A DNA stretch of 64,000 nucleotides. Origin: Croceivirga lutea. Lineage in GTDB: Bacteria; Bacteroidota; Bacteroidia; Flavobacteriales; Flavobacteriaceae. Both the position numbers and the translations under genes were made by a program. A model generated the notes under the pieces. That model was given only the letters and a program-made list of their open reading frames with translations. It did not search any database and had not been told where the DNA came from. The stretch's first letter is position 1. Each line of letters begins with the position of its first letter. Below are positions 1-64,000 of this stretch, one piece after another. The stretch covers positions 682,001-746,000 of the forward strand of contig NZ_JACJUK010000001.1 of NCBI RefSeq assembly GCF_014235875.1, read 5' to 3'.

Positions 1-50
1 CCACCCAAGTTATCAACAAAAACCCTGATTTCAGTAGGTTTTACTTGCAT
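1..50 (-). CDS. N-terminal fragment of a possible VOC/glyoxalase-fold protein
   Basis: A start codon at 50-48 on the minus strand opens a frame that runs off the window edge. The 16 visible residues read MQVKPTEIRVFVDNLG. The stretch 'IRVFVDNL' resembles the first beta strand of VOC (glyoxalase/bleomycin resistance) domains, which often begin with 'i+vFV.DL'. Nothing else can be seen, so the family is a guess from a very short match. It is divergent from the HU gene, with about 64 bp between the two starts. Confidence 0.3.
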   Translation of the reverse strand, partial: MQVKPTEIRVFVDNLG

Positions 51-114
51 CGTTATGTTTTACGTATAAATTTGTCCAGCACTAAAGATTTTTAACAATT
101 AATTAAATTCAATT

Positions 115-387
115 ATGAACAAAACAGAATTAATCGATGCTATGGCAGCAGATGCCGGTATCACTAAAGCAGCTGCTAAAAAAGCATTGGAATCTTTTTT
201 GGGTAATGTTGAAGGCACCCTAAAAAAAGGTGGCAGAGTTTCTTTGGTAGGTTTTGGATCATGGTCTGTTTCAAGAAGAAATGCAAGAGAAGGAAGAAAT
301 CCTCAAACTGGTCAAACTATCAAAATTGCTGCTAAAAATGTAGTAAAATTCAAAGCCGGAGCTGAATTGGCTGATGCTGTAAACTAA
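115..387 (+). CDS. hup: HU family DNA-binding protein
   Basis: Histone-like HU protein, 90 residues, the usual family length. It binds DNA as a dimer and compacts or bends it in the nucleoid. The N-terminal helices start with MNKTELIDAMA, and the diagnostic DNA-binding arm is clear: 'GFGSWSVSRRNAREGRNPQTGQ' (residues about 47-68), where the proline at the tip is the intercalating residue. The C-terminus 'VVKFKAGAELADAV' is also typical. It is monocistronic: a strong terminator follows 21 bp after the stop. It is a normal housekeeping gene with no stress box in front of it. Confidence 0.97.
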   Translation: MNKTELIDAMAADAGITKAAAKKALESFLGNVEGTLKKGGRVSLVGFGSWSVSRRNAREGRNPQTGQTIKIAAKNVVKFKAGAELADAVN

Positions 388-408
388 ACTTTTACAGAAC
401 AAAATTTT

Positions 409-443
409 AAAAGCGCCCTTTTTTAAGGGCGCTTTATTTTTTT
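409..443 (+). terminator. Rho-independent terminator of the HU gene
   Basis: The arms AAAGCGCCCTT and AAGGGCGCTTT form an 11 bp stem around a short T loop, followed by a run of Ts (434-443). It ends the HU transcript before yqgE. Confidence 0.9.
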
Positions 444-498
444 ATAGCCTTTTGTTTTTATCAGTTTAAATACTACATTAGATAAAAACAATCATTAA

Positions 499-1059
499 TT
501 GACACGTTTAGACCCACAGAAAGGTATTCTATTAATTGCTGAACCAACGCTTACAGGCGATGTTTCTTTTAATAGATCAGTAATTCTTCTTGCGGAGCAC
601 AATGATCAAGGTTCTGTGGGTTTTATTTTAAATAAACCTCTTGATTATAAAATAAACGATTTGGTTAATGATATATCTGTTCCATTTAAAGTTTTTAATG
701 GCGGCCCTGTAGAACAAGATAACCTCTACTTTATTCATAAAGTACCACACCTTATAAGCGATAGTATTGAAATATCTGATGGTATTTTTTGGGGAGGAGA
801 TTTCCAAAAAATAGTAAACCTTTTAAATGATAAAGTTATAGATGAAACTGATATACGTTTTTTTCTAGGTTATTCTGGATGGTCATCGTTACAATTAGAT
901 AAAGAATTAGATTCAAAATCTTGGGTGGTGGTACCAAACGCTTATCAGAGTGATATCATTCAAAAATCTTCTTCTGCATTTTGGAAAGAAAAGATGATGG
1001 AACTTGGAGGCGATTATCTTATATGGTCTAACGCACCAGAAAACCCTATTTTAAACTAG
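499..1059 (+). CDS. yqgE: YqgE/AlgH family protein
   Basis: 186-residue member of the UPF0301 (YqgE/AlgH) family; the molecular role is not established, although family members have been linked to transcriptional control of alginate in Pseudomonas. The signature blocks are present: 'KGILLIAEPTL', 'FNRSVILLAEHND', 'GSVGFILNKPL', 'FNGGPVEQDNLYFIH' and a late 'FLGYSGWSSLQLDKEL'. The start is a TTG at 499; the in-frame TAA at 496-498 rules out a longer protein, and the sequence after the TTG matches the usual start of the family. It converges on the aminotransferase-like gene with a 4 bp overlap. Confidence 0.9.
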   Translation: MTRLDPQKGILLIAEPTLTGDVSFNRSVILLAEHNDQGSVGFILNKPLDYKINDLVNDISVPFKVFNGGPVEQDNLYFIHKVPHLISDSIEISDGIFWGGDFQKIVNLLNDKVIDETDIRFFLGYSGWSSLQLDKELDSKSWVVVPNAYQSDIIQKSSSAFWKEKMMELGGDYLIWSNAPENPILN

Positions 1060-1883
1060 CTACCCAAACGTGCTAAAGTATTTAGCTTACCTATCCATTT
1101 TGTTCCGCATTCACTAGTAAACTGTTTTTTACGGTATTTAGATACGCTTTGTATTCCAATTTCTTGGTTTAGTATAAACATCTCGTCTGCTTTTTGTAAC
1201 TCAAAAGGAGAAATACTTGCTTCTTCAATTGAAAAGTCTTCCGATTTATTTATAACTTCAATAAGCTTTGTTCTGAGTATACTATTCTTACAGCCGTCAC
1301 TCAAAGGTGGTGTCTTTATACTATTATCTTTTACTAAAAATAATGTTCCTAATGTAGCGTCTATTACATGTTTAAGGTTATTAACCAATAAGCAAGCATG
1401 TAAACCATTTTCTTGGGCGTAAACACTCGCAACGGTTTCTAATGTTCTATCTAAGACATTTATAGTTGAAAACAGACCTGCATTTGCGTAAAAGTCTTTA
1501 AACAAATCAACTTCAAAGAATTGTTCTTGTGAACTATAAAATGGATTTTCTACCACCTTATTTTCAATAACATAACCAACTTCATTTGCTATGTTTTTTC
1601 TAAAAGTGGTTAACGTTATTAAATAGGTGTTGTTTTTTTCTGCCTTCGGAATAATTTTCTGAATTTCTTCTTCTAAAAACTCCATGGTAAAAGACATAGG
1701 AATTTTCATGCGCATAATACGCATAGCTGACATTAATTTAAAATAATGGTCTTCCCAAAAAAAGAGTTTACCACCGCTGTAACGAACAACTTCTTTTACA
1801 CCATCAGCATGAGAAAAAATACGATTATTCGTAGATAAAAATGAACCTGTTGTGTCTATTAATTTGCCGTCAAAATTGACCAT
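1056..1883 (-). CDS. Class IV aminotransferase-like protein, catalytic lysine absent
   Basis: 275 residues with the overall fold signature of class IV PLP enzymes (IlvE / PabC): an N-terminal 'FFWEDHYFKLM', a central 'AQENGLHACLLVNN', and 'TPPLSDGCKNSILR' and 'ISPFELQKADEMFILN' towards the end. Aligning on 'A...G....LLVN' with E. coli IlvE (Lys160) and PabC (Lys140) places Asn142 (in 'FSTINVLDR') at the Schiff-base lysine. The usual 'YGDglFEt' motif is also altered, to 'SHADGVKEV' (residues 24-32). The frame is intact over its full length, so it looks like a retained non-catalytic paralogue rather than a decaying gene. Function unknown. Converges on yqgE. Confidence 0.75.
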   Translation of the reverse strand: MVNFDGKLIDTTGSFLSTNNRIFSHADGVKEVVRYSGGKLFFWEDHYFKLMSAMRIMRMKIPMSFTMEFLEEEIQKIIPKAEKNNTYLITLTTFRKNIANEVGYVIENKVVENPFYSSQEQFFEVDLFKDFYANAGLFSTINVLDRTLETVASVYAQENGLHACLLVNNLKHVIDATLGTLFLVKDNSIKTPPLSDGCKNSILRTKLIEVINKSEDFSIEEASISPFELQKADEMFILNQEIGIQSVSKYRKKQFTSECGTKWIGKLNTLARLGS

Positions 1884-1917
1884 AAAAAACCCCGAATATA
1901 AATTCGGGGCAAAGATA
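1884..1917 (-). promoter_or_regulatory. Overlapping promoter and terminator-like hairpin before the aminotransferase-like gene
   Basis: On the minus strand the -7 element TATCTTTG (1917-1910) is followed at once by the hairpin CCCCGAAT/ATTCGGGG (1909-1890) and six Ts (1889-1884) that touch the ATG at 1883. The hairpin looks like an intrinsic terminator for the START-like gene upstream, while the -7 element would start transcription within it and give a leader of only about 20 nt. Confidence 0.6.
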
Positions 1918-1936
1918 CGTTAAAGCAGTTGTTTAC

Positions 1937-2320
1937 TTAGGTTGAACCTAAAACTTGTTTTAAATCGGTTATTTGATTCTCCCAAAGCATTTTAGCTTCA
2001 TCTATTTCGTCTTCTTCTGCAAAATCAGTAATAAACAAAGAAACATCTTTGGTAATTTCATCTACAATTATTCTCATTTCAAAATAATTACCTGGTTCAC
2101 TTCCTTCCCAAGCAAAGCGAACAAATTCGTCTGATTTGCGTTTTAAAAGTTTGGCGTTTTCTTCGGTGCCATCCCAAATAAATATAAATTTTTCTCCTCT
2201 TGAGTTAACATTATCAGCAAACCACTCAGACAAACCTGAAGGGTTGGAAATATATTGATACAACAATTGAGGTGAAGATTGAATAACAAACTCTATTTCA
2301 AACTTAATCCTATCCCCCAT
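1937..2320 (-). CDS. START-like domain protein (SRPBCC fold)
   Basis: 127 residues matching the flavobacterial 'START-like domain' proteins, a branch of the SRPBCC/AHSA1 helix-grip fold that holds a hydrophobic ligand or client. Visible hallmarks are 'FEIEFVIQSSPQLLYQYISNPSGLSEWFAD' spread over the first 40 residues (the 'sp..ly.yisnp..L.eWFad' pattern of AHSA1), a central 'FAWEGSEPGNYFEMRI', and an acidic segment 'FAEEDEIDEAK' before the last helix. No ligand is known. It lies upstream of the aminotransferase-like gene, separated by a promoter/terminator hairpin. Confidence 0.85.
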   Translation of the reverse strand: MGDRIKFEIEFVIQSSPQLLYQYISNPSGLSEWFADNVNSRGEKFIFIWDGTEENAKLLKRKSDEFVRFAWEGSEPGNYFEMRIIVDEITKDVSLFITDFAEEDEIDEAKMLWENQITDLKQVLGST

Positions 2321-2396
2321 CTAATTAAATATTGTGTTTTTCATTAATAAGCCGTCAATATAAAAAAATTAATCGCATTACATAAATTAAAATGAA

Positions 2397-2429
2397 TTTT
2401 GAAGTGCAGAAAATTTACTCGTATATTTG
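2397..2429 (+). promoter_or_regulatory. Bacteroidetes-type promoter of the tRNA gene
   Basis: A TTTTG (-33 element, 2397-2401) is followed after 20 bp by TATATTTG (-7 element TAnnTTTG, 2422-2429). The predicted start lies a few bases before the tRNA. This is a useful local reference for what an unregulated housekeeping promoter looks like here. Confidence 0.8.
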
Positions 2430-2448
2430 CAGCCGCTAAAAAAACCAC

Positions 2449-2522
2449 GGCGAGGTAGCTCAGGTGGTTAGAGCGCAGGATTCATAACCCTGAGGTCGGG
2501 GGTTCAAGTCCCCCTCTCGCTA
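2449..2522 (+). tRNA. tRNA with CAT anticodon (elongator Met type)
   Basis: A 74-base cloverleaf can be folded by eye: acceptor GGCGAGG/TCTCGCT, D stem GCTC/GAGC, anticodon stem CAGGA/CCCTG with a TTCATAA loop, T stem GGGGG/CCCCC with TTCAAGT, discriminator A. CCA is not encoded. Pair 31-39 is an A-C mismatch. The anticodon stem lacks the three G-C pairs of initiator tRNA, so elongator Met or a lysidine-modified Ile(CAT) are the two options. Confidence 0.93.
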
Positions 2523-2535
2523 CTTTATATTTTAA

Positions 2536-2566
2536 AAACCCAAGGTATTTACCTTGGGTTTTTTTG
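2536..2566 (+). terminator. Terminator after the tRNA
   Basis: AACCCAAGGTA and a matching ACCTTGGGTT form a stem with a TTT loop, followed by seven or more Ts. It ends the tRNA transcript and insulates the mla promoter. Confidence 0.9.
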
Positions 2567-2598
2567 ATTTTATGTTTTGCTTCAGCTAAAACTATGTA

Positions 2599-2641
2599 TG
2601 ACCAAAATCATTTTCAGCATTGTACACCTTAACTATATTTA
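2599..2641 (+). promoter_or_regulatory. Stress-regulon promoter of mlaEFD
   Basis: The palindromic box TGACCAAAATCA (2599-2610) is followed at the fixed 23 bp distance by the -7 element TATATTTA (2634-2641). The box centre sits near -41.5 from the expected start site. The mlaE ATG is 55 nt after the box. Confidence 0.65.
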
Positions 2642-2665
2642 AGGGAAAAACCAAGAATTTAGTAA

Positions 2666-3448
2666 ATGGCTGTTGCAACAGAGGCGTTACACAGAACAAA
2701 ACAATTCTTTATAGAGATTGGAGAGCTTTCTACATTTGCCAGTCGTTTCTTCAAAGAAGTAATTAAAGCGCCCTTTGAATTTAAAGAACTACTAAGACAA
2801 TGCTATCAATTAGGGGTACGCTCACTATTTTTGGTTGGTCTGACTGGCTTTATCATAGGCCTAGTTTTGACCTTGCAATCTAGACCAACCCTAATTGAGT
2901 TTGGTGCTGTTTCTTGGATGCCTAATATGGTTGGAATATCCATAGTAAGAGAAATTGGTCCTGTAATTACTGCCCTAATATGTGCAGGTAGAATAGCTTC
3001 TGGTATTGGAGCAGAACTGGGTTCAATGCGTGTTACAGAACAAATTGATGCCATGGAAGTTTCAGGCACCAACCCTTTTAAATACTTAGTGGTAACCAGA
3101 ATTTTAGCTACAACCCTAATGTTGCCATTACTGGTTGTTTTTGGTGATTTAATTGCGCTATACGGTTCGGCCTTAGTTGAAAACCTTAAAGGAAATGTGT
3201 CTTTTCAACTTTATTTTAACACGGTTTTCGGCGCACTATCATTTGGTGATTTAATACCCGCGACGGTGAAATCGTTCTTTTTTGGTTTTGTCATTGGACT
3301 GGTAGGTTGTTACAAGGGTTACAACAGTAAAAAAGGTACAGCAGGCGTGGGATTAGCTGCTAATACAGCTGTTGTGATGGCTTCTTTACTGTTATTTATG
3401 GTAGATTTTATTGCGGTTTTTATTTCTGATATTTTTTATGAGCTATGA
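2666..3448 (+). CDS. mlaE: MlaE-type ABC transporter permease
   Basis: 260-residue permease (MlaE/TRC40-independent DUF140 family) of the Mla phospholipid transport complex in the inner membrane. An amphipathic N-terminal helix precedes about five membrane segments. Family landmarks visible are 'REIGPVITALICAGRIASGIGAELG' (broken here: REIGPVITAL, AGRIASGIGAELG) and 'MRVTEQIDAMEVSG', the coupling region that touches the ATPase. The end 'FIAVFISDIFYEL' is membranous. It overlaps mlaF by 4 bp (ATGA), so the two are translationally coupled. It is the first gene of mlaE-mlaF-mlaD; no mlaA, B or C is nearby. The stress box upstream suggests that outer-membrane lipid maintenance is raised with the USP regulon. 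Confidence 0.93.
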   Translation: MAVATEALHRTKQFFIEIGELSTFASRFFKEVIKAPFEFKELLRQCYQLGVRSLFLVGLTGFIIGLVLTLQSRPTLIEFGAVSWMPNMVGISIVREIGPVITALICAGRIASGIGAELGSMRVTEQIDAMEVSGTNPFKYLVVTRILATTLMLPLLVVFGDLIALYGSALVENLKGNVSFQLYFNTVFGALSFGDLIPATVKSFFFGFVIGLVGCYKGYNSKKGTAGVGLAANTAVVMASLLLFMVDFIAVFISDIFYEL

Positions 3449-4227
3449 AAGTACCCAATAACACTAATGCAAATGGAAAAAAACAAACCAATAACAAGGT
3501 AATTATAAAAATTAAAGGGCTTCGAAAAAGTTTTGGTGAAAACCACGTTCTTAAGGGGTTTGACATGACCCTTTATGAGGGTGAGAATTTGGTTATTATG
3601 GGCAAATCAGGTTCAGGAAAATCGGTTATGATTAAGTGTTTAGTGGGGCTAATTGCTCCAGATAGCGGATATGTTGAGGTACTTGGAAAAGATATTTCAA
3701 CTTTGAATCAAAAGTCTCTAGATGCGTTGCGCGCAAATATTGGATTTCTATTTCAAGGTAGCGCCCTTTACGATTCAATGACTGTTCGTGAGAACTTAGA
3801 GTTTCCAATGCGTAGACATCAACAAAAATTGGGTAAAGTAACCAATACCGAACCTTTAGTACTAGAAGCCTTAGAAAATGTGGGCTTAGCTCATACCCTA
3901 GATTTAATGCCTGCTGAACTTTCTGGGGGTATGAAAAGAAGGGTTGCTTTAGCCCGAACATTAATTTTGAAGCCTAAAGTTATTTTATATGATGAACCAA
4001 CAAGTGGCCTAGACCCTATTACCTCTAAAGAAATCATTGAACTAATGCGTACCATACAGAAAAAATATGGTACATCATCATTGATTATAACTCATGATGT
4101 AGATTGCGCACGGGTCATATCTGAACGCATGATTCTTTTGGTCGATGGTATTAATTACGCAGAAGGTACTTACGCCGAGCTATCAGCATCGAAAGATTTA
4201 AAAGTAGAAGCATTTTTTAAAAAGTAA
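3445..4227 (+). CDS. mlaF: MlaF-type ABC transporter ATPase
   Basis: 260-residue ATP-binding subunit that powers MlaE. It has Walker A 'GKSGSGKS' (about residue 52), a Q-loop in 'FLFQGSALYDSMTV', the signature 'LSGGMKRRVALAR', Walker B 'VILYDEPTSGLD' and the switch histidine in 'IITHDVD'. The 'SGGM' form of the signature is characteristic of MlaF rather than of LolD or CcmA. The N-terminus has a 20-residue polar extension rich in Asn and Lys before the ABC domain. The gene is tightly packed between mlaE (4 bp overlap) and mlaD (4 bp gap). Confidence 0.94.
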   Translation: MKVPNNTNANGKKQTNNKVIIKIKGLRKSFGENHVLKGFDMTLYEGENLVIMGKSGSGKSVMIKCLVGLIAPDSGYVEVLGKDISTLNQKSLDALRANIGFLFQGSALYDSMTVRENLEFPMRRHQQKLGKVTNTEPLVLEALENVGLAHTLDLMPAELSGGMKRRVALARTLILKPKVILYDEPTSGLDPITSKEIIELMRTIQKKYGTSSLIITHDVDCARVISERMILLVDGINYAEGTYAELSASKDLKVEAFFKK

Positions 4228-4231
4228 TATC

Positions 4232-5209
4232 ATGGCAAAAACGGCCCAACAAAATTTAAAATTAGGCATTTTCGTAATTCTTGGAACCTTGTTATTGCTA
4301 ATTGCGGCCTATCTCATTGGCAATCGTCAGAACATGTTTACTAAAAACTTCACAATAACAGCAATATTTAAAAACGCCAATGGACTTCAAAATGGAAACA
4401 ACGTAAGATTTTCAGGAATTAATGTAGGTACCGTTAATAAAATAGAAATGATTAATGATACTACTATACAAGTTTTTATGGCTATACAAGAAAAAATGCA
4501 AAGCCATATTAAAAATAATGCCGTGGCAACTATTGGCTCTGATGGTCTTGTAGGTAGTATGCTTGTAAATATTGTACCAGGACAAGGGGAGGCACCACTT
4601 ATTAAAGCGGGTGATGAATTACAATCTTTCAGCAAAATTGCAACACAAGACATGCTTAATACTTTAAATGTAACTAACGAGAATGCCGCTCTTTTAACAG
4701 CCGATTTATTGCAAGTAACACAATCGTTAACAAAAAGTGATGGTACATTAGGTAGCTTACTAAATAATACTACAATGGCAAAAAACTTGCAACAAACTAT
4801 GGCAAATCTAAACCAAGTTAGTTCAAAAGCAAATACCTCTATGTATCAGATAAATAACATTCTTGGTCAGATTAATTTACAAGAAAGCGCGGCTGGGGTA
4901 TTGCTTAACGATACGTTATCTGCGAGAAAAATAAAGACTGTCATCTATAATCTAGAAGCTTCTAGTATTGAAATTAATAACATGTCTAAAGAATTGGGTA
5001 GTATTATCAGTGATTTAAATGATGAAAAAGGAATGTTGTACTATGTTGCTAAAGATACCGTATTGGTCAAACAACTAAAAAACACTATGAAACATATTGA
5101 TCAAGGAACAGAGCGTTTTAATGAAAATATGGAAGCATTAAAACATAATTTTCTAACCCGTGGCTATTTTAAAAAACAGGAAAAATTAAATAAAAAGAAA
5201 GATAATTAA
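4232..5209 (+). CDS. mlaD: MlaD/MCE-domain lipid-binding protein
   Basis: 325 residues: one N-terminal membrane anchor (about 10-30, 'LGIFVILGTLLLLIAAYLIG'), then a single MCE domain (about 40-115, with 'GLQNGNNVRFSGINVGTV' and 'IGSDGLVGSMLVNIVPG'), then a long helical tail predicted to be coiled-coil with repeated Asn/Leu/Thr stretches. MCE proteins form hexameric rings that pass phospholipids between membranes. The tail is longer than that of E. coli MlaD (about 183 residues) and resembles the single-MCE proteins of Bacteroidetes. It is the last gene of the operon; the stop TAA overlaps a short ATG frame that I do not consider a gene. Confidence 0.9.
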   Translation: MAKTAQQNLKLGIFVILGTLLLLIAAYLIGNRQNMFTKNFTITAIFKNANGLQNGNNVRFSGINVGTVNKIEMINDTTIQVFMAIQEKMQSHIKNNAVATIGSDGLVGSMLVNIVPGQGEAPLIKAGDELQSFSKIATQDMLNTLNVTNENAALLTADLLQVTQSLTKSDGTLGSLLNNTTMAKNLQQTMANLNQVSSKANTSMYQINNILGQINLQESAAGVLLNDTLSARKIKTVIYNLEASSIEINNMSKELGSIISDLNDEKGMLYYVAKDTVLVKQLKNTMKHIDQGTERFNENMEALKHNFLTRGYFKKQEKLNKKKDN

Positions 5210-5574
5210 TGAACTGCTATCTACAGATTTCAAAAAACATTTTACCACGTTTAAAAAGCATGGGAATAACTAAGGGTATGAGCAGACTAAGTAATAAGGT
5301 CTTTCTTTTTTTAATAACCCCGAAGGAGTTTATTTTCTAACCCAATTCTTATGGCTTAGCACGCTACTTTTTCTACTTCAATTCAATTCTCACTACCATA
5401 ATTATTTTACTCACCAATGCTTTTACTACAAGGTTTTCTTCAATACATAGATATTTACCTAATAGTATTGCCTAGAAAACTTAATTGATTAAACATTTCT
5501 TGTAGTAATGTCTCTTACCTCCTACCCTAGTAAGTTGAGTAATTGACATTTTCTCTAAAAAACTGTCTCAATAT
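5210..5574. other. Intergenic region without a recognised gene
   Basis: 365 bp between mlaD and the minus-strand USP. Only a 43-codon open frame (5209-5340) overlapping the mlaD stop is present, with no family resemblance and no clear ribosome-binding site. I saw no stress box and no strong hairpin. Confidence 0.5.
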
Positions 5575-6396
5575 TTAGGATTGGTTTGCAATGGCTAGCA
5601 AAGGTATTCTGGCATGCATTACTAGCTCTCTTCCCACACTTTTATTAAATATTTTATCGAAAATTGTATGCTTTCTTGTGAACAGCACAAGAATATCAGC
5701 GTTAATATCGGCACAATAATCTTCTATTTCTTCAACAACGTCTTCATTTTGAAGCACGGTTATAGTGAAGTTATTATCCTTAAAAGTTTTTGTTAGTTCT
5801 GATTTGATGCCCTCAACATCTAAACCTTTAGTACTCGAATTAAACACATGCAATAGGTGCAATTTGGTCTTAAAAGCAACCAAAAAATTCCTAATTTTTT
5901 CTAGCTGTTCAAAGTGGTCTATAGTTTCAGTTGCCAGTACCGTATTTGTAATACCTCTAAACCTAGCTAATTCTGGAATAACAATTACAGGAATGGTACT
6001 ATTCTCCATTACGGCAGCAGCATTACTGCCGAACAATGTCTTTTTTAGACCTGTAGCACCTTTAGTACCCATCACAATTAAATCAACACTGTTCTTAACT
6101 CCAAAGTTTTCAATTACCTTTTCGAAAGAATCTCCTGCTACTGTGGCATCCGTTATCTTTACCTCATCACCAACATAATCACTAAGTTCTTTCAAGAGTC
6201 TTTCCATCTTAACCTTACTACTTTTTTTGACAGCGTCATGCAACCTGTGTCTAGCCATAGAAACCATTCCTGGAGTATCAGATACAATCACCTGTAAGAG
6301 TATTATGTTGGCATTTATTGCTTTGGCCATATCTATGGCATAATCTACGGCTACTCTAGAAAGCTTTGAGAAATCTGTGGGAACCATTATTTTCAT
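5575..6396 (-). CDS. Universal stress protein, two tandem Usp domains
   Basis: 273 residues, two Usp domains. The first domain begins 'MKIMVPTDFSKLSRVAVDYA' and carries the ATP-binding motif G-2x-G-9x-G-S as 'GTKGATGLKKTLFGSN' (about 130-145). The second domain ('LLHVFNSSTKG' onward) ends 'TRKHTIFDKIFNKSVGREL' and lacks the glycines, so only one nucleotide site is expected. It is the only USP of the block on the minus strand and stands apart from the main array by 13 kb. A stress box and -7 element lie about 190-230 bp upstream, giving a long leader with a perfect inverted repeat. Confidence 0.93.
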   Translation of the reverse strand: MKIMVPTDFSKLSRVAVDYAIDMAKAINANIILLQVIVSDTPGMVSMARHRLHDAVKKSSKVKMERLLKELSDYVGDEVKITDATVAGDSFEKVIENFGVKNSVDLIVMGTKGATGLKKTLFGSNAAAVMENSTIPVIVIPELARFRGITNTVLATETIDHFEQLEKIRNFLVAFKTKLHLLHVFNSSTKGLDVEGIKSELTKTFKDNNFTITVLQNEDVVEEIEDYCADINADILVLFTRKHTIFDKIFNKSVGRELVMHARIPLLAIANQS

Positions 6397-6451
6397 TATG
6401 CAAATTTTTAGAATTGTTTAATACATCAATCTATAAAGTAGAGCACTTGTA

Positions 6452-6471
6452 CCTTTACAATTTTGTAAAGG
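6452..6471. repeat. Inverted repeat in the leader of the minus-strand USP
   Basis: CCTTTACAA-TT-TTGTAAAGG is a perfect 9 bp inverted repeat with a 2 bp spacer, 56-75 bp before the USP start. A third half-copy, CCTTTACAAT, lies at 6609-6618, touching the stress box. It could be the binding site of a second regulator or an RNA hairpin in the leader. Confidence 0.5.
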
Positions 6472-6586
6472 CTAAAAATGTGTACACTGGTCTTATCCCT
6501 TTTTTACCGATTAATTAAATGAAATTCATCTGGTTACTTCTTCATTAAAATAAGGATATCATCTATGGTGCTCTAGAATACAATAT

Positions 6587-6629
6587 GGAAACTACATAAC
6601 AACATTTACCTTTACAATGACATCCGTCA
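6587..6629 (-). promoter_or_regulatory. Stress-regulon promoter of the minus-strand USP
   Basis: Read on the minus strand: box TGACGGATGTCA (6629-6618), 23 bp, then TAGTTTCC (6594-6587) as a weak -7 element. The start site would lie near 6582, leaving a leader of about 185 nt before the ATG at 6396. Confidence 0.5.
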
Positions 6630-6757
6630 TTAGTGTACCGAAGTAAATAATTTATAAATACTTAAAAGAAGAAGTAGAGCGTAGTATGTTGTTTAAAAAT
6701 TTACCACAATTTTTAGCATTCAATTTAAAATAGAAATGGGCTCGTTTGGGTAATCAA

Positions 6758-7444
6758 TCATTGTTTTACAATTCGGCCGTCCTCCATTTGTATAATACGG
6801 TCTGTTCTTTTGGCAAAATCCTCGTCATGGGTAACCACCAATAGCGAAAGACCAACTTCTTCTTTTAATTGTTTGAAAATACTAAATACGTTTTCTGAAT
6901 TATGGCTATCTAAGTTTCCGGTAGGTTCATCTCCCATTAAAATTGTTGGGTTATTAATTAACGCTCTAGCAATGGCAACCCGCTGTTTTTCACCACCAGA
7001 AATGCGGGAGGCCCGCTGCTTTGCCAAATGTCCTATATGTAACATTTCTAATTTTTCAAGAGCATCTTTTTTTATTTGGATATATGATTTTTCAGCTAGT
7101 TTTTTAGCGGGTAACATTACATTTTCCAAAACACTAAACTCAGACAGCAAATAATGAAACTGAAATACGAAGCCTATATGCTTATTTCGTATTCTGGATA
7201 ATTCTTTTTGAGACTTACCGGTAACCAACTCGTTATTTAAATATAACGCACCGGTATAGTCCCTATCCATAGTTGATAGTATATAAAGTAAAGTTGATTT
7301 TCCTGAACCTGATTTGCCCATTATGGAGGCAAATTCTCCTTTTTTTATGCTAATTGATATGTCTTTTAACACATGGAAATCTACAGGCTTTCTAAAGTAT
7401 TTATTGATATTTTTAGTTTCTAAAACAAAATTGTCCCCTTCCAT
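6758..7444 (-). CDS. ABC transporter ATPase, MacB/LolD type
   Basis: 228 residues. Walker A 'GKSGSGKST', Q-loop 'FVFQFHYLLSEFSVLENVMLP', signature 'ISGGEKQRVAIARAL', Walker B 'ILMGDEPTGNLD', switch 'VVTHDEDFA'. The 'F.FQ...LL...s.leNV.lP' and 'GDEPTGNLD' forms place it in the LolD/MacB/FtsE group that drives FtsX-type permeases. It is the last gene of a three-gene operon: its start overlaps the permease stop by one base. It likely exports a lipoprotein, peptide or hydrophobic compound across the envelope; the substrate cannot be told from sequence. Confidence 0.92.
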   Translation of the reverse strand: MEGDNFVLETKNINKYFRKPVDFHVLKDISISIKKGEFASIMGKSGSGKSTLLYILSTMDRDYTGALYLNNELVTGKSQKELSRIRNKHIGFVFQFHYLLSEFSVLENVMLPAKKLAEKSYIQIKKDALEKLEMLHIGHLAKQRASRISGGEKQRVAIARALINNPTILMGDEPTGNLDSHNSENVFSIFKQLKEEVGLSLLVVTHDEDFAKRTDRIIQMEDGRIVKQ

Positions 7445-8706
7445 TATGTTCCTCTTATAATTCGTACTGGGTCAATGTGCTTGGCTTTATTAGAAGGCAG
7501 GTAACCTGCAATAAAGGTTGATACTAAGGCAAATGTGATACCAATAAGATAATATCCAAGATTATAATTGATGGGGTACGTGGTTATGGTAGGTAATGCT
7601 TGTGTTTCAAAGGCTATATTGTCTATTAAACGCGATAGCCCGTATCCAATAATAAGTCCAAAAATTCCACCAACGGCTCCAATAATCATTGCCTGACTCA
7701 TAAAAACCAACTGCACATCTTTTCCCGAAAATCCAGTGGCTCTTAAAATGGCAATATCTTTCATTTTCTCATAAATAAGCATATTTAAAATGTTATAGAT
7801 ACCAAAACCGGCAACAATCAATAAGGTTATGGATACGGCATACGTGATTAGGTTTCTAATATTAGATCCGGTCTCAAATTGTGCATTGGCTTCGTTTATA
7901 TCGGTAGCCTTTACTGCAAATTGCTTTTCAAGTGACCTTGCCATGGTGGGTGCGGATTGTAAGTTGTATAATTTTATATTAATGTCTGTAATATAATTTT
8001 GAGGTTCGCCCAGTATGCGCTGCACGGTATTTAAATTGGCAAAACTTTGTATATCATCAATTTCTGCAATACCACTCTGGTAGATTCCCACAATTTTTAA
8101 AGGAAATATATCTCCTTTTACGGTGCTAATTTGAACGCGGTCTCCAATAGAAAGTGACATTTTATTTGCCAAACCAGCCCCCAGAAGAATACCGTTCTCA
8201 GTATTTTTTAAAGCCTCAGGCGTACCTTCTACAATATAGTCTCTCATATTATACAACCGTACACTTTCCATAATATCTACACCTACCAGATTACCGCCCA
8301 GTTCTAAAGAACCTGAGAGATAGAAGATTTGTGCCCTTAGTTCTGGAGTAGCCCCTAAAACGTTTTCATCTGTATTTAAATAATTTAGTATAGGTAATGC
8401 ATTATGGATTTTTGTTTGACTCAGTTTTGGTTTAACAGAATGTACAATGTTAAAAGCATCTTCATATGCTTGGTAACGGCTTACAGGTTGGTTTAGGGTG
8501 GGTTCTATTTCGCTATAAAGATGTATGTGAGGAGTCTGATTTAAAACAAGGTCGTCTAGCATTTCATTGAGTCCGGTCATAAAACTTACCAAAGTAATAT
8601 AGGCCCCAATACCAAAGGTAACTCCCAAAGAAGCGGTTACAGTAGATTTCATCTTGGTTATAAGATGGGTCTTGGCTATGTTTAGTATCACACTCCAATT
8701 CGTCAT
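7444..8706 (-). CDS. FtsX/MacB-type ABC transporter permease
   Basis: 420 residues: one membrane segment near the N-terminus ('GVTFGIGAYITLVSFMTGL'), a periplasmic domain of about 240 residues (MacB_PCD type, 'GNLVGVDIMES', 'GIYQSGIAEIDDI'), then three C-terminal membrane helices of the FtsX domain ('ISLLIVAGFGIYNILNML'-like, 'AMIIGAVGGIFGLIIGYGL', 'LIGITFALVSTFIAGYLPS'). This is the LolC/MacB topology without the fused ATPase. It overlaps the adaptor gene by 4 bp and the ATPase gene by 1 bp. Confidence 0.9.
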   Translation of the reverse strand: MTNWSVILNIAKTHLITKMKSTVTASLGVTFGIGAYITLVSFMTGLNEMLDDLVLNQTPHIHLYSEIEPTLNQPVSRYQAYEDAFNIVHSVKPKLSQTKIHNALPILNYLNTDENVLGATPELRAQIFYLSGSLELGGNLVGVDIMESVRLYNMRDYIVEGTPEALKNTENGILLGAGLANKMSLSIGDRVQISTVKGDIFPLKIVGIYQSGIAEIDDIQSFANLNTVQRILGEPQNYITDINIKLYNLQSAPTMARSLEKQFAVKATDINEANAQFETGSNIRNLITYAVSITLLIVAGFGIYNILNMLIYEKMKDIAILRATGFSGKDVQLVFMSQAMIIGAVGGIFGLIIGYGLSRLIDNIAFETQALPTITTYPINYNLGYYLIGITFALVSTFIAGYLPSNKAKHIDPVRIIRGT

Positions 8707-9785
8707 TCTTTGGGTTTTAAAATCTTTGTGTTTTCGTCTATACCTGCAACTATCTCAACGCTTTCCAGATCTTGAAGTCCTAATTGCACTTCGACCAATC
8801 CATTTTCTGTTTTTACCTGTGTACCCCCGATAATATAAGTTTTTGGTATGGTGAGTACACTTTCTTTCTCTGCAACAATAATATTTCCCTCGCCTGCCAA
8901 ACCAGGATATAGAATTTTGGGTGGGTTGTCAAAAACAGCCTCTACAGTAAAGGTTTGGGAGCGTTCATCTTTTTTAGGATATATTTTATGCACTGTTGCC
9001 CTAAATACCTGATTAACATATGCATCTAATACTAAAAGTGTTTTTTGACCTTTACGAATGCGAACTATGTCTACCTCATCTACCAATAGTTGAATTATAA
9101 ACTGATTGGCACTACCCATAATAGCTATGGGTTCTAAAGTGCTTACCAATTCTCCAGGATTTCTATTTATAGCATAAACCTTTCCACTAATTTTACTGGT
9201 AACGGTAAAATCTTGGGTGTTCACTTGGCTTGTTAAATAATTATTGCGCGCCTGTTTTATCTGCGTAGAAAGTTCATTCTTGGTTCGCTCATATTTGCTT
9301 TTCAGCAACTTTAAATTGTTTTGAGAAATTTCATAAGCGAGTTTTTGATTTTCAAATTGTGTTTTTGAGCCTATTTGCTGATCCCACAATCTTTTCTGTC
9401 TGTAAAAATTCAACGAATCGTTAGTAAGCGACAATAATGCTGTTTTAATTTCATCTTCTAAAGAACTTAATACCGCAGCATTACCACTAAAGTTTTCTTG
9501 AGCAAGTTGCAAGGCAAGTTTCGCATTTTCTGTATTGAGTTTTGGAGTAGTATTTATGATTTGAAAAAGTGGTGCCCCCTTACTTATGGTATCTCCTTCC
9601 TCCACATATATTTTATCTAAAATACCTGCCACAGCTGAGTGTACCTGATATAAACTATCTGGTTGAATGGTAGCCGAAGCGTAAACAGATTCTACCAATC
9701 TGGTTCTGGTGGGATAAATACTTTCTTCAGCATTTCCGCAGGAAACTAAAAACACTATAAAGAGGACAAAAAAGACTTTAGTCAT
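8703..9785 (-). CDS. MacA/HlyD-type periplasmic adaptor lipoprotein
   Basis: 360 residues from the ATG at 9785; a start at 9818 is also open, but the internal start gives a clean lipoprotein signal (MTKVFFVLFIVFLVSC, cysteine 16). After it come the half-lipoyl domain ('GILDKIYVEEGDTISKGAPLF'), a long helical hairpin ('LQLAQENFSG' to 'SQVNTQDF'), and the second lipoyl half with 'ISGKVYAINRNPGELV' and a beta-barrel region. It links the permease to an outer-membrane channel, which is not encoded nearby. First gene of the operon. A TGAGCAAAATCA sequence 51 bp upstream is a one-mismatch version of the stress box. Confidence 0.88.
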   Translation of the reverse strand: MTKVFFVLFIVFLVSCGNAEESIYPTRTRLVESVYASATIQPDSLYQVHSAVAGILDKIYVEEGDTISKGAPLFQIINTTPKLNTENAKLALQLAQENFSGNAAVLSSLEDEIKTALLSLTNDSLNFYRQKRLWDQQIGSKTQFENQKLAYEISQNNLKLLKSKYERTKNELSTQIKQARNNYLTSQVNTQDFTVTSKISGKVYAINRNPGELVSTLEPIAIMGSANQFIIQLLVDEVDIVRIRKGQKTLLVLDAYVNQVFRATVHKIYPKKDERSQTFTVEAVFDNPPKILYPGLAGEGNIIVAEKESVLTIPKTYIIGGTQVKTENGLVEVQLGLQDLESVEIVAGIDENTKILKPKE

Positions 9786-9836
9786 AAAATGGTGTGATAT
9801 AAAATCAAAATACGACAAAACCTTTTTTAAAAACTA

Positions 9837-9848
9837 TGAGCAAAATCA
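9837..9848 (-). promoter_or_regulatory. Imperfect stress box before the adaptor-permease-ATPase operon
   Basis: TGAGCAAAATCA (read on the plus strand) keeps both TGA/TCA halves but has G at the pyrimidine position. The -7 candidate on the minus strand, TATTTTG around 9812-9806, is one base out of register with the other promoters. Possible weak member of the regulon or chance. Confidence 0.3.
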
Positions 9849-9932
9849 TGCTACCAAAATTTACCATTTAGGTACTCGAAGCTGAGGTATTATTGTGGTG
9901 AAATTGCTAAACTTAAATTTTCAAGCTTGTGC

Positions 9933-10397
9933 TTAGTTAATTTTTCTATGAAAAATAAGCGTGCATTTCCATTCACCATTTTTGGCTATTAAGTTGCAAT
10001 CCTTGCTAGTAACAGGTTGTATTCTAGTAGCAACGTTATCATACCAAATTCCGAATAGTTGCCCTACAAGTCTGTTACTATTTATCTCTTTAATATTTAT
10101 ATAATAAAAAATAGAATTATATAGCGTATTTATCTTTAACACCTCATTTAATAAGGATATTAATAAGCCTTCCGGATTATTTGCGGTTAGTTCTAGGTTA
10201 ACAATACAATCTGAGTGGCAAGCCGCACTACAAGCACCGGGTTTAATTATTTGAGCCATTTCTTCCAGTGCCCTATTAAAAAGATGCTGTAAGGTGTTAC
10301 CTCCAATTTCAATTTGTAGTAAAGGTAATTTAGATTTTCGATGCTGATGCAACCTACGTTTCTTAAAACTTGGTTTTGTAATGGCTTTATTACCCAT
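9933..10397 (-). CDS. Archease-like protein with altered metal-site ends
   Basis: 154 residues. The core fits the archease fold: 'GGNTLQHLFNRALEEMAQ' (G.tLeelF..A...m), 'IVNLELTANNPEGLLISLLNEVL' (...a.d.e.LL..wLNElL), 'RLVGQLFGI' and 'IQPVTSKDCNLIAKNGEWKCTLIF' (vKavTyh...v...gW.a.vif). Archeases activate the RNA ligase RtcB. The usual start 'DHTADvg' is replaced by 'HRKSKLPLLQIEIGG' and the C-terminal 'FDI' by 'FHRKIN', so the canonical metal-binding Asp residues at both ends are missing. No rtcB is in the window. Last gene downstream of the dodecin gene, separated by a large hairpin. Confidence 0.6.
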   Translation of the reverse strand: MGNKAITKPSFKKRRLHQHRKSKLPLLQIEIGGNTLQHLFNRALEEMAQIIKPGACSAACHSDCIVNLELTANNPEGLLISLLNEVLKINTLYNSIFYYINIKEINSNRLVGQLFGIWYDNVATRIQPVTSKDCNLIAKNGEWKCTLIFHRKIN

Positions 10398-10443
10398 CTT
10401 ATTAAAACTTTATATGGTGCCTTTAAAAATTGTGTATACAAAG

Positions 10444-10478
10444 AGAATATTCGTGAAAAACAATTTCACGAATATTCT
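10444..10478. terminator. Large perfect hairpin between the dodecin and archease-like genes
   Basis: AGAATATTCGTGAAA and TTTCACGAATATTCT are a perfect 15 bp inverted repeat with an AACAA loop, 15 bp after the dodecin stop. On the minus strand it is followed by CTTTGTATACACAATTTTTA, a weak U-rich tract. It may be a leaky terminator or an mRNA-stabilising 3' hairpin. Confidence 0.55.
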
Positions 10479-10492
10479 TATTAAAAGCTTAA

Positions 10493-10705
10493 TTAAATAT
10501 GTGGATCCATTATACCAAAAGTAACCTTAGTAGTTACCCGGTATTGAACAATGACATTTTCTTCTACCACTACCTGCATATCTTGTACATAGACAGATTT
10601 TATGTTCTTTACAGTTTTTGAGGCCTCTTTAATAACGTTTCTTACGGCGTCTTCAAAACTGATTTTTGAATTACCCATGACCTCTATTACTTTTAATACT
10701 GACAT
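10493..10705 (-). CDS. Dodecin family protein
   Basis: 70 residues. It matches dodecins, which form hollow dodecamers that store and buffer flavins: 'KVIEVMGNSKISFEDAVRN' (kvieivG.S..S.edAi..A), 'ASKTVKNIKSVYV' and 'VQYRVTTKVTFGI'. The tryptophan that stacks on the flavin in archaeal and bacterial dodecins (…NLDWFEV…) aligns with Ser37 here (N-I-K-S-V-Y-V), so flavin binding would be different or absent. It is the second gene after the periplasmic PepSY-like gene (20 bp gap or less), under the same stress box. Confidence 0.88.
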   Translation of the reverse strand: MSVLKVIEVMGNSKISFEDAVRNVIKEASKTVKNIKSVYVQDMQVVVEENVIVQYRVTTKVTFGIMDPHI

Positions 10706-10725
10706 GATTTTTAGTTTTTTATTGA

Positions 10726-11235
10726 TTATAAAAATGTTCCTGTTTCATCCACTTTGACCCTTAATACTTTGTCACCATTCTCTAGTTTAAGCTTATACTT
10801 CTTAGTAGAGCCTTTTGTATCATGATACTGTACTAAGTAAATATCCTTAGTTATTGTCCACTCTGGGAACCGATCTAATACAGCTTTCTTTACTACATCA
10901 GGAAGGTTGACATTCTTGTATTTTTCGGCTGTACGTAGCAACTTCCCATCTTTATCATAGGCGGCAAGAATTTTACCTTCAGGAATAAAGAAATTAATCT
11001 GGTATAAATCGTAGTCATCTTGATAGAACTCTGAGTCTTTAACATTAAAAGCAGCAACTTTACGCTGCAATAGTTCAACCGGAAGTGAAGCTACCTCACC
11101 CGTGTTCATATTATTCAAATATTTGTAATTCGTAGCATAAACCGTAACCTCCGATAACTGTTCAGTTTTTATGATTTGTGCAAAAGTTTGAGTGGTCAGC
11201 CCAAGTAAAATAAGACCTAAAACCATTTTTTTCAT
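10726..11235 (-). CDS. Secreted PepSY-like/DUF2874-type protein
   Basis: 169 residues from the ATG at 11235, giving a signal peptide MKKMVLGLILLGLTTQTFA; a frame open to 11280 would put 15 odd residues in front and is less likely. The mature part holds 'GKILAAYDKDGKLLRTAEKYKNVNLPDVVKKAVLDRFPEW', the pattern of PepSY-like periplasmic proteins (Y..dG.......+..lP..v..ai...yP.w), and a C-terminal 'YKLKLENGDKVLRVKVDETG'. Similar flavobacterial proteins are usually called hypothetical. First gene of the operon with dodecin, behind a stress box. Confidence 0.7.
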   Translation of the reverse strand: MKKMVLGLILLGLTTQTFAQIIKTEQLSEVTVYATNYKYLNNMNTGEVASLPVELLQRKVAAFNVKDSEFYQDDYDLYQINFFIPEGKILAAYDKDGKLLRTAEKYKNVNLPDVVKKAVLDRFPEWTITKDIYLVQYHDTKGSTKKYKLKLENGDKVLRVKVDETGTFL

Positions 11236-11295
11236 TATTTCAATATTTAGATTAATAATTAGACGTAACATAGAACCCATACTGGTTCTTTTAAG

Positions 11296-11338
11296 CTAAA
11301 TTATCGCTAACGAGCTGGCACTACAATGACTTGAATCA
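11296..11338 (-). promoter_or_regulatory. Stress-regulon promoter of the PepSY-like/dodecin operon
   Basis: On the minus strand the box TGATTCAAGTCA (11338-11327) is followed after 23 bp by TAATTTAG (11303-11296), a good -7 element. The start site would be near 11291, with a leader of about 55 nt to the ATG at 11235. Confidence 0.65.
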
Positions 11339-11769
11339 GTCAGACATTAGGAAGAAATTATGAGAGTAATTGACTTAAATAGTGTTGGTTAGCAGTACCT
11401 CATGTTTAATTTTATCTTTTATTTTAAAAAATTAACATTGGAATATTTCAAGTATGTGGATAGTGAAAATTGTTATTGAAAAAATCTTCTGATTTCAATC
11501 AATTCCTCAGCTCTAGTAGCGTATAAAAATTCTAATTACATCACTTTAAATTTGAGTTATTTAGTTCTTCTAGAGTTAATTATTCATGTTAAAAATGAAT
11601 ACATAATTTGCTCTAAATATGCTCAGTTTTAAAATTGATTTTTGAATTCATCTAGTTTAATCTATGCTAAAAAAAATAGGTAGTTGTCAACTATTTTGAA
11701 ATACTTTTCTTACAGAGATTATGTGAAAAATTTAGTACTTTCAGTAACCCGAAATTTGATATCGTAATT
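11339..11769. other. Intergenic region before the orphan response regulator
   Basis: 431 bp, very AT-rich. It contains one further box-like sequence, TGATTTCAATCA (11490-11501), without a -7 element at the usual distance on either strand, and a small inverted repeat TAGTTGTCAACTA around 11681-11693. No gene seen. Confidence 0.45.
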
Positions 11770-12147
11770 ATGCCGACTATATTGGTTATTGACGACAATA
11801 GAACCATACAGGAGAATACAGTTGAATTTCTAGAAATGGAAGGCTTTTACGCTATTACAGCCAATAATGGTAAAGATGGTTTTGACAAAATATGTAAATA
11901 TAAGCCTGATCTAATTGTTTGTGATTTACTAATGCCTGAAATGGGAGGATTAGAATTACTTACGAAATTGGGCTCTCATACTGAACTTAAACATATACCA
12001 GTAATAATTTTTAGTGCTAAAAGCGAGAAAATGGATATTTCAAAAGGTATGGATTTTGGTGCTTATGATTATATAGTTAAGCCATCTGATTTAGAAGATT
12101 TACTAGCTTCAATAAAAAAATGTTTCCAACAAAACCAAATTAGTTAA
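11770..12147 (+). CDS. Single-domain response regulator (CheY-like)
   Basis: 125 residues, receiver domain only. The acidic pair is 'DDN' (8-10), the phospho-acceptor is Asp52 ('IVCDLLMPEM'), the switch Ser is in 'VIIFSAKSEKMD' and the conserved Lys is in 'DYIVKPSDLEDL'. No output domain, so it would act as a phosphorelay carrier or by protein contact. It lacks a kinase partner next to it; the nearest is the PAS kinase at 13928-15544 on the other strand. Similar in sequence to the receiver domains at 12847-13917 and 21620-22036. Confidence 0.9.
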   Translation: MPTILVIDDNRTIQENTVEFLEMEGFYAITANNGKDGFDKICKYKPDLIVCDLLMPEMGGLELLTKLGSHTELKHIPVIIFSAKSEKMDISKGMDFGAYDYIVKPSDLEDLLASIKKCFQQNQIS

Positions 12148-12269
12148 GTAGTATACTAATACATGTATAAATAGAAAATACGCTACATTCTACTTGAATC
12201 TACATGTATGTAAACCAATTTTAATTATTACTCTTATTTAACACTATTCAAAGAAAAAAACTCCAAAAA

Positions 12270-12312
12270 TGACCTAGGTCATTTTTTAGGTTGTATACAT
12301 GGCATATATTCG
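12270..12312 (+). promoter_or_regulatory. Stress-regulon promoter in front of a probable small RNA
   Basis: TGACCTAGGTCA (12270-12281) is a perfect palindrome, extended to AAAATGACCTAGGTCATTTT. TATATTCG starts 35 bp after the box start (12305-12312) on the plus strand. No protein gene follows; the next plus-strand signal is a terminator at 12498. The opposite direction has only a weak match, TAGTGTTA. Confidence 0.6.
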
Positions 12313-12316
12313 CTCT

Positions 12317-12528
12317 ATAGTTATTAAAGTATTAGTTCTTTGAAAATAAAAAATAGGTGTTTTAATGTAGCAATACCCTGAAGCACCAAAGAAGGTATCA
12401 CAAATGTGTATAATCTTGTGGTAAGCCAGTTTACCCAGCAATAGGTGATTTGAGTGAGCTACTTTAAGTGAAATATACAAATGCAATACCTTCTTGGAAC
12501 CAGGGCATTTAAGCCCTGGTTTCTTTTC
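12317..12528 (+). ncRNA. Candidate structured small RNA, possibly 6S-like
   Basis: A transcript from the predicted start near 12317 to the terminator at 12498-12528 would be about 210 nt and contains no credible coding frame. It is bracketed by a long-range stem: CCAAAGAAGGTAT (12386-12398) pairs with ATACCTTCTTGG (12486-12497), one bulge only. Inside, TGTGTATA near 12405 can pair with TATACA near 12474, and GGTAA/TTACC forms an apical stem around 12420-12435. A long rod of stems interrupted by unpaired bulges is the architecture of 6S RNA, and the Rfam family 6S-Flavo covers flavobacteria, but I cannot test the match. The 66-codon frame on the opposite strand is antisense noise. Confidence 0.5.
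12498..12528 (+). terminator. Terminator of the candidate small RNA
   Basis: AACCAGGGC (12498-12506) pairs with GCCCTGGTT (12513-12521) around ATTTAA, followed by TCTTTTC. The T tract exists only on the plus strand, which fixes the direction of transcription. Confidence 0.8.
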
Positions 12529-12688
12529 AAAAAACTAAGTAATATAAGTTTATATACCATTAGGCATGTAGGCTAAGTAAAGCGAGTAGTTTTGGCAATC
12601 TACCTATTGAACTTTTATAATATTTTAGCAATAATTTGTCGTAAAGGCTTAATTGAACGCATTGACAATTTCTAACGCTTTATGGAAA

Positions 12689-12718
12689 ACAGGAAGTTGA
12701 AACTTCCTGTTTTTTTTT
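12689..12718 (+). terminator. Second strong terminator, no gene in front
   Basis: AACAGGAAGTT-ga-AACTTCCTGTT with nine Ts after it. Between the previous terminator (12528) and this one lies only about 160 bp of AT-rich sequence with no coding frame, so either a second short transcript ends here or it is a backup for read-through and an insulator against the minus-strand regulator gene. Confidence 0.8.
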
Positions 12719-12846
12719 ATATTTTTAGTAAACCCTTTATTGAATTATGTAGTTGTATATTTTAACTTCTCCTAGAAAACAACATAACTTGAACTTTACC
12801 TTTAAATAGAAAGGTATTGGTGAACTATTCTGCAACTAAGAAAACC

Positions 12847-13917
12847 TTATCCAAATTCGGCAATCGCTTCTAAATCATCTTTACGTAATAGAATAATTTT
12901 TCTACCCTTGTCTGTGGTTATGATACCTTCATCTTTAAATTCAGATAAAGTTCTAATTGCTGTTTCTGTGGCAGTACCTATGAGACCGGCAAAATCTTCT
13001 CGCGGTATTCCGGCTCCTCCGTCAGGTGTGTCTAATATAATACCCTTATCATAAAGATCTAATAGTGCTCTGGCTGCCCTTTGTCTTACTGGTGCAAAGG
13101 CCATAGCTACTAATTTTTTTTGCACATCTATTAGATTGTTAGAGACCATTTCAATAAATTTCTTACTAACCATTGGGCTGCTATAAAGTAATTTTAAAAA
13201 ATCTTCTTTTGGAATGGCACATAACTCTGCATGCTCTAAAATAACAGCATTTTCAACATATTGGCCATTGGTATTTAAAAGTGATAATTGGCCAATAAAA
13301 TCTCCTGGTCCAAAGAGTCCGGTTACCAATTCCTTTCCAGCTTCTGTACCCTTATAAGTCTTAACACTGCCACTTTCAATAAAATATAGAGCATTAGCAC
13401 GGTCACCTTCCCAAAATACTATTTCTTTTTTTTCATAAGATTTTACTTCGTGATCTTTAGAAAGATCTTCTAATTCAACGTAATCAGATACCGTTTCAAG
13501 AAATGAATTAAGACCTTTAAGTGTTCTTGTAATTGTCTTTTTTAAAGACTCATTCTTTTTTAATCTGCTCGAAATAGCATTAAGCAATTCTTTCTCTTGA
13601 AAAGGTTTGGTTAAATAATCATCAGCCCCAAGATTCATTCCTGTTCTAATATCAAAAGGGTTAGATTTTGCGGTTAAAAAAATAAAAGGGATACTAGACG
13701 TACCATCGTCTAGACTTAAATTTTGCAAAACCTCATAACCATCCATTTCTGGCATCATAATATCACAAAGAATTAAGTCAGGCTTGAATTGTTTAGCGCG
13801 AATAACACCTACACTACCATTTTCAGCCGTGAATACCTGGTAGTCTGCAAGTTCTAAAATATCTGCCGTATTCTCTCTAACATCAATATTGTCTTCAATT
13901 AGTAATATTTTTTTCAT
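12847..13917 (-). CDS. REC-cNMP-fold-CRP/FNR HTH response regulator, candidate master of the stress regulon
   Basis: 356 residues in three parts. Receiver domain 1-120: acidic residues in 'IEDN', phospho-acceptor Asp52 ('LCDIMMPEMDG'), Lys in 'DYLTKPF'. Cyclic-nucleotide-binding fold about 150-265: 'FWEGDRANALYFIESGSVKTYKG', 'GPGDFIGQLSLL'. The phosphate-binding Arg of true cAMP receptors (R-S-A) is replaced ('YVENAV'), so cAMP binding is unlikely. HTH_Crp about 285-356: 'GIPREDFAGLIGTATETAIRTLSEFKDEG'; the recognition helix keeps Glu and Arg four apart (E-T-A-I-R), as in CRP (Glu181/Arg185) and FNR (Glu209/Arg213), which read TGA. No FNR-type cysteine cluster. Transcribed directly behind its kinase (10 bp gap) from a promoter with the same box it may read. 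Confidence 0.9.
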   Translation of the reverse strand: MKKILLIEDNIDVRENTADILELADYQVFTAENGSVGVIRAKQFKPDLILCDIMMPEMDGYEVLQNLSLDDGTSSIPFIFLTAKSNPFDIRTGMNLGADDYLTKPFQEKELLNAISSRLKKNESLKKTITRTLKGLNSFLETVSDYVELEDLSKDHEVKSYEKKEIVFWEGDRANALYFIESGSVKTYKGTEAGKELVTGLFGPGDFIGQLSLLNTNGQYVENAVILEHAELCAIPKEDFLKLLYSSPMVSKKFIEMVSNNLIDVQKKLVAMAFAPVRQRAARALLDLYDKGIILDTPDGGAGIPREDFAGLIGTATETAIRTLSEFKDEGIITTDKGRKIILLRKDDLEAIAEFG

Positions 13918-13927
13918 GATAATAATA

Positions 13928-15544
13928 TTATGGCGTGTTCAGTGATAACGGCAAAGCCAGTTGAAATGAACTGCCTGTACCTATTTCACTTTTGAATGTA
14001 ATTTTTCCCCCTAGCAACTCTGTATATTGCTTTACAATGTGCAAACCAAGGCCGGTACCTTGTAAGTTAATAACGTTAGATGCACGAAAAAACCGCTCGA
14101 ATAAATGATATTGTTCATCTTGTGGTATACCCATACCCTTATCTGTAATGGTAATTAAAACCCTATCTAGTTGTTGCCGTATTTTGATAAAAATCTTTTG
14201 TCCTTCTTCAGAGTATTTAATAGCATTAGATAAAAGATTAATAAGAATATGCGTTAAAAGTTTAGAATCTTGAAACAACATAAGTTCTGTATTGCTGTGT
14301 TTTAATTGAATCTGTTGTCCTAACTTTTTTGTAGGCAAAACCTCTTGTATGACCAATTTTACCAAATTAAATAACTCAAAAGATTTTGGTTTTGCGCGGA
14401 TAATGCCTTCATCTAATTTATCAAGCGATAAAAAATCGTTGAGAATTACAACCAGATAGTTTACGTTAGATCGAATACGTTCTACATGCTTAAGTCTTCT
14501 TTTTTCTTTACCGGTTTCATTTTGTTTACTTATAAGAATAGCTGACGATAGTATAGCACTTAAAGGCGTTCTAAACTCATGAGAAGCTATTGCGATAAAT
14601 CGTGATTTTAATTCGTTTAAATTTTGTTCAGCATACAAGGCCGCTTCTAATTTCTCTTGAAGTCTTTTTTGATGAGTTATGTTATTAAAAACCAAAAGTG
14701 CCCGCTGATTTTCTTTTTCTTGAGTCTGCAGCGGGGTTGTTTGTAAAGAGTAATGCTGCCCTCGAAACGATACTTCATCCTCAACCAATTCTCCTTTAAG
14801 GGTAGCTTCAACATCTCTTTTGATTTTTGCAAGTTCTATGTTTGAAAATATTGTGATTTGGCTCAAATTATGGTTAATGAATTCAGATTTCTTGAGTCCC
14901 ATTCTATCAAGCTCTTCACCATCAATGTAAATAAGTTCTAGACTGTTGTTAAATACCATAATTGCGCTCCGAGGAAATTTCTGTACAATTGCGGTCAAAA
15001 ACATTCTGCTTTCATGCATCTTACTTTCCGCTTTCTGAGTAATGGCCATTTGGCTCTCAAGAGCTAGATTAGTTTCGACCAAATTTTTAATGGTATCTTG
15101 TAGTTCTTGAGTGTGGTATTTAACCTTTGCTTTTAATGTTTTTGGTAATCTATCGAGCTTTTTTTGGTTTTTCTTTAATTCAGTAATATCTGTCCCAGAA
15201 CATATAATACCCTTAACGTTGCCGTCTACATCTTTAAGTAAAGAGTTGCTCCACTGAATTAGTTTACAATTGTTTTCTTTTGTTACTATCCAATTCTCAT
15301 AAATAGCCGGTGGCTTAATTATGCCTTTTATAATTTGATCAAAAAGAAAGGTCAGTTTCTTTTGCTCATTTTTTGGAATACAATGATAAAACCAGTTCTT
15401 ACCCAAGATTTCATGGCGCGCATATCCAAGAATATCGCAGCCCTTTTGGTTAATTAATTCTACAGCGTAATCAGAATTAATTACCACAAATAAACAGGCT
15501 GCTGTATCTAAATAACTAAAAAGCGTACGGTCTTCTATTTCCAT
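13928..15544 (-). CDS. PAS-domain histidine kinase, partner of the REC-CRP regulator
   Basis: 538 residues, soluble, no membrane segment. PAS domain at about 5-125 ('FVVINSDYAVELINQKGCDILGY…GTDITELKK'), a coiled linker (130-180), a second PAS-like domain (185-300, 'FNNSLELIYIDGEELDRMG'), HisKA with the H-box 'IASHEFRTPLSAI', and HATPase_c with N box 'LINLLSNAIKYS', 'DKGMGIP' and 'GTGLGLHIVKQY'. Cys in the first PAS domain are few, so no haem or Fe-S ligand pattern can be called; the signal may be redox, oxygen or metabolic. First gene of the operon with the REC-CRP regulator. A stress box and -7 element lie about 135-175 bp upstream, indicating autoregulation. Confidence 0.92.
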   Translation of the reverse strand: MEIEDRTLFSYLDTAACLFVVINSDYAVELINQKGCDILGYARHEILGKNWFYHCIPKNEQKKLTFLFDQIIKGIIKPPAIYENWIVTKENNCKLIQWSNSLLKDVDGNVKGIICSGTDITELKKNQKKLDRLPKTLKAKVKYHTQELQDTIKNLVETNLALESQMAITQKAESKMHESRMFLTAIVQKFPRSAIMVFNNSLELIYIDGEELDRMGLKKSEFINHNLSQITIFSNIELAKIKRDVEATLKGELVEDEVSFRGQHYSLQTTPLQTQEKENQRALLVFNNITHQKRLQEKLEAALYAEQNLNELKSRFIAIASHEFRTPLSAILSSAILISKQNETGKEKRRLKHVERIRSNVNYLVVILNDFLSLDKLDEGIIRAKPKSFELFNLVKLVIQEVLPTKKLGQQIQLKHSNTELMLFQDSKLLTHILINLLSNAIKYSEEGQKIFIKIRQQLDRVLITITDKGMGIPQDEQYHLFERFFRASNVINLQGTGLGLHIVKQYTELLGGKITFKSEIGTGSSFQLALPLSLNTP

Positions 15545-15678
15545 TGCTACGAATATTACCCTTAGGCTTCATGAATAAATAGTATTTCAATTCTCTTTCT
15601 ACAATGACGAGTTATATTACGAATACCGTTTTTTGTAATTTTAAATACGTGGAGTGTCTATAATCGGTGGTATTCCTT
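15545..15678. other. Long leader of the kinase-regulator operon
   Basis: About 130 nt between the predicted start site (near 15674) and the kinase ATG. No strong hairpin or small frame was found by eye. The leader is longer than in most box promoters here (20-30 nt). Confidence 0.35.
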
Positions 15679-15721
15679 TAAAGATAATTTAATTATTGTA
15701 GTATTGATATGACATTTGTCA
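15679..15721 (-). promoter_or_regulatory. Stress-regulon promoter of the kinase and REC-CRP genes
   Basis: On the minus strand: box TGACAAATGTCA (15721-15710), 23 bp, then TATCTTTA (15686-15679), an excellent -7 element. This is the key site for autoregulation of the proposed regulator. Confidence 0.65.
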
Positions 15722-15963
15722 GGCTATCTTCAATAGCAATAAAAAACTTTATTTAACGCTTTGCAGCAATATTTTTCTCAAAAAGTATAGTACCACAAGA
15801 AGAGTTTATTAAGAAAATTCTCTCGAAAAATTGATTATTTAAAAATACTGAAACTTTGGTTTTTTAAATACCCATTCTATGGCATAGCATTACGTTTTTA
15901 AAACAAAAGAGGTTTACAATTTTTTACAGTAAACTAGGCGTCCCTGAACTAAAAATTTTAAAA
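15722..15963. other. Intergenic region between the kinase promoter and the hsp20 terminator
   Basis: 242 bp, AT-rich, no frame and no further box recognised. It separates two minus-strand units, each with its own stress promoter. Confidence 0.4.
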
Positions 15964-16026
15964 ACAAAGCCCTCTACCAATTGCTTTGATATATGGAAAA
16001 TTGAGGCAATTGGTTGGAGGGTTTGC
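15964..16026 (-). terminator. Terminator of the hsp20 gene
   Basis: Long imperfect stem: right arm GCAATTGGTTGGAGGGTTTG (16006-16025) against left arm CAAAGCCCTCTACCAATTGC (15965-15984), then on the minus strand TTTTTAAAATTTTTAG. Lies 24 bp after the hsp20 stop. Confidence 0.75.
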
Positions 16027-16049
16027 TATAGCGTTATACCATTTTGCTT

Positions 16050-16517
16050 TTATACAATCGGTACTTTTTTGGGAGGTAACTTTTTAGCCTCTTTTTTCTT
16101 TTCTAAATTAAAACTCAAGATACCGTCTTTATAAGAGGCTTCAATAGCTTCTTGCTTTACACTTTTAGGCAGTTGTAAAGAGCGTTCAAAAGAATTGTAG
16201 CTAAACTCTCTACGAGTAAAATTTTCATCTTTTTCTTCTTCAGAAGTTGATCTTTCTGCCGTAATGTTAAGGCAACCATCATCAATGGTCACTTCAAAAT
16301 CTTTTTTGGCAAATCCGGGGGCCGCTAATTCAATTTCAAATTTGTCATTACTTTCTTTAATATTTAAGGCGGGTTCAGAAACGTTTCCGTTCCAAAAACC
16401 GTCTGGCAAAATATCTTGCCCCCAACCACGATTATCAAAGAAGTTATCCACATCAAAAAAATCTTGAGAAATTAGATTGCTAAAAGGTCTTCTCCTTTTA
16501 AATTTTACAAGTGACAT
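16050..16517 (-). CDS. Small heat shock protein, Hsp20/alpha-crystallin family
   Basis: 155 residues. N-terminal arm with 'RRRPFSNLISQDFFDVDNFF', then the alpha-crystallin domain (about 45-140): 'PALNIKESNDKFEIELAAPGFAKKDFEVTIDDGCLNI', the 'REFSYNSFERSLQLP' block and the A-x-x-x-n-G-I-L motif 'ASYKDGILSFNL'. C-terminal tail 'KKLPPKKVPIV' ends in the I/V-x-I/V-type anchor that docks neighbouring subunits. ATP-independent holdase for unfolding proteins. Own stress promoter and own terminator, so it is a single-gene unit. Confidence 0.95.
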   Translation of the reverse strand: MSLVKFKRRRPFSNLISQDFFDVDNFFDNRGWGQDILPDGFWNGNVSEPALNIKESNDKFEIELAAPGFAKKDFEVTIDDGCLNITAERSTSEEEKDENFTRREFSYNSFERSLQLPKSVKQEAIEASYKDGILSFNLEKKKEAKKLPPKKVPIV

Positions 16518-16556
16518 AACAGTATTATTTAAAGGTTAAACATATTTTTATTATGT

Positions 16557-16599
16557 CTAATGTACGTTTGAGTAATAGGCACAACAATGATTTGGGTCA
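16557..16599 (-). promoter_or_regulatory. Stress-regulon promoter of hsp20
   Basis: On the minus strand: box TGACCCAAATCA (16599-16588), 23 bp, TACATTAG (16564-16557). The ATG is 70 nt after the box. Confidence 0.6.
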
Positions 16600-16802
16600 G
16601 TAGAAAACATTGTTTAGTGCTAATTTTTAGGCCTTAAAAGCTTATGTAAAATACTATTAGTACCAAAACCATATGAGTTAAACAAATTAGGTGCAACTGT
16701 ATTGTAAATGGTTTTCACCGTGGTCATAGATTTTTGAAATCGAATAAAATTTACTCTAAGTATCTATAGTAGATAATTACTGTTGCTTATTATCTAATTT
16801 CA

Positions 16803-17564
16803 TTATCCGGCCAACATTCCACCATCAATCAAGTGAGTGCATCCTGTTATAAATTTACTTTGCTCAGAAGCTAAGAATAGTACGGTTTGGGCTATTTCTT
16901 TTGATTCTGCATAACGCCCAAAAGGTACTGCCGACTCAAAGCCCGATTTTGCCTGATTAGGATTTTCTGGAGAAATATCTTTTTCAATTCTCCTCATCAT
17001 CTCATTATTCACTGGACCTGGATGTATGGTATTAACACGTATTTTTCTGGATGCAAATTCTAGAGCTGCAGAACGCATTATACCAACAACAGCATGTTTA
17101 CTTGCTACATAGGGTGCTAAACCTTCAAAACCCTTTAAACCTGCTACAGATGAAGTGATGATTACACTACCCCCATCATTCATTTTAGGAATTACTTCTT
17201 GGCAACCCAGCCACACTCCTTTTAAGTTAATTGCCATTACCCTATCAAATATTTCTTCTGGATATTCAGAAATTGGTCTTGATGTTCCTTCTATCCCGGC
17301 ATTATTAAAAAAAATATCAATTTTACCAAAGGCATCCAGTACATAACTAACATATTTTTTTACCTCTGAACATTTAGAAACGTCAGCCTTAAAGGTTAGA
17401 AGTTTAGATGTATTAAAATATTTTTCTGCTTTTTTTAAGCCTTTGATATCAATGTCAACTAAGGCTACATTAGCACCTTCTTCTAAAAATAGTTTTGCTG
17501 TTGCCAACCCAATACCATTAGCACCACCAGTTATAATGGCCACTTTACCTTTTAAGCTATTCAT
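16803..17564 (-). CDS. Short-chain dehydrogenase/reductase
   Basis: 253 residues, classical SDR. NAD(P) site 'TGGANGIG' (about 12-19), Asp in 'VALVDIDI' after beta-2 (favours NAD), 'NNAGIEG', catalytic Ser in 'IITSSVAG', 'YVASKHA' (Y-x-x-x-K), 'HPGPV', and the C-terminal 'LASEQSKFITGCTHLIDGG' typical of the glucose 1-dehydrogenase/3-oxoacyl reductase-like group. Substrate cannot be assigned. Third gene of a minus-strand unit DUF2267 - WG-repeat - SDR; the gap to the WG-repeat gene is 3 bp. Probably a redox-balancing enzyme in the stress regulon. Confidence 0.92.
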   Translation of the reverse strand: MNSLKGKVAIITGGANGIGLATAKLFLEEGANVALVDIDIKGLKKAEKYFNTSKLLTFKADVSKCSEVKKYVSYVLDAFGKIDIFFNNAGIEGTSRPISEYPEEIFDRVMAINLKGVWLGCQEVIPKMNDGGSVIITSSVAGLKGFEGLAPYVASKHAVVGIMRSAALEFASRKIRVNTIHPGPVNNEMMRRIEKDISPENPNQAKSGFESAVPFGRYAESKEIAQTVLFLASEQSKFITGCTHLIDGGMLAG

Positions 17565-17567
17565 ACT

Positions 17568-18203
17568 CTAGTTGTTTAATGTCAATTTTCTAATTTCCCA
17601 TCCGCTGTCTACATGATAAACGGCTACCAGTCCTGCATTCAGCATTTTGGCACCAATAAAAGGGAGCTTGTAACGTTTTTTGGTCATTTGAATACCTTGT
17701 CTTCTGTCGTAATACTCCACTATTTCTCCTGAGGTATTGAGTAACACATCAAAGAACTTAAAATCATAAATATTCAATTTAAACTCATTTTGGCCTCTAA
17801 GTGTTTTATCAAATAAAACACCAGTAGTGTAACCGTCTTTAAAGTGATAAACATTCAATAATGTAGGTTCAAGTATAACATTACCCTCTGTGTCTATAAA
17901 ACCAAATACAGAAACGCCATCTTCAACTTTTTTGGTGATGATACATCTACCATCTTTAAACATTGGGTAGGCAATTGCAGAAACATCTGTTTTTGTTGAA
18001 TCCGCATTCTTGGTCCAGTAAATATCATCTCTAAAATCGATAACCATATTACCATCTTTATTAATAAAGGCCCATTGATTTCCCTTACGAACGGCGGCCA
18101 TACCCTCACTAAAAGGAGCTATTTGTTCAATACCATCTAAAGTTTGTGATTGTAAAAAACCAGAGATTACAATTGTAATTGAAAGGAGAAGTATTTTTTT
18201 CAT
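17568..18203 (-). CDS. Secreted WG-repeat protein
   Basis: 211 residues: signal peptide MKKILLLSITIVISGFLQS, then WG repeats of the 'FseGmA.vrkg..wgfInk.G..vi' form: 'FSEGMAAVRKGNQWAFINKDG' (split by a W-A instead of W-G), 'FKDGRCIITKK…FGFIDTEGNVILEPTL', then a less regular third unit. WG repeats form beta-propeller-like surfaces of unknown ligand. It lies 56 bp after the DUF2267 gene and 3 bp before the SDR gene. Confidence 0.8.
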   Translation of the reverse strand: MKKILLLSITIVISGFLQSQTLDGIEQIAPFSEGMAAVRKGNQWAFINKDGNMVIDFRDDIYWTKNADSTKTDVSAIAYPMFKDGRCIITKKVEDGVSVFGFIDTEGNVILEPTLLNVYHFKDGYTTGVLFDKTLRGQNEFKLNIYDFKFFDVLLNTSGEIVEYYDRRQGIQMTKKRYKLPFIGAKMLNAGLVAVYHVDSGWEIRKLTLNN

Positions 18204-18259
18204 GATGTTTTATTTTTCGTAAAAAAGTTATTATAGATATTATATAATGTTGGCTTTGA

Positions 18260-18712
18260 TTAAAACTTTACATCTGGATAAATCATTCTTTTCAAGTCTT
18301 TTGGAAGTCCACTTCGGATGTCTTCTAATTCACCAAACGATACATACTTTCGCAAATAAATAAAGGTGGTATTCACATAAAGTTCGGCTGCCTCATTAGT
18401 ATACCCAAAATCATTGACGGCAACTGGCCAATCGCGTTCTTTTACCAAATTGAGGAAGTCTGCCATATTTTTAACCTTGGGTTTTTTCTTTGTCATATTC
18501 CAACCGTTCACATAAATAGCTTTAATAAACATTGGTAGTTGTGCAATAAATTGTAGTGATTCTTCTGGCGGAATAATTTCTCTAAGGGCATGCATAATTG
18601 CAATGAATATTCTACCTGCTTTTTCAGTGTCTTCACCAAAGTTCATTTCTTTGGCATAATCCTTTAAAAAGGTATTTCCCTGCGTTGCATATTGATTAAA
18701 ATCAAGTGCCAT
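18260..18712 (-). CDS. DUF2267 family protein
   Basis: 150 residues, all helical. Matches DUF2267, which is common next to USP and Hsp20 genes: 'YATQGNTFLKDYAKEMNFGEDTEKAGRIFIAIMHALRE' split as (..a..f...la..lg...+A.r.l.avL.aLr), 'IPPEESLQFIAQLPMFIKAIYVNGW' (l..ee...laaqLP...r..yv.gW) and a second half 'YVNTTFIYLRKYVSFGELEDIRSGLPKDLKRM' (…v...l..+v..gel.dv.s.LP..l+.lf). Function unknown. First gene of the minus unit, divergent from hpf, sharing the stress box at 18767. Confidence 0.85.
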   Translation of the reverse strand: MALDFNQYATQGNTFLKDYAKEMNFGEDTEKAGRIFIAIMHALREIIPPEESLQFIAQLPMFIKAIYVNGWNMTKKKPKVKNMADFLNLVKERDWPVAVNDFGYTNEAAELYVNTTFIYLRKYVSFGELEDIRSGLPKDLKRMIYPDVKF

Positions 18713-18766
18713 AACTACTGCTTTTAAAGTACCTATAAAATTGGTGAACCAATATGCAAGCTGAAA

Positions 18767-18809
18767 TGACCTAGATCATTTTAAAAAAAGTAAATCCATA
18801 ATAGTTTAG
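18767..18809. promoter_or_regulatory. Divergent stress-regulon promoter (hpf-USP / DUF2267)
   Basis: TGACCTAGATCA (18767-18778) lies in the middle of a 122 bp divergent region, 55-56 bp from both ATGs. Plus strand: TAGTTTAG at 18802-18809, correct spacing. Minus strand: CAATTTTA at 18743-18736, a poor -7 match, so the minus direction is less certain. Confidence 0.6.
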
Positions 18810-18834
18810 AGTTTTAATTTAAAAATTAAGAAGA

Positions 18835-19146
18835 ATGACCTTTAATATTCAATTCCAAAAAATGCCGGAAAGTGAATCTTTACGAGATCGCATAATGCTA
18901 AACTTAGAGAAGCTGGCTAATAGATATAGTTTTATAATTAATGCTCAAGTATTGTTTAAGCAAGAGAACAATTCAAAAGGAAAAGGAAAAATATGTGAGA
19001 TTGAGCTAAGCGGACCCGGTCCAAGACTATTTGCCAAATCAGATACTGATGATTTTGAAAAAGCTGCCGCCGAAACGCTAAAAGAATTAGAAAGGCAATT
19101 GAGAAAACGAAAAGAAACGTTCAGCAAAAAGAAAAAAATTAATTAA
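18835..19146 (+). CDS. hpf: Ribosome hibernation factor, HPF/YfiA family (short form)
   Basis: 103 residues. The beta-alpha-beta-beta-beta-alpha fold of HPF/YfiA is visible: 'MTFNIQFQKMPESESLRDRIMLNLEKLANRY' at the start, 'AQVLFKQENNSKGKGKICEIELSGPGPRLFAKSDTDDFEKAAAETLKELERQLRKRKE' (split over residues 38-96), ending in the basic helix that enters the 30S mRNA channel. Short form without the dimerising C-terminal domain of long HPF. The first strand is less basic than in E. coli HPF. Two bases before a USP gene, so one operon under the divergent stress promoter. Links the regulon to translational shut-down. Confidence 0.85.
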   Translation: MTFNIQFQKMPESESLRDRIMLNLEKLANRYSFIINAQVLFKQENNSKGKGKICEIELSGPGPRLFAKSDTDDFEKAAAETLKELERQLRKRKETFSKKKKIN

Positions 19147-19147
19147 C

Positions 19148-19972
19148 ATGCAACATATACTAGTGCCTGTAGATTTTTCGCAAACCTCTGCATACGCCCT
19201 TGAAGTAGCGGCTACAATAGCCAAAAAACAAAAGGCGACCCTTTCTGTAATACACATGCTAGGTCTTTCTGAAGCAGTACTTACTAAAGACGAAACACAA
19301 GAATATGATGAGGCCAAATATTATATGGAGCTTGCTAAAAAAAGATTTAAAGAATTTCTAAATAAGCCCTATTTAAAAGGTCTTAAAGTCTATGAAATAG
19401 TACAGAACTACAAAATATTTAGTGAACTAAATAATGTAGCCAAAGAACATAAAATAGATCTTATAGTAATGGGATCACACGGTGCAAGTGGTTTTAGTGG
19501 CTTTTTTGTGGGATCCAATACAGAGAAAGTTGTACGAACTTCTGATGTACCCGTATTGGTTATTAAAGAGCAAATGCCAGACTTTAACTTAAATAAGATA
19601 TTGTTTGGATGCAATTTTGATGAGGAAAACATACTCGCTTTTAAAAAAGCTAAGCAACTTGCTAAACTGTTCTCTGCAGCTTTTAAACCCATTTACATTA
19701 ATCTACCAAGCGAAGGTTTTAAAAGTACTTTAGAAAGTGAAAAGCACATATCTGATTTCCTATTTAAGGCTGGTGAATCAGATACAACTGTTGCAATTTA
19801 TAACGATTACAATGTAGAGAGAGGCCTATTTAATTACAGTCAAAAAAATGGTATTGATGCTATTGCTATACCAACGCACGGTCGTAAAGGCCTTTCACAT
19901 TTTTTCGTGGGAAGTATTGGTGAAGATGTAGCAAACCACGCCACCTTACCAGTTTTGACTATTAAAATCTAA
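19148..19972 (+). CDS. Universal stress protein with two intact nucleotide motifs
   Basis: 274 residues, two Usp domains. Unlike the array members further right, both halves keep the G-2x-G-9x-G-S/T motif: 'GSHGASGFSGFFVGSN' (about 112-127) and 'THGRKGLSHFFVGSIG' (about 237-252). Start MQHILVPVDFSQTS. It is therefore likely to bind two nucleotides and may represent the ancestral form. Second gene of the hpf operon; it runs to within 1 bp of the convergent TerB-like gene. Confidence 0.94.
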   Translation: MQHILVPVDFSQTSAYALEVAATIAKKQKATLSVIHMLGLSEAVLTKDETQEYDEAKYYMELAKKRFKEFLNKPYLKGLKVYEIVQNYKIFSELNNVAKEHKIDLIVMGSHGASGFSGFFVGSNTEKVVRTSDVPVLVIKEQMPDFNLNKILFGCNFDEENILAFKKAKQLAKLFSAAFKPIYINLPSEGFKSTLESEKHISDFLFKAGESDTTVAIYNDYNVERGLFNYSQKNGIDAIAIPTHGRKGLSHFFVGSIGEDVANHATLPVLTIKI

Positions 19973-19973
19973 A

Positions 19974-20378
19974 TTAATCTCTAAATAAAATTTTAATGTT
20001 TCCTAAAAGAACTAATTCAGATTTATTGGTTTTAGAAAAAGAATTTGCAATAGCATCTGCCGTGTATAGAATTAAATTCTTGATATGTACTGGAAAAAGC
20101 TTGGGATGGTCTTTATAAAACTCCTTAAAAAATTCAAAACCTTGTGCACTACTCATGTCATATTCCATAGCCCAATCAAAAACGGTTTCTATTTGATAGG
20201 CAGCATCAGAATGATAACGGTCTTCAATATCATCAACATCAAGCCAATTGTCTCTTACAATCAGTCTAAGTTTTTCGAGCTCCTTTTTATGAACTGTACC
20301 ATCAGCCATAGCAACTGCAAAGAACAATTTGCCGAGATTTTGGTAAAGTTCAATACCTACTTTTTGAAAATGCTCCAT
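19974..20378 (-). CDS. TerB-like domain protein
   Basis: 134 residues, mostly helical. The stretch 'LGKLFFAVAMADGTVHKKELEKLRLIV' (split at residue 33) is the TerB hallmark (l..l...va.ADG.v...E...l..i), with Asp-Gly and Glu at the metal-site positions. The rest ('VDDIEDRYHSDAAYQIETVFDWAMEYD', 'FFKEFYKDHPKLFPVHIKNLILYTADAIA') is specific to flavobacterial relatives of unknown role. TerB proteins act in tellurite resistance and stress or membrane-linked complexes. It has its own stress promoter and no partner ter genes nearby. Confidence 0.6.
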   Translation of the reverse strand: MEHFQKVGIELYQNLGKLFFAVAMADGTVHKKELEKLRLIVRDNWLDVDDIEDRYHSDAAYQIETVFDWAMEYDMSSAQGFEFFKEFYKDHPKLFPVHIKNLILYTADAIANSFSKTNKSELVLLGNIKILFRD

Positions 20379-20401
20379 AACTGATATGTTTAAAAACTAC
20401 T

Positions 20402-20444
20402 CAAAAATAAGATGATGTTATTAGCCTCAATATGATTAAAATCA
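20402..20444 (-). promoter_or_regulatory. Stress-regulon promoter of the TerB-like gene
   Basis: On the minus strand: box TGATTTTAATCA (20444-20433), 23 bp, TATTTTTG (20409-20402), a perfect TAnnTTTG. On the plus strand no -7 element exists at the right place, so the box serves the minus gene although it is only 24 bp from the kinase ATG; it could then repress the kinase by overlap. Confidence 0.65.
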
Positions 20445-20467
20445 GTAATTAACCTTAACTTTAAACT

Positions 20468-21607
20468 ATGCATGTGTTTCAGAAAAACAGCAATATTTTT
20501 CATTTGCTATCAGAAGGGGTATCTGAAGGCATTATAGTGGTAAACACCAAACAACAAATTGTGGCCACTAACTCATCTGCCAACGAAATGTTTGGCTATG
20601 AAAAAGAAGAACTATTAGACAAATCTATAGACACCGTTATTCCCAAAAGATACCATACAGACCATAACAAACACGTAGATAAATTTATTCTTAAAAGTGA
20701 AAAGCGTTCAATGGGGCAAGGCCGAGAACTTTACGGGGTAAAAAAAAATGGACAAGAATTCCCTGTAGAGGCTGGGTTAAACCCTTTTAAACTCTATGGC
20801 TCTACCTATGTTATGGCGTTAATAACAGATATAACCGAGCGCAAAAATTACACAGAAAATCTAGAGAGAATAGTTCAAGAACGCACTAAACAACTAACTG
20901 AAGCCTTAGCCAAAGAAAAAGAGCTCAGTGAACTAAAAACCCGTTTTCTGTCTTTGGTTTCTCATGAATTTAAAACACCGCTAAGTAGTATTTTAACCTC
21001 TGTTACTTTATTAGGCAAATACACCAAAACCGATGAACAAAAAAAGCGTGATAAACATGTTAACACCATTCGTAATAAGGTCATGTATCTAGATACTATT
21101 TTAAACGACTTTCTTTCTATAGAACGATTAGATTCAGGGAAAATGCACTACAAGTTAGAAGAATTTCCATTGAGTAAATTGGTCAACGAAGTTATTTATG
21201 ATGCCAACATGTTACTTAAACCGGGGCAGCAAATTAAGTATCCTGAAAACATAGACGACTTAATAATCAAATTTGACGAAAAAACCTTAGAATTGGGGTT
21301 GTCAAATCTTATTTACAACGCCATAAAATATTCTCCTGAAGATACCACGATAGAAGTAATCGTCAACAGGAAAACAACAAACTTAGAAATCTGTGTAAAA
21401 GACGAAGGTATTGGTATCCCCAAAAAAGACCAGAAACACATTTTTGACCGGTATTTTAGAGCAGAAAACGCTCTTCTAACACAAGGTACTGGTATTGGTT
21501 TAAACATTGCAAAACAGCATTTGAAAAATCTTGACGCAACACTTGATTTTTCTAGCGTAGAAAACCAAGGCTCTACATTTACCATTACTATTCCACTAGA
21601 AATTTAA
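20468..21607 (+). CDS. PAS-domain histidine kinase
   Basis: 379 residues, soluble. One PAS domain (10-125; 'IIVVNTKQQIVATNSSANEMFGYEKEELL', split here after residue 37, and 'ALITDITERKN'), a short coiled linker, HisKA with His166 in 'LVSHEFKTPLSSI', and HATPase_c ('LSNLIYNAIKYS', 'DEGIGIP', 'GTGIGLNIAK'). The catalytic half is clearly paralogous to the kinase at 13928-15544. Followed 12 bp later by a REC-only regulator. PAS region lacks haem-type motifs that I could recognise. Confidence 0.93.
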   Translation: MHVFQKNSNIFHLLSEGVSEGIIVVNTKQQIVATNSSANEMFGYEKEELLDKSIDTVIPKRYHTDHNKHVDKFILKSEKRSMGQGRELYGVKKNGQEFPVEAGLNPFKLYGSTYVMALITDITERKNYTENLERIVQERTKQLTEALAKEKELSELKTRFLSLVSHEFKTPLSSILTSVTLLGKYTKTDEQKKRDKHVNTIRNKVMYLDTILNDFLSIERLDSGKMHYKLEEFPLSKLVNEVIYDANMLLKPGQQIKYPENIDDLIIKFDEKTLELGLSNLIYNAIKYSPEDTTIEVIVNRKTTNLEICVKDEGIGIPKKDQKHIFDRYFRAENALLTQGTGIGLNIAKQHLKNLDATLDFSSVENQGSTFTITIPLEI

Positions 21608-21619
21608 ACCTTTGGGAAA

Positions 21620-22036
21620 ATGAAAAAAATTCTGTTGATAGAAGATGACCGTGCCCTACGAGAAAACACGGCTGAACTCTTAGAACTTTATGGATACAAG
21701 GTACGTACAGCAGCGAATGGGATGGATGGTTTAAAGTATGCTCAAGAATCACCTCCAGATATTATTTTATGTGACATTTTAATGCCCAAAATGAATGGTT
21801 ACAGTGTATTGCAAGAGTTAGCTTTTGATAATAATACTAGACATATTCCGTTCATTTTTCTTTCTGCAAAAACAGAGCTAAAAGAGATTAGAAAAGGAAT
21901 AAACTTAGGCGCAGACGACTACTTAACTAAACCGTTTGATGAAAACGACTTACTTAATGCCATTGAAAACTGTTTATCCAAAACAAAACTTTTATCAAAA
22001 AAATTAAAACAGCTACCCTTCAAAGTAATTCTCTAA
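21620..22036 (+). CDS. REC-only response regulator behind the PAS kinase
   Basis: 138 residues. Acidic cluster 'IEDD', phospho-acceptor Asp52 ('ILCDILMPKMNG'), 'FLSAKTELKEIRKG', Lys in 'DYLTKPFDEND'. It is very close to the receiver part of the REC-CRP regulator (both 'KKILLIEDN/D', 'RENTA', 'LGADDYLTKPF'), but the frame ends about 17 residues after the domain with no cNMP or HTH part. It could compete for the same kinases, pass phosphate on, or be a shortened copy of the REC-CRP gene. Operon with the kinase. Confidence 0.92.
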   Translation: MKKILLIEDDRALRENTAELLELYGYKVRTAANGMDGLKYAQESPPDIILCDILMPKMNGYSVLQELAFDNNTRHIPFIFLSAKTELKEIRKGINLGADDYLTKPFDENDLLNAIENCLSKTKLLSKKLKQLPFKVIL

Positions 22037-22429
22037 AGAAATTAGCACATTTAATAAATTGAAATTGTCTTTTAACTAACCTACTATTTAATAAAACTTA
22101 AGAAAAGGCTTTAGGTAAGTGTGAAAGATGTACGCTATAAGAGCATTTTTAATATAAAGTGTCAACTACAGCAATAGCCTCAACGCATCGCAAAAAAAAC
22201 CTAAAACGTAATTACAATTTCTTCGCACTTTAACCGTATAAACGAAAAACCCGCATTCACTTTACGGTATTACCCAACCAAATTAAGTATCCTAATTCTC
22301 AGAAGTATCATTTGTGCTTAATAGCGAAAATCAAAGAAGATTTAAAAAAGTTTAATAATCAAAAAATAGATTATAAAATATTTAAGGTAACAATACGAAA
22401 TAATTGAAAATTATTTTATTTTTCGTTTA
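22037..22429. other. Intergenic region before the USP array
   Basis: 393 bp. No coding frame and no remnant of a CRP domain after the REC-only gene could be recognised in any frame by eye. AT-rich, with no strong terminator seen. Confidence 0.4.
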
Positions 22430-22472
22430 TGATTAATGTCATGGATAATCGTTAATGAGGCTAATAAATTTG
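22430..22472 (+). promoter_or_regulatory. Stress-regulon promoter of USP array gene 1
   Basis: Box TGATTAATGTCA (22430-22441), 23 bp, TAAATTTG (22465-22472), a perfect -7 element. Predicted start near 22477, box centre at about -41.5. The ATG at 22494 is 52 nt after the box. Confidence 0.72.
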
Positions 22473-22493
22473 TAGCGAAGTGCAATTTTAAGC

Positions 22494-23327
22494 ATGAAAA
22501 CCATACTAATCCCTACAGACTTTTCTGAAAACTCATGGAATGCCTTGGTATACGCCCTTAAGTTTTTCAGAGATTATGAATGTATAGTTTACATACTTCA
22601 TGTGGGCTCTATAGCTCAATCATCAACATTAGGTAATTCCTTCGCTTTTCCTAACGAACCTATATCGCCTGATTTACGAAAAAAGTTGAATGCCTTGTTT
22701 CAGCGAATACGTAAACTACCAAAAAATAAAAATCATCGATTTATAGCTTTACAGGAATATGGCAATTTTGTTAATGCCTTAAGAAAAGTAGTGTCAGATA
22801 AGAAAATTGACCTCATTGTAATGGGCACTAAAGGAGCTTCTGGCATAAAAAAAACTGTTGTTGGTAGTAACACAGGGGATGTTATCACCAAGATACAATG
22901 TAATGTTCTTGTAATTCCTGAAAAAGCAGAATTCAACCTAATACAAGAAGTTACCTTTGCTACAGATTACAACTTGTTTTATACCAATGCAATTCTTGAA
23001 TGCTTGACTGATATTTTGAATACAACAAACGCACAACTTCAAGTGCTTCAAATTCTAAAATCTGGACAAACCATTTTAAAAAACCAAAAGGAAAACAAAG
23101 ACTTTCTTTTCAATTTTCTAAATGAAACGGTGCCTAAAATAACAAGTCATGAAATCACCAACGAAAATACCATTAAGGGAATTCAAGAGTTTATGGCTGA
23201 GCACAACATTGGTCTGTTAATTATGGCAGCAAAAAACCTAAATTTTCTACAACAATTATTTTTTGACTCTACCATAGAAAAATTAAGTTTTCAAATTAAG
23301 ATTCCTTTATGGGTATTGCATGAATAA
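22494..23327 (+). CDS. Universal stress protein, array gene 1
   Basis: 277 residues. Domain 1 opens 'TILIPTDFSENSWNALVYAL' and holds 'GTKGASGIKKTVVGSN' (111-126). Domain 2 has lost the loop: it ends 'AKNLNFLQQLFFDSTIEKLSFQIKIPLWVLHE', with no G-x-x-G. Closest in look to array gene 5 (26389), with which it shares 'NLNFLQ' and 'TGDV/TGNV' after the motif, so the two probably arose by duplication. Single-gene unit with its own promoter. Confidence 0.94.
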   Translation: MKTILIPTDFSENSWNALVYALKFFRDYECIVYILHVGSIAQSSTLGNSFAFPNEPISPDLRKKLNALFQRIRKLPKNKNHRFIALQEYGNFVNALRKVVSDKKIDLIVMGTKGASGIKKTVVGSNTGDVITKIQCNVLVIPEKAEFNLIQEVTFATDYNLFYTNAILECLTDILNTTNAQLQVLQILKSGQTILKNQKENKDFLFNFLNETVPKITSHEITNENTIKGIQEFMAEHNIGLLIMAAKNLNFLQQLFFDSTIEKLSFQIKIPLWVLHE

Positions 23328-23351
23328 ATACTATCAAAAGGGTAATCTAAC

Positions 23352-23394
23352 TGACCCTAATCATAATCTATAAATGTTAGGCTATATAGATTTA
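23352..23394 (+). promoter_or_regulatory. Stress-regulon promoter of USP array gene 2
   Basis: Box TGACCCTAATCA (23352-23363), 23 bp, TAGATTTA (23387-23394). The USP start is 130 bp further on, so the leader is about 125 nt; no small frame or strong hairpin was recognised in it. Confidence 0.62.
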
Positions 23395-23524
23395 CACTAA
23401 ATTCTATTGAAAAGCTTAAAAATTACCTAGACCAAAAATAAAAATGTAATCATTGCTTATTTGCCGGGAGAAATTCATTTAGGTCTTGGAGAATAACAAA
23501 TAGAATTCTTTAAGATTATTAATT

Positions 23525-24376
23525 ATGATTAACATTCTTTTACCTACAGATTTTTCAGAGACTTCAAAAAATGCGATAATCTACGCCACAAAATTATACC
23601 CTAATAAACCCTGTAATTTCTTTATAGTATTTATAAATAGTAATGGTCTGCAATATTTTCAGAAACCAGTTCATCTTCTTGGTACCAATTTATTGGTTGA
23701 AAAAAGCTCAATTTCTGTGGATGAAATGTTGTTAGAACTTGAAACCGATTTAAAAACGCTACCTACATTGCATAAAAATCATCAATTGTCTGTTTTTCAG
23801 ATAAAGAATACCTTTCTTAATTCAATTCGAAATCTTATAAATACCCATAAAATTGACCTTATTTTAATGGGTACAAAAGGAGCTTCAACACTAAAAGAAT
23901 TATTTATGGGAAGTTCAACAGGAGATGTTATAACTAAAGTAGAATGCAATGTTTTGGCAATTCCAAATAAAGTAAGTTTCAAAAGGTTTACTACTGTGGT
24001 CTTTGCAACAGATTTAACCTTAGATTATCCTGATAAAATTTATGAAAACCTGAAGAATTTTCTAGATTCCAAAGAAATAGATATTCATTTATTACATGTA
24101 AGTTACCCAAACAAAACCTTAACAAACAAACAAAATCTTAACAAAGCAGCAATAATTGATAGGTTATCAAACCTTTTCAATAAAACGGTCAATTTTAGCA
24201 CTGTTTATCATAAAAATGTAGAGGATGCCATCCGTATTTTTTCTCAAAGTGTGCATGCAAATCTCATAGTAATGGTATCTAAAAATTATGGTTTTTTCCA
24301 GAAACAATTTTTAGACACTACGGTTGAAGAGGTAGGTTTTGAAACTAAAATTCCTTTGCTATCTCTTCAATCATGA
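23525..24376 (+). CDS. Universal stress protein, array gene 2
   Basis: 283 residues. Starts 'MINILLPTDFSETSKNAIIYA'; nucleotide loop 'GTKGASTLKELFMGSS' (about 118-133), in which the last Asn is Ser. Domain 2 ends 'VSKNYGFFQKQFLDTTVEEVGFETKIPLLSLQS', loop lost. The linker 'FLDSKEIDIHLLHVSYPN' marks the second Rossmann-like half. Preceded by a long leader and its own promoter. Confidence 0.92.
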   Translation: MINILLPTDFSETSKNAIIYATKLYPNKPCNFFIVFINSNGLQYFQKPVHLLGTNLLVEKSSISVDEMLLELETDLKTLPTLHKNHQLSVFQIKNTFLNSIRNLINTHKIDLILMGTKGASTLKELFMGSSTGDVITKVECNVLAIPNKVSFKRFTTVVFATDLTLDYPDKIYENLKNFLDSKEIDIHLLHVSYPNKTLTNKQNLNKAAIIDRLSNLFNKTVNFSTVYHKNVEDAIRIFSQSVHANLIVMVSKNYGFFQKQFLDTTVEEVGFETKIPLLSLQS

Positions 24377-24410
24377 TTTAAGATATTTCTCTGACCCAGA
24401 AGCCTTCTAC

Positions 24411-24453
24411 TGATATACGTCATAGTATAACTGTTAAGTACAAAATACATTTG
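24411..24453 (+). promoter_or_regulatory. Stress-regulon promoter of USP array genes 3-4
   Basis: Box TGATATACGTCA (24411-24422), 23 bp, TACATTTG (24446-24453), a perfect -7 element. It overlaps the first codons of the longer frame open at 24451, which rules that start out and supports the ATG at 24475, 52 nt after the box. Confidence 0.7.
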
Positions 24454-24474
24454 GTTAAATCTATATCAACGCAT

Positions 24475-25320
24475 ATGCGAACAGTTTTGATTCCTACTGA
24501 TTTTTCCACCAACGCTAGACATGCTATTGATTATGCACTGCTTTTACATAAGAATGAACCAACTATTTTTTATTTTTTGCATGCTTATGCAGACAAAGTC
24601 TACAGCACTTTAAAAAGTGATGGAAATGGTAATATAGTAACACAGAAAAAAGTAATTAAGCAACATACAGAGCTTAAGTTAAATAAGCTAGTAACCGAAA
24701 TTAAATCAAAGACAAATAATCCAAAACATACATATGAAGCTGTTTTAGCTTTTGAGTCATTAGTTGATGTGGTAAACGATTTTGTAAAACAAATCGATGT
24801 AGATTTAATAATCATGGGTACTCAAGGCCAAACGAGTAACAAAAAAATAACCTTTGGCAGTAACACCGTACAGGTTTTTAAGTACGTACAATGCCCTGTA
24901 TTAGCAGTTCCAGAAGATTACATTTTTGAACAACCTAAAAAAGTTTTATTCCCAACAGATTATATGTTACCCTATAAGCTTAGAGAACTAAAATTGTTAC
25001 GTGATATTGCGGTAGCATTTAAATCAGAAGTACACTGCCTTTATATCTCAGACTTTGAGAATTTGAGTCAGCGACAATTAAAAAACCAAAAGTATATTCT
25101 AGATGTGTTGTATGATGCCAACCTGTTTTTTGACCGAATTCCATCAAAACATAGGGTTGAAGCAATATTAAAGCATGTTACAAACAAAGAAATAGACATT
25201 TTGGTAATGATTAATTCTCGTCATTCTTTTTTAGAAGATATGCTATACCGCTCTACAGTAGATGAATTGGGCCTGAATATAAAAACTCCGTTTCTAGTGA
25301 TGCAAAATTTACCCCGCTAG
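24475..25320 (+). CDS. Universal stress protein, array gene 3
   Basis: 281 residues from the ATG at 24475. An ATG at 24451 is in frame, but the -7 element covers it and the family normally starts at this 'MRTVLIPTDFSTNARHAIDYAL'. Loop 'GTQGQTSNKKITFGSN' (about 116-131) has Gln in place of the usual Ala/Thr. Domain 2 ends 'NSRHSFLEDMLYRSTVDELGLNIKTPFLVMQN' without the glycine loop. First gene of a two-gene unit with array gene 4 (18 bp gap). Confidence 0.92.
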   Translation: MRTVLIPTDFSTNARHAIDYALLLHKNEPTIFYFLHAYADKVYSTLKSDGNGNIVTQKKVIKQHTELKLNKLVTEIKSKTNNPKHTYEAVLAFESLVDVVNDFVKQIDVDLIIMGTQGQTSNKKITFGSNTVQVFKYVQCPVLAVPEDYIFEQPKKVLFPTDYMLPYKLRELKLLRDIAVAFKSEVHCLYISDFENLSQRQLKNQKYILDVLYDANLFFDRIPSKHRVEAILKHVTNKEIDILVMINSRHSFLEDMLYRSTVDELGLNIKTPFLVMQNLPR

Positions 25321-25338
25321 CAATTAAAACATTCCATT

Positions 25339-26184
25339 ATGAAACGAATTTTACTACCAACAGATTTCTCAGACAATGCCTGGAACGCCATCTTTACGGC
25401 GTTAAAGCTATATGCTAACATGGAGTGTCAATTTTATCTCTTACATGCCTATGAACCAAAGTCAATTAACCTGTTGGGGCGAAAAAGCCAAAAAAGATTA
25501 GGTTTTATCTATGACTCACTTTCTCAGAGTTCTGAAAAAGAGTTAAAAAAAATCTTAGCCTATTTACATGAAAATCATAAGAATGCAAAACATACATTTG
25601 AATCTATTTCAACTGCAAGTTCTTTAGAAGAAGCTGTGGTTAATAGTACAATAAATAGCGATATAGACATGATAATAATGGGCACACAAGGTGCAACAGG
25701 CGCAAAAGAAATATTTCTTGGAAGCAATACCGTGAAAGTGCTTAAAAAAATAAATAAACTTCCTATCATAGTAGTACCCGAAGCTTACAATTTTCAAAAG
25801 CTCAAAAAGGTAATCTTTCCTACAGATTATATTAAGAGCTACGAAAAGTTTGCTTTGCATCCACTAATAGAACTAGTAACCCTTTGGAAGTCAAAACTGC
25901 ATATTCTTCACATTACAAGTGAAAATGTATTAAATGCCACACAACAAACGAATAAGAAAATCTTGCAAGAGCGTTTGTTTTCTTTACAAAACAGCTTCGA
26001 AAATGTAGCGTTTAATTCTAATATTGCTCATAGCCTAGAGAAATATTTGGTAGATAATGAAACACAGTTGATGGCCATAATAAGACACCATCATTCATTT
26101 TGGGAAAAGCTCATTGGCGAACCCGTAATAAAAAAGGTAGCATTTCATACCTCAGTGCCCGTTTTAATGCTTCCTGAAGATTAA
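25339..26184 (+). CDS. Universal stress protein, array gene 4
   Basis: 281 residues. 'RILLPTDFSDNAWNAIFTAL' at the start, loop 'GTQGATGAKEIFLGSN' (about 117-132), then 'KINKLPIIVVPE'. Domain 2 ends 'IRHHHSFWEKLIGEPVIKKVAFHTSVPVLMLPED'; the 'EPVIKK' segment is shared with array genes 6 and 7, which suggests that these three form one sub-family. Co-transcribed with gene 3. The frame stays open after the stop codon into a decayed extra USP copy. Confidence 0.93.
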   Translation: MKRILLPTDFSDNAWNAIFTALKLYANMECQFYLLHAYEPKSINLLGRKSQKRLGFIYDSLSQSSEKELKKILAYLHENHKNAKHTFESISTASSLEEAVVNSTINSDIDMIIMGTQGATGAKEIFLGSNTVKVLKKINKLPIIVVPEAYNFQKLKKVIFPTDYIKSYEKFALHPLIELVTLWKSKLHILHITSENVLNATQQTNKKILQERLFSLQNSFENVAFNSNIAHSLEKYLVDNETQLMAIIRHHHSFWEKLIGEPVIKKVAFHTSVPVLMLPED

Positions 26185-26205
26185 AGAGTAATTACATTAT
26201 TTAAA

Positions 26206-26301
26206 ATAAAAACACAACATATTTTAGTGTGTACAGATTTCTCTGAGAATGCTTATGATGCTAGTGTTTTGTCATTAATTTTTGAAATTAGAGTAAATTG
26301 A
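26206..26301 (+). pseudogene. Remnant of a USP gene (N-terminal piece)
   Basis: In the 204 bp between array genes 4 and 5 the frame beginning at an ATA codon (26206) reads [I]KTQHILVCTDFSENAYDA, the unmistakable start of a USP (…ILvpTDFSeNAyDA), then SVLSLIFEIRVN and a TGA at 26299-26301. The start codon appears mutated from ATG to ATA, and the remaining 240 residues are gone. It lies just before the stress box of gene 5, so a deletion may have brought that promoter region close. Confidence 0.75.
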
Positions 26302-26322
26302 GTACCCGCTTTGTTGCCTGTA

Positions 26323-26365
26323 TGATTTAAATCATAAGTAGTCATAGACTCAAAGTTTACTTTTA
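26323..26365 (+). promoter_or_regulatory. Stress-regulon promoter of USP array gene 5
   Basis: TGATTTAAATCA (26323-26334) is a perfect palindrome; TACTTTTA (26358-26365) follows at the fixed 23 bp distance. The ATG at 26389 is 54 nt after the box. Confidence 0.68.
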
Positions 26366-26388
26366 GAAAAAATTTAAAACCAACGTAG

Positions 26389-27225
26389 ATGAAACATGTT
26401 CTAATCCCCACAGATTTCTCCGATAACGCATGGAACGCAATCCGTTATGGAATGGAGCTGTTTAAAAAGTCGAAGTGTACTTTTTATTTATTGCATGTTA
26501 GTCCAATTTCGCCAAATATTGGTGAGGCCGCTAAACATGCACCTAAAGAGGTTTTAGATGATAACCTATTGAAAGATAGCTGGGAAAAAATAGAAAATGT
26601 TTTACACAAAATTGAAAGTCTTCCGTTCAACACAAAACATACTTTTGAGACCTTAGTTCATTATGGCTATTTTTCAGATACCATAAAGCAAGTGGTTTTA
26701 GCAAAGAAAATAGATTTAATAATTATGGGCACAAAAGGGGCCAGCGGTTTAAAAGCTACAATCATAGGTAGTAATACAGGCAATGTACTTACCAAAGTTA
26801 AATGTCCTGTTTTAGCCATACCTGAAAATGCCCACTATAAAAAACCAAAAGAAATTGCTTTTCCTACAGACTTTAACTTGAACTACGATTTAAAAGTATT
26901 GGATGACATAAAAGAATTACTAGTTACACACAATGCTTCTTTAAGGGTACTTTACATTTCTAAAAAGGGAGAAGAACTTCTTGAACTACAACTAAAGAAC
27001 AAAGAGTTCTTGTACGATTATTTTTCAGAGTTTGAGAGCACGTTTCACCAAGTTACCAGTGAAAAACTAGAAACTGCAGTACAATGTTTTACTGAAAGTA
27101 GAGATATCGATATTATAGTTATGGTTGCCAAAAATCTCAACTTTTTACAACGGATTTTATTTAAACCAACGGTGGAAAAAATTAGTTACCACACTAATGT
27201 TCCTTTTTTTGTAGTACATGAATAA
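26389..27225 (+). CDS. Universal stress protein, array gene 5
   Basis: 278 residues. Start 'MKHVLIPTDFSDNAWNAIRYG', loop 'GTKGASGLKATIIGSN' (about 113-128) followed by 'TGNVLTKVKCPVLAIPE'. Domain 2 ends 'VAKNLNFLQRILFKPTVEKISYHTNVPFFVVHE'. Nearest relative inside the window is array gene 1. Single-gene unit. Confidence 0.94.
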   Translation: MKHVLIPTDFSDNAWNAIRYGMELFKKSKCTFYLLHVSPISPNIGEAAKHAPKEVLDDNLLKDSWEKIENVLHKIESLPFNTKHTFETLVHYGYFSDTIKQVVLAKKIDLIIMGTKGASGLKATIIGSNTGNVLTKVKCPVLAIPENAHYKKPKEIAFPTDFNLNYDLKVLDDIKELLVTHNASLRVLYISKKGEELLELQLKNKEFLYDYFSEFESTFHQVTSEKLETAVQCFTESRDIDIIVMVAKNLNFLQRILFKPTVEKISYHTNVPFFVVHE

Positions 27226-27492
27226 AGATGTTTATAGGACTATGAAAATTTAAACGATTTAATGGTTTTTTAATATCCGTTTCTTTGCTATTCTAACACT
27301 TTTAGAAATATCTTTCATTTTAAACATTAATAGTAATCACCAAACCTGATTAGTATTACGCATGCAGACCGTACCAGTGTAAAATTCATAGGCTCAAAAA
27401 AGATATTTATAGCAGTGATGTCTGCAAAACCCTCTTTCTTCTTTTAAAGTAAATCAATTCTCAAGGCTTTTATAATAGGTGTAGTTACCTAC
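27226..27492. other. Intergenic region between USP array genes 5 and 6
   Basis: 267 bp. I looked for another USP remnant and found none. A near-box, TGATTAGTATTA (about 27347-27358), has a broken second half-site. Confidence 0.4.
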
Positions 27493-27535
27493 TGACCTAT
27501 ATCATGGTTTAAATGGTCTTCCTCTAGTAGATTTA
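27493..27535 (+). promoter_or_regulatory. Stress-regulon promoter of the USP 6-8 / RNase operon
   Basis: Box TGACCTATATCA (27493-27504), 23 bp, TAGATTTA (27528-27535). It would head a long unit (27562-33730) in which the gaps are 62 bp or less and no terminator is visible. Confidence 0.68.
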
Positions 27536-27561
27536 ACAATCAAATTTAAAAATGAATGACT

Positions 27562-28398
27562 ATGAAACGCATTCTGTTGCCTACTGATTTTTCAGATAAT
27601 GCCTTTAACGCTATTAACTATGCCTTAGAACTCTTTAAAGATGTAGAATGTACCTTTTTCTTATTAAATATTTATACGCCACCTATATACCAAATGGAAT
27701 ATATAATGGGTAGCCCAAACCAATTAGAATTGGCTGATATATTGAAAGAGGCCTCATTAACCCAATTAGATAAGTTAAAGAAAAAGCTTGACCAGAATTT
27801 TAAAAACCCTAAACACCAATTTATTGTTCGTTCTGCCTTCAACACCCTAGTTAATGAAATAGAAGAAACTATAGAAAATGAGAATATTGATTATGTAATT
27901 ATGGGCACCAAAGGTGCTACAGGAGCAAAAGAAATATTGTTTGGCACAAACACTGTTCATGTTATTAAAAGGGCTAAACGGCCTGTGATAGCAATACCAC
28001 CTAATTTTTCATTTGAAGCTCCAAAAGAGATATTATTTCCTACAGACTATGAAATTAAATACCCTAAAGGAAAATTTGACCCTTTACTCCAACTTGCAAA
28101 TCAATTTAAATCAAGAATCAATGTAATGCATGTTTCCACTGGCTACGAACTTTCTCCAAAACAAGTTAAAAATAGAGAAAGTCTCCAGCAATTGTTAGGC
28201 GATAAAGGACTATTCCATGATTTGCCCAATAACGAGATTATACAAGCGATAAATACTTTTCAATTAAGGGAAAAAATTAACCTTTTGGTTATGGTTCAAA
28301 ACAAGCATACGTTTTTTGAGCGAATGTTCATTGAGCCTGTAATTAAGAAAATAGGGTTTCATATTAATGTACCTTTTATGGTAATACCTCATCTGTAA
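27562..28398 (+). CDS. Universal stress protein, array gene 6
   Basis: 278 residues from 'MKRILLPTDFSDNAFNAINYAL' at 27562; two extra residues are possible from an ATG at 27556. Loop 'GTKGATGAKEILFGTN' (about 115-130) with Thr at the last phosphate-contact position. Domain 2 ends 'VQNKHTFFERMFIEPVIKKIGFHINVPFMVIPH'. First gene of the longest operon in the stress block; array gene 7 follows after 10 bp. Confidence 0.93.
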   Translation: MKRILLPTDFSDNAFNAINYALELFKDVECTFFLLNIYTPPIYQMEYIMGSPNQLELADILKEASLTQLDKLKKKLDQNFKNPKHQFIVRSAFNTLVNEIEETIENENIDYVIMGTKGATGAKEILFGTNTVHVIKRAKRPVIAIPPNFSFEAPKEILFPTDYEIKYPKGKFDPLLQLANQFKSRINVMHVSTGYELSPKQVKNRESLQQLLGDKGLFHDLPNNEIIQAINTFQLREKINLLVMVQNKHTFFERMFIEPVIKKIGFHINVPFMVIPHL

Positions 28399-28408
28399 TA
28401 TTGAAGTA

Positions 28409-29257
28409 ATGAAGAACATATTAGTTGCTACAGACTTCTCATACGATGCCTACAACGCACTTTTCTATATTACCAGATTAATGGCATCGAACCCTTGCAC
28501 TCTTTACATTTTAAATGTGTATGAAGAGAACAAAACATTGAAAAATAAAAAATCAAAACTATTTGGAAGTAAAAATAATCTAACGTTTCTGCAAATACAG
28601 TCAAAAGAAATGCTGACAGAAACAAGACATAAAATAGTATTAGAAAATGGTAATTCTAAACATCAATTAGAAATTATTTCTGAATATGGAAATTTAACTA
28701 AGGTTATAAAAAATATTATTGACGCCTATGCTATTGATTTGGTAGTAATGGGCAGTAAAGGTACTACAGGTGCAGCTGAAATTTTCTTAGGAAGTAACAC
28801 TATTAAAGTAGCCAAGAACATAACACAATGCCCTATTCTGGCAGTTCCTAAGCAAATAGATTATAAGACTCCAAAGACCATTGCTTTTGTAACAGACTTT
28901 AAAAATGGGTGTGGTAAAGAAACTCTTAAACCATTACTTTTTTTGGCATCGCTTACCAATGCAACTATAGTTGTAATGCATATTAACGAAGAAGAAATAT
29001 TAAGCAGCTTACAAGAATCTTATAAGAAATTGTTGACCCTAAGCCTTGCTAATTTTAAGTTCAAATTTATTAAAGTACAAGACTATGCAAATAAAGCAGA
29101 GGTAATCAACACCTTTTTAGAGAAAGAGAATATTGACCTTTTCGCCATGATATATCATAAAAGAAGTTTATTCGAAAAATTGGTTAAAGAACCTGTAATT
29201 AAAAATGTGAACCTATATACTCACATTCCTTTTCTTATTCTAAACAATATGGATTAA
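28409..29257 (+). CDS. Universal stress protein, array gene 7
   Basis: 282 residues. Begins 'MKNILVATDFSYDAYNALFYI', with Ala in place of the usual Pro in 'PTDFS'. Loop 'GSKGTTGAAEIFLGSN' (about 113-128). Domain 2 keeps 'VTDFKNGCGKETLKPLLFLASL' and ends 'IYHKRSLFEKLVKEPVIKNVNLYTHIPFLILNN'. The most divergent of the array. Co-transcribed with genes 6 and 8. Confidence 0.92.
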   Translation: MKNILVATDFSYDAYNALFYITRLMASNPCTLYILNVYEENKTLKNKKSKLFGSKNNLTFLQIQSKEMLTETRHKIVLENGNSKHQLEIISEYGNLTKVIKNIIDAYAIDLVVMGSKGTTGAAEIFLGSNTIKVAKNITQCPILAVPKQIDYKTPKTIAFVTDFKNGCGKETLKPLLFLASLTNATIVVMHINEEEILSSLQESYKKLLTLSLANFKFKFIKVQDYANKAEVINTFLEKENIDLFAMIYHKRSLFEKLVKEPVIKNVNLYTHIPFLILNNMD

Positions 29258-29319
29258 CAATAGTCTTTTTGACTTTTTTAAAGGCGTAAACATTTATTAA
29301 AAATCTTAATAACCTAAAC

Positions 29320-30162
29320 ATGACAAAGCGAATATTGATACCTACCGACTTTTCAAAAAATGCCTTGAATGCCGCCAGATTTGCTCTAGACTTGTATCTG
29401 AATCAGCAGTGTGAATTTTATTTTTTACATGTTTTTTATCCAAGAAACTTTACCACAAGTAAGCTATTTATACCTGAAGTAGGTAGTGAAGAATACGAAA
29501 CGGCCAAAAGCAAAGCAGAAAATGGAATGAAAAAGTTTATTGAGATGCTAAAATTACATGGTAGTAGCTCTAACAAAACCTTTGTAACCATTATAGAATT
29601 CAATTATCTCTCTGAATCAATGAAAAATTTAATCGCAAAAAAAGACATTGATTTGGTCGTAATGGGAACCCAAGGCGCAACAAGTTCTAAAGGAATAATT
29701 TTCGGAAGCAATACCGTGCTTACCATAGAAAAAATTAGAGAATGCCCCATACTTGCCGTTCCAGCAGATTACCAATTTACCACGCTGAAAGAATTAGTAT
29801 TTCCTACAGATTTTAAAGATGTTTTTAAACGTAAAGAGTTACAGTATCTCATGGAAATTGCTAAATGGCATAATGCTGCCGTTAGCGTATTGCATGTTTC
29901 TAAGAAGGATGCTTCACTCAATACAAAACAAAAAGACAATAAAATACTACTACAAGAAATTTTAGGTGATTTAAACCATAGTTTTCATACCCTCACCAAC
30001 AACAGTGTGGCTGAAGGGCTTACCGCTTTTGTTGAAAGTAGAAAGAGTGATATGATTGCCTTTATAAACCGAAAACATTTCTTTTTTGGAAGTGTTTTCT
30101 CAAAACCATTAGTCAAAGAAATTGGTTATGATACAACAGTGCCAATATTGGCCCTACACTAA
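29320..30162 (+). CDS. Universal stress protein, array gene 8
   Basis: 280 residues. 'RILIPTDFSKNALNAARFAL' start, loop 'GTQGATSSKGIIFGSN' (about 116-131), second-half marker 'LVFPTDFKDVFKRKEL'. Domain 2 ends 'INRKHFFFGSVFSKPLVKEIGYDTTVPILAL'. Last USP of the array; only 15 bp separate it from the eRF1-like gene, so it joins the USP group to the RNA-related genes in one transcript. Confidence 0.93.
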   Translation: MTKRILIPTDFSKNALNAARFALDLYLNQQCEFYFLHVFYPRNFTTSKLFIPEVGSEEYETAKSKAENGMKKFIEMLKLHGSSSNKTFVTIIEFNYLSESMKNLIAKKDIDLVVMGTQGATSSKGIIFGSNTVLTIEKIRECPILAVPADYQFTTLKELVFPTDFKDVFKRKELQYLMEIAKWHNAAVSVLHVSKKDASLNTKQKDNKILLQEILGDLNHSFHTLTNNSVAEGLTAFVESRKSDMIAFINRKHFFFGSVFSKPLVKEIGYDTTVPILALH

Positions 30163-30177
30163 ATAAATACAGAAAAA

Positions 30178-30582
30178 ATGAAAAAAATAGGTATTTGGAT
30201 GGACAAGCAAAAAGCACACATAATTCATCTAAAAGAAGAAGGAGAAGAATTTGAAACCATAAACTCTGAATTGGAGTTTTTTAAGCCAAAGGGTGGATCT
30301 AGAACCCCCTCCGCAAAATGGGGTCCGCAAGACGTTGTACAAGACAGTAAATATTTAGAGCGAGAAAAGCATCAGCTAAAAAACTATTTTGATAAACTAT
30401 CTAAAGTAATCAGCAACGCTGATTCTATAGCCCTTTTTGGCCCTGCTGAAACCTGTGAAAAGTATCACAAAGAATTACTGCAAAACCATAAAGAACTTGC
30501 CGAGAAAGTAATAGCAATCAACAAAGCAGATAGTATGACAGAAAAGCAAACTATTGCACTAGTACGAGACTTTTTTCAATAG
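30178..30582 (+). CDS. Small eRF1-domain-3-like (baeRF-type) protein
   Basis: 134 residues. 'KKIGIWMDKQKAHIIHLKEEGEEFETINSELE' at the start (the '.giWiD+.+A.ii.l' of bacterial eRF1-like and host-attachment proteins), then a charged loop, and 'ISNADSIALFGPAETCEKYHKELLQ' with 'VIAINKADSMTEKQTIALVRDFF' at the end, which fits the eRF1 domain 3 / L7Ae-like fold (i.l.GPae.k..l...l). Related bacterial proteins are proposed to interact with ribosomes or RNA but lack proven functions. No GGQ catalytic domain is present. Assignment is tentative. It sits between USP gene 8 and mscS. Confidence 0.5.
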   Translation: MKKIGIWMDKQKAHIIHLKEEGEEFETINSELEFFKPKGGSRTPSAKWGPQDVVQDSKYLEREKHQLKNYFDKLSKVISNADSIALFGPAETCEKYHKELLQNHKELAEKVIAINKADSMTEKQTIALVRDFFQ

Positions 30583-30611
30583 CAAGTTTAATTGGCTAAA
30601 TACGCTAATAC

Positions 30612-31511
30612 ATGAACTCACTCCTAGACTTTTTAAAAGACCCATTGATTATCAAAGTACTAATACTACTGGGGTGGATTATCATTATTGTTGTGGCTAT
30701 AGCCTTTCTGCGTAAACTTCTTAAAAAAAGAATAAATGATGCAGCCATACGCTACAAAGCTCAAAAAGGTGTAGAAGTTGCCGGTTATGTACTTATAGTA
30801 CTAATGGTTTTACTATCGTTCACCGTAAAAAATTTAGAAGACTATACCATAATCATAGGCCTTTTTACTGCAGGTATAACATTTACACTACAAGAGTTAA
30901 TACTTAGCATTGCCGGATCTTTTTATATTTTTTTTGTACGTGTCTATAAACCAGGTGATAGAATTGAAATCAATGGTATTAAAGGAGATGTTATCGACAT
31001 AGACAGTATTTATACAACCCTTATGGAAATGGGAGAATGGGTAAGCAGTGATAATTATTCTGGACGCATAGTGAAAATCAGCAATGCTTTTGTATTCAAG
31101 GGTCCAATTAAAAATTATTCTATGGACTTCCCTTTTGTTTGGGACGAATTAAACATTCTTATAACCTATGACTCTAACATTGAGATTGCCAAAGAAATAG
31201 TAGTTGCTAAGGCAAACGAACTTTTATCAGCATACACTATAAATTCTGCAACTAAATGGAAAGAAATGGTAGAAAGGTATTACATAGAAAATGCCCAATT
31301 AGAACCAACTTTAGCCGTAGGCCTCACTGATAATTGGGTAGCATTAAACCTAAGATATATCACTGATTATAAATTAAGAAGAAATACCAAACACCAATTA
31401 TTTGAACAGATAAAAAAAGCCATTTTAGAGACCCAGGGTACAGTAACCTTAGCCTCACAAACCCTTCAACTACTAAAAATACCAGAAATTGATGTACAAC
31501 TAAAAAAATGA
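30612..31511 (+). CDS. Mechanosensitive ion channel, MscS family
   Basis: 299 residues. Membrane segments at about 12-32 ('IKVLILLGWIIIIVVAIAFL'), 55-75 ('GYVLIVLMVLLSFTV') and the pore-lining TM3 at about 80-110 ('IIGLFTAGITFTLQELILSIAGSF'), followed by the beta domain 'YKPGDRIEINGIKGDVIDIDSIYTTL' (split after residue 128) and 'GRIVKISNAFVF', then a cytoplasmic alpha/beta domain. It opens under membrane tension and releases solutes. The TM3 glycine/alanine packing is less regular than in E. coli MscS. In the USP-RNase operon; its stop is 1 bp before the next start. Confidence 0.88.
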   Translation: MNSLLDFLKDPLIIKVLILLGWIIIIVVAIAFLRKLLKKRINDAAIRYKAQKGVEVAGYVLIVLMVLLSFTVKNLEDYTIIIGLFTAGITFTLQELILSIAGSFYIFFVRVYKPGDRIEINGIKGDVIDIDSIYTTLMEMGEWVSSDNYSGRIVKISNAFVFKGPIKNYSMDFPFVWDELNILITYDSNIEIAKEIVVAKANELLSAYTINSATKWKEMVERYYIENAQLEPTLAVGLTDNWVALNLRYITDYKLRRNTKHQLFEQIKKAILETQGTVTLASQTLQLLKIPEIDVQLKK

Positions 31512-31512
31512 T

Positions 31513-32358
31513 ATGGGCAAAGAACAACTAATAAAGATTATAAAGTCATCTGGTGAAAAGGCCATGTTTTCTTTAGAAAAACTAAGAAACTCTTTAAAAC
31601 ATAGCGGTGCCGACCATGATTTAGTGGAACAAATAGTAGATAAGGTAAATGAAGAGATTTATGAAGGTATCTCTACAAAAGAAATTTATAACAGAGCCTT
31701 TGCCCTATTAAAGAAAAAGAAATCGGTATTTGCCTCTAAATACAAACTAAAAAAAGCAATTTACGAATTAGGCCCAACAGGATTTCCGTTCGAACGGTTT
31801 ATAAGTGCGCTAGTTCAATACTCAGGCTACAGTGTAAGTGTAGATAAAACGGTTAATGGTAATTGCGTATCCCACGAAATTGATGTGATGGCTGAAAAAA
31901 ACGATATCGTAATTCTAATGGAATGTAAATTTCATAGTGAGGAAGGCCGTAATTGCAATGTAAAAATTCCACTGTATATACATTCCCGTTACAATGATAT
32001 AAAGGCCCATTGGGAAAGCAAGAAGAACCAATCTAAAAAGCTAGATGTGGGTTGGGTGGTTACCAATACACGTTTTACACAAGATGCCATTACGTATGGC
32101 AAATGTGTAGGTCTTTATTTATTAAGTTGGGATTATCCCACTAACGATGGCATAAAAGACCGTATAGACCGTTTGGGGCTATATCCTATTACAGTATCCA
32201 CCCTTTTAAACAATAGAGAAAAACAATTTTTACTTAGTCGTGATGTGGTGTTGTGCAGACAGCTTTGGAAAGACAAATTTTTCTTAGACCATTTAGGAAT
32301 TTCGCAAACGCGAAAAGAAAAAATTATGAACGAGATACAACAACTTTGCTACCAATAA
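31513..32358 (+). CDS. ATP-cone domain fused to a PD-(D/E)xK nuclease
   Basis: 281 residues. Residues 5-85 are an ATP-cone: 'IIKSSGEKAMFSLEKLRNSL', 'VEQIVDKVNEEIYEGISTKEIYNRAFALL' (split at 50), the nucleotide-sensing module of ribonucleotide reductases and NrdR. 'LGPTGFPFERFISALVQYSGY' leads into an Mrr/RecB-like nuclease core: Asp124 in 'SHEIDVMAEK', then Glu137-x-Lys139 in 'ILMECKF', the D…ExK active site. A basic helical tail (250-281) follows. Such fusions occur in bacterial genomes as 'restriction endonuclease' but have no known role and no methylase here. A nuclease gated by ATP/dATP level would fit an energy-stress operon. One base from both neighbours. Confidence 0.82.
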   Translation: MGKEQLIKIIKSSGEKAMFSLEKLRNSLKHSGADHDLVEQIVDKVNEEIYEGISTKEIYNRAFALLKKKKSVFASKYKLKKAIYELGPTGFPFERFISALVQYSGYSVSVDKTVNGNCVSHEIDVMAEKNDIVILMECKFHSEEGRNCNVKIPLYIHSRYNDIKAHWESKKNQSKKLDVGWVVTNTRFTQDAITYGKCVGLYLLSWDYPTNDGIKDRIDRLGLYPITVSTLLNNREKQFLLSRDVVLCRQLWKDKFFLDHLGISQTRKEKIMNEIQQLCYQ

Positions 32359-32359
32359 T

Positions 32360-33730
32360 ATGAACACGGTTAAAATTCATTTTCTAGGAGCTTCGGGTAC
32401 CGTTACGGGTTCCAAATTTTATCTAGACACGCCCGAGTTAAAAATAATGGTTGATTGCGGTATGTTTCAAGGTTTAAAAGAGCTTCGAGAATTGAACTGG
32501 AAACCCTTACCTATTGATGTTTCAAAATTAGATGTTGTATTGCTTACTCATGGGCATTTAGACCATACCGGTTACCTTCCCAGATTGGTCAAAGAAGGTT
32601 TTGGCGGTAAAATTATTGGCACAGCACCAACTCTAGCAATAGCCCGTATTATTTTGTTAGATAGTGCCAAAATACATGAAGAAGAAGCAGAACGGGCAAA
32701 TGCCGAAGGGTATAGCAAGCACCAGCCTGCCCTACCCTTCTATACCATTAAAGAAGCTGAAAAAACTATAGAAAAGTTTCAGTACCAAAATAAAGACGAA
32801 TGGATTTCGCTTTCCGAAAATATTCAGTTTAAATTTCGTTTTAATGGCCATATTATAGGAGCTACTTTTATTGAGTTGAATAGCTATGGAAAAATATTTG
32901 TTTTCTCTGGAGATATCGGCAGAACAGCTGATGTGTTGTTGGCACCACCAGATAAACCAGATTGGGCTGATTATCTTTTTCTAGAAAGCACTTACGGTAA
33001 TAAATTACACCCTGTAGAAAACGTTAATAAAATCATTGCCCAGCTTGTAGCAAATACGGTAAATGAAAAAGGAACCCTTATAATACCATCATTTGCAGTA
33101 GAACGCTTACAAACTTTAATGTATACTTTATGGCAATTATACAAACAAAATAAGATACCAAATATTCCCATATTCATAGATAGCCCAATGGGTAATAATG
33201 TGTTAAAGGTTTTTGAGCAATTTCCAGAATGGCATCAATTGTCTATGAACGAATATCGTTCAATGCGTGAACATTTTAACATCATAGGCTCTTATGCTGA
33301 TACTTGGAAAACCATAGACGACCCTAGACCCAAAATAGTCATTGCTGGTAGTGGTATGGTTACGGGTGGTAGAGTGCTGACCTATTTAAAACAACTCATG
33401 CATAAATCTACTACCACCGTTTTGTTGGTTGGCTATCAAGCAGAAGGCACAAGGGGTCGACAATTATTAGAAGGCGCACATGAACTTAAGATATTTGGAA
33501 AATATGTGCCCGTTAAGGCTAAAATTAGGCACCTCGATAGTTTTTCTGCTCATGCAGACCAGAACGAGTTATTGTCTTGGATAGAAAATATTAAAAATAT
33601 TCCTGAATCGGTATTTCTTGTTCACGGTGAGCCCTTAGCATTAGACACTTTACGAGTTAAAGTTAAAGATGTTTTTGGCTGGCATGTACATATTCCAAAA
33701 CTTAAAGAAATAAAAACTATAGTGGTTTAG
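32360..33730 (+). CDS. Metallo-beta-lactamase/beta-CASP RNase (RNA-specificity type)
   Basis: 456 residues. Metallo-beta-lactamase domain 1-190 with the zinc motif 'THGHLDHTG' (His64, His66, Asp68, His69), 'FNGHIIGAT' and 'FSGDIG'; beta-CASP domain 'LFLESTYGN', 'LIIPSFAVERLQTLMY', 'IPIFIDSPM' and 'IVIAGSGMVTGGRVLTYL'; RMMBL end 'IRHLDSFSAHADQNELLSWI' and 'VFLVHGEP'. This is the CPSF73/archaeal aCPSF-like family of endo/exonucleases, distinct from RNase J in its short C-terminus. Last gene of the USP 6-8 operon, next to the ATP-cone nuclease, so the two may act together in RNA or DNA turnover under stress. Confidence 0.93.
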   Translation: MNTVKIHFLGASGTVTGSKFYLDTPELKIMVDCGMFQGLKELRELNWKPLPIDVSKLDVVLLTHGHLDHTGYLPRLVKEGFGGKIIGTAPTLAIARIILLDSAKIHEEEAERANAEGYSKHQPALPFYTIKEAEKTIEKFQYQNKDEWISLSENIQFKFRFNGHIIGATFIELNSYGKIFVFSGDIGRTADVLLAPPDKPDWADYLFLESTYGNKLHPVENVNKIIAQLVANTVNEKGTLIIPSFAVERLQTLMYTLWQLYKQNKIPNIPIFIDSPMGNNVLKVFEQFPEWHQLSMNEYRSMREHFNIIGSYADTWKTIDDPRPKIVIAGSGMVTGGRVLTYLKQLMHKSTTTVLLVGYQAEGTRGRQLLEGAHELKIFGKYVPVKAKIRHLDSFSAHADQNELLSWIENIKNIPESVFLVHGEPLALDTLRVKVKDVFGWHVHIPKLKEIKTIVV

Positions 33731-33740
33731 CTTTCTGGTA

Positions 33741-33783
33741 TGACCTATATCATTGTACCCTCACTAATTGTAATGTAGTTTAC
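33741..33783 (+). promoter_or_regulatory. Stress-regulon promoter of the first coiled-coil gene
   Basis: Box TGACCTATATCA (33741-33752), identical to the one of USP gene 6, 23 bp, TAGTTTAC (33776-33783). The ATG at 33801 is 48 nt after the box. It starts 10 bp after the RNase stop. Confidence 0.6.
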
Positions 33784-33800
33784 ATTAAATAATAAGTACA

Positions 33801-34220
33801 ATGTGGCAAGTCGTAACTAATACTAATCAAGTACAAAAGGTTGAAGACCTGCATTGGGAGATTCAGCATTTAAAGTCAAAAATTCAGTTTTTAGATAATG
33901 AGGTTCTTTTTTTGAAAAGACTGTTAGAATCTTATGTTTTTGAACCTAATACACTTAAGCTTTTTAAACGTTTTGAAGTTTTTAAAAGAGAGCTTACAAG
34001 AATTGATAAAATTAGATTAGAGTTAATTAACAATATCTCTAAACACGAGAATAATCTAGCCGGAATGTATGATTCTATTAACTCTTCTTGTGATAAATGG
34101 TCCTACCAAAAACATACTACCTTAAAAGGTGAAGTTGATGAAATTATCAACAAATTTCGAGAACTAAAGTCTAGTGTTTTTAATTATGCTCAAGGTATTT
34201 TAAAAAACCGAAGGCCTTAA
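33801..34220 (+). CDS. Helical coiled-coil protein of unknown function (paralogue 1)
   Basis: 139 residues, not recognised as a known family. Almost entirely helical with heptad-like Leu/Ile spacing: 'DLHWEIQHLKSKIQFLDNEVLFLKRLL' (split at residue 35), 'FKRFEVFKRELTRIDKI', then 'HENNLAGMYDSINS'. No signal peptide or membrane segment. It shares with the next gene a layout 'L..W…L.F…E..FL..LL.S', 'F…FK.eL…', and a length of 140-160, so the two look like old paralogues. Each has its own stress promoter, which argues for real roles in the regulon. Confidence 0.7.
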   Translation: MWQVVTNTNQVQKVEDLHWEIQHLKSKIQFLDNEVLFLKRLLESYVFEPNTLKLFKRFEVFKRELTRIDKIRLELINNISKHENNLAGMYDSINSSCDKWSYQKHTTLKGEVDEIINKFRELKSSVFNYAQGILKNRRP

Positions 34221-34250
34221 ATTAAAAAAAATAACACATTGTATTACAGG

Positions 34251-34293
34251 TGATTAATATCATTTTTACTATTAAGTGTGTAGTATAAATTTA
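34251..34293 (+). promoter_or_regulatory. Stress-regulon promoter of the second coiled-coil gene
   Basis: Box TGATTAATATCA (34251-34262), 23 bp, TAAATTTA (34286-34293). The ATG at 34321 is 58 nt after the box. It may also drive the lipoprotein and D-lactate dehydrogenase genes downstream. Confidence 0.66.
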
Positions 34294-34320
34294 TTATAGC
34301 TTAAAGAATATTTAAAAATT

Positions 34321-34803
34321 ATGAATACCAAGGTTCCAAAATACACATACACAGAATGGTTTACAAAAGAGGAAATGCACGAAAACTTAAAAACGTGGTT
34401 TTCTCAACTTTCATTTGTAAAAGATGAGCATCGGTTTTTGAACAATCTCATACAATCTTTTGCAATTAAAACGCTTAGGAAACAAGAATTTGAAAAAATA
34501 AAAGAATTTAAAAAAGCACTAGTTGAAACCCAGAAAATGTTAAACCCTATTATTAAGCAAGTGCAAAAACAAATGAACCAACTTGAAATTATGATAGATA
34601 AGGTTGATGAATTGGAAAAGGAAAAGACCTATACAAAGCTTCACAAAAAACTACTTAGCAATGTCAATAAATATCTCTTGAACTATAGCTCAGTTAAAGA
34701 AAAGGGTTTTATGAATTTATCATCAATTTTAAAGAAAGAGCAAGGAAGATTTTTTATTGGTAATCCAGAATATAAATTAAGTAAGATTCAAGAAGAAAAG
34801 TAA
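34321..34803 (+). CDS. Helical coiled-coil protein of unknown function (paralogue 2)
   Basis: 160 residues, no known family recognised. 'ENLKTWFSQLSFVKDEHRFLNNLIQSF' (split after residue 34) parallels the start of the previous protein; a long helix with 'EFEKIKEFKKALVETQKMLNPI' and 'QVQKQMNQLEIMIDKVDELEKEK' follows. Very Lys/Glu-rich and probably cytoplasmic. It may form homo- or hetero-oligomers with paralogue 1. The next gene starts 33 bp after its stop, so co-transcription is likely. Confidence 0.7.
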   Translation: MNTKVPKYTYTEWFTKEEMHENLKTWFSQLSFVKDEHRFLNNLIQSFAIKTLRKQEFEKIKEFKKALVETQKMLNPIIKQVQKQMNQLEIMIDKVDELEKEKTYTKLHKKLLSNVNKYLLNYSSVKEKGFMNLSSILKKEQGRFFIGNPEYKLSKIQEEK

Positions 34804-34842
34804 CGCTAAAACATAACTATTTAAAATATTGATGTAATGCAA

Positions 34843-35499
34843 ATGAGAAAACTAATTCTATTAGCTACAGTTGCCTTCATGGGATGCTCATCGGCCAGTT
34901 TGGTTGAAAATTGGAAAAACCCTGAGATTGTACAGTTTCATGCCAATAAAGTATTGATTGTGGGTATGACACAAAATGAAAAGGCACGGAAAAGTTTTGA
35001 GACCAATCTAAAAAAAGAATTTACCAAAAGAAATGTCGAAGCAATGCGTAGCCTCGATATTTTTGATGTAGAATTTACAGATACTAAAAGAACCGAAGAA
35101 GAACTAAACGAGGTTGAACAGAGCCTTTTAGACAAAGATTTTGACGCTATTTTGTTTACCAAAGTAATAGGTTCAGAAGACCGTCAGAGTTTTATAAAAA
35201 ACCTTTCTCAATGGGATAATTACAAAGGTAGGTTCAATGAAGACTACTATGAAAGTCAAGACATTTATTACGATGAGAGTTATTATGAGACCTTTAAGGT
35301 ATATCATGCCCAAACAACCCTCTATTGTATTTGTGAAGGTAAAGAACGGGCCATGATTTGGAGGGGTAGTTTAGATGTTACCGATCCCAGTAATATAGAA
35401 AAATCTGTAAACGACTACATTAAGCTTGTCGTATTAGCATTAGAAGAGCAAGACTTAATATTTTACAAAGATTCTGAAGATGAAATTACTGGTTTATAG
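34843..35499 (+). CDS. Lipoprotein, DUF4136-like
   Basis: 218 residues from the ATG at 34843 (an ATG two codons earlier, at 34837, is equally open). Lipoprotein signal MRKLILLATVAFMGC with Cys in the 'FMGC' lipobox. The mature part starts 'SSASLVENWKNPEI', the usual '..sw+.p......+vlVvg...n...R..fE..l...l' pattern: 'KVLIVGMTQNEKARKSFETNL' (split after 40). 'LDKDFDAILFTKVIGSED' follows, then a Tyr-rich acidic segment 'YYESQDIYYDESYYETF'. Function unknown. Its 3' end overlaps the D-lactate dehydrogenase gene by 20 bp, which couples their translation. Confidence 0.75.
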   Translation: MRKLILLATVAFMGCSSASLVENWKNPEIVQFHANKVLIVGMTQNEKARKSFETNLKKEFTKRNVEAMRSLDIFDVEFTDTKRTEEELNEVEQSLLDKDFDAILFTKVIGSEDRQSFIKNLSQWDNYKGRFNEDYYESQDIYYDESYYETFKVYHAQTTLYCICEGKERAMIWRGSLDVTDPSNIEKSVNDYIKLVVLALEEQDLIFYKDSEDEITGL

Positions 35500-36487
35500 T
35501 GCAAAAGATTTTGAGATACCCTATCTTAAAAAAGCAAACGAGAAAGGTCATAGAATAGCCTTTTGTAACGAAGCTCTTGATAGTGAAACCGCAATTAATG
35601 CAGTAGGCCATAAGGCAATTTCTATTTTTTCTGGTGATGATGCTTCGGTTACTGTACTAGAAATCTTATGGAATTTAGGAGTTCGTTACATTACGTTACG
35701 CTCTTCGGGTTATAACAACATCAATCTTAAAAGGGCAAAAAGTCTTGGTTTTAAAGTTGCCAATACCCCAAATTATTCCCCACATGCCATAGCAGAACAC
35801 GCTGTTGCTCTGCTGCTTACATTTAATCGTAAGCTAATAACGGCCAATACTCAAACACACCAATACAATTTTGAACAGAATAATTTAATTGGTTTTAACC
35901 TGCATGGCAAAACTGTGGGTATTATTGGTACAGGCAGAATTGGTAGTATTATGGCAAAAATTATGCATGGTTTTGGTTGCAACATACTAGGCAATGATCT
36001 TGAACCAGATGATGACCTTGTAGAGAACTGCGGTGTAACATATACTTCTCTAGATGACATTTGCAGAAAAGCAGATATAATAAGCTTACACATACCTCTA
36101 AATAGCAGAAATTACCAGCTTATTAATAAAAGTAAGTTTATAATGATGAAGCAAAACGTTATTTTAATTAATACTGCACGTGGAGCAATCGTAGAAACCA
36201 ATGCGCTACTAAAAGCGTTAGAAACCAAAAATATAGCAGGATATTGCACAGATGTTTATGAAAAGGAAAAAGGCATATTCTTTAAAGACCACTCAACTGA
36301 AGGAATTACAGATGAAAAACTCATAAGACTACTTTCTTTACCAAATGTGCTTCTTACACCCCATACTGGTTTTGCTACAGAAGAAGCTTTAGAAAATATT
36401 GCTCAAATCACCTTTGAAAACATAGATGATTGGGAAGAAGTAGGTATTTGCCAAAATGAACTAGGTCTCGAGCTTATAGAATCATAA
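35480..36487 (+). CDS. ldhA: D-lactate dehydrogenase (D-2-hydroxyacid dehydrogenase family)
   Basis: 335 residues, the usual length of fermentative D-LDH. Substrate-domain 'YITLRSSGYNNINL' and 'VANTPNYSPHAIAEHAVALLL'; NAD-binding 'GKTVGIIGTGRIGSIMAKI'; catalytic Arg in 'LINTARGAIVE', Glu in 'YCTDVYEKE' and His in 'LLTPHTGFATEEAL'. The 'YCTDVYEKEKGIFF' and '…DEKLIRLLSLPNVLLTPH' segments are specific to LdhA-type D-LDH rather than phosphoglycerate dehydrogenase. It reduces pyruvate to D-lactate and re-oxidises NADH when respiration is limited, the clearest hint at low oxygen as the signal. Overlaps the lipoprotein gene and converges on cls with a 6 bp overlap. Confidence 0.9.
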   Translation: MKLLVYSAKDFEIPYLKKANEKGHRIAFCNEALDSETAINAVGHKAISIFSGDDASVTVLEILWNLGVRYITLRSSGYNNINLKRAKSLGFKVANTPNYSPHAIAEHAVALLLTFNRKLITANTQTHQYNFEQNNLIGFNLHGKTVGIIGTGRIGSIMAKIMHGFGCNILGNDLEPDDDLVENCGVTYTSLDDICRKADIISLHIPLNSRNYQLINKSKFIMMKQNVILINTARGAIVETNALLKALETKNIAGYCTDVYEKEKGIFFKDHSTEGITDEKLIRLLSLPNVLLTPHTGFATEEALENIAQITFENIDDWEEVGICQNELGLELIES

Positions 36488-37894
36488 TATTGGACTTAAT
36501 ACTCTACCTATACCCTCCTTTAGTTTTTCTTTTGATGACCTAGATTTATGTTCAGTTAAAGAAAGCTGTTTACTAAGAGATACATCCTTCAAAAAGTCCT
36601 TTCTTAATGCTTTAGCAAATTCTTCATCATAAACCAAAGCATTTACTTCATAGTTATGTTCAAGGCTTCGGTCATCTAAATTAGCAGAGCCTATGGTCGA
36701 GATTGCATCATCACTCACTATCATCTTGCTATGTAAAAAGCCATCAGGGTATATGTATATTTTAATACCCGATTTAAGGAAGATTTCAAAATATGATTGT
36801 ACGCTCCAGTTGACAATTTTACTTTCTGATTTCTCAGAGAGCAGCATTCGAACATCTACCCCACTTAAGGCAGCCATAAGTAATGCCTGCAACAAGGCTT
36901 GACCTGGAATTACATAAGGGTTGATAATGTACAGATACTTCTTTGCACTATAGATGATATTTAAATAGGTCTGTTCTAAAACCGGAAAATCATCATCTGG
37001 GCCTCCTGAAACAATTTGAACAAGTTTCTTTGCCTTACCGTTTAAATTAGTATCAGGAACATAGGAAAATGTGATAACCTTTTGACTTACAAGATACCAA
37101 TCCATTGCAAAAACATAGTTAAGCTGTGCAGCAGCACTACCTTCTATTCTTAAGTGCATATCATGCCAATTACCAAGTTTGGGGTCGCCCTTTAGGTATT
37201 TATCAGAAATATTAATACCTCCTGTAAATGCAATTTTGTTATCTACAACTATTATTTTCCTGTGATTTCTATAGTTTAACGAGGCAAGAAATCTTCCAAA
37301 CTTAAAAGGAAGAAAAGGATAGACCTCTACACCAATATCGTTGAGCTTTTTTAAATATTTTTTGCTTAATGAAAAGCTACCAATACCGTCATAAATCAAC
37401 CGTATAGCTACACCTTGGTCAATTTTTTGTTTAAATAAAGAAAGTAGTTTGTTCGCAAGTTCACCATCTTCAAAAATGTAATATTGCAGGTGAATAAATT
37501 TTTGGGCTCCATTTAAGGCTTTGAAAATAGATTCGAATGTGGATTTGCCATCATTTAAAACCTCTAAAGTATTATTATAAGTCAGAGATAAATTTGTGTT
37601 GGTTTGAACAAGGTTGATTAATTTTTGATACGTATTGTCTGTAAATTCTGAATTAAATATAGCTGGTTGGGGTAGCCTTAAAAAGTCTTTTTTAAGTCTT
37701 AATAGCTTGTTCTTCCGTCTATTTCTTCCCAAGACCAAATACAGAAGAATGCCTCCTACAGGTATAGTGAAAATGGCTAACAGCCAAGAAAGTGTTTTTG
37801 AAGGTTTAGCACCATAAATCAATAGACTAATGACAATAGCAATTGCTAGGGTGGAATAAAAAATTAGAATTATTACGAGCCATGTCACGCGCAA
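36482..37894 (-). CDS. cls: Cardiolipin synthase (two HKD motifs)
   Basis: 470 residues. Two N-terminal membrane helices ('WLVIILIFYSTLAIAIVISL', 'LSWLLAIFTIPVGGILLYLVLG'; the P-x-x-G form is typical of ClsA), then two phospholipase D domains with 'HRKIIVVDNKIAFTGG' and 'HSKMIVSDDAISTIGS'. It joins two phosphatidylglycerols to make cardiolipin at the inner membrane. The first HKD is followed by 'LKGDPKLGNWHDMHLRIEG', as in the family. Own stress promoter on the minus strand. Like mla, it ties envelope lipid remodelling to the regulon. Confidence 0.93.
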   Translation of the reverse strand: MRVTWLVIILIFYSTLAIAIVISLLIYGAKPSKTLSWLLAIFTIPVGGILLYLVLGRNRRKNKLLRLKKDFLRLPQPAIFNSEFTDNTYQKLINLVQTNTNLSLTYNNTLEVLNDGKSTFESIFKALNGAQKFIHLQYYIFEDGELANKLLSLFKQKIDQGVAIRLIYDGIGSFSLSKKYLKKLNDIGVEVYPFLPFKFGRFLASLNYRNHRKIIVVDNKIAFTGGINISDKYLKGDPKLGNWHDMHLRIEGSAAAQLNYVFAMDWYLVSQKVITFSYVPDTNLNGKAKKLVQIVSGGPDDDFPVLEQTYLNIIYSAKKYLYIINPYVIPGQALLQALLMAALSGVDVRMLLSEKSESKIVNWSVQSYFEIFLKSGIKIYIYPDGFLHSKMIVSDDAISTIGSANLDDRSLEHNYEVNALVYDEEFAKALRKDFLKDVSLSKQLSLTEHKSRSSKEKLKEGIGRVLSPIL

Positions 37895-37919
37895 ATCTAT
37901 TTAACAAAAGAATGATGTT

Positions 37920-37962
37920 ACAAATTACCTTATCATTTAATCTTTCAATATGATTTTAATCA
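37920..37962 (-). promoter_or_regulatory. Stress-regulon promoter of cls
   Basis: On the minus strand: box TGATTAAAATCA (37962-37951), 23 bp, TAATTTGT (37927-37920), in which TTTG is shifted by one base. The ATG is 56 nt after the box. This is the last box with a -7 partner that I see in the window. Confidence 0.55.
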
Positions 37963-38043
37963 GTTTTGTAAGGGAAGAAAAAATAGGACTAGTATAAAAT
38001 TATAACCTTTAGGTTAGCGTTATACTATTCTTTATAAAAAGAA

Positions 38044-38070
38044 AAAGGCCGTCATTTTCAGACGGCCTTT
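38044..38070 (-). terminator. Terminator of the acetate operon
   Basis: AAAGGCCGTC and GACGGCCTTT form a 10 bp stem around ATTTTCA, flanked by A and T runs so that it can work on both strands. It lies directly after the last acyl-CoA synthetase gene. Confidence 0.88.
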
Positions 38071-38072
38071 TT

Positions 38073-39983
38073 TTATTTTATGACTTCTTTCATAATCTGT
38101 TCAACAACTTCCGGATTTAGTAGCGTTGAAGTATCACCAAGATTACCCGTATCATTAGAAGCAATTTTACGTAAAATTCTACGCATTATTTTTCCACTTC
38201 TTGTTTTTGGTAAGCCTGGAGTAAACTGAATTTTATCCAATTTAGCTATAGGTCCAATTTTATCAGAAATCTGTTGATTTATCTCTTTTCTTAAATTCTC
38301 TCTGTTTCGAACTTCACCAGTTTCTTTTAAGATTACATAACCATAAAGAGCGTTACCTTTTATATCATGAGGGAAACCAACAATTGCAGATTCTGCTACG
38401 GCTGGGTGTTCATTAACAGCATCTTCAATTGGTGCTGTACCTAAATTATGACCAGAAACTATGATTACATCATCTACTCTACCAGTTATTCTGTAATAGC
38501 CTACCTCATCTCTTAAAGCACCATCACCTGTAAAATATTTATTCTCAAATGCAGAAAAATAAGTGTCTTTGTAGCGTTGATGATTACCCCAAATTGTTCT
38601 AGCTATAGATGGCCATGGAAATTTTATACAAAGTCTACCATCAGCAGGGTTTCCTTTTATTTCATTTCCATTTTCATCCATTAATACCGGCTGAATTCCT
38701 GGTAAAGGTAAGGTTGCATAGGTTGGTTTTGTAGGCGTCGAAAACGGAATTGGAGAAATTAGTATGCCTCCTGTTTCTGTTTGCCACCAAGTATCAACAA
38801 TAGGGCTTTGTTTCATTCCAATATGGTCGTTGTACCAATGCCATGCTTCTTCATTTATGGGTTCCCCTACTGTACCTAGAACTTTTAAACTATCTAAATT
38901 ATACTTGGTTACAAAATCAATATTCTCTTTAGCTAAAGCTCTAATTGCTGTTGGTGCGGTATAGAACTGATTTACTTTATGTTTCTCTACAATTTCCCAA
39001 AAACGACCATAATCTGGATAAGAAGGCACACCTTCAAACATAACTGTGGTGGCACCGTTTGCCAATGGACCATACACTATATAAGAGTGACCAGTAATCC
39101 AACCAATGTCTGCAGTACACCAATACACATCTTCTTCTTTATATTGAAATACGTTTTTAAAGGTGTATGCTGTATAAACCATGTACCCACCTGTAGTATG
39201 TAACATGCCTTTGGGTCTACCTGTAGATCCAGAGGTATACAATATAAACAAGGGGTCTTCTGCATCCATAACCTCAGGCACACAATCGCCATAAGCAGCA
39301 TCAAGTAAAGGTTGTAACCATTCATCTCTGCCTTCTTTCATAGAAATATCAGAGTTGATACGCTTTGCCACTAATACTTTATCTACCGTTTTACATTGTT
39401 CTAAAGCATCATCAACAATACCTTTTAAATCAATTGATTTACTGCCTCTATAAGACCCATCTGATGTAATTACCATTTTTGCCTCACAGTCATTTACTCT
39501 TGTTGCCAATGCGGTTGAAGAAAACCCTGCAAAAACAACAGAGTGGATAGCTCCAATACGTGCACAAGCCAAAACTGAAATTGCTAATTCTGGAATCATT
39601 GGAAGATATATAATTACCCTGTCTCCCTTTTTAATACCTTTTTCTTTAAGAACATTAGCAAACTTGCTCACTCTTTCGTGTAGTTGCCTATAAGTAATGT
39701 GTTCAGCTTCTTCTTTTGGGTCATTAGGCTCAAACAAAATGGCAGTTTTATCACCTCTAACGTGTAAATGTCTGTCTATACAGTTTTCAGTAATATTTAA
39801 TTTAGCCCCTTGGAACCATTTAATTTCTGGTTTAGAGAAGTCCCAATCTAAAACCTTATCCCACTTTTTTCGCCATAAAAAGTGTTCTTCAGCAACTTCT
39901 TCCCAAAAACTTTCTGGATTACGAACTGATTTACGATAAACCTGAAAGTATTCTTCTAAATGTTTAATATGGTAATTACTCAT
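38073..39983 (-). CDS. acs: Acetyl-CoA synthetase (AMP-forming)
   Basis: 636 residues, full-length ACS. P-loop 'YTSGSTGRPKGML', acetate-pocket Trp in 'DTWWQTETGG', A8 region 'GYYRITGRVDDVIIVSGHNLGT', and the regulatory acetylation Lys in 'KTRSGKIMRRILR'. It converts acetate, ATP and CoA to acetyl-CoA. The 4 bp overlap with the neighbouring synthetase shows co-translation. With the symporter and porin it forms an acetate scavenging pathway, which would recover overflow or fermentation acetate. Confidence 0.95.
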   Translation of the reverse strand: MSNYHIKHLEEYFQVYRKSVRNPESFWEEVAEEHFLWRKKWDKVLDWDFSKPEIKWFQGAKLNITENCIDRHLHVRGDKTAILFEPNDPKEEAEHITYRQLHERVSKFANVLKEKGIKKGDRVIIYLPMIPELAISVLACARIGAIHSVVFAGFSSTALATRVNDCEAKMVITSDGSYRGSKSIDLKGIVDDALEQCKTVDKVLVAKRINSDISMKEGRDEWLQPLLDAAYGDCVPEVMDAEDPLFILYTSGSTGRPKGMLHTTGGYMVYTAYTFKNVFQYKEEDVYWCTADIGWITGHSYIVYGPLANGATTVMFEGVPSYPDYGRFWEIVEKHKVNQFYTAPTAIRALAKENIDFVTKYNLDSLKVLGTVGEPINEEAWHWYNDHIGMKQSPIVDTWWQTETGGILISPIPFSTPTKPTYATLPLPGIQPVLMDENGNEIKGNPADGRLCIKFPWPSIARTIWGNHQRYKDTYFSAFENKYFTGDGALRDEVGYYRITGRVDDVIIVSGHNLGTAPIEDAVNEHPAVAESAIVGFPHDIKGNALYGYVILKETGEVRNRENLRKEINQQISDKIGPIAKLDKIQFTPGLPKTRSGKIMRRILRKIASNDTGNLGDTSTLLNPEVVEQIMKEVIK

Positions 39984-41887
39984 GTTAATTGGTTTTTATG
40001 TATTCCTATATTATTTGATATGTAAATTGATTTAATCTCTTCTATAATTGCTACATCGTCAATTGTCGATGGAATTGCATATTCTGTTTTGTCAGCGATA
40101 TTTCTCAATAATTTTCGTAAAATTTTACCTGAACGTGTTTTTGGTAATCTATTTACTACCAATACATCTTTGAATGAGGCAACCGCACCTATTTCATTAC
40201 GAACCATTTGAACAACCTCTTCTGATAATTTTTGAACATCATTAGAAATACCTGACTTTAGTACCGCAAGCCCCATAGGCTTTTGTCCTTTAATATCACA
40301 GTGAACACCAAAGACAGCACATTCAGCAATATGAGGATGCGAGGCTACGATTTCTTCCATTTCTGCAGTTGACAAACGGTGGCCAGCCACATTTATAACA
40401 TCATCTACTCTACCGGTAATGTATAGGTATCCATCTTCATCAAAATATCCTCCATCACCTGAGAAATAGTAACCAGGAAATTTTTCTAAGTAACCCGCCT
40501 TAAAGCGTTCCGTGTTATTCCAAATATCTAATAAGCAACCAGGCGGAAGAGGTAATTTAACAAGCACATAACCTTCTTGTTTAGGCTTGCACTCTTTTCC
40601 TTGTTCATTTATAATTTTTATATCATAACCACATACTGGAAAACTAGCTGAACCGGGTTTAACTGGTAAAGGTTCTACACCCACCATATTTGCTAACATT
40701 GGCCACCCAGACTCTGTTTGCCACCAATGGTCAATTACAGGTACTTTGAGTTTTTGTTCTGTCCATCTAAGGGTAGCAACATCACAGCGTTCACCGGCTA
40801 AAAATTGATACTTAAGACTAGATAAATCATACTTTTTAATTAGTTCTCCTTCTGAGTCTTCTTTTTTTATTGCTCTTATAGCAGTAGGTGCCGTGAACAT
40901 TACATTAACAGCATAGTCTTGTATAACTCTCCAAAAAGTTCCAGCATCTGGTGTTTTAATAGGTTTGCCTTCAAAGAGAACAGTAGAATTTCTGTTCAAA
41001 AGTGGACCGTAAACAATGTAACTGTGCCCAACAACCCAACCTACATCACTGGCAGCCCAATACACATCACCTTCATTAACAGCATAAACATTTTTCATAG
41101 AAAATTTTAATGCAGTTGCATATCCACCGGTATCTCTTACAATACCTTTAGGAGTACCTGTTGTACCAGAAGTATATAGAATATATAAAGGATGATTAGC
41201 GTTTAATTTTACTGGTGGCGTAGCTTGGGCATTTTTAACCAAATTTTCATAATCAAAATCACGTTTATTTGTAGTGTAAGTTACTCCAAGCTTTCTATCA
41301 TAAACCACAACTTTTTCTGGTTTATATTTTGCGAGTTCTATAGCTTGATCTACAAAAGGCTTGTAAGGAATTATTCTTTCAATTTCGATACCGTTACTAG
41401 CAGTAATTATCAATTTTGGTTCACAATCATCTATTCTAATAGCCAATTCATGAGGGGCAAAACCACCAAATACTACAGAATGGGTTACACCTATTCTTGC
41501 ACAAGCAAGCATAGCATATATTGCTTGTGGTATCATTGGCATGTAGATGATTGCCGTATCTCCCTTTTTTAAGCCAAGACTAATTAAACCTCCAGCTAAT
41601 TTAGATACTTCTTCCAACAGTTTTTGGTAGGTAATTTGCTCCTTACGTCCACTTACTGGAGAATCATAATAAATAGCAACTTGATTACCATATCCTTCAT
41701 TAACATGTTTATCTATACACAAGTAGCTCATGTTAAGTTCACCATCTAAAAACCAATCAAAACTGCCTTTATCATTAGCCTTCAATATTTTTTTTGGAAA
41801 TGTATACCAGTTCAACTGCTGCGCTTGTTTTTTCCAAAAATTTTGAGGATTGTCGATACTTTCTTTGTATAAATCTTGGTAACTCAT
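39980..41887 (-). CDS. Acyl-CoA synthetase of the propionyl/acetyl-CoA synthetase type
   Basis: 635 residues, AMP-forming, paralogous to the gene beside it. 'YTSGTTGTPKGIV' P-loop, 'DHWWQTESGWPM' (the 'ESGWP' form is found in PrpE-like enzymes rather than AcsA), 'GYLYITGRVDDVINVAGHRLST' and 'KTRSGKILRKLLR' with the catalytic Lys. Likely substrates are propionate or other short acids. 9 bp after the response-regulator gene and 4 bp overlapping acs, so two activating enzymes of different acid preference are made together. Confidence 0.9.
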   Translation of the reverse strand: MSYQDLYKESIDNPQNFWKKQAQQLNWYTFPKKILKANDKGSFDWFLDGELNMSYLCIDKHVNEGYGNQVAIYYDSPVSGRKEQITYQKLLEEVSKLAGGLISLGLKKGDTAIIYMPMIPQAIYAMLACARIGVTHSVVFGGFAPHELAIRIDDCEPKLIITASNGIEIERIIPYKPFVDQAIELAKYKPEKVVVYDRKLGVTYTTNKRDFDYENLVKNAQATPPVKLNANHPLYILYTSGTTGTPKGIVRDTGGYATALKFSMKNVYAVNEGDVYWAASDVGWVVGHSYIVYGPLLNRNSTVLFEGKPIKTPDAGTFWRVIQDYAVNVMFTAPTAIRAIKKEDSEGELIKKYDLSSLKYQFLAGERCDVATLRWTEQKLKVPVIDHWWQTESGWPMLANMVGVEPLPVKPGSASFPVCGYDIKIINEQGKECKPKQEGYVLVKLPLPPGCLLDIWNNTERFKAGYLEKFPGYYFSGDGGYFDEDGYLYITGRVDDVINVAGHRLSTAEMEEIVASHPHIAECAVFGVHCDIKGQKPMGLAVLKSGISNDVQKLSEEVVQMVRNEIGAVASFKDVLVVNRLPKTRSGKILRKLLRNIADKTEYAIPSTIDDVAIIEEIKSIYISNNIGIHKNQLT

Positions 41888-41896
41888 GACAGGGTT

Positions 41897-42262
41897 TTAC
41901 GCTATTTGTTCTTCTATATTTTGTATAATCTTTTTAACTGAAAAAGGTTTAGTAAAATATCCGTCGGCACCTAAAAGCAGACCCTTTTCTATATCTGATT
42001 CTTTAGATTTAGCCGAAAGAAAAAAGATTTTAGTTTTATTAAAATCATTATTAGATTTTAAAATTTTCAAAGTTTCATACCCGTCTACTTGTGGCATCAT
42101 AACATCTAATAATATTACATCCGGAATGTGCTTTTTTGTTATTTCTAATGCTTCAAATCCGTCTCTAGCTATATAAACCAAAAAGTCTTTCTTTTTAAAT
42201 GCATATTCTAAAGACATTACTATGTTTGGCTCATCATCTACTATTAAAATTTTCTTTTTCAT
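41897..42262 (-). CDS. REC-only response regulator of the acetate locus
   Basis: 121 residues, receiver domain only: 'IVDDEPN', phospho-acceptor Asp53 ('VILLDVMMPQVDG'), 'FFLSAKSKESD' and Lys in 'GYFTKPFSVKK'. It overlaps the sensor kinase gene by 4 bp. No DNA-binding part, so the output must pass through another protein, possibly the zinc-ribbon/HTH protein at the other end of the locus (inference). Confidence 0.92.
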   Translation of the reverse strand: MKKKILIVDDEPNIVMSLEYAFKKKDFLVYIARDGFEALEITKKHIPDVILLDVMMPQVDGYETLKILKSNNDFNKTKIFFLSAKSKESDIEKGLLLGADGYFTKPFSVKKIIQNIEEQIA

Positions 42263-44913
42263 TTCACCTTTTTTGGAATTGTAAACGCTATACGAGCTCC
42301 TTTTTTATATTTCTTATCTATCCAAATATCACCTTTGTGACTTTCAATAATTTTTTTGCAAATGGCTAATCCAAAACCGCTGCCTTGTGGTTTTTTGGTA
42401 TTTTGACCTTTTGATTGATAAAATTTTTCAAACACATAATTTTGGTCTTCTTTTGGTATTCCTTTCCCATTATCTGCCACAGAAACTTCTATAAAATCCT
42501 TAAAAATTATTGTGCTTATTTTTATAATTCCCTTTTTTGGTTTGGTGAATTTTAATGCATTTGATAATAGGTTTATTAGTACTTGTATTATGCGGTCTTC
42601 ATCATATTCAGCAATTATATCCTCATTTTTATCATAAATAACTTTTATGGTGTTTTTGTTGGCTAAATGAGAAATTGCACTAATAGATTTCTTTATTGTA
42701 CTATCGATGTAATAACTTTTTATTTCTAATTCTGTTCGGTCATTTGATAGCTTTTCTAAATCAAGAATATTGTTAATTAAGGTACTTAGTCTTTCTGTAT
42801 CTTGTTCAATATTTTTTAAAAACTGCTGTCTTAAAACATCTGGCATATCTGTATCTTCTAAAACTTCAGAAGCAGCTTTTATGGCAGTAATGGGCGTTTT
42901 TAATTCGTGTGCAACGGTGTCTAAAAACTCATCTTTAAGTTTATCTTGTTTACGTAACTCTTCATTAGCCTCTCTCAACTTACTAGTTAAGTTAGCCAAT
43001 TCTTCAGATTTTTCAACCAAAAGTTTATTCGAAGCTTTGGTTTCTTTACTCTCTTCTAAAATATTAAGAACCTCAATTAAACCAATGGGCTTTTCTTTCG
43101 AAACTGAGGAGAGCAATATTTTTGCTGACGTACTTCCAATGCTTCCGGTAAGTAATTTTTCAGAAAAATTTATTAAACGGGAATCTGCTTTTTCTTCAGT
43201 TTCTGAAATATTATATTTTTTATTAAAAATATTGAGCGCTCTATTGGTTCTTGTCTCCCCTAAAAAACGATTTAATAATCGTTTAATATCGTCTACATAG
43301 GCCTCTCCTTTCCAAACAAATGCTCCCTCTTGAAGATTAGCATAGTTCTGGTCATTTACATAAAGTTCTGCATAATTTCTTTCTCTATAATTTCCTTTAG
43401 CTGACAAACTAAATGTGACAAAAGCAAATCCATTAAAAAGAATACTCCACATAAAAGCATTACTTTCTGGAGAGAGAAATTGTATTGAAAAAATGGAGTC
43501 TGAAGTTATATTAGCAATACCTATTACTTGACTCATAATGGGCAACAATAGTTTATAAAAAACAATTAAAAGCCCTATAAGTATTCCTAAAATAGCTGCT
43601 TTAGCTGTACCTCTTCTCCAAAACAAACCGAGAAAAAACGAAGGAGCCAATTGCGCAATTATAACAAAAGAAATAAGTCCAATAGAATACAGTGAAAGTT
43701 CTTTAGAGAACGTATCATAGAAAAAATAAGATACTATTATTAAAATAAATATAGATAGACGTCTAATTGCTTTGATTCTTTTCTCATTTTCAAGAGGGTT
43801 TCCTTCAACTAACTTTTTTATAAACCCGTAAGGAATAATAATGTTATTACTAACCATAGTTGACAAGGCTAAAGTAGAAACCACAATCATTGAAATAACG
43901 GCAGAAAAACCACCTATGAATACTAAAGCACTCAAAATTAAATGCTGGTTACTTAGCGGTAATAACAACGTATAGTAATCGTGATTTAAAGAACTAGGTA
44001 AGCGAATGTTACCAGCCCAAGCAATAAAAATCACAAAAACATTAAATAACAAAAGATAAAGTGGAAATAACCAAATTGCGGTTTTTAGGTGTTTTTGATT
44101 ATCATTTTCCACCACAGCCACATGGAACTGTCTTGGTAATAAAAATAGGACGAAGAATGACAAACAAATGGTGAATAACCAATTAAAACCATCTTCTAAT
44201 TTTCCAAAAGTTGCTAATTGTTTAAAATTTACTGATGCAGAGGCTTGTTGGTAAATGTCCTCTGTACCATCAAATAGATAAAAGGTTATATAAATACCCA
44301 CTATTAAAAAGAAGGTTAACTTAATAATAGACTCAATAGCAACTGTTGCAATAATGCCTTTTCTACGTTGTGAAGTATCTGTAGATAAGGTTCCAAAAAA
44401 AGCTACAAAAATGGCAATAACTAAAGCTATATAGAATGTAGAATCATCTAAAAAACCAGTTGACACATAGCTTTCCTCACTTGACATTATAGAAAAAGTT
44501 TCTGAAACGGCTTTTAGTTGTAAAGCTATATAAGGAATAACTGCAATCAAACATGTTATTGTAACAAGAGCCCCAATGGCCCTATTATTGCCATAACGCA
44601 TTGAAATAAAATCAGCTATGCTTGAAATTTTATGTTGTTTTGAAATTCTGATAATCTTTCGCATTAGCACAATCCAAAGTGGCAATGCTATTACTGGCCC
44701 AAGATAAATAGGAAGAAAATCTATACCTGATTTTGAAGCAATACCCACGCTACCGTAGTAGGTCCATGCGGTACAATAAACCGCTAAAGAAAGAGTGTAT
44801 ACGTAGGGGTTGTTAATCCATTTACTATGTCTTTTTAACTCTGCTCTATAAGCTAAAATAAAGAGCATTATTAAATAGCAAATAATAATGGTAAAAAGCA
44901 GATAGTTACTCAT
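42259..44913 (-). CDS. CbrA-like sensor: SLC5 transporter domain fused to histidine kinase
   Basis: 884 residues. Residues 1-500 are a sodium:solute symporter-like membrane domain with about 13 segments ('LAVYCTAWTYYGSVGIAS', 'GALVTITCLIAVIPYIALQL', 'GFSAVISMIVVSTLALSTMV'). A STAC-like linker about 520-600 ('FLGETRTNRALNIFNKKY') and a coiled segment follow, then HisKA ('DTVAHELKTPITAI') and HATPase_c ('LINLLSNALKFT', 'DNGKGIP', 'GSGFGLAICKKI'). In Pseudomonas CbrA, and the similar CrbS that controls acs, the transporter part senses or moves a nutrient. Here the location inside an acs-symporter operon points to acetate or a related acid as the cue. Confidence 0.93.
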   Translation of the reverse strand: MSNYLLFTIIICYLIMLFILAYRAELKRHSKWINNPYVYTLSLAVYCTAWTYYGSVGIASKSGIDFLPIYLGPVIALPLWIVLMRKIIRISKQHKISSIADFISMRYGNNRAIGALVTITCLIAVIPYIALQLKAVSETFSIMSSEESYVSTGFLDDSTFYIALVIAIFVAFFGTLSTDTSQRRKGIIATVAIESIIKLTFFLIVGIYITFYLFDGTEDIYQQASASVNFKQLATFGKLEDGFNWLFTICLSFFVLFLLPRQFHVAVVENDNQKHLKTAIWLFPLYLLLFNVFVIFIAWAGNIRLPSSLNHDYYTLLLPLSNQHLILSALVFIGGFSAVISMIVVSTLALSTMVSNNIIIPYGFIKKLVEGNPLENEKRIKAIRRLSIFILIIVSYFFYDTFSKELSLYSIGLISFVIIAQLAPSFFLGLFWRRGTAKAAILGILIGLLIVFYKLLLPIMSQVIGIANITSDSIFSIQFLSPESNAFMWSILFNGFAFVTFSLSAKGNYRERNYAELYVNDQNYANLQEGAFVWKGEAYVDDIKRLLNRFLGETRTNRALNIFNKKYNISETEEKADSRLINFSEKLLTGSIGSTSAKILLSSVSKEKPIGLIEVLNILEESKETKASNKLLVEKSEELANLTSKLREANEELRKQDKLKDEFLDTVAHELKTPITAIKAASEVLEDTDMPDVLRQQFLKNIEQDTERLSTLINNILDLEKLSNDRTELEIKSYYIDSTIKKSISAISHLANKNTIKVIYDKNEDIIAEYDEDRIIQVLINLLSNALKFTKPKKGIIKISTIIFKDFIEVSVADNGKGIPKEDQNYVFEKFYQSKGQNTKKPQGSGFGLAICKKIIESHKGDIWIDKKYKKGARIAFTIPKKVK

Positions 44914-45106
44914 AAAATCTTTTTAATACGATATATGAGATAATTACCGCCACTAACCAGCTACAAAAAATAACCAAGTAGAATATGGGAATTCCTAGAA
45001 TAGAATCCGGATAATTATAAATAGTAACCAAAGGCACATTCCATAAAACAAAAAGAAATATGGAAATTAAAAATAGCTTTTGTTGATGCCTTTTTTTCAT
45101 ATTCAT
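44906..45106 (-). CDS. Small two-helix membrane protein
   Basis: 66 residues, two membrane segments ('LFLISIFLFVLWNVPLVTIYN', split by a proline, and 'FYLVIFCSWLVAVIISYIVL'), basic N-terminus. Small proteins of this layout commonly accompany sodium:solute symporters or their sensor kinases in Bacteroidetes. Overlaps the sensor kinase gene by 8 bp. Likely a partner or assembly subunit; function unproven. Confidence 0.75.
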   Translation of the reverse strand: MNMKKRHQQKLFLISIFLFVLWNVPLVTIYNYPDSILGIPIFYLVIFCSWLVAVIISYIVLKRFYE

Positions 45107-45175
45107 AATTACATGCTCTTAAAAATACAAAGCAGTGCGTTTAAAAACGCACCACTTTGCGTAACCAACTAATAT

Positions 45176-46870
45176 TTAATGTGAAACAGCATCACCAGCA
45201 CCACTCGGAATTCTAATATCTTCTACGATATCTTGAACTTCTTGTGGAGGTTCTTCAGTAAAAGCATTTACTACTAACGAAACCACAAAGTTTACAATCA
45301 TGGCTATTGTACCAAATCCTTCTGGTGAAATACCAAACCACCAATCTTCTTGTGTGCCTCCACCAAATAATTGTAGTTTATACTTTAACATATAGAAAAG
45401 CATTAAGGTAATACCTACTATCATTCCAGCGATTGCACCTTTACTATTCATTTTCTTATAGAATATGCCAAGAATAATAGCTGGGAAAAATGATGCCGCA
45501 GCCAAACCAAACGCTAGTGCAACTACCGCAGCCACAAAACCTGGCGGGTTAATTCCAAAATAACCTGCAATTACTACAGCTCCAACTGCTGAAATTCTTG
45601 CCGCTACTAATTCACCTTTTTCAGATAGTTCTGGATTTATAACTTTCTTGATTAAATCATGAGAAACAGCTGAAGAAATTACTAATAATAAACCAGCTGC
45701 AGTTGAAAGTGCAGCAGCTAAACCACCAGCTGCAACTAATGCAATAACCCAAGCTGGTAGATTTGCAATTTCAGGATTAGCCAAAACCATAATATCTCTA
45801 TTGACAGTAAGTTCATTTTTTTCGGCATCACCAACATATTGTATGGTACCATTTTCATTTTTATCGTCAAAAGCTATTAGACCTGTAGTTTCCCATTTTT
45901 TAAACCACTCTGGCATATTTGCATATTCTTTATTGCTAACAGTTTCAATTAAATTTGTTCTAGCAAAAACTGCTACTGCTGGTGCAGTGGTATAAAGAAT
46001 AGCGATAAATAATAAAGCTAAGCCGGCTGATTTTCTAGCATCTTTTACACGTTTAACTGTAAAGAATCTTACAATAACATGGGGTAGACCTGCTGTACCA
46101 ACCATTAAAGCAAAGGTTATAGCAAAAACATCAATCAAGCTCTTAGAACCATTAGTATACTCTGTAAAGCCTAATTCTGTTGATAAACCATCTAATTTAT
46201 CTAGTAAATACATACCTGAACCATCAGTCAATGAACTTCCAAAACCTAATTGAGGTACCGGGTTACCAGTCATTTGTATAGAAATAAATATGGCTGGAAC
46301 CATAAAAGCGAATATCAATACGCAATACTGTGCAACCTGAGTGTATGTAATTCCTTTCATTCCACCTAGCACGGCATAGAAAAGAACGATTATCATACCA
46401 ATAATTACCCCAGTATTGATTTCAACTTCTAAAAATCTAGAAAAAACAATTCCAACTCCTCTCATTTGACCCGCCACATAGGTAAATGAAACGATTATAG
46501 CACAAACCACGGCTACCACACGTGCAGTTTTACTATAATATCTTTCACCAATAAAATCTGGAACGGTAAACTTTCCAAACTTTCTTAGATAAGGAGCTAA
46601 AAGCAAGGCCAATAGAACGTAACCTCCTGTCCATCCCATTAGATAAACAGAGCCGTCATAACCTGCAAAAGCAATAATACCTGCCATACCCATAAATGAA
46701 GCTGCCGACATCCAATCAGCCGCGGTAGCAAGACCGTTAGCCAATGGCGAAACTCCGCCACCTGCAACGTAAAATTCTTTAGTTGAACCAGCTCTAGACC
46801 ATATAGCAATACCTATATATAGGCTAAAAGTTAAGGCCACTATTATCCATGTCCATAATTGTACACTCAT
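45176..46870 (-). CDS. actP: Sodium:acetate symporter (ActP-like, SSS family)
   Basis: 564 residues, about 13 membrane segments. Family landmarks: 'FYVAGGGVSPLANGLATAADWMSAASFMG' (split after residue 48), 'GGYVLLALLLAPYLRKFGKFTVPDFIGERYYS', 'YVAGQMRGVGIVFSRFL' and 'GTAGLPHVIVRFFTV'. A soluble insertion of about 60 residues between two helices ('ANMPEWFKKWETTGLIAFDDKNENGTI') is typical of the Bacteroidetes branch. It takes up acetate or other short acids with sodium, feeding the two synthetases. Preceded by the DUF4212 subunit gene (26 bp gap). Confidence 0.93.
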   Translation of the reverse strand: MSVQLWTWIIVALTFSLYIGIAIWSRAGSTKEFYVAGGGVSPLANGLATAADWMSAASFMGMAGIIAFAGYDGSVYLMGWTGGYVLLALLLAPYLRKFGKFTVPDFIGERYYSKTARVVAVVCAIIVSFTYVAGQMRGVGIVFSRFLEVEINTGVIIGMIIVLFYAVLGGMKGITYTQVAQYCVLIFAFMVPAIFISIQMTGNPVPQLGFGSSLTDGSGMYLLDKLDGLSTELGFTEYTNGSKSLIDVFAITFALMVGTAGLPHVIVRFFTVKRVKDARKSAGLALLFIAILYTTAPAVAVFARTNLIETVSNKEYANMPEWFKKWETTGLIAFDDKNENGTIQYVGDAEKNELTVNRDIMVLANPEIANLPAWVIALVAAGGLAAALSTAAGLLLVISSAVSHDLIKKVINPELSEKGELVAARISAVGAVVIAGYFGINPPGFVAAVVALAFGLAAASFFPAIILGIFYKKMNSKGAIAGMIVGITLMLFYMLKYKLQLFGGGTQEDWWFGISPEGFGTIAMIVNFVVSLVVNAFTEEPPQEVQDIVEDIRIPSGAGDAVSH

Positions 46871-46896
46871 AATTTTATTTTTTGTAGTTAGTTAGT

Positions 46897-47160
46897 TTAA
46901 TCTTCATCATATCCATATTTCTTGTCCAGTTTGTTCATCAACCTTACGTAGACAAAAATGAGTATTACGAAAACATAAATTGATCCTTGTTGTGCAAACC
47001 AAAATCCTAGTTTAAAACCACCGACTCTTATGGAGTTAAGTGCATCTTTAAAAAGAATTCCAGCACCATAGGATACTAAAAACCAAATAGTTAATAGTAT
47101 GACCAGATATCTTAAATTTTCTTTCCAATAGGCTGTTGCCTTTTTCTGTTTTTCGCTCAT
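46897..47160 (-). CDS. DUF4212 small subunit of the symporter
   Basis: 87 residues, two membrane helices ('LRYLVILLTIWFLVSYGAGI' and 'GFWFAQQGSIYVFVILIFVYV'). DUF4212 proteins always sit before an ActP-like SSS gene and are thought to be its small subunit. 'KATAYWKENLRYL…LVSYGAGILFKDALN' is the family signature. Confidence 0.93.
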   Translation of the reverse strand: MSEKQKKATAYWKENLRYLVILLTIWFLVSYGAGILFKDALNSIRVGGFKLGFWFAQQGSIYVFVILIFVYVRLMNKLDKKYGYDED

Positions 47161-47171
47161 ATTCCTGTGTT

Positions 47172-48383
47172 TTATAAATAAATCATTGCTTGAAGGGTTA
47201 ATATACCTGTACCGTCAGCATCACCAACTTTGGTATTTGAATATTCTAGACTCAATTTAGAATGATGACCCGTCATAAATAGGTTTGCACCAAGACCAAC
47301 TCTATTGGCACTATCGTCAATTGCATCTATTGACCTATTTTGATATGACAAATAAGGTTGAAAACGACATTTATCTGAAGGCCCAGGTACCAAATAACCT
47401 AAATGCCCGTAGAGCATATTACCAGTACCATAAGCACCAAGATTATAATTTTCACCATAATCATTATTTTGATACGTTGCATATGCAGTAATAGCAGACC
47501 CATCTTGTCCCAAGGGTGCATCATAAAATGCGTCAATAGCAAAAATGTTAACATTTGCTCCTTCCCCATCAGCTTCCACAACACCATTTTTATGGGTAAA
47601 AAACCCAGCACCAATGTTAAAGACTTTTTTACTACCTAAATAAGTTCCCACCTTATAGGGTAAGAAATTGGACTCTTGGTCTAAAAAATTATAATCTACA
47701 TAACCTTGAAATACTTTTCCTGCATCGGCAGAGCCTAGTATTCTTCTGCCTCCGTATACGGTTACACCATCTGCAACAGGGTCTCTATTATCTAAAGTAC
47801 TAGTGCCAGCCTCATTTATTGCGAATCTATATTGTAGTTTTCCAATTTTACCTTTTGCATAAATTCCTATATGTCTTGCAAATTGGTCTGACAAACCAAT
47901 AGTAGCCCAAGATTGTCTGTTATTATCAAGGGTCATCATATTAAGTGTACTTTGATTGTTCAATCTAGAAATACCATTCCAATAATGTAACCCAGCACCT
48001 ACATGAAAATCATCTGCAACTTTCCATTCTCCCCAAAAATCATGAAAGAATAGTTGAGAACGTTCTCCAGTACCAATTGGACTAGTATTACCACCATTTA
48101 AACTATTTAATCCAAAATGGGTGAGTATTAAAAATTTCTTATTAAGCTGTGTAAAAGTTAGAAATCTAGCTCTTCTTATACTCATATTAAGAGCACTTGC
48201 ATCATCTGGCAAGTTATCATTGTATTGAGCCCAAAATTGGCCCCAAGCAATAAAACGCATGTATTTTGTACCTTCTTCATTCAGCTTTACCTTGTAACCA
48301 CCCGTGTATTCAGTGTTACCTTGTGAAAAAGTGAAAAAGCAGGATAACAAACATACTGTTATACTAAAATTTAGTTTTCTCAT
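47172..48383 (-). CDS. Outer-membrane porin-like protein
   Basis: 403 residues from the ATG at 48383, which gives the signal peptide MRKLNFSITVCLLSCFFTFS; a frame open to 48413 adds ten unlikely residues. The mature part is all beta, with alternating strands ('YMRFIAWGQFWAQYNDN', 'FLILTHFGLNSLNG', 'VGAGLHYWNGISRLNNQS', 'FQPYLSYQNRSID') and ends in a strand with aromatic-rich pattern ('GILTLQAMIYL'). Similar to phosphate-selective porin O/P-like proteins of Bacteroidetes. Likely the outer-membrane entry for the acid taken in by ActP. First gene of the long operon. Confidence 0.85.
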   Translation of the reverse strand: MRKLNFSITVCLLSCFFTFSQGNTEYTGGYKVKLNEEGTKYMRFIAWGQFWAQYNDNLPDDASALNMSIRRARFLTFTQLNKKFLILTHFGLNSLNGGNTSPIGTGERSQLFFHDFWGEWKVADDFHVGAGLHYWNGISRLNNQSTLNMMTLDNNRQSWATIGLSDQFARHIGIYAKGKIGKLQYRFAINEAGTSTLDNRDPVADGVTVYGGRRILGSADAGKVFQGYVDYNFLDQESNFLPYKVGTYLGSKKVFNIGAGFFTHKNGVVEADGEGANVNIFAIDAFYDAPLGQDGSAITAYATYQNNDYGENYNLGAYGTGNMLYGHLGYLVPGPSDKCRFQPYLSYQNRSIDAIDDSANRVGLGANLFMTGHHSKLSLEYSNTKVGDADGTGILTLQAMIYL

Positions 48384-48448
48384 TTTTAGAAGTTTATAGT
48401 TAGTTGCATGCACTACGAACTTCTAAAAAAAGTATTCATAACAAAAAG

Positions 48449-48481
48449 TTAATATACTTATTTGTTAAATTAATATACTTA
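48449..48481. repeat. Direct repeat before the porin gene
   Basis: TTAATATACTTA occurs at 48449-48460 and 48470-48481, 21 bp apart (two helix turns), upstream of the porin promoter region and touching the stop codon of the zinc-ribbon/HTH gene. It could be an operator for the acetate operon. Confidence 0.5.
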
Positions 48482-48892
48482 ATCTCTGAATCGCTCCCAT
48501 TTAATAAGCATAAACTTATCACCCAATTCAGTTACCAACACTCCAGCACCGGTAATATTTTTAGTATCTAAGAAATAATTTTGCAGTTCGTTATGATTTA
48601 GAATTTTGTAAGTAGGATGGTACTTTGCGCTGTAAGGTCTTTTGATTCCGTATTTTTTAACCCAATTAGAAACAGACACGTGAGAAACCCCTAGAATTCG
48701 TTCAATTTCTCTATAGGTAAGTCCTTCTAAATACAGCTGTAATGCCTTATTCACATAATAATCATCTATTTGTTTACCAACTTTATCAACCGTAAAATAA
48801 TAGTTGCATATTTTGCATTTATAACGCTGTCTGTTGCTTACAATACCAGCCTTAATATATTTTTCTGAACTACAATTAGGACACTGTTTCAT
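48479..48892 (-). CDS. Zinc-ribbon/HTH protein related to the N-terminal part of IS1-type transposases
   Basis: 137 residues. Zinc ribbon C-x2-C…C-x2-C ('CPNCSS', 'RYKCKICNYYFT') and a helix-turn-helix ('LYLEGLTYREIERILGVSHVSVSNWVKKYG', split after residue 73), as in InsA/IS1595-like N-terminal domains. The catalytic DDE part is missing; instead a unique 50-residue tail follows. The frame is intact, not flanked by inverted repeats, and lies at the head of the acetate operon, so a domesticated transcription factor is more likely than a broken IS. Direct repeats on both sides of the gene could be its sites. Confidence 0.75.
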   Translation of the reverse strand: MKQCPNCSSEKYIKAGIVSNRQRYKCKICNYYFTVDKVGKQIDDYYVNKALQLYLEGLTYREIERILGVSHVSVSNWVKKYGIKRPYSAKYHPTYKILNHNELQNYFLDTKNITGAGVLVTELGDKFMLIKWERFRD

Positions 48893-48904
48893 TAAATATA
48901 TATT

Positions 48905-48933
48905 TATTTAGCATAAATATATCTATTTAGCAT
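48905..48933. repeat. Direct repeat before the zinc-ribbon/HTH gene
   Basis: TATTTAGCAT is present at 48905-48914 and 48924-48933, 19 bp from start to start, 12-41 bp before the ATG at 48892. Position and spacing fit an autoregulatory operator. Confidence 0.5.
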
Positions 48934-48970
48934 TATTATTCAAACAATCTATCAATTATTAATTTAAAAA

Positions 48971-49012
48971 AAAGTGCTGTATAAATATGACAATATCATA
49001 TCTACACAGCAT
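48971..49012 (-). terminator. Terminator of purC
   Basis: On the minus strand: ATGCTGTGTAGATATGATATT folds on GTCATATTTATACAGCAC, followed by eight Ts. Long stem with inner bulges, 25 bp after the purC stop. Confidence 0.75.
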
Positions 49013-49036
49013 TTTACTTTAGATTATCGATAAAAT

Positions 49037-49996
49037 TTAGCTGTTTTTGTTTATAAATTCTGAAATGGAGTTTCCTATTCTTTCATGTATGTTAGAAACA
49101 TCCGCTTTTTGAAATTTTTCTCCCGTAATATTTTCATAAAGCTCTATGTAACGTTCAGAAACAGAAGTAATATAGTCATCTGACATTTCTGGTACCGATT
49201 GACCTTCTAACCCTTGAAAACCATTAGTTATGAGCCATTGACGTACAAATTCTTTTGAAAGTTGCTTTTGAGGTTCTTTGTTTTTTTGACGCTCTTCATA
49301 ACCTTCAGCATAGAAATAGCGTGAAGAATCTGGAGTATGTATTTCATCTATCAATACAATTTTACCCTCTTTTGTTTTACCAAATTCATATTTAGTATCC
49401 ACAAGAATTAAATTGCGCTCGGCTGCAATTTTTGTTCCCCTTTCGAACAAAGCACGAGTATATTTTTCTAAAATTAAGTAGTCTTCTTCAGAAACAATAC
49501 CTTTCTTTAGTATATCTTCTCTTGAGATATCTTCGTCATGGTCACCTTTCTCTGCTTTAGTAGCAGGTGTAATTATAGGTTCAGGAAACTTATCATTCTC
49601 AATCATACCCTCAGGCATGGGTACTCCACAAAGTAAGCGTTTACCAGCTTTATATTCTCTAGCTGCGTGCCCTGATAAATAACCTCTGATAACCATTTCT
49701 ACCTTAAATGGTTCACAGGCTTTACCAACCGCAACGTTAGGGTCAGGTGTTGCTGTTAACCAATTAGGTACAATATCAGCGGTAACCTGCATCATTTTCG
49801 TGGCAATTTGATTCAAAATTTGCCCTTTGTAAGGTATACCTTTTGGCATTACTACATCAAAGGCTGAGAGCCGGTCTGTAGCCACCATCACCAAAATATC
49901 GTTCTTTAATTGGTATACTTCTCTTACTTTTCCGCGATACACTGATTTCTGACCAGGGAAATGAAAATTGGTCTCCATTAACGTATTTGTCGCCAT
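49037..49996 (-). CDS. purC: SAICAR synthetase (phosphoribosylaminoimidazole-succinocarboxamide synthase)
   Basis: 319 residues, the longer bacteroidal/eukaryotic-length type (E. coli PurC has 237). Signature blocks: '[32 protein letters not shown]' (split after residue 40), '[25 protein letters not shown]', '[13 protein letters not shown]' and '[14 protein letters not shown]'. It joins aspartate to CAIR in purine synthesis. Sits one base after phoH on the same strand. Confidence 0.97.
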
Positions 49997-50956
49997 TTAA
50001 AATTGATTTTGGTGTTCTATATTTTTATAAGCATCAATTACCTTCTTTACCAATTTATGACGAATTACGTCTTTATCATCTAAATGAATAATGCTTATGC
50101 CTTTAATATTTTTAAGTACGAGTAACGCCTCTTTTAGTCCAGAAATTACTCTCCTTGGTAAATCAATTTGACCTGGGTCACCTGTTAATAAGAACTTTGC
50201 GTTTTTACCCATACGAGTTAAAAACATCTTCATTTGGGCGTGCGTGGTATTTTGCGCTTCATCTAGAATTACAAAAGCGTTATCTAAAGTTCGCCCACGC
50301 ATAAATGCCATAGGAGCTATTTGTATAGTACCATCCTCTATATATTTCTCTAGTTTTTCTGATGGTATCATATCTCTTAAAGCATCATATAATGGCTGCA
50401 TATAAGGGTCCAATTTCTCTTTTAAATCGCCCGGTAAAAAACCTAAATTTTCTCCAGCCTCAACAGCTGGTCTTGTTAAAATAATTTTTCTGACTTGTTT
50501 TTCTTTTAATGCTTTTACGGCTAAAGCAACTCCCGTATACGTTTTACCAGTACCTGCTGGCCCAATAGCAAAAACCATATCATTTTTCAATACCGCATCA
50601 ACTAACCTTCTTTGGTTTACAGTTTGCGCTTTTATTAAACGGCCACTTACTCCATGAACTAAGACTTCACTGCTAACAGCCGATGCCTTAACGTCTTCAG
50701 CACCATTCACTGTAAGTAAACGTTCTATGGCGTTTTCATCTAACTTGTTGTATTTGGCAAAATGCTCGGTAATCATATCAAAACGTTTGTCAAACTCTTC
50801 TAAACGTTCTTCATCGCCATAGACCTTTATTTTATTACCTCTTGCAACTATTTTAAGTTTTGGAAAATATTTTTTTATAAGCTCAATATTCTCGTTCTGA
50901 AGTCCAAAAAATTCACGTGGACTTATTTCTGTAAGTTCTATTATTAATTCGTTCAA
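49997..50956 (-). CDS. phoH: PhoH family ATPase
   Basis: 319 residues. N-terminal KH-like part, then the PhoH ATPase: Walker A 'AIGPAGTGKTYTGV', 'ILTRPAVEAGENLGFLPGD', Walker B 'FVILDEAQNTT' and 'KFLLTGDPGQIDLP'. PhoH proteins are RNA helicase/ATPase-like, associated with phosphate starvation and RNA metabolism. Usual operon partner of ybeY, which is not here; instead it is next to purC. Divergent from the SAM hydrolase gene (120 bp). Confidence 0.95.
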   Translation of the reverse strand: MNELIIELTEISPREFFGLQNENIELIKKYFPKLKIVARGNKIKVYGDEERLEEFDKRFDMITEHFAKYNKLDENAIERLLTVNGAEDVKASAVSSEVLVHGVSGRLIKAQTVNQRRLVDAVLKNDMVFAIGPAGTGKTYTGVALAVKALKEKQVRKIILTRPAVEAGENLGFLPGDLKEKLDPYMQPLYDALRDMIPSEKLEKYIEDGTIQIAPMAFMRGRTLDNAFVILDEAQNTTHAQMKMFLTRMGKNAKFLLTGDPGQIDLPRRVISGLKEALLVLKNIKGISIIHLDDKDVIRHKLVKKVIDAYKNIEHQNQF

Positions 50957-51076
50957 ATAAACTTGTGTTTTAGTTGTTTACATTTTGACATTTCAGTTGC
51001 TGCTTTTTAGCTACTTTTACAAACAAACTTAACCAAATTTCGGTACGAGAACTGAAAAAACTATCAACACTGTTTA

Positions 51077-51907
51077 ATGGCAATCATTACTTTAACAACT
51101 GACTTTGGCACCAAAGACCATTCAGTAGGCGCGGTTAAAGGGCGTATTTTAAGTGAAATGCCAGCGGTTACCATTGTTGATATTTCACATAACATATCGC
51201 CCTTTAATATTTTAGAAGCGGCATATATTCTAAAAAATGCCTACCACCAGTTTCCTGCGGGAACTATACATATCATAGGAGTAGATTCAGAACCTTCTCC
51301 TGAAAATAAATCGTTAATAGTAGCCTTAAATGGGCATTATTTTATTGGTGGAGATAATGGTATTATCTCCTTAATTGCAGAGAATAATTCACCAGATAAT
51401 ATAGCAGAATTTAATGTTCCTAACTTAGTTCGTAATTCATTTCCAGTATTAAACAATTTTTGTGTGGTAGCGTGCCATTTGGCCAGGGGCGGAAAATTAG
51501 AAGTTGTGGGTAAACCTATAACTAAGCTTAAAGATGTTAAAGATTTTGAACCTAGAATCACCAATAATGGCAATAGTATTAGTGGAAATATTATTTATAT
51601 AGATGCGTACGGTAACGTAGTTACTAACATTAGCAAAACACTATTTGAGGCCTATAGAAATGGTCGCGAATTTGAAATCATTGCTAGGCGAGAAAAATTG
51701 AAAAAGATTTATAATAGCTATAATGAATTTATAGATTTTGATTTATCAACCAACCAAAGAAAAGGGGACGGTGATTTTATTGCCCTTTTTAATACTACTG
51801 GAATGATTGAATTGGCTATTTACAAAAGTAATCTACAAGGAGCCGGTAGTGCAGCTACATTAATTGGCCTTAAATACCAAGATCTTATTACTATAAACTT
51901 TTTATAA
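51077..51907 (+). CDS. SAM hydroxide adenosyltransferase (DUF62 family)
   Basis: 276 residues. Start 'MAIITLTTDFGTKDHSVGAVKG', 'DISHNISPFNILEAAYIL', 'HIIGVDSEPSPENKSLIV', 'FIGGDNGIISLIAEN' and 'GNIIYIDAYGNVVTNI': the diagnostic motifs of the fluorinase-related SAM hydroxide adenosyltransferases, which hydrolyse SAM to adenosine and methionine. The Asp in 'TDFG' and the Asn in 'GNVVTNI' are substrate ligands in the family. First gene of a unit with the ABM gene (1 bp overlap) and gldFG. Confidence 0.93.
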   Translation: MAIITLTTDFGTKDHSVGAVKGRILSEMPAVTIVDISHNISPFNILEAAYILKNAYHQFPAGTIHIIGVDSEPSPENKSLIVALNGHYFIGGDNGIISLIAENNSPDNIAEFNVPNLVRNSFPVLNNFCVVACHLARGGKLEVVGKPITKLKDVKDFEPRITNNGNSISGNIIYIDAYGNVVTNISKTLFEAYRNGREFEIIARREKLKKIYNSYNEFIDFDLSTNQRKGDGDFIALFNTTGMIELAIYKSNLQGAGSAATLIGLKYQDLITINFL

Positions 51908-52203
51908 TGCTTGTTAGAATTGTAAAACTGACCTTTAAACCTGAAAATATTTCTAGCTTTGAAACCATTTTTGAAGAAAGTAAAGCGCAAATTCGAAATT
52001 TTAAAGGTTGTAATCGTTTAGAGCTTTTTCAAGACACTCATAACAATGCTATTTTTTTTACCTACAGTTATTGGGATAATGAGGAAGCACTAAATAGTTA
52101 TAGAAACTCTGACTTTTTTCAAAAAACATGGGCAAAAACCAAAGCTTTGTTTGCAGATAAACCAAATGCTTGGAGTGTTCAAAAAAGATTCATTTTAGAT
52201 TGA
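51907..52203 (+). CDS. Antibiotic biosynthesis monooxygenase (ABM)-fold protein
   Basis: 98 residues, dimeric ferredoxin-like ABM fold: 'MLVRIVKLTFKPENISSFETIFEES', 'GCNRLELFQDTHNNAIFFTYSYWDNEEALNSYRNSDFFQKTW' (split here after residue 62). Close relatives are small quinone-monooxygenase or haem-degrading-like proteins, but no specific residues for either can be fixed. Stop is 3 bp before gldFG, so one operon. Confidence 0.88.
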   Translation: MLVRIVKLTFKPENISSFETIFEESKAQIRNFKGCNRLELFQDTHNNAIFFTYSYWDNEEALNSYRNSDFFQKTWAKTKALFADKPNAWSVQKRFILD

Positions 52204-52206
52204 TTT

Positions 52207-54588
52207 ATGTTAGCAATTTTTAGAAAAGAAATTCAGTCTTTTTTTTCATCACCATTAGGATACGTAATAATTGGTTTATTTCTATTACTATCAAGCCTTT
52301 TTTTATGGGTATTTAAGGGGGCTTTTAATCTTTTTGATTATGGTTTTGCTGACCTAACACCATTCTTTTTATTGGCACCTTGGGTGTTTTTATTTTTAAT
52401 TCCGGCATTGAGTATGAAGAGTTTTTCTGAAGAGAAAAGTCTTGGTACACTTGAGTTATTAAAAATAAAACCCATCTCCACATTACAATTGGTGATGGGC
52501 AAGTTTTGGGGAATTTTAGTTTTATGCATTTTTGCCATACTGCCAACATTAATTTATGTGGTGGCTATCTCTAATCTTGGTACTACCAAAGGAAATTTTG
52601 ATTCTGGTGTTGTTCTTGGTTCTTACTTTGGATTGGTATTTTTAATGGCGTTATATACCGCTATCGGAGTCTTTTCTTCTTCCATAACAAGAAATCAAAT
52701 TTTAGCTTTCCTTTTAGCTGTTTTATTAAGTTTTTGCTTTTTTTATGGATTTGATGCTGTAAGTTCTTTAGTTTCTAATGGTTCAACACAAAGGGGAATA
52801 AAAGAGTTTGGAGCACTCTACCATTTTGAAAGTATTGCAAAAGGTGTTTTTAAAATACAAGACAGTATTTATTTTGTTGGACTGACCTTAACATTTTTAT
52901 TGCTTACCAAATTAGTAATAGATGGTAAACTGCATAAAAAAGCGTTTTTACCCATTTTACTAACCTTATTTTTGACTGTAACAGGCGCTAAATTTTTAGA
53001 TTATCGTATTGATTTTACAGAAGATAAAAGATTCACGTTGTCAGAACAGTCTAAAAATTCAGCTAAAAATTTAGAAACTCCTGTAATTGTTGATATTTTA
53101 TTAGATGGGAAACTTCCACCAGAATTTGCTCGTTTACAAGATGAAACGCTTCAGTTATTAGAACAGTTTAAGGCTGAAAATAATAAAATCTCTTTCAATC
53201 TAATAAACCCATTAGAAGGTGAAAACCAGCAACAGATAGTTACCGAATTACAAAATATTGGTTTAACACCAGCAAATATTACTACCCAAGAGAACGGTAA
53301 AGTTTCTCAAGAATTGGTATTCCCATGGGCAATGGTTAATACAGGGAGTAGAACCGTAAAAGTTCCTTTACTCAAAAATAAACTTGGTGCTACCACAGCA
53401 GATAGAGTAAATAATTCTGTACAGCAATTGGAATATGTTTTTGCAGACGCCTTCTCTAAATTAGCTATCACTACCAAAAAACAAGTTGCCGTTATAAAAG
53501 GTAATAATGAATTAGAAGATATTTATTTAGCAGACTTTCTTACGAGTATTAAAGACTACTATAATATTGGAGCTTTTACACTTGATTCAGTCGCTACAAA
53601 TCCGCAACAAACCCTTGAACAATTAGGTAACTATGATTTAGCATTAATTGCTAAACCCAATAACGCATTTACAGATAAAGAAAAATATGTTTTAGACCAA
53701 TTCATAATAAATGGTGGTAAATCTATTTGGTTAATAGACCAAGTTGCCATGGAGTTGGATAGTTTGTTCAACGAAACAGGTTCCAACATTGCTACGCGTA
53801 TAAACTTAAATTTAAACGACTTTTTCTTTAAGTACGGTGTTCGAATTAATCCTGTTTTAGTAAATGATTTATACAATACGCCAATAGTTTTGGCATCTGG
53901 TGAGGACCAAAGCGCTACGTATAATCCGTTACCTTGGCCCTATCATCCTATGGTGTTTTCAAAAAACAATCATCCCATAAATACAAATATTGAAGCTGTC
54001 CAATTTCAATTTGCCAATATTATAGACACGCTAAGTAACACCAATAAAAAAACTGTGCTTTTAGAATCTTCACCGCTTTCGATGGCAGAAGGTATACCTA
54101 CTGAGATTTCATTAGAAACCATTTCTAATCCCAACCCTAAAGAAACCTATGTAGGAAAAGGAAATTTACCTTTAGCTGTTCTAATTGAAGGTGCCTTTTC
54201 TTCAGCCTTTAAGAATCGAATTAAACCTTTTCAATACAGTGAAGCAAAAGAAGAAGGCGGGCTAAATAAAATGATTCTGATTGCTGATGGTGATGTTATA
54301 AAAAATCAAATTAGAAATGGTCAACCCCTTGAACTTGGCTACGATAAATGGACCAATAGCTTTTATGGTAACAAAGAATTTTTGATGAACAGCCTAAACT
54401 ATCTGCTAGATGATGATCAACTTATAAACATTAGGTCGAAGAATGTTGAAATACCAATGCTAGACCCTCAAAAAATAAGTGAACAAAAAACCAAATGGCA
54501 GCTAATAACCGTCTTATTACCAATAGTTTTAAGTTTAGTTTTAGGCCTAACTTTTAATACCATTCGTAAACGCAAATATGCAAAGTAG
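52207..54588 (+). CDS. gldFG: Fused GldF-GldG gliding motility ABC transporter protein
   Basis: 793 residues. Residues 1-240 are GldF: an ABC-2 permease with about six helices ('MLAIFRKEIQSFFSSPLGYVIIGLFLLL' split after residue 18, 'SMKSFSEEKSLGTLELLKIKPIS'). Then, without a stop, the GldG part: a membrane helix at 245-262 ('PILLTLFLTVTGAKFLDYRID'), 'TEDKRFTLSEQSKN', a large periplasmic ABC_transp_aux domain and a final helix ('WQLITVLLPIVLSLVLGLTF'). In Flavobacterium johnsoniae, GldF (about 241) and GldG (about 561) are separate; here the sum is nearly the same in one frame. The ATPase GldA is not in the window. Confidence 0.9.
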   Translation: MLAIFRKEIQSFFSSPLGYVIIGLFLLLSSLFLWVFKGAFNLFDYGFADLTPFFLLAPWVFLFLIPALSMKSFSEEKSLGTLELLKIKPISTLQLVMGKFWGILVLCIFAILPTLIYVVAISNLGTTKGNFDSGVVLGSYFGLVFLMALYTAIGVFSSSITRNQILAFLLAVLLSFCFFYGFDAVSSLVSNGSTQRGIKEFGALYHFESIAKGVFKIQDSIYFVGLTLTFLLLTKLVIDGKLHKKAFLPILLTLFLTVTGAKFLDYRIDFTEDKRFTLSEQSKNSAKNLETPVIVDILLDGKLPPEFARLQDETLQLLEQFKAENNKISFNLINPLEGENQQQIVTELQNIGLTPANITTQENGKVSQELVFPWAMVNTGSRTVKVPLLKNKLGATTADRVNNSVQQLEYVFADAFSKLAITTKKQVAVIKGNNELEDIYLADFLTSIKDYYNIGAFTLDSVATNPQQTLEQLGNYDLALIAKPNNAFTDKEKYVLDQFIINGGKSIWLIDQVAMELDSLFNETGSNIATRINLNLNDFFFKYGVRINPVLVNDLYNTPIVLASGEDQSATYNPLPWPYHPMVFSKNNHPINTNIEAVQFQFANIIDTLSNTNKKTVLLESSPLSMAEGIPTEISLETISNPNPKETYVGKGNLPLAVLIEGAFSSAFKNRIKPFQYSEAKEEGGLNKMILIADGDVIKNQIRNGQPLELGYDKWTNSFYGNKEFLMNSLNYLLDDDQLINIRSKNVEIPMLDPQKISEQKTKWQLITVLLPIVLSLVLGLTFNTIRKRKYAK

Positions 54589-54626
54589 TGTTAATAAATA
54601 AGTTTTCTAAGCAAGCGCATTTAAAA

Positions 54627-54634
54627 TATCTTTG
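54627..54634 (+). promoter_or_regulatory. -7 element before dnaN
   Basis: TATCTTTG (TAnnTTTG) lies 75 bp upstream of the dnaN ATG. A matching TTG at -33 is not clear. The leader would be about 65 nt. Confidence 0.5.
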
Positions 54635-54708
54635 TGTTTAACTGTTTTGCCTTGGCGTAGTTTACACTTATCTTTATAAAGCAAAATAGTAAGCTAAAAT
54701 TTAGTTGA

Positions 54709-55827
54709 ATGAGATTTATCGTATCAAGCACGTATTTGTTGAAAAACCTTCAGGTATTAGGAGGGGTTATAAATAGCAGCAATACGCTGCCTATCTTAGA
54801 TAATTTCCTTTTTGATTTACAAAAGACCAAATTAACGGTATCTGCTTCAGACTTAGAAAGTACTATGAGTTCTGAATTGGAAGTAGAATCAGATGCTGAG
54901 GGACTAATCGCAGTTCCTGCAAAATTATTATTAGATACTTTAAAAACATTTCCTGAACAACCTTTAACATTTACGGTTGAAGATAATAACACTATTGAAA
55001 TAAGCTCTAACCATGGTAAATATGCCTTAGCCTATGCGGATGGTAATGAGTTTCCGAAAGCAGTTGAATTAGCCAATCCTAGTTCTACGGTTATCTTGGG
55101 TGATGTTTTAGCAACTGCAATTTCTAAAACAATTTTTGCTGCTGGTAATGATGATTTAAGGCCCGTAATGAGCGGAGTATTCTTTCAATTTTCACCAGAA
55201 AAACTAACGTTTGTTTCAACAGACGCACATAAGCTTGTAAAATACGAGCGTGAAGATTTAAAAGCTTCTGAAGTAGCAGAATTTATAATGCCTAAGAAAC
55301 CTTTAAACTTGTTAAAGGGAATTTTGGCTGGATCAGAATCAGACGTTACCATAGAATACAATGAAAGTAATGCCAAATTTACGTTTGATAATACAGAATT
55401 AATTTGCCGTTTAATTGATGGTAAATATCCTAATTACGAAGCTGTAATTCCGAAAGAAAATCCAAATAAGCTAACAATTGCAAGAAATCAATTTTTAAGC
55501 TCTGTACGTAGAGTTTCAATTTTTTCAAATAAAACAACCCATCAAATACGTTTAAAAATAGCTGGTGCAGAATTGAACATTTCTGCCGAAGACGTTGATT
55601 ACAGCAACAAAGCTGAGGAAAGACTTACTTGTGATTATCAAGGTGATGATATGCAAATTGGCTTTAACTCTCGTTTTTTACTAGAAATGTTAGGTAACCT
55701 TTCTTCTGATGATGTTTCTTTAGAAATGAGTTTACCAAATAGAGCTGGAATTTTAACACCAACAGATGGGTTAGATGAAGGTGAAAAAGTTACGATGTTA
55801 GTAATGCCTGTAATGCTTAACAACTAA
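54709..55827 (+). CDS. dnaN: DNA polymerase III beta subunit (sliding clamp)
   Basis: 372 residues, the usual clamp length. Three clamp domains: 'MRFIVSSTYLLKNLQVLGGVI', 'FAAGNDDLRPVMSGVFFQF' at the second, 'FVSTDAHKLVKYE' and 'DGKYPNYEAVIPKENPNKLTI', with the C-terminal 'VTMLVMPVMLNN' that forms the protein-binding pocket ('MPM'-type end). It holds polymerase III on DNA. Ends at a bidirectional terminator shared with the convergent DUF4870 gene. Confidence 0.97.
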   Translation: MRFIVSSTYLLKNLQVLGGVINSSNTLPILDNFLFDLQKTKLTVSASDLESTMSSELEVESDAEGLIAVPAKLLLDTLKTFPEQPLTFTVEDNNTIEISSNHGKYALAYADGNEFPKAVELANPSSTVILGDVLATAISKTIFAAGNDDLRPVMSGVFFQFSPEKLTFVSTDAHKLVKYEREDLKASEVAEFIMPKKPLNLLKGILAGSESDVTIEYNESNAKFTFDNTELICRLIDGKYPNYEAVIPKENPNKLTIARNQFLSSVRRVSIFSNKTTHQIRLKIAGAELNISAEDVDYSNKAEERLTCDYQGDDMQIGFNSRFLLEMLGNLSSDDVSLEMSLPNRAGILTPTDGLDEGEKVTMLVMPVMLNN

Positions 55828-55850
55828 AATATCAGTATTGAATTAAAAAA

Positions 55851-55877
55851 GCCAGTTCTTTTGAACTGGCTTTTTTT
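55851..55877. terminator. Bidirectional terminator between dnaN and the DUF4870 gene
   Basis: GCCAGTTC-TTTT-GAACTGGC is a perfect 8 bp stem with six As before and seven Ts after it, so it works on both strands. The last Ts belong to the stop codon of the DUF4870 gene. Confidence 0.9.
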
Positions 55878-56235
55878 ATATAAATCGTATAGTTAAAAAA
55901 TAACTTGGTGACTCACCGTTAGCCGCTTTAACAGCATTTACGATTGGCATAATAAAACCCAAAATACCAACACCTATCAGCGTTAGTATTCCTAAGCCTA
56001 ATAAAAGAATTGCCGGAATACTCAAAATAATATAAAGTAACATGCTCAATTGAAAATTTACGATTGCTTTACCATGTTCGTTCATACCTTCTACTGAATT
56101 TCTAGAGGTTAACCAAATAACAAATGGCACCCAAAATCCTCCAAAGCCGGTAACATAGTATAATAATTGTGTTAAATGGGTAATCGCCAGTAAAGAACTA
56201 TCCTTACGTAAAACTTTTTGATTTACTAATTCCAT
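55876..56235 (-). CDS. DUF4870 domain membrane protein
   Basis: 119 residues from the ATG at 56235 ('MELVNQKVLRKDSSLLAITHL'); a frame open to 56274 would start inside the mnmE promoter region and is rejected. Four membrane segments in the DUF4870/Tic20-like order: 'LLYYVTGFGGFWVPFVIWL', 'AIVNFQLSMLLYIILSI', 'ILLLGLGILTLIGVGIL' and 'NGESPSYFLTIRFI' at the end. Function unknown; the 'HGKAIVNFQ' motif is the family hallmark. Confidence 0.88.
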   Translation of the reverse strand: MELVNQKVLRKDSSLLAITHLTQLLYYVTGFGGFWVPFVIWLTSRNSVEGMNEHGKAIVNFQLSMLLYIILSIPAILLLGLGILTLIGVGILGFIMPIVNAVKAANGESPSYFLTIRFI

Positions 56236-56285
56236 GATTTTATTTTTTTGAATGATGTACCTAATACGTCGCAACTTTATGCAAA

Positions 56286-56315
56286 TTGTTACAGCTTCGG
56301 TAATTTGTATTTTTG
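56286..56315 (+). promoter_or_regulatory. Promoter of mnmE, very close to the start codon
   Basis: TTG (56286-56288), 19 bp, TATTTTTG (56308-56315). The start site would fall about at the ATG (56320-56325), so the mRNA would be leaderless or nearly so. Confidence 0.6.
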
Positions 56316-56319
56316 CAGC

Positions 56320-57678
56320 ATGATGAATGACGAAACCATTATTGCATTAGCTACACCTTCAGGAACCGGCGCAATTGCAGTTATTAGAATATCTGGAGAG
56401 AACGCTATTTCTTTGGTAAGTAAACAATTTAAGTCCATTTCTGGAAAGAATTTAGAGCAACAAAAATCGCACACCATACATTTAGGTCATATAGTAGATG
56501 ACAATACAATAATTGACAAAGTTTTAGTGTCAATATTCAAAAATCCAAACTCATACACGGGTGAAAATGTTGTGGAAATTTCTTGCCACGGTTCGCAGTA
56601 TATTCAACAGCGTATTCTTCAATTATTTTTAAAAAACGGGTGTAGAATGGCAACATCTGGGGAGTTTACTTTGAGAGCTTTTTTAAACGGAAAAATGGAT
56701 TTAAGTCAGGCCGAAGCAGTTGCTGATTTGATAGCTAGTGAAAACGAGGCCGCTCATAAAATTGCTATTCAACAAATGCGTGGTGGATTTAGTAATCAGA
56801 TAAATTCATTGCGTGAAGAATTACTCAATTTTGCATCGCTTATAGAGTTAGAATTAGATTTCTCTCAAGAAGATGTTGAATTTGCAGATAGAAAACAATT
56901 TTATGAATTACTCAACAGAATTACAGAAGTTTTAAAAAATTTAATTGATTCTTTTGCCTTTGGTAATGTAATTAAAAATGGTATACCTGTAGCTATAGTT
57001 GGTGAACCCAATGTTGGTAAATCTACGTTACTAAATATTTTGCTTAATGAAGAAAGAGCTATTGTTAGTGATATTCCAGGAACAACAAGAGATACCGTTG
57101 AAGACCAAATTGTAATTAATGGTATTGCCTTTAGATTTATCGATACCGCAGGTATTAGAGAAACTGAAGATACAATTGAAAAAATAGGCATAGAGCGTAC
57201 CTTCAAGAAAATTGAAGAAGCATCATTAATTATATATATGTTTGATGCAGAAAATATCGAGAATATACCTTTTAAAGAATTAGAGGAGAAATTCTCTAAA
57301 AAGGAGTTGTTATTTGTCTTAAATAAGATAGATAAAGAGTCCTCAAAAATTGTTGCAGAACATAACAATATCTTACAGATTTCCGCAAAAACAGGTCATG
57401 GTATAGAAGAATTAAAAAAAGCGTTGTTAAATAAATCTGTTGCTACCAATATTAATGATGGCAATACTATTGTGACTAATAGTAGGCATTTTGGAGCCTT
57501 GCAATCTGCTTTAGAAGAAATTGAAAAGGTTAAAGAAGGTTTAGATGAAGATTTAAGTAGTGATTTACTTGCTATTGATATAAGGCAAGCGCTTTATCAC
57601 CTAGGTGAAATCACCGGAAATGTCACAACTGATGACCTTTTAGGTAATATATTTTCAAACTTTTGTATTGGGAAATAA
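56320..57678 (+). CDS. mnmE: tRNA modification GTPase MnmE (TrmE)
   Basis: 452 residues from the first of two ATGs at 56320/56323; the frame is open further up to 56248, but that part has no family match. N-terminal folate-binding domain ('ETIIALATPSGTGAIAVIRISG', split after residue 12), helical domain with 'GEFTLRAFLNGKMDLSQAEAV', G domain: 'GEPNVGKSTLLN', 'IPGTTRDT', 'DTAGIR', 'NKID', and the C-terminal 'LLGNIFSNFCIGK' with the catalytic Cys. With MnmG it modifies the wobble uridine of tRNAs. The 3' end is the target of a neighbouring integrase gene. Confidence 0.97.
   Translation: MMNDETIIALATPSGTGAIAVIRISGENAISLVSKQFKSISGKNLEQQKSHTIHLGHIVDDNTIIDKVLVSIFKNPNSYTGENVVEISCHGSQYIQQRILQLFLKNGCRMATSGEFTLRAFLNGKMDLSQAEAVADLIASENEAAHKIAIQQMRGGFSNQINSLREELLNFASLIELELDFSQEDVEFADRKQFYELLNRITEVLKNLIDSFAFGNVIKNGIPVAIVGEPNVGKSTLLNILLNEERAIVSDIPGTTRDTVEDQIVINGIAFRFIDTAGIRETEDTIEKIGIERTFKKIEEASLIIYMFDAENIENIPFKELEEKFSKKELLFVLNKIDKESSKIVAEHNNILQISAKTGHGIEELKKALLNKSVATNINDGNTIVTNSRHFGALQSALEEIEKVKEGLDEDLSSDLLAIDIRQALYHLGEITGNVTTDDLLGNIFSNFCIGK
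57661..57678 (+). other. Candidate integration site (attL) in the 3' end of mnmE
   Basis: TTTTGTATTGGGAAATAA, the last 18 bp of mnmE, encodes the invariant end FCIGK. In enterobacteria the same 18 bp (TTCTGTATTGG…AAGTAA) is the attachment site of SGI1-type genomic islands. A recombinase gene starts 183 bp further on, so this is the likely left junction. The other end lies outside the window. Confidence 0.5.
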
Positions 57679-57797
57679 ATAAGTTAATTTTTTAATTTCA
57701 TTTGAATTCATTTATTTTCATTTAATTGATTATCAATAAGTTGTTGAAAACTATTTCTTTTCTTGGTTTCTTTTGATAACCTATTTTCATACATTTA

Positions 57798-57860
57798 TTT
57801 CACCTAATTTTCACCTCGACACTATTTTTTACCCTCGAGGTGAAAAAAATTTCACCTCGA
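57798..57860. repeat. Repeat cluster TTTCACCTCGA before the integrase gene
   Basis: Three copies of an 11 bp unit: 57808-57818 (+), 57835-57845 (-), 57850-57860 (+), and a partial copy at 57798-57807. The last two form a hairpin with a 4 bp AAAA loop that ends one base before the integrase ATG at 57862. Possible arm-type binding sites of the recombinase, an autoregulatory operator, or an RNA hairpin blocking translation. Confidence 0.7.
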
Positions 57861-57861
57861 A

Positions 57862-58989
57862 ATGAAAATAAGTCTAAAAAGTAAAAAGATTAAAAATGGA
57901 AAGTTGAGTCTCTTTATAGAATACTATAAAGGCCACTTTATTGATAAAAATGGAATCAACAAGTACAATAGGGATTTTGAGTATTTAAAGATGTACCCTT
58001 TAGAAAATCCATCAACACCAGATGAAAAAAGAAAGAACAAAGAGATTTATGAACTGGCCGAGAAAATCCTTTCCATACGCAAATCAGAATTCTATCAGGG
58101 TAAGTATAAACTAAAGGACAACAAAAAAGGGAATATACCGCTTTTGGATTTTTATAAAACGCTTCAAGAAGAACGTTATGAATCAAAAGGAAATTATGGT
58201 AATTGGGACGCCGCTTTTAAACACTTAAAAAAATATGCTCCTGCACATATTCAATTAAAGGATATTGATACAGATTTCGTTAAGGGATTCAGACGATACC
58301 TAGATTCTAAGGCCAGAACCAAGAGTAATACTCCCCTATCACAAAATTCCAAATACACCTACTTCAATAAACTGAAAGCTGCACTTAGGGAAGCCTATAA
58401 TGAGAATTACATAGACATCAATGTTATCAAGTCGGTCAAAGGTTTTGAACAGGCAGAATCACAAAGGGAATATTTGACCTATTCTGAATTGCAAGCTCTA
58501 ACACAAACCGAGTGTAAATACCCCATCTTAAAGAACGCCTTTATTTTTAGCTGTCTTACTGGATTGCGCTGGAGCGAAATAAATAAATTGACCTGGGCAG
58601 AAGTCCGGGATGAAGATGGAACCTCGAGGGTTATTTTTAGGCAGAAAAAAACTGATGGACTTGAATACCTTTATATTTCCAAGCAGGCTAGAAACTTATT
58701 AGGAAAAAGAACCCTTAAAAATGAAAGGGTTTTTAAAGGACTAAAATATGGTGCTGTTTATAATACTGAAATCCTTAGGTGGTGTATGAAGGCCGGAATT
58801 ACTAAACACATAACTTTCCACAGTGCGAGGCATACTAATGCCGTATTACTTCTTGAAAACGGAGCAGATATTTATACGGTATCTAAAAGATTAGGACATC
58901 GAGAAATTCGAACTACTGAGATCTACACCAAGATTATAGATAAGAAAATGAAAGAGGCTGCCAATATGATACCTGAACTTGATTTTTAA
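57862..58989 (+). CDS. Tyrosine recombinase (integrase) of a genomic island
   Basis: 375 residues. N-terminal arm-binding part, SAM-like core-binding domain (about 95-195, 'LLDFYKTLQEERYESKGNYGNWDAAFKHLKKYA', split after residue 100), catalytic domain with Arg in 'LTGLRWSEINKL', 'HSARHTNAVLLLENG' (H-x-x-R), 'RLGHREIRTTEIYTKI' (His, then nucleophile Tyr). Typical of Bacteroidetes conjugative or mobilisable elements. Located directly behind mnmE, facing into the copper genes. No excisionase or mobilisation genes are seen before the window ends. Codon use is not obviously different by eye. Confidence 0.93.
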   Translation: MKISLKSKKIKNGKLSLFIEYYKGHFIDKNGINKYNRDFEYLKMYPLENPSTPDEKRKNKEIYELAEKILSIRKSEFYQGKYKLKDNKKGNIPLLDFYKTLQEERYESKGNYGNWDAAFKHLKKYAPAHIQLKDIDTDFVKGFRRYLDSKARTKSNTPLSQNSKYTYFNKLKAALREAYNENYIDINVIKSVKGFEQAESQREYLTYSELQALTQTECKYPILKNAFIFSCLTGLRWSEINKLTWAEVRDEDGTSRVIFRQKKTDGLEYLYISKQARNLLGKRTLKNERVFKGLKYGAVYNTEILRWCMKAGITKHITFHSARHTNAVLLLENGADIYTVSKRLGHREIRTTEIYTKIIDKKMKEAANMIPELDF

Positions 58990-59022
58990 AAACCACTCTT
59001 TGAAGCTGGATTGAACCAAGAG

Positions 59023-60786
59023 TTATTTAATGGAATCAATCACACTTCCACAGGTCAACATGGCATCCCCATAATAGGGGTTCCTAATTTCTTCCTCTGC
59101 ACTTAACCAAACCGCCCCTTTATTACTGTTAGCCATAGGACATTGCTGTATATAAAGGATCTTGTCCAAAGAATTTAAATTGCTTGTGATAGCCACCATA
59201 TTTTCGTTTAGGATTACGAAATGGGTTCGTTGATTTTCTATATCCTGATTTTCGGCAATTGCCTCTAGCATTTCAATTATTTTGCTCAAATGGGCCTTTT
59301 CCATATTTCCTAGTTTAGAATTGTCCATTTTCTGCAATACTTCAGTCATCGCTTTTGCTTCCATGGAAGTTTGTTTGGTATCACTGGCAACCAGAGCTTC
59401 CTTCAACTTAAGGTAAGCAGATAAACCCATTTCGAATTGTTCTTGAAATGAATCTGAAAATTCCATTTTCAATATTGCACTTGAATTATCTGAAACGTTG
59501 TTTTCCTGCATTCCGATATGGCCTTCATGACCTGTCATTGTCTTTCCGCCCGTTTTGTTCATCATACTTTTTTTGCCCTGTAATTGGGCAGCAGCATCAA
59601 CTGAAAAAGTTCCATTTGCGACAATTTCTTCGCCTGAATTAAGGCCAGAAATAACTTCCAATTGTTCTCCATTTCTTACCCCTAACATTACCTCCCTCAT
59701 TTTAAAGACCGGCTCATCTGGTTTTACTTTTATATAGACCAAAGAACGTTCTCCTGTCCACATCACAGCTGAGGAAGGGACCCACAGTTTCGATTCATCA
59801 CTAAAATTTTTATCGTTCTGAATCTTCCCAGTTACGAACATCCCCGGCTTGAACTGTTCATTTTGATTTGCAAGTGTTGCACGTACTGTTATGGTTCTAG
59901 TGGTATTGTTAAGTACAGGGTCCACAAACGAAATTGTACCATTAAACGTTTTATTTGGATAAGCATTGGTGGTTATACTCATTCTTTGACCTTTTTTTAA
60001 TTGCGACAACTGAGTTTCATAGGCATCAAACTCAGCCCAAACCGTATTCAGATTACTCACCTTTACAATAGGCTGCCCTTTCTTTACATAATCACCTTCC
60101 GCGCTCATGACCTCGGAAACCGTACCGGAAACCGTTGCATAAACAGGAAAGTATTCCGTTACCTTAGTGGAGCTTTCTATGGCGTTGATTTGATTTTCCG
60201 ATAATTTCCAGAGCTTCAATTTATTACGGACAGCTTGGTACAATTGCGGTTGCGACTGCTTTAAAGATACCGTGGTCAATAGTTCTTGCTGTGCCGCTAC
60301 CAGTTCAGGAGAATAGATAGTTCCCAGTAATTGTCCTTTTCGAACTTCTTGCCCTTCATAATTAACGTTCAATCGCTCAATCCTTCCGTCAAAATAACTG
60401 GCCTGTACGGCAACAGCTTCTTCGTTTACTGCAATTTTACCCGATAGGGAAATGGAATTGTCGTCACCTGCGGATTTAGTGCCGACCACAATGGTCTGTA
60501 CATTCGCCAAGGCAAGCGCATTATCCGTCATTGAGAATTGTTCAGGCGAAAGACCTCCAGTATCGACTTCAGCAGGAATCAAGTCCATTCCACAAATAGG
60601 ACAGTCACCCGGTTCTGGTTTCATAATTTGTGGATGCATAGAACACGTCCACATTTGATTGGTTTCTGCAACCGCATTGTGATTATGGTCTGTTTCTTTA
60701 TTTGATGAGCCACCAAAAAGCAACCACCCCAATACCACGCCTACTACCAGTAAACCTGCGTATATGACTATTTTATTATTTTTCAT
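59023..60786 (-). CDS. cusB: CusB-like efflux adaptor with metal-binding and DUF3347 domains
   Basis: 587 residues. N-terminal anchor, then a heavy-metal binding domain 'MWTCSMHPQIMKPEPGDCP' and 'CGMDLIPAE' (residues 46-75), then HlyD/RND adaptor domains ('GRIERLNVNYEGQEVRKGQLLG', split after residue 150; 'GTVSEVMSAEGDYVKKGQ'), and a C-terminal DUF3347 region (about 445-587, 'LSAYLKLKEALVASDTKQT', 'YIQQCPMAN', 'NPYYGDAMLTCGSV') thought to bind metal or the pump. It would pass Cu(I)/Ag(I) to a CusA pump, which must lie elsewhere; the following genes encode other functions. Overlaps the DUF305 gene by 11 bp. Confidence 0.9.
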   Translation of the reverse strand: MKNNKIVIYAGLLVVGVVLGWLLFGGSSNKETDHNHNAVAETNQMWTCSMHPQIMKPEPGDCPICGMDLIPAEVDTGGLSPEQFSMTDNALALANVQTIVVGTKSAGDDNSISLSGKIAVNEEAVAVQASYFDGRIERLNVNYEGQEVRKGQLLGTIYSPELVAAQQELLTTVSLKQSQPQLYQAVRNKLKLWKLSENQINAIESSTKVTEYFPVYATVSGTVSEVMSAEGDYVKKGQPIVKVSNLNTVWAEFDAYETQLSQLKKGQRMSITTNAYPNKTFNGTISFVDPVLNNTTRTITVRATLANQNEQFKPGMFVTGKIQNDKNFSDESKLWVPSSAVMWTGERSLVYIKVKPDEPVFKMREVMLGVRNGEQLEVISGLNSGEEIVANGTFSVDAAAQLQGKKSMMNKTGGKTMTGHEGHIGMQENNVSDNSSAILKMEFSDSFQEQFEMGLSAYLKLKEALVASDTKQTSMEAKAMTEVLQKMDNSKLGNMEKAHLSKIIEMLEAIAENQDIENQRTHFVILNENMVAITSNLNSLDKILYIQQCPMANSNKGAVWLSAEEEIRNPYYGDAMLTCGSVIDSIK

Positions 60787-61267
60787 TCTCTAATCGTTTT
60801 ATCATTGCTTTCATTTCTTCTATTTCCTTCTTTTGAGCTTTTATAATGTCCTCTGCCAATTTTTTAACTTCCGGATCTTTAATATCTGCGCGTTCACTTG
60901 TTAAAATAGCAATAGAATGATGTGGTATCATTCCTTTCATCCAAAGGATATCGCCAACAGTTGATTTTTGGTCTCGTACCAGTCCCAATGCGCCAAGAAA
61001 GAGCACAATGCTACCTATTACAATGCCTATATTTTTCTTTTTATCATTATACATATTTTTCATAAAGAAAAACATGATTAATGCCATAGTCGAAATACCC
61101 AGACAAACCATATAAAATCTGGTTAAGCTAAACCAGACATGGTCAAATTCATAGGTATTGAGATACATAGTAATGTACATTGCTATAAATGATGACCCTA
61201 GCATTAAAAAGAACTTTGTGTAATTGCTCATTCCTTTGTCGTTATTAGTGTGTTCATTTGAATTCAT
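60776..61267 (-). CDS. DUF305 membrane protein
   Basis: 163 residues. Three to four membrane segments at about 15-35, 48-70 and 77-97 ('FFLMLGSSFIAMYITMYL', 'YMVCLGISTMALIMFFFM', 'IGIVIGSIVLFLGALGLV'), then the DUF305 helical part 'WMKGMIPHHSIAILTSERA', in which M-I-P-H-H is the family's metal-binding signature, and 'EIEEMKAMIKRLENEK'. Commonly part of copper-resistance clusters. Last but one gene towards cusB, same strand and overlap. Confidence 0.9.
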   Translation of the reverse strand: MNSNEHTNNDKGMSNYTKFFLMLGSSFIAMYITMYLNTYEFDHVWFSLTRFYMVCLGISTMALIMFFFMKNMYNDKKKNIGIVIGSIVLFLGALGLVRDQKSTVGDILWMKGMIPHHSIAILTSERADIKDPEVKKLAEDIIKAQKKEIEEMKAMIKRLENEK

Positions 61268-61284
61268 AATCTTTGGTTTTATAG

Positions 61285-62001
61285 TTAAACTTTACTTTTT
61301 CTGTTTTTAAATATTTTTCTAATTGAAGGTGAAGAGGTAAACCACAATAAGAAACCGCTTAATACGGTTATTAACCCTAATAGTGAAAATGCTCTCAAAA
61401 CAAGGGTATTAAAATTGTCTCTGCCTTCATAGTCCATAGTATGTGTCATCCATAAAAAATCAAACCAACGCCAAGAACGATGTCTTACGGTTTGAAATTT
61501 TCCGTCGCTTACAGAAACGTATGCTTTTAGTGCTTCATCTGTTTTATATGAGATAACATAAGCAGGTAGTAGTTTTTCTCGATACTCGTGGTGTTTTCCA
61601 GTTTCAGTAATTTGCTCAACAGATTCTACCTCTAAACCACTCTTCATATGGTTTTTGGCAATATAGAGTGCCTCATCCTGCGTAATACTATTTTTTGGCA
61701 TTCCATCTAAAGCATTGTACAATTGCTCTTTATTTATCCAATAGTACGGTGCATTATCAATATCTCTTAATTCAATAGTCTTTATACCATTTGGAACATC
61801 CATCTCTGAAGGACTTATTAAATTACTAAAGGCTTTAGGTTGATACTCCAAGTTTTTAAATTGGTCTCCGTGTATTTCATCGATGTCTGTCCAACTGAAG
61901 TATAAACCACTAATGGTCCAAAACAGGAATTGAATCCCTAAAAAGAGACCCAAATACCTGTGGGTTTTTCTAATTTTTAAAGCTGTATGCCTGTTTACCA
62001 T
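61285..62001 (-). CDS. PepSY-associated membrane protein
   Basis: 238 residues with two membrane helices: 'YLGLFLGIQFLFWTISGLYFSW' near the N-terminus and 'LRAFSLLGLITVLSGFLLWF' near the end; between them a PepSY-type periplasmic region ('ITQDEALYIAKNHMKSGLEVESVEQI', split after residue 115) and 'DFLWMTHTMDYEGRDNFNT'. This is the PepSY_TM layout often found beside copper or iron genes. It is 3 bp after the DUF2911 gene and 17 bp before the DUF305 gene. Confidence 0.85.
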   Translation of the reverse strand: MVNRHTALKIRKTHRYLGLFLGIQFLFWTISGLYFSWTDIDEIHGDQFKNLEYQPKAFSNLISPSEMDVPNGIKTIELRDIDNAPYYWINKEQLYNALDGMPKNSITQDEALYIAKNHMKSGLEVESVEQITETGKHHEYREKLLPAYVISYKTDEALKAYVSVSDGKFQTVRHRSWRWFDFLWMTHTMDYEGRDNFNTLVLRAFSLLGLITVLSGFLLWFTSSPSIRKIFKNRKSKV

Positions 62002-62004
62002 TTT

Positions 62005-62592
62005 CTAATTTTTAATTGCAAAAGGAAACTCGAGTTTAACTTTTTCCCAAGCCATCGAAATAGTTCCTCTTTTATCATCTATTTTGTTGACCTTATATTC
62101 TAAATGTTCTGCGATTTCCTCTGATAATGTTGGTGTGATTTTGAATCGAATAACATCGTCTTTTTCGTCATACTCATCTTTACCGTGTTGCTCCCAGTTT
62201 TTATTAATCATCACAGTCCAGTCCCCTTTTGATGGAATTGTAAAAAAACCATATTTCCCTTTAGGAAGCGTTTCTCCATTTATGATTAAATCTTTATTCG
62301 TTTCCATCCAAGTAGCCATATGCGCTCCAGCCTGCCATACTTGGTCATAACCAACCAAACCACCAAAGATGATTCTACCCCTTACCCCTGGTGATGAATA
62401 ATCAATATGAATATGAGCATCACCAATCATTGCCATTGTTTCGGTATGTGGACTTAACGATTTTTTCTTTGGCTCTTCTATTTTTTCAGTTGCGTTGTTA
62501 TGATTGTGATTTTGCTCTTCCGAACTTGATTTTTCGTTTTTGCAACTGACTATAGTAAGCATTGTTACAAGTAATAGGGTTAGATTTTTCAT
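62005..62592 (-). CDS. DUF2911 family lipoprotein
   Basis: 195 residues. Lipoprotein signal MKNLTLLLVTMLTIVSC, a His/Glu-rich spacer ('NHNHNNATEKIEEPKKK') that may bind metal, then the DUF2911 core: 'HIHIDYSSPGVRGRIIFGGLVGYDQVWQAGAHMATW' (split after residue 75), 'LPKGKYGFFTIPSKGDWTVMINKNWEQHG'. Function unknown. The His-rich start fits its place in a copper cluster. Confidence 0.9.
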   Translation of the reverse strand: MKNLTLLLVTMLTIVSCKNEKSSSEEQNHNHNNATEKIEEPKKKSLSPHTETMAMIGDAHIHIDYSSPGVRGRIIFGGLVGYDQVWQAGAHMATWMETNKDLIINGETLPKGKYGFFTIPSKGDWTVMINKNWEQHGKDEYDEKDDVIRFKITPTLSEEIAEHLEYKVNKIDDKRGTISMAWEKVKLEFPFAIKN

Positions 62593-62608
62593 TAGTTTGT
62601 TTTTTGTG

Positions 62609-64000
62609 TTATACTTTAATTGTTCTTAATCGTAATGCGTTTGCTATTACCGAAACAGAGCTAAAACTCATTGCTAAAGCTGCTATCATTGGCGAGAGTA
62701 ATATTCCAAAAAATGGAAACAAAACACCTGCTGCAATAGGTACGCCTAATGTGTTGTAGATAAGTGCGAAAAACAAGTTTTGCTTGATGTTTTTCATTAC
62801 TGAATCACTTAAATTTCTTGCTTTTACAATGCCGTGTAAATCACCTTTTACCAGTGTAATCATAGCACTTTCAATTGCTACATCTGTTCCTGTTCCCATA
62901 GCAATACCCACATCACTTTTAGCCAATGCTGGTGCATCGTTAATACCATCACCCGCCATAGCAACTACTTTTCCGTTTTCTTGTAATTTTTCAACTTCTT
63001 TGAGTTTGTCCTCTGGTAACATACTGGCTTTAAAGTCTGCCAGATTCAATTCTGATGCTACTGCTTGTGCGGTATCGTGATTATCGCCTGTAAGCATTAT
63101 TACATCAATGCCTTTATCTTGAAGTGCTTTAATAGCTTTGGCACTTGTTTCTTTTATCTTATCGCCAATGACCACGTAGCCTACAACGGTTTTATCTATC
63201 GCTAAATAAGAAACTGTTTTACCTTGTTTTTGGAAAGTTTTGGCTTCATCTTTCATTTTAGATGTAATGCTTGCATTAGCATATTCCATCATTTTGGAAT
63301 TCCCCAATGCAACATTTTTATCTTCTATTTTAGCTTCAACACCTTTTCCCGTAACAGCACTAAAATCTTCAGACTTTAGAATTTCGGCATTGTGCTCCTT
63401 TCCGTATTTAACCGTTGCTTCTGCCAAAGGATGTTCGCTATTCGTATTTAATGAAACAATATACTGTAGCACTTCTTTTTCGCTTAAAACACCATTAAAA
63501 GCACCAACGGTTTCTACCGTTGGTTTTCCTTCCGTAATTGTTCCTGTTTTATCAACGATAAGCGTATCTACTTTATCCATTTTTTCAAGTGCTTCTGCAT
63601 TTTTAATCAATACACCATTTTGAGCACCTTTACCCACACCAACCATTACAGACATTGGTGTTGCTAAACCTAAAGCACAAGGACAGGCTATAATTAGGAC
63701 TGCAATTGCATTGACCAACGCATAGACGTAAGCAGGTTCTGGTCCCCAAATTGCCCATACAATAAATGTGATTACCGATATGATTACTACGACTGGCACG
63801 AAGTAACCCGAAACTTTATCTGCTAAATTTTGAATTGGTGCACGACTTCTACTGGCATCATTCACCATATGAATGATTTGAGATAGCAAAGTGTCACTAC
63901 CCACCTTTTCAGCTTTCATTAAAAAGGATTGATTCCCATTGATTGTTCCGCTACTTACGTTATCATCTTCAGCTTTATTTACAGGAATAGGTTCCCCTGT
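62609..64000 (-). CDS. copA: Copper-transporting P1B-type ATPase, C-terminal two thirds (cut by window edge)
   Basis: 463 residues visible; the gene continues past 64000. From the edge: actuator 'TGEPIPV', membrane pair, 'ACPCALGLATP' (Cu-binding C-P-C), phosphorylation site 'DKTGTITEGKP', nucleotide-binding 'HPLAEA' and 'GKGVEA', 'LTGDNHDTAQAVA', hinge 'AGDGINDAPALA', then the final helices with Y-N ('LIYNTLGVPIAAG') and M-x-x-S-S ('MSFSSVSV'), which define the Cu(I) subgroup P1B-1. It exports copper from the cytoplasm. The internal Met at 63919 is not the start. Followed by the DUF2911 gene (16 bp). Confidence 0.95.
   Translation of the reverse strand, partial: TGEPIPVNKAEDDNVSSGTINGNQSFLMKAEKVGSDTLLSQIIHMVNDASRSRAPIQNLADKVSGYFVPVVVIISVITFIVWAIWGPEPAYVYALVNAIAVLIIACPCALGLATPMSVMVGVGKGAQNGVLIKNAEALEKMDKVDTLIVDKTGTITEGKPTVETVGAFNGVLSEKEVLQYIVSLNTNSEHPLAEATVKYGKEHNAEILKSEDFSAVTGKGVEAKIEDKNVALGNSKMMEYANASITSKMKDEAKTFQKQGKTVSYLAIDKTVVGYVVIGDKIKETSAKAIKALQDKGIDVIMLTGDNHDTAQAVASELNLADFKASMLPEDKLKEVEKLQENGKVVAMAGDGINDAPALAKSDVGIAMGTGTDVAIESAMITLVKGDLHGIVKARNLSDSVMKNIKQNLFFALIYNTLGVPIAAGVLFPFFGILLSPMIAALAMSFSSVSVIANALRLRTIKV

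Follow-up and report, generated by a model that had tools for sequence, protein, structure and literature searches.

What controls the stress genes gathered in a 64-kb stretch of the Croceivirga lutea genome (the whole stretch of DNA analyzed, hereafter the window; 33% G+C), and does the palindromic box that recurs in front of them mark a single regulon? Most probably, judging from the placement of the boxes and the make-up of the neighboring regulators, the 16 box-bearing units form a clustered stress regulon in which each box is a class II activator site of the CRP/FNR type, with the response regulator RR-A as the putative activator.

A palindromic box with a fixed promoter geometry

The palindrome TGAYNNNNRTCA is present in 19 copies in the window, compared with 3.15 expected (sd 1.79), and none of 100 shuffles reached 19. 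In 16 of these copies, TAnnTT follows on the same strand exactly 35 bp after the box start, and all 16 composites (box plus TAnnTT) are intergenic. These are the boxes listed in the original prediction, each of which indeed carries the -7 element, including the one at 37951, for which a slightly shifted element had been reported; there, TAATTT stands unshifted at the identical 35-bp place. Three further boxes escaped that list, all without a -7 element at 35 bp: one intergenic (11490) and two coding (18693 and 50169). Genome-wide (3.45 Mb), box-N23-TAnnTT yields 31 sites, as opposed to 4 for the reversed pattern, which bears out the claimed enrichment; 29 of the 31 are intergenic (16/16 in the window, 13/15 elsewhere). 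Besides the 16 in the window, nine lie at C12:104-127 kb and six are singles.

The window boxes take the form (A/C)TGAY-N4-RTCA; among their 32 half-sites, the frequencies at position -1 are 0.72 for A, 0.25 for C, 0.03 for G and 0.00 for T. The flavobacterial -7 element TAnnTTTG spans -12 to -5, according to a transcriptome paper (PMC9723704). With the element so placed and a spacing of 35 bp, the box is centered at a predicted -41.5, matching the activator site of a class II CRP/FNR-activated promoter.

Genes behind the boxes

Downstream on the strand of the composite, 15 of the 16 sites have an ORF and one, at 12270, a small RNA (USP, universal stress protein; each line gives box plus -7 element, strand and target):

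2599..2639, + strand: mlaE, an ABC ATPase and mlaD (2666-5209)
6589..6629, - strand: USP (5575-6396), behind a long leader of 186 nt
11298..11338, - strand: 184-aa protein without a Pfam family (10726-11280)
12270..12310, + strand: small RNA; the box is the perfect palindrome TGACCTAGGTCA
15681..15721, - strand: HK1-RR-A operon, with positive autoregulation proposed
16559..16599, - strand: Hsp20 (16050-16517)
18767..18807, + strand: HPF-type protein (18835-19146) and USP (19148-19972)
20404..20444, - strand: 134-aa protein (19974-20378) without a Pfam match, TerB-like by inspection only
22430..22470, + strand: USP (22494-23327)
23352..23392, + strand: USP (23525-24376)
24411..24451, + strand: USPs (24451-26184)
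26323..26363, + strand: USP (26389-27225)
27493..27533, + strand: USPs (27556-30162)
33741..33781, + strand: 139-aa protein without a Pfam family (33801-34220)
34251..34291, + strand: 160-aa and 220-aa proteins and D-2-hydroxyacid dehydrogenase (34321-36487, presumed operon extent)
37922..37962, - strand: cardiolipin-synthase-like PLD protein (36482-37894)

The central claim of the original prediction, stress- or dormancy-type genes behind one box with a fixed geometry, held, the sites being intergenic, enriched and kept in relatives. Among the targets named beforehand, Pfam confirmed ten USPs, Hsp20, HPF, MlaE/MlaD, the PLD-type cardiolipin-synthase-like protein and the kinase-regulator pair. 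The D-LDH is present after the box at 34251, albeit as the third gene rather than the first, and the dodecin could not be recovered, as no dodecin-like ORF of at least 45 aa is among the first downstream ORFs of the 16 sites. The operon starting from the box at 27493 perhaps reaches 33730, taking in an MscS-type channel, an ATP-cone/Mrr-like protein and a beta-CASP metallo-hydrolase. As to annotation, the true start of the USP ORF at 24451-26184 is probably an internal ATG near 24475.

The candidate regulator

12847..13917, - strand: RR-A, response regulator with receiver, cNMP-binding-type (CNB) and HTH_Crp domains, the proposed master activator
13928..15544, - strand: HK1, PAS histidine kinase, operon partner of RR-A

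RR-A matches PF00027 (1.2e-23), PF13545 (HTH_Crp_2; 3.3e-13) and the receiver family PF00072, and HK1 matches HisKA and HATPase_c; PF13545 has three matches in the genome, two of which lie one in each box cluster. Among solved structures, the CNB-HTH part of RR-A is closest to the Crp-family regulator PDB 4ev0 and to E. coli CRP, both without a receiver. In the alignment to E. coli CRP, the recognition helix of RR-A (GTATETAIR) stands opposite GCSRETVGR; it retains the Glu and Arg that in CRP/FNR proteins have a role in reading TGA, and lacks the Arg that precedes the Glu in E. coli CRP. Judged by its CNB-type and HTH_Crp domains and these helix residues, the output part of RR-A belongs to the CRP/FNR superfamily, and the receiver beside a HisKA/HATPase kinase classifies the protein as a two-component regulator. 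A cAMP-dependent CRP was rejected: in the alignment, RR-A reads GQYVEN where CRP has GQERSA, with Val-Glu in place of the Arg-Ser of the phosphate-binding cassette in the cAMP pocket. FNR proper (4Fe-4S) was rejected as well: RR-A starts with a receiver and has no N-terminal cysteine cluster, and the FNR site, TTGAT-N4-ATCAA, has at position -1 the T that is absent from the 32 window half-sites.

A kinase-like gene stands directly upstream of the gene for such a regulator (receiver plus CRP-type output, hereafter REC-CRP) in 75 of 81 relatives; among named genomes, the closest regulators are those of Maribacter, Pricia, Pelagihabitans, Arenibacter and Saonia. A composite precedes seven of ten untruncated HK1-RR-A operons in relatives, as it does in the window, and is missing from the other three; because 61 of 94 other gene heads in type-A loci are also boxed, autoregulation does not set this operon apart from the rest of the island.

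Conservation and co-occurrence in relatives

Box spacings of 12-69 were examined in 80 named loci around homologous regulators, where spacing 35 accounts for 162 occurrences and the next best for 25. In these loci, box density is 1.4-2.3 per kb in intergenic DNA vs 0.07-0.11 per kb in coding DNA, and six control palindromes reach 0.05-0.07 per kb in the intergenic DNA; neither in coding DNA nor in the controls (shuffles, reversed pattern, control palindromes) is the box with its spacing as frequent. The expectation that the arrangement would be conserved in relatives stands with respect to the spacing peak and the density, but not for every locus: 31 of the 80 have no composite, and many boxes in deeper-branching loci lack a -7 element at 35 bp. 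The first downstream proteins (n=133) include 42 that match Usp, nine that match HATPase_c (PAS kinases) and six that match Hsp20.

In a sample of 199 genomes of the family (that of C. lutea included), 85 encode REC-CRP. The median number of composites per Mb is 10.9 in type-A genomes (n=12), 7.1 in other REC-CRP genomes (n=73) and 3.6 in genomes with none (n=114), compared with means of 0.9, 0.8 and 1.0 per Mb, respectively, for the reversed control. REC-CRP genomes hold about twice the composites per Mb (p=3e-16, and p=1e-11 when only genomes of 2.5 Mb or more are counted; these statistics ignore phylogeny), and composites are above the control also in genomes without REC-CRP.

A small RNA behind the same promoter

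12317..12527, + strand: small RNA of ~210 nt with predicted ends, hairpins and an intrinsic terminator

The small RNA proposed as a target was corroborated by the unit behind the box at 12270 and by similar units in relatives. The unit has no ORF of at least 45 aa, folds with a z of -7.3 and carries the boxA-like GTTCTTTGAAAA at +19; no Rfam family matches at gathering score, other matches being far below. Eight similar units, chosen by eye from 29 named-locus composites without a near downstream ORF, stand behind the same promoter in seven named genomes. BLASTN links seven of the eight mutually or to the window, partly via the promoter alone, and unit L129 is related by architecture only. From a sequence-based alignment of the nine units, RNAalifold recovers the terminator and one short hairpin; the wider architecture comes from single-sequence folds (z without the terminator -0.8 to -7.3), and unit L072 has a weak terminator. 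A strict pattern for the small RNA is matched in 3 of the 199 genomes (source included), all among the 12 of type A. Because no 16S gene was found in the source assembly, the boxA comparison was made via two relatives: GTTCATTG is present in each of three 16S leaders (one in G035, two in G002), 132-155 nt upstream of the 16S anchor motif, a fourth 16S locus having been left out for want of an anchor.

Proposed mechanism and signal

20468..21607, + strand: HK2, histidine kinase with a FixL/DosP-like PAS domain
21620..22036, + strand: REC2, lone receiver, grouping with receivers of type-B REC-CNB-HTH_Crp regulators

Under the proposed mechanism, HK1, and probably also the FixL-like HK2, would sense the signal, most likely a drop in oxygen or else some other haem-ligand or redox cue, and phosphorylate the receiver of RR-A, HK2 presumably by phosphotransfer of its own to RR-A. 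An RR-A dimer would then bind (A/C)TGAY-N4-RTCA centered at -41.5 and recruit sigma-A RNA polymerase at TAnnTT, thereby activating rather than repressing. The output would comprise ten USPs, Hsp20, HPF, Mla transport, the cardiolipin-synthase-like protein, the D-2-hydroxyacid dehydrogenase operon, the small RNA and the kinase-regulator operon (HK1-RR-A) itself.

The best solved relatives of the HK2 PAS domain are DosP and FixL (27% identity to the FixL PAS), and H66 and R86 of HK2 align with the haem His (proximal) and Arg (distal) that act at the haem in FixL; a haem-type His may also persist in PAS domains without haem. REC2, as far as its sequence tells, is the partner receiver of HK2 with the output part lost. 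Among 77 kinases beside REC-CRP genes, 67 align with the HK2-type PAS; the His is kept in 65 and the Arg in 36, and 15 share 44-55% identity with the FixL PAS across 91-108 residues. The FixL/DosP-like PAS of HK2 makes low oxygen a likely signal, and we somewhat favor oxygen as the signal of the regulon. Possible, if less probable, is a class II regulon of RR-A that responds to starvation, stationary phase or redox via HK1, an alternative that concerns the signal alone and is compatible with the core of the RR-A explanation. HK1 is, after all, the operon partner, with a PAS domain that does not align to FixL-like PAS; HK2, the putative haem-type kinase, is paired with a receiver devoid of an output domain; and HPF, USPs, Hsp20 and cardiolipin synthase, all among the targets, are also starvation genes. 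Against this stand the kinases adjoining REC-CRP in relatives, mostly with an HK2-aligned PAS and the His kept, and two composites that precede cbb3 COX1 genes in REC-CRP loci of relatives.

An FNR-like paralogue with its own box dialect

C12:126066-126755: one-component FNR-like protein of 229 aa, with its own box cluster at C12:104-127 kb

We consider it unlikely that the boxes are sites of this FNR-like protein, with REC-CRP minor or unrelated and the two clusters making up one FNR-like regulon, of which the window would be the second half. The box core and the 35-bp spacing are identical in the two clusters, the nearly equal recognition helices (GTATESAIR in the paralogue, GTATETAIR in RR-A) make cross-binding by the FNR-like protein possible, and the excess of composites in genomes without REC-CRP fits such a reading. 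The dialects, however, differ: A occupies position 5 in 8 of the 32 window half-sites, in 16 of the 18 from the FNR-like cluster (p=2e-5) and in 43 of the 62 from two congeners without REC-CRP (p=6e-5), the composites of which are in the FNR-like dialect. Moreover, composites number 13-19 in the three same-genus genomes that lack REC-CRP vs 31-61 in the eight that have it (C. lutea included), and type-A genomes rank highest in sites.

Comparison with known systems

The "DosR-like logic" of the original prediction does not describe the mechanism, given the class II CRP/FNR geometry and a candidate regulator of the REC-CNB-HTH_Crp type; DosR is a NarL/LuxR-type response regulator, and no such protein is among the scanned regulators of the cluster. 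Mycobacterial DosRST resembles the system described here in its hypoxia/dormancy-like targets (USPs, Hsp20) and in haem kinase input, which is putative for HK2, and has another box and a GAF domain as the haem domain of the sensor. That a DosR-type regulator controls the boxes, as the resemblance of the targets (USPs, Hsp20, HPF, kinase pair) might suggest, is highly improbable, because the box and its -41.5 position are CRP/FNR-like and the response regulators of the cluster are REC-only or REC-CNB-HTH_Crp. A chance or compositional origin of the box in AT-rich intergenic DNA, where the sites indeed lie, is practically negligible, with shuffles, the reversed pattern and other palindromes several-fold to >20-fold lower and a single spacing peak.

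The FNR/ANR regulons of Proteobacteria combine class II sites at -41.5 and a TGA-TCA core with USP and cbb3-type targets. The system described here differs from them in a REC-CRP without an N-terminal cysteine cluster, the absence of the T of TTGAT and response-regulator input; the nearer FNR analogue in this genome is the 229-aa paralogue. FixLJ-FixK2 shares with it a haem-PAS kinase (putative in C. lutea), a response regulator, a CRP/FNR-type activator and a palindromic box; however, FixJ is NarL-type and FixK CRP-type, whereas here one protein with a receiver and a CRP-type output replaces both. The FixJ-type partner with NarL/LuxR output has no counterpart here, the partners being REC-CNB-HTH_Crp or REC-only.

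Rhizobial FixK2 targets, in the portions of PMC9104804 used here, include USP, Hsp20, an MBL-fold hydrolase, a pyridoxamine-phosphate-oxidase-like protein and ppsA, kinds that recur in the window, in the C12 cluster or in relatives, such that the gene content is at least as close to the FixK2 regulon as to DosR. The FixK2 box there is TTGA/C-N6-T/GCAA, in contrast to (A/C)TGAY-N4-RTCA with no T at -1, and the promoter in C. lutea has the Bacteroidota -7 element. In NmpRSTU of Myxococcus xanthus, a haem-dependent sensor kinase acts on cbb3 and hemN genes under low oxygen, and the paper on it names universal stress proteins 12 times; this system differs by an NtrC-like regulator and a protoglobin sensor (PMC11841059).

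Implications

In the openly licensed literature, we found no flavobacterial regulon of this kind, as the original prediction had supposed, and no description of a REC-CRP regulator from Flavobacteriaceae. How Bacteroidota control transcription has been little charted; according to the flavobacterial transcriptome paper, cbb3 is induced when oxygen is low, and the words FNR and CRP have 0 occurrences in its main text (PMC9723704). We tentatively propose a Bacteroidota one-protein counterpart of FixJ-FixK, in which a haem-PAS kinase would act through a receiver-CRP fusion and a fixed class II geometry on a programme of hypoxic survival encoded in a gene cluster (USPs, Hsp20, ribosome hibernation, membrane remodelling), accompanied in part of the family by the boxA-bearing small RNA, which rRNA-type antitermination may shield from Rho. 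If true, the box, 23 bp and the -7 element would together form a computable signature that predicts a survival regulon along with its regulator, a CRP-type activator would be seen to answer directly to a phosphorelay, and Bacteroidota, for which genetic tools are few, would gain a compact, probably hypoxia-responsive promoter type.

Composite sites in the window and in the genome

The 64-kb window contains 19 copies of the palindromic box TGAYNNNNRTCA, compared with 3.15 in dinucleotide shuffles, and at 16 of the 19 boxes a TAnnTT element starts exactly 35 bp from the box start (box-N23-TAnnTT, hereafter the composite). The other three boxes (11490, 18693 and 50169) have no TAnnTT at this distance, and two of them lie within coding DNA. 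Fifteen of the window composites face an ORF lying downstream, and the remaining one faces a small RNA. Across the whole 3.45-Mb genome there are 31 composites versus 4 matches to the reversed control (the same pattern read backwards), distributed as 16 in the window, 9 at 104–127 kb of contig C12 and 6 elsewhere. Every window composite, and all but two of the 15 in the rest of the genome, is intergenic and lies upstream of a gene or the small RNA; the two coding composites outside the window are no more than the reversed control predicts. One of these 6, far from the cluster (C11:396146–396186, locus L001), precedes a second HPF-type gene, which matches PF02482 over a 60-residue fragment (21.3 bits, under the curated 23.7). 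Just past the last window composite lie two adjacent acetyl-CoA-synthetase-like genes (38073–41887, the first Pfam-tested), followed by a lone receiver (41897–42262).

In flavobacterial sigma-A promoters, TAnnTTTG occupies positions −12 to −5 (PMC9723704). A box starting 35 bp upstream of this element would span −47 to −36, with its center at −41.5. CRP/FNR activators of class II promoters are centered at this position. The predicted leader is 11–35 nt long for 11 of the 15 protein targets, and across the compared groups of loci, the −7 element is TAnnTTT, mostly with G or A as the next base.

The candidate regulator RR-A

The window encodes a response regulator, RR-A, preceded by a PAS kinase, HK1:

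12847–13917, RR-A: receiver, cNMP-binding-type (CNB) and HTH_Crp domains
15681–15721, box and −7 element of the HK1-RR-A pair, its own composite

RR-A is one of three PF13545 proteins in the genome. The other two are a 229-aa FNR-like protein, encoded within the second box cluster, and a protein whose gene neighbors an apparent SulP-type transporter gene (by inspection). Alignment to CRP shows that the recognition-helix Glu and Arg are kept in RR-A and the preceding Arg is not; the Arg-Ser of the cAMP pocket is absent from the CNB domain. Among 32 half-sites, position −1 of the window box is mostly A (0.72) or C (0.25) and never T, whereas the FNR site, TTGAT, has T at −1; the lack of T is consistent with Ile in the RR-A helix standing where FNR has Ser.

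Conservation in relatives

Full-length REC-CNB-HTH_Crp proteins (REC-CRP) were detected in 15 of the 59 other genomes of the relatives set. We compared 80 loci, the best of 471 retrieved from titled genome records and almost all belonging to Bacteroidota. In these 80 loci, the box-to-TAnnTT spacing peaks at 35 bp (162 cases), followed by 57 bp (25), with 0–4 cases at 35 bp for four control palindromes; 145 of the 162 composites are intergenic in DNA that is 88% coding, and 49 loci contain at least one composite and 31 none. Intergenic box density is 2.2 per kb in L068–L079, 2.3 in L127–L147 and 1.4 in L080–L126 (mostly deeper Bacteroidota), compared with 0.05–0.07 for six control palindromes in the intergenic DNA of the same loci. 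The 57-bp spacing (35 + 22) occurs in L080–L126, and boxes paired 22 bp apart are present in L121 and L130; both arrangements are possibly class I or tandem sites.

Among 133 first downstream proteins, Usp (42), HATPase_c (9), Hsp20 (6), YtxH (5), COX1 (2) and PPDK_N (2) were found (tallied over the 25 commonest of 77 families). A composite precedes the HK1-RR-A operon in the window and in 7 of 10 untruncated relatives; boxes are common at other gene heads in type-A (RR-A-like) loci as well (61 of 94).

Co-occurrence with REC-CRP and two box dialects

In 199 genomes of the same family (the own genome included; Flavobacteriaceae by named relatives), REC-CRP is present in 85. The median number of composites per Mb is 10.9 in genomes with type A (at least 56% identity to RR-A; n = 12), 7.1 with other REC-CRP (n = 73) and 3.6 with none (n = 114), and the reversed-control means are 0.8–1.0 per Mb in all three groups (Mann-Whitney p = 3e-16, and p = 1e-11 when restricted to genomes of 2.5 Mb or more; these values ignore shared ancestry).

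A occupies position 5 of the box in 43 of the 62 half-sites from two REC-CRP-free congeners, versus 8 of 32 in the window (p = 6e-5), and in 16 of 18 half-sites of the own FNR-like cluster against the same 8 of 32 (p = 2e-5). Given this difference, the composites remaining in genomes without REC-CRP probably belong to an FNR-like regulon, and the box family seems to be divided into two dialects, each clustered at its own regulator. The second cluster (C12:104091–128005; L031, L032) has the same 35-bp spacing and the dialect TGAYA, and encompasses genes for the FNR-like protein, a fused CcoN-FixO-type cbb3 oxidase, a copper-type P-ATPase, a radical-SAM protein (HemN-like by inspection) and USPs.

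The second kinase and its receiver

Another two-component pair is encoded within the window:

20468–21607, HK2: PAS histidine kinase
21620–22036, REC2: receiver only, following HK2

The best solved relatives of the HK2 PAS domain are the heme domains of DosP and FixL, and a gap-free alignment pairs both the His and the Arg of FixL with the same residues in HK2. The gene following an HK2-like kinase encodes a type-B REC-CRP in Muriicola, Allomuricauda, Pricia and others. REC2, on a long branch, joins 15 type-B receivers in the tree (support 100/99), and no output-domain remnant was found downstream of it, so that this lineage probably dropped the type-B output part and kept HK2. HK2 may now signal via RR-A or REC2. 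HK1 showed no alignment to the HK2 PAS. Of 77 kinases adjoining REC-CRP genes, 67 align to this domain, 65 with the His and 36 with the Arg; 15 have 44–55% identity over 91–108 residues to the FixL heme PAS (PDB 1d06). These 15 come from Mucilaginibacter, Adhaeribacter, Epilithonimonas, Flavobacterium, Pedobacter and others (L096, L098, L101, L105, L114, L115, L117, L120, L121, L123–L125, L130, L134, L135).

The small RNA

At the 12270 site, where no ORF of at least 45 aa was found, the composite precedes a unit predicted from sequence:

12317–12527, small RNA: 211 nt, strong terminator at its end

Its folding z is −7.3. Eight units that resemble it and follow the same promoter were picked from seven named genomes; seven of them lie in type-A loci (L068–L077) and one in the type-B locus L129. 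Single-sequence folds, judged by inspection, mostly comprise two hairpins and a terminator. GTTC(A/T)TT starts at +19 in eight of the nine units and at +16 in one, and GTTCATT also occurs in three readable rRNA leaders of two relatives, which suggests boxA-type antitermination of the small RNA; no 16S rRNA gene was found in the C. lutea assembly. The strict promoter-plus-motif pattern is present in 3 of the 199 genomes, all type A. Gelidibacter japonicus (L076:13042–13695) carries two adjacent copies, each with its own box promoter.

Proposed regulation and known systems

No published account of this regulon was found among the open-licence papers searched. We infer that RR-A binds the box and would activate the regulon at class II promoters, with oxygen as the likeliest signal. 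FixK2 targets (PMC9104804) are alike in content (USP, Hsp20, MBL-fold hydrolase, ppsA), and the Nmp system of M. xanthus is another heme-kinase route to cbb3 and hemN genes (PMC11841059). As no FixJ-type partner was found, we do not assign the system to FixL-FixJ-FixK; it would work in the same way, but with the counterparts of FixJ and FixK fused.
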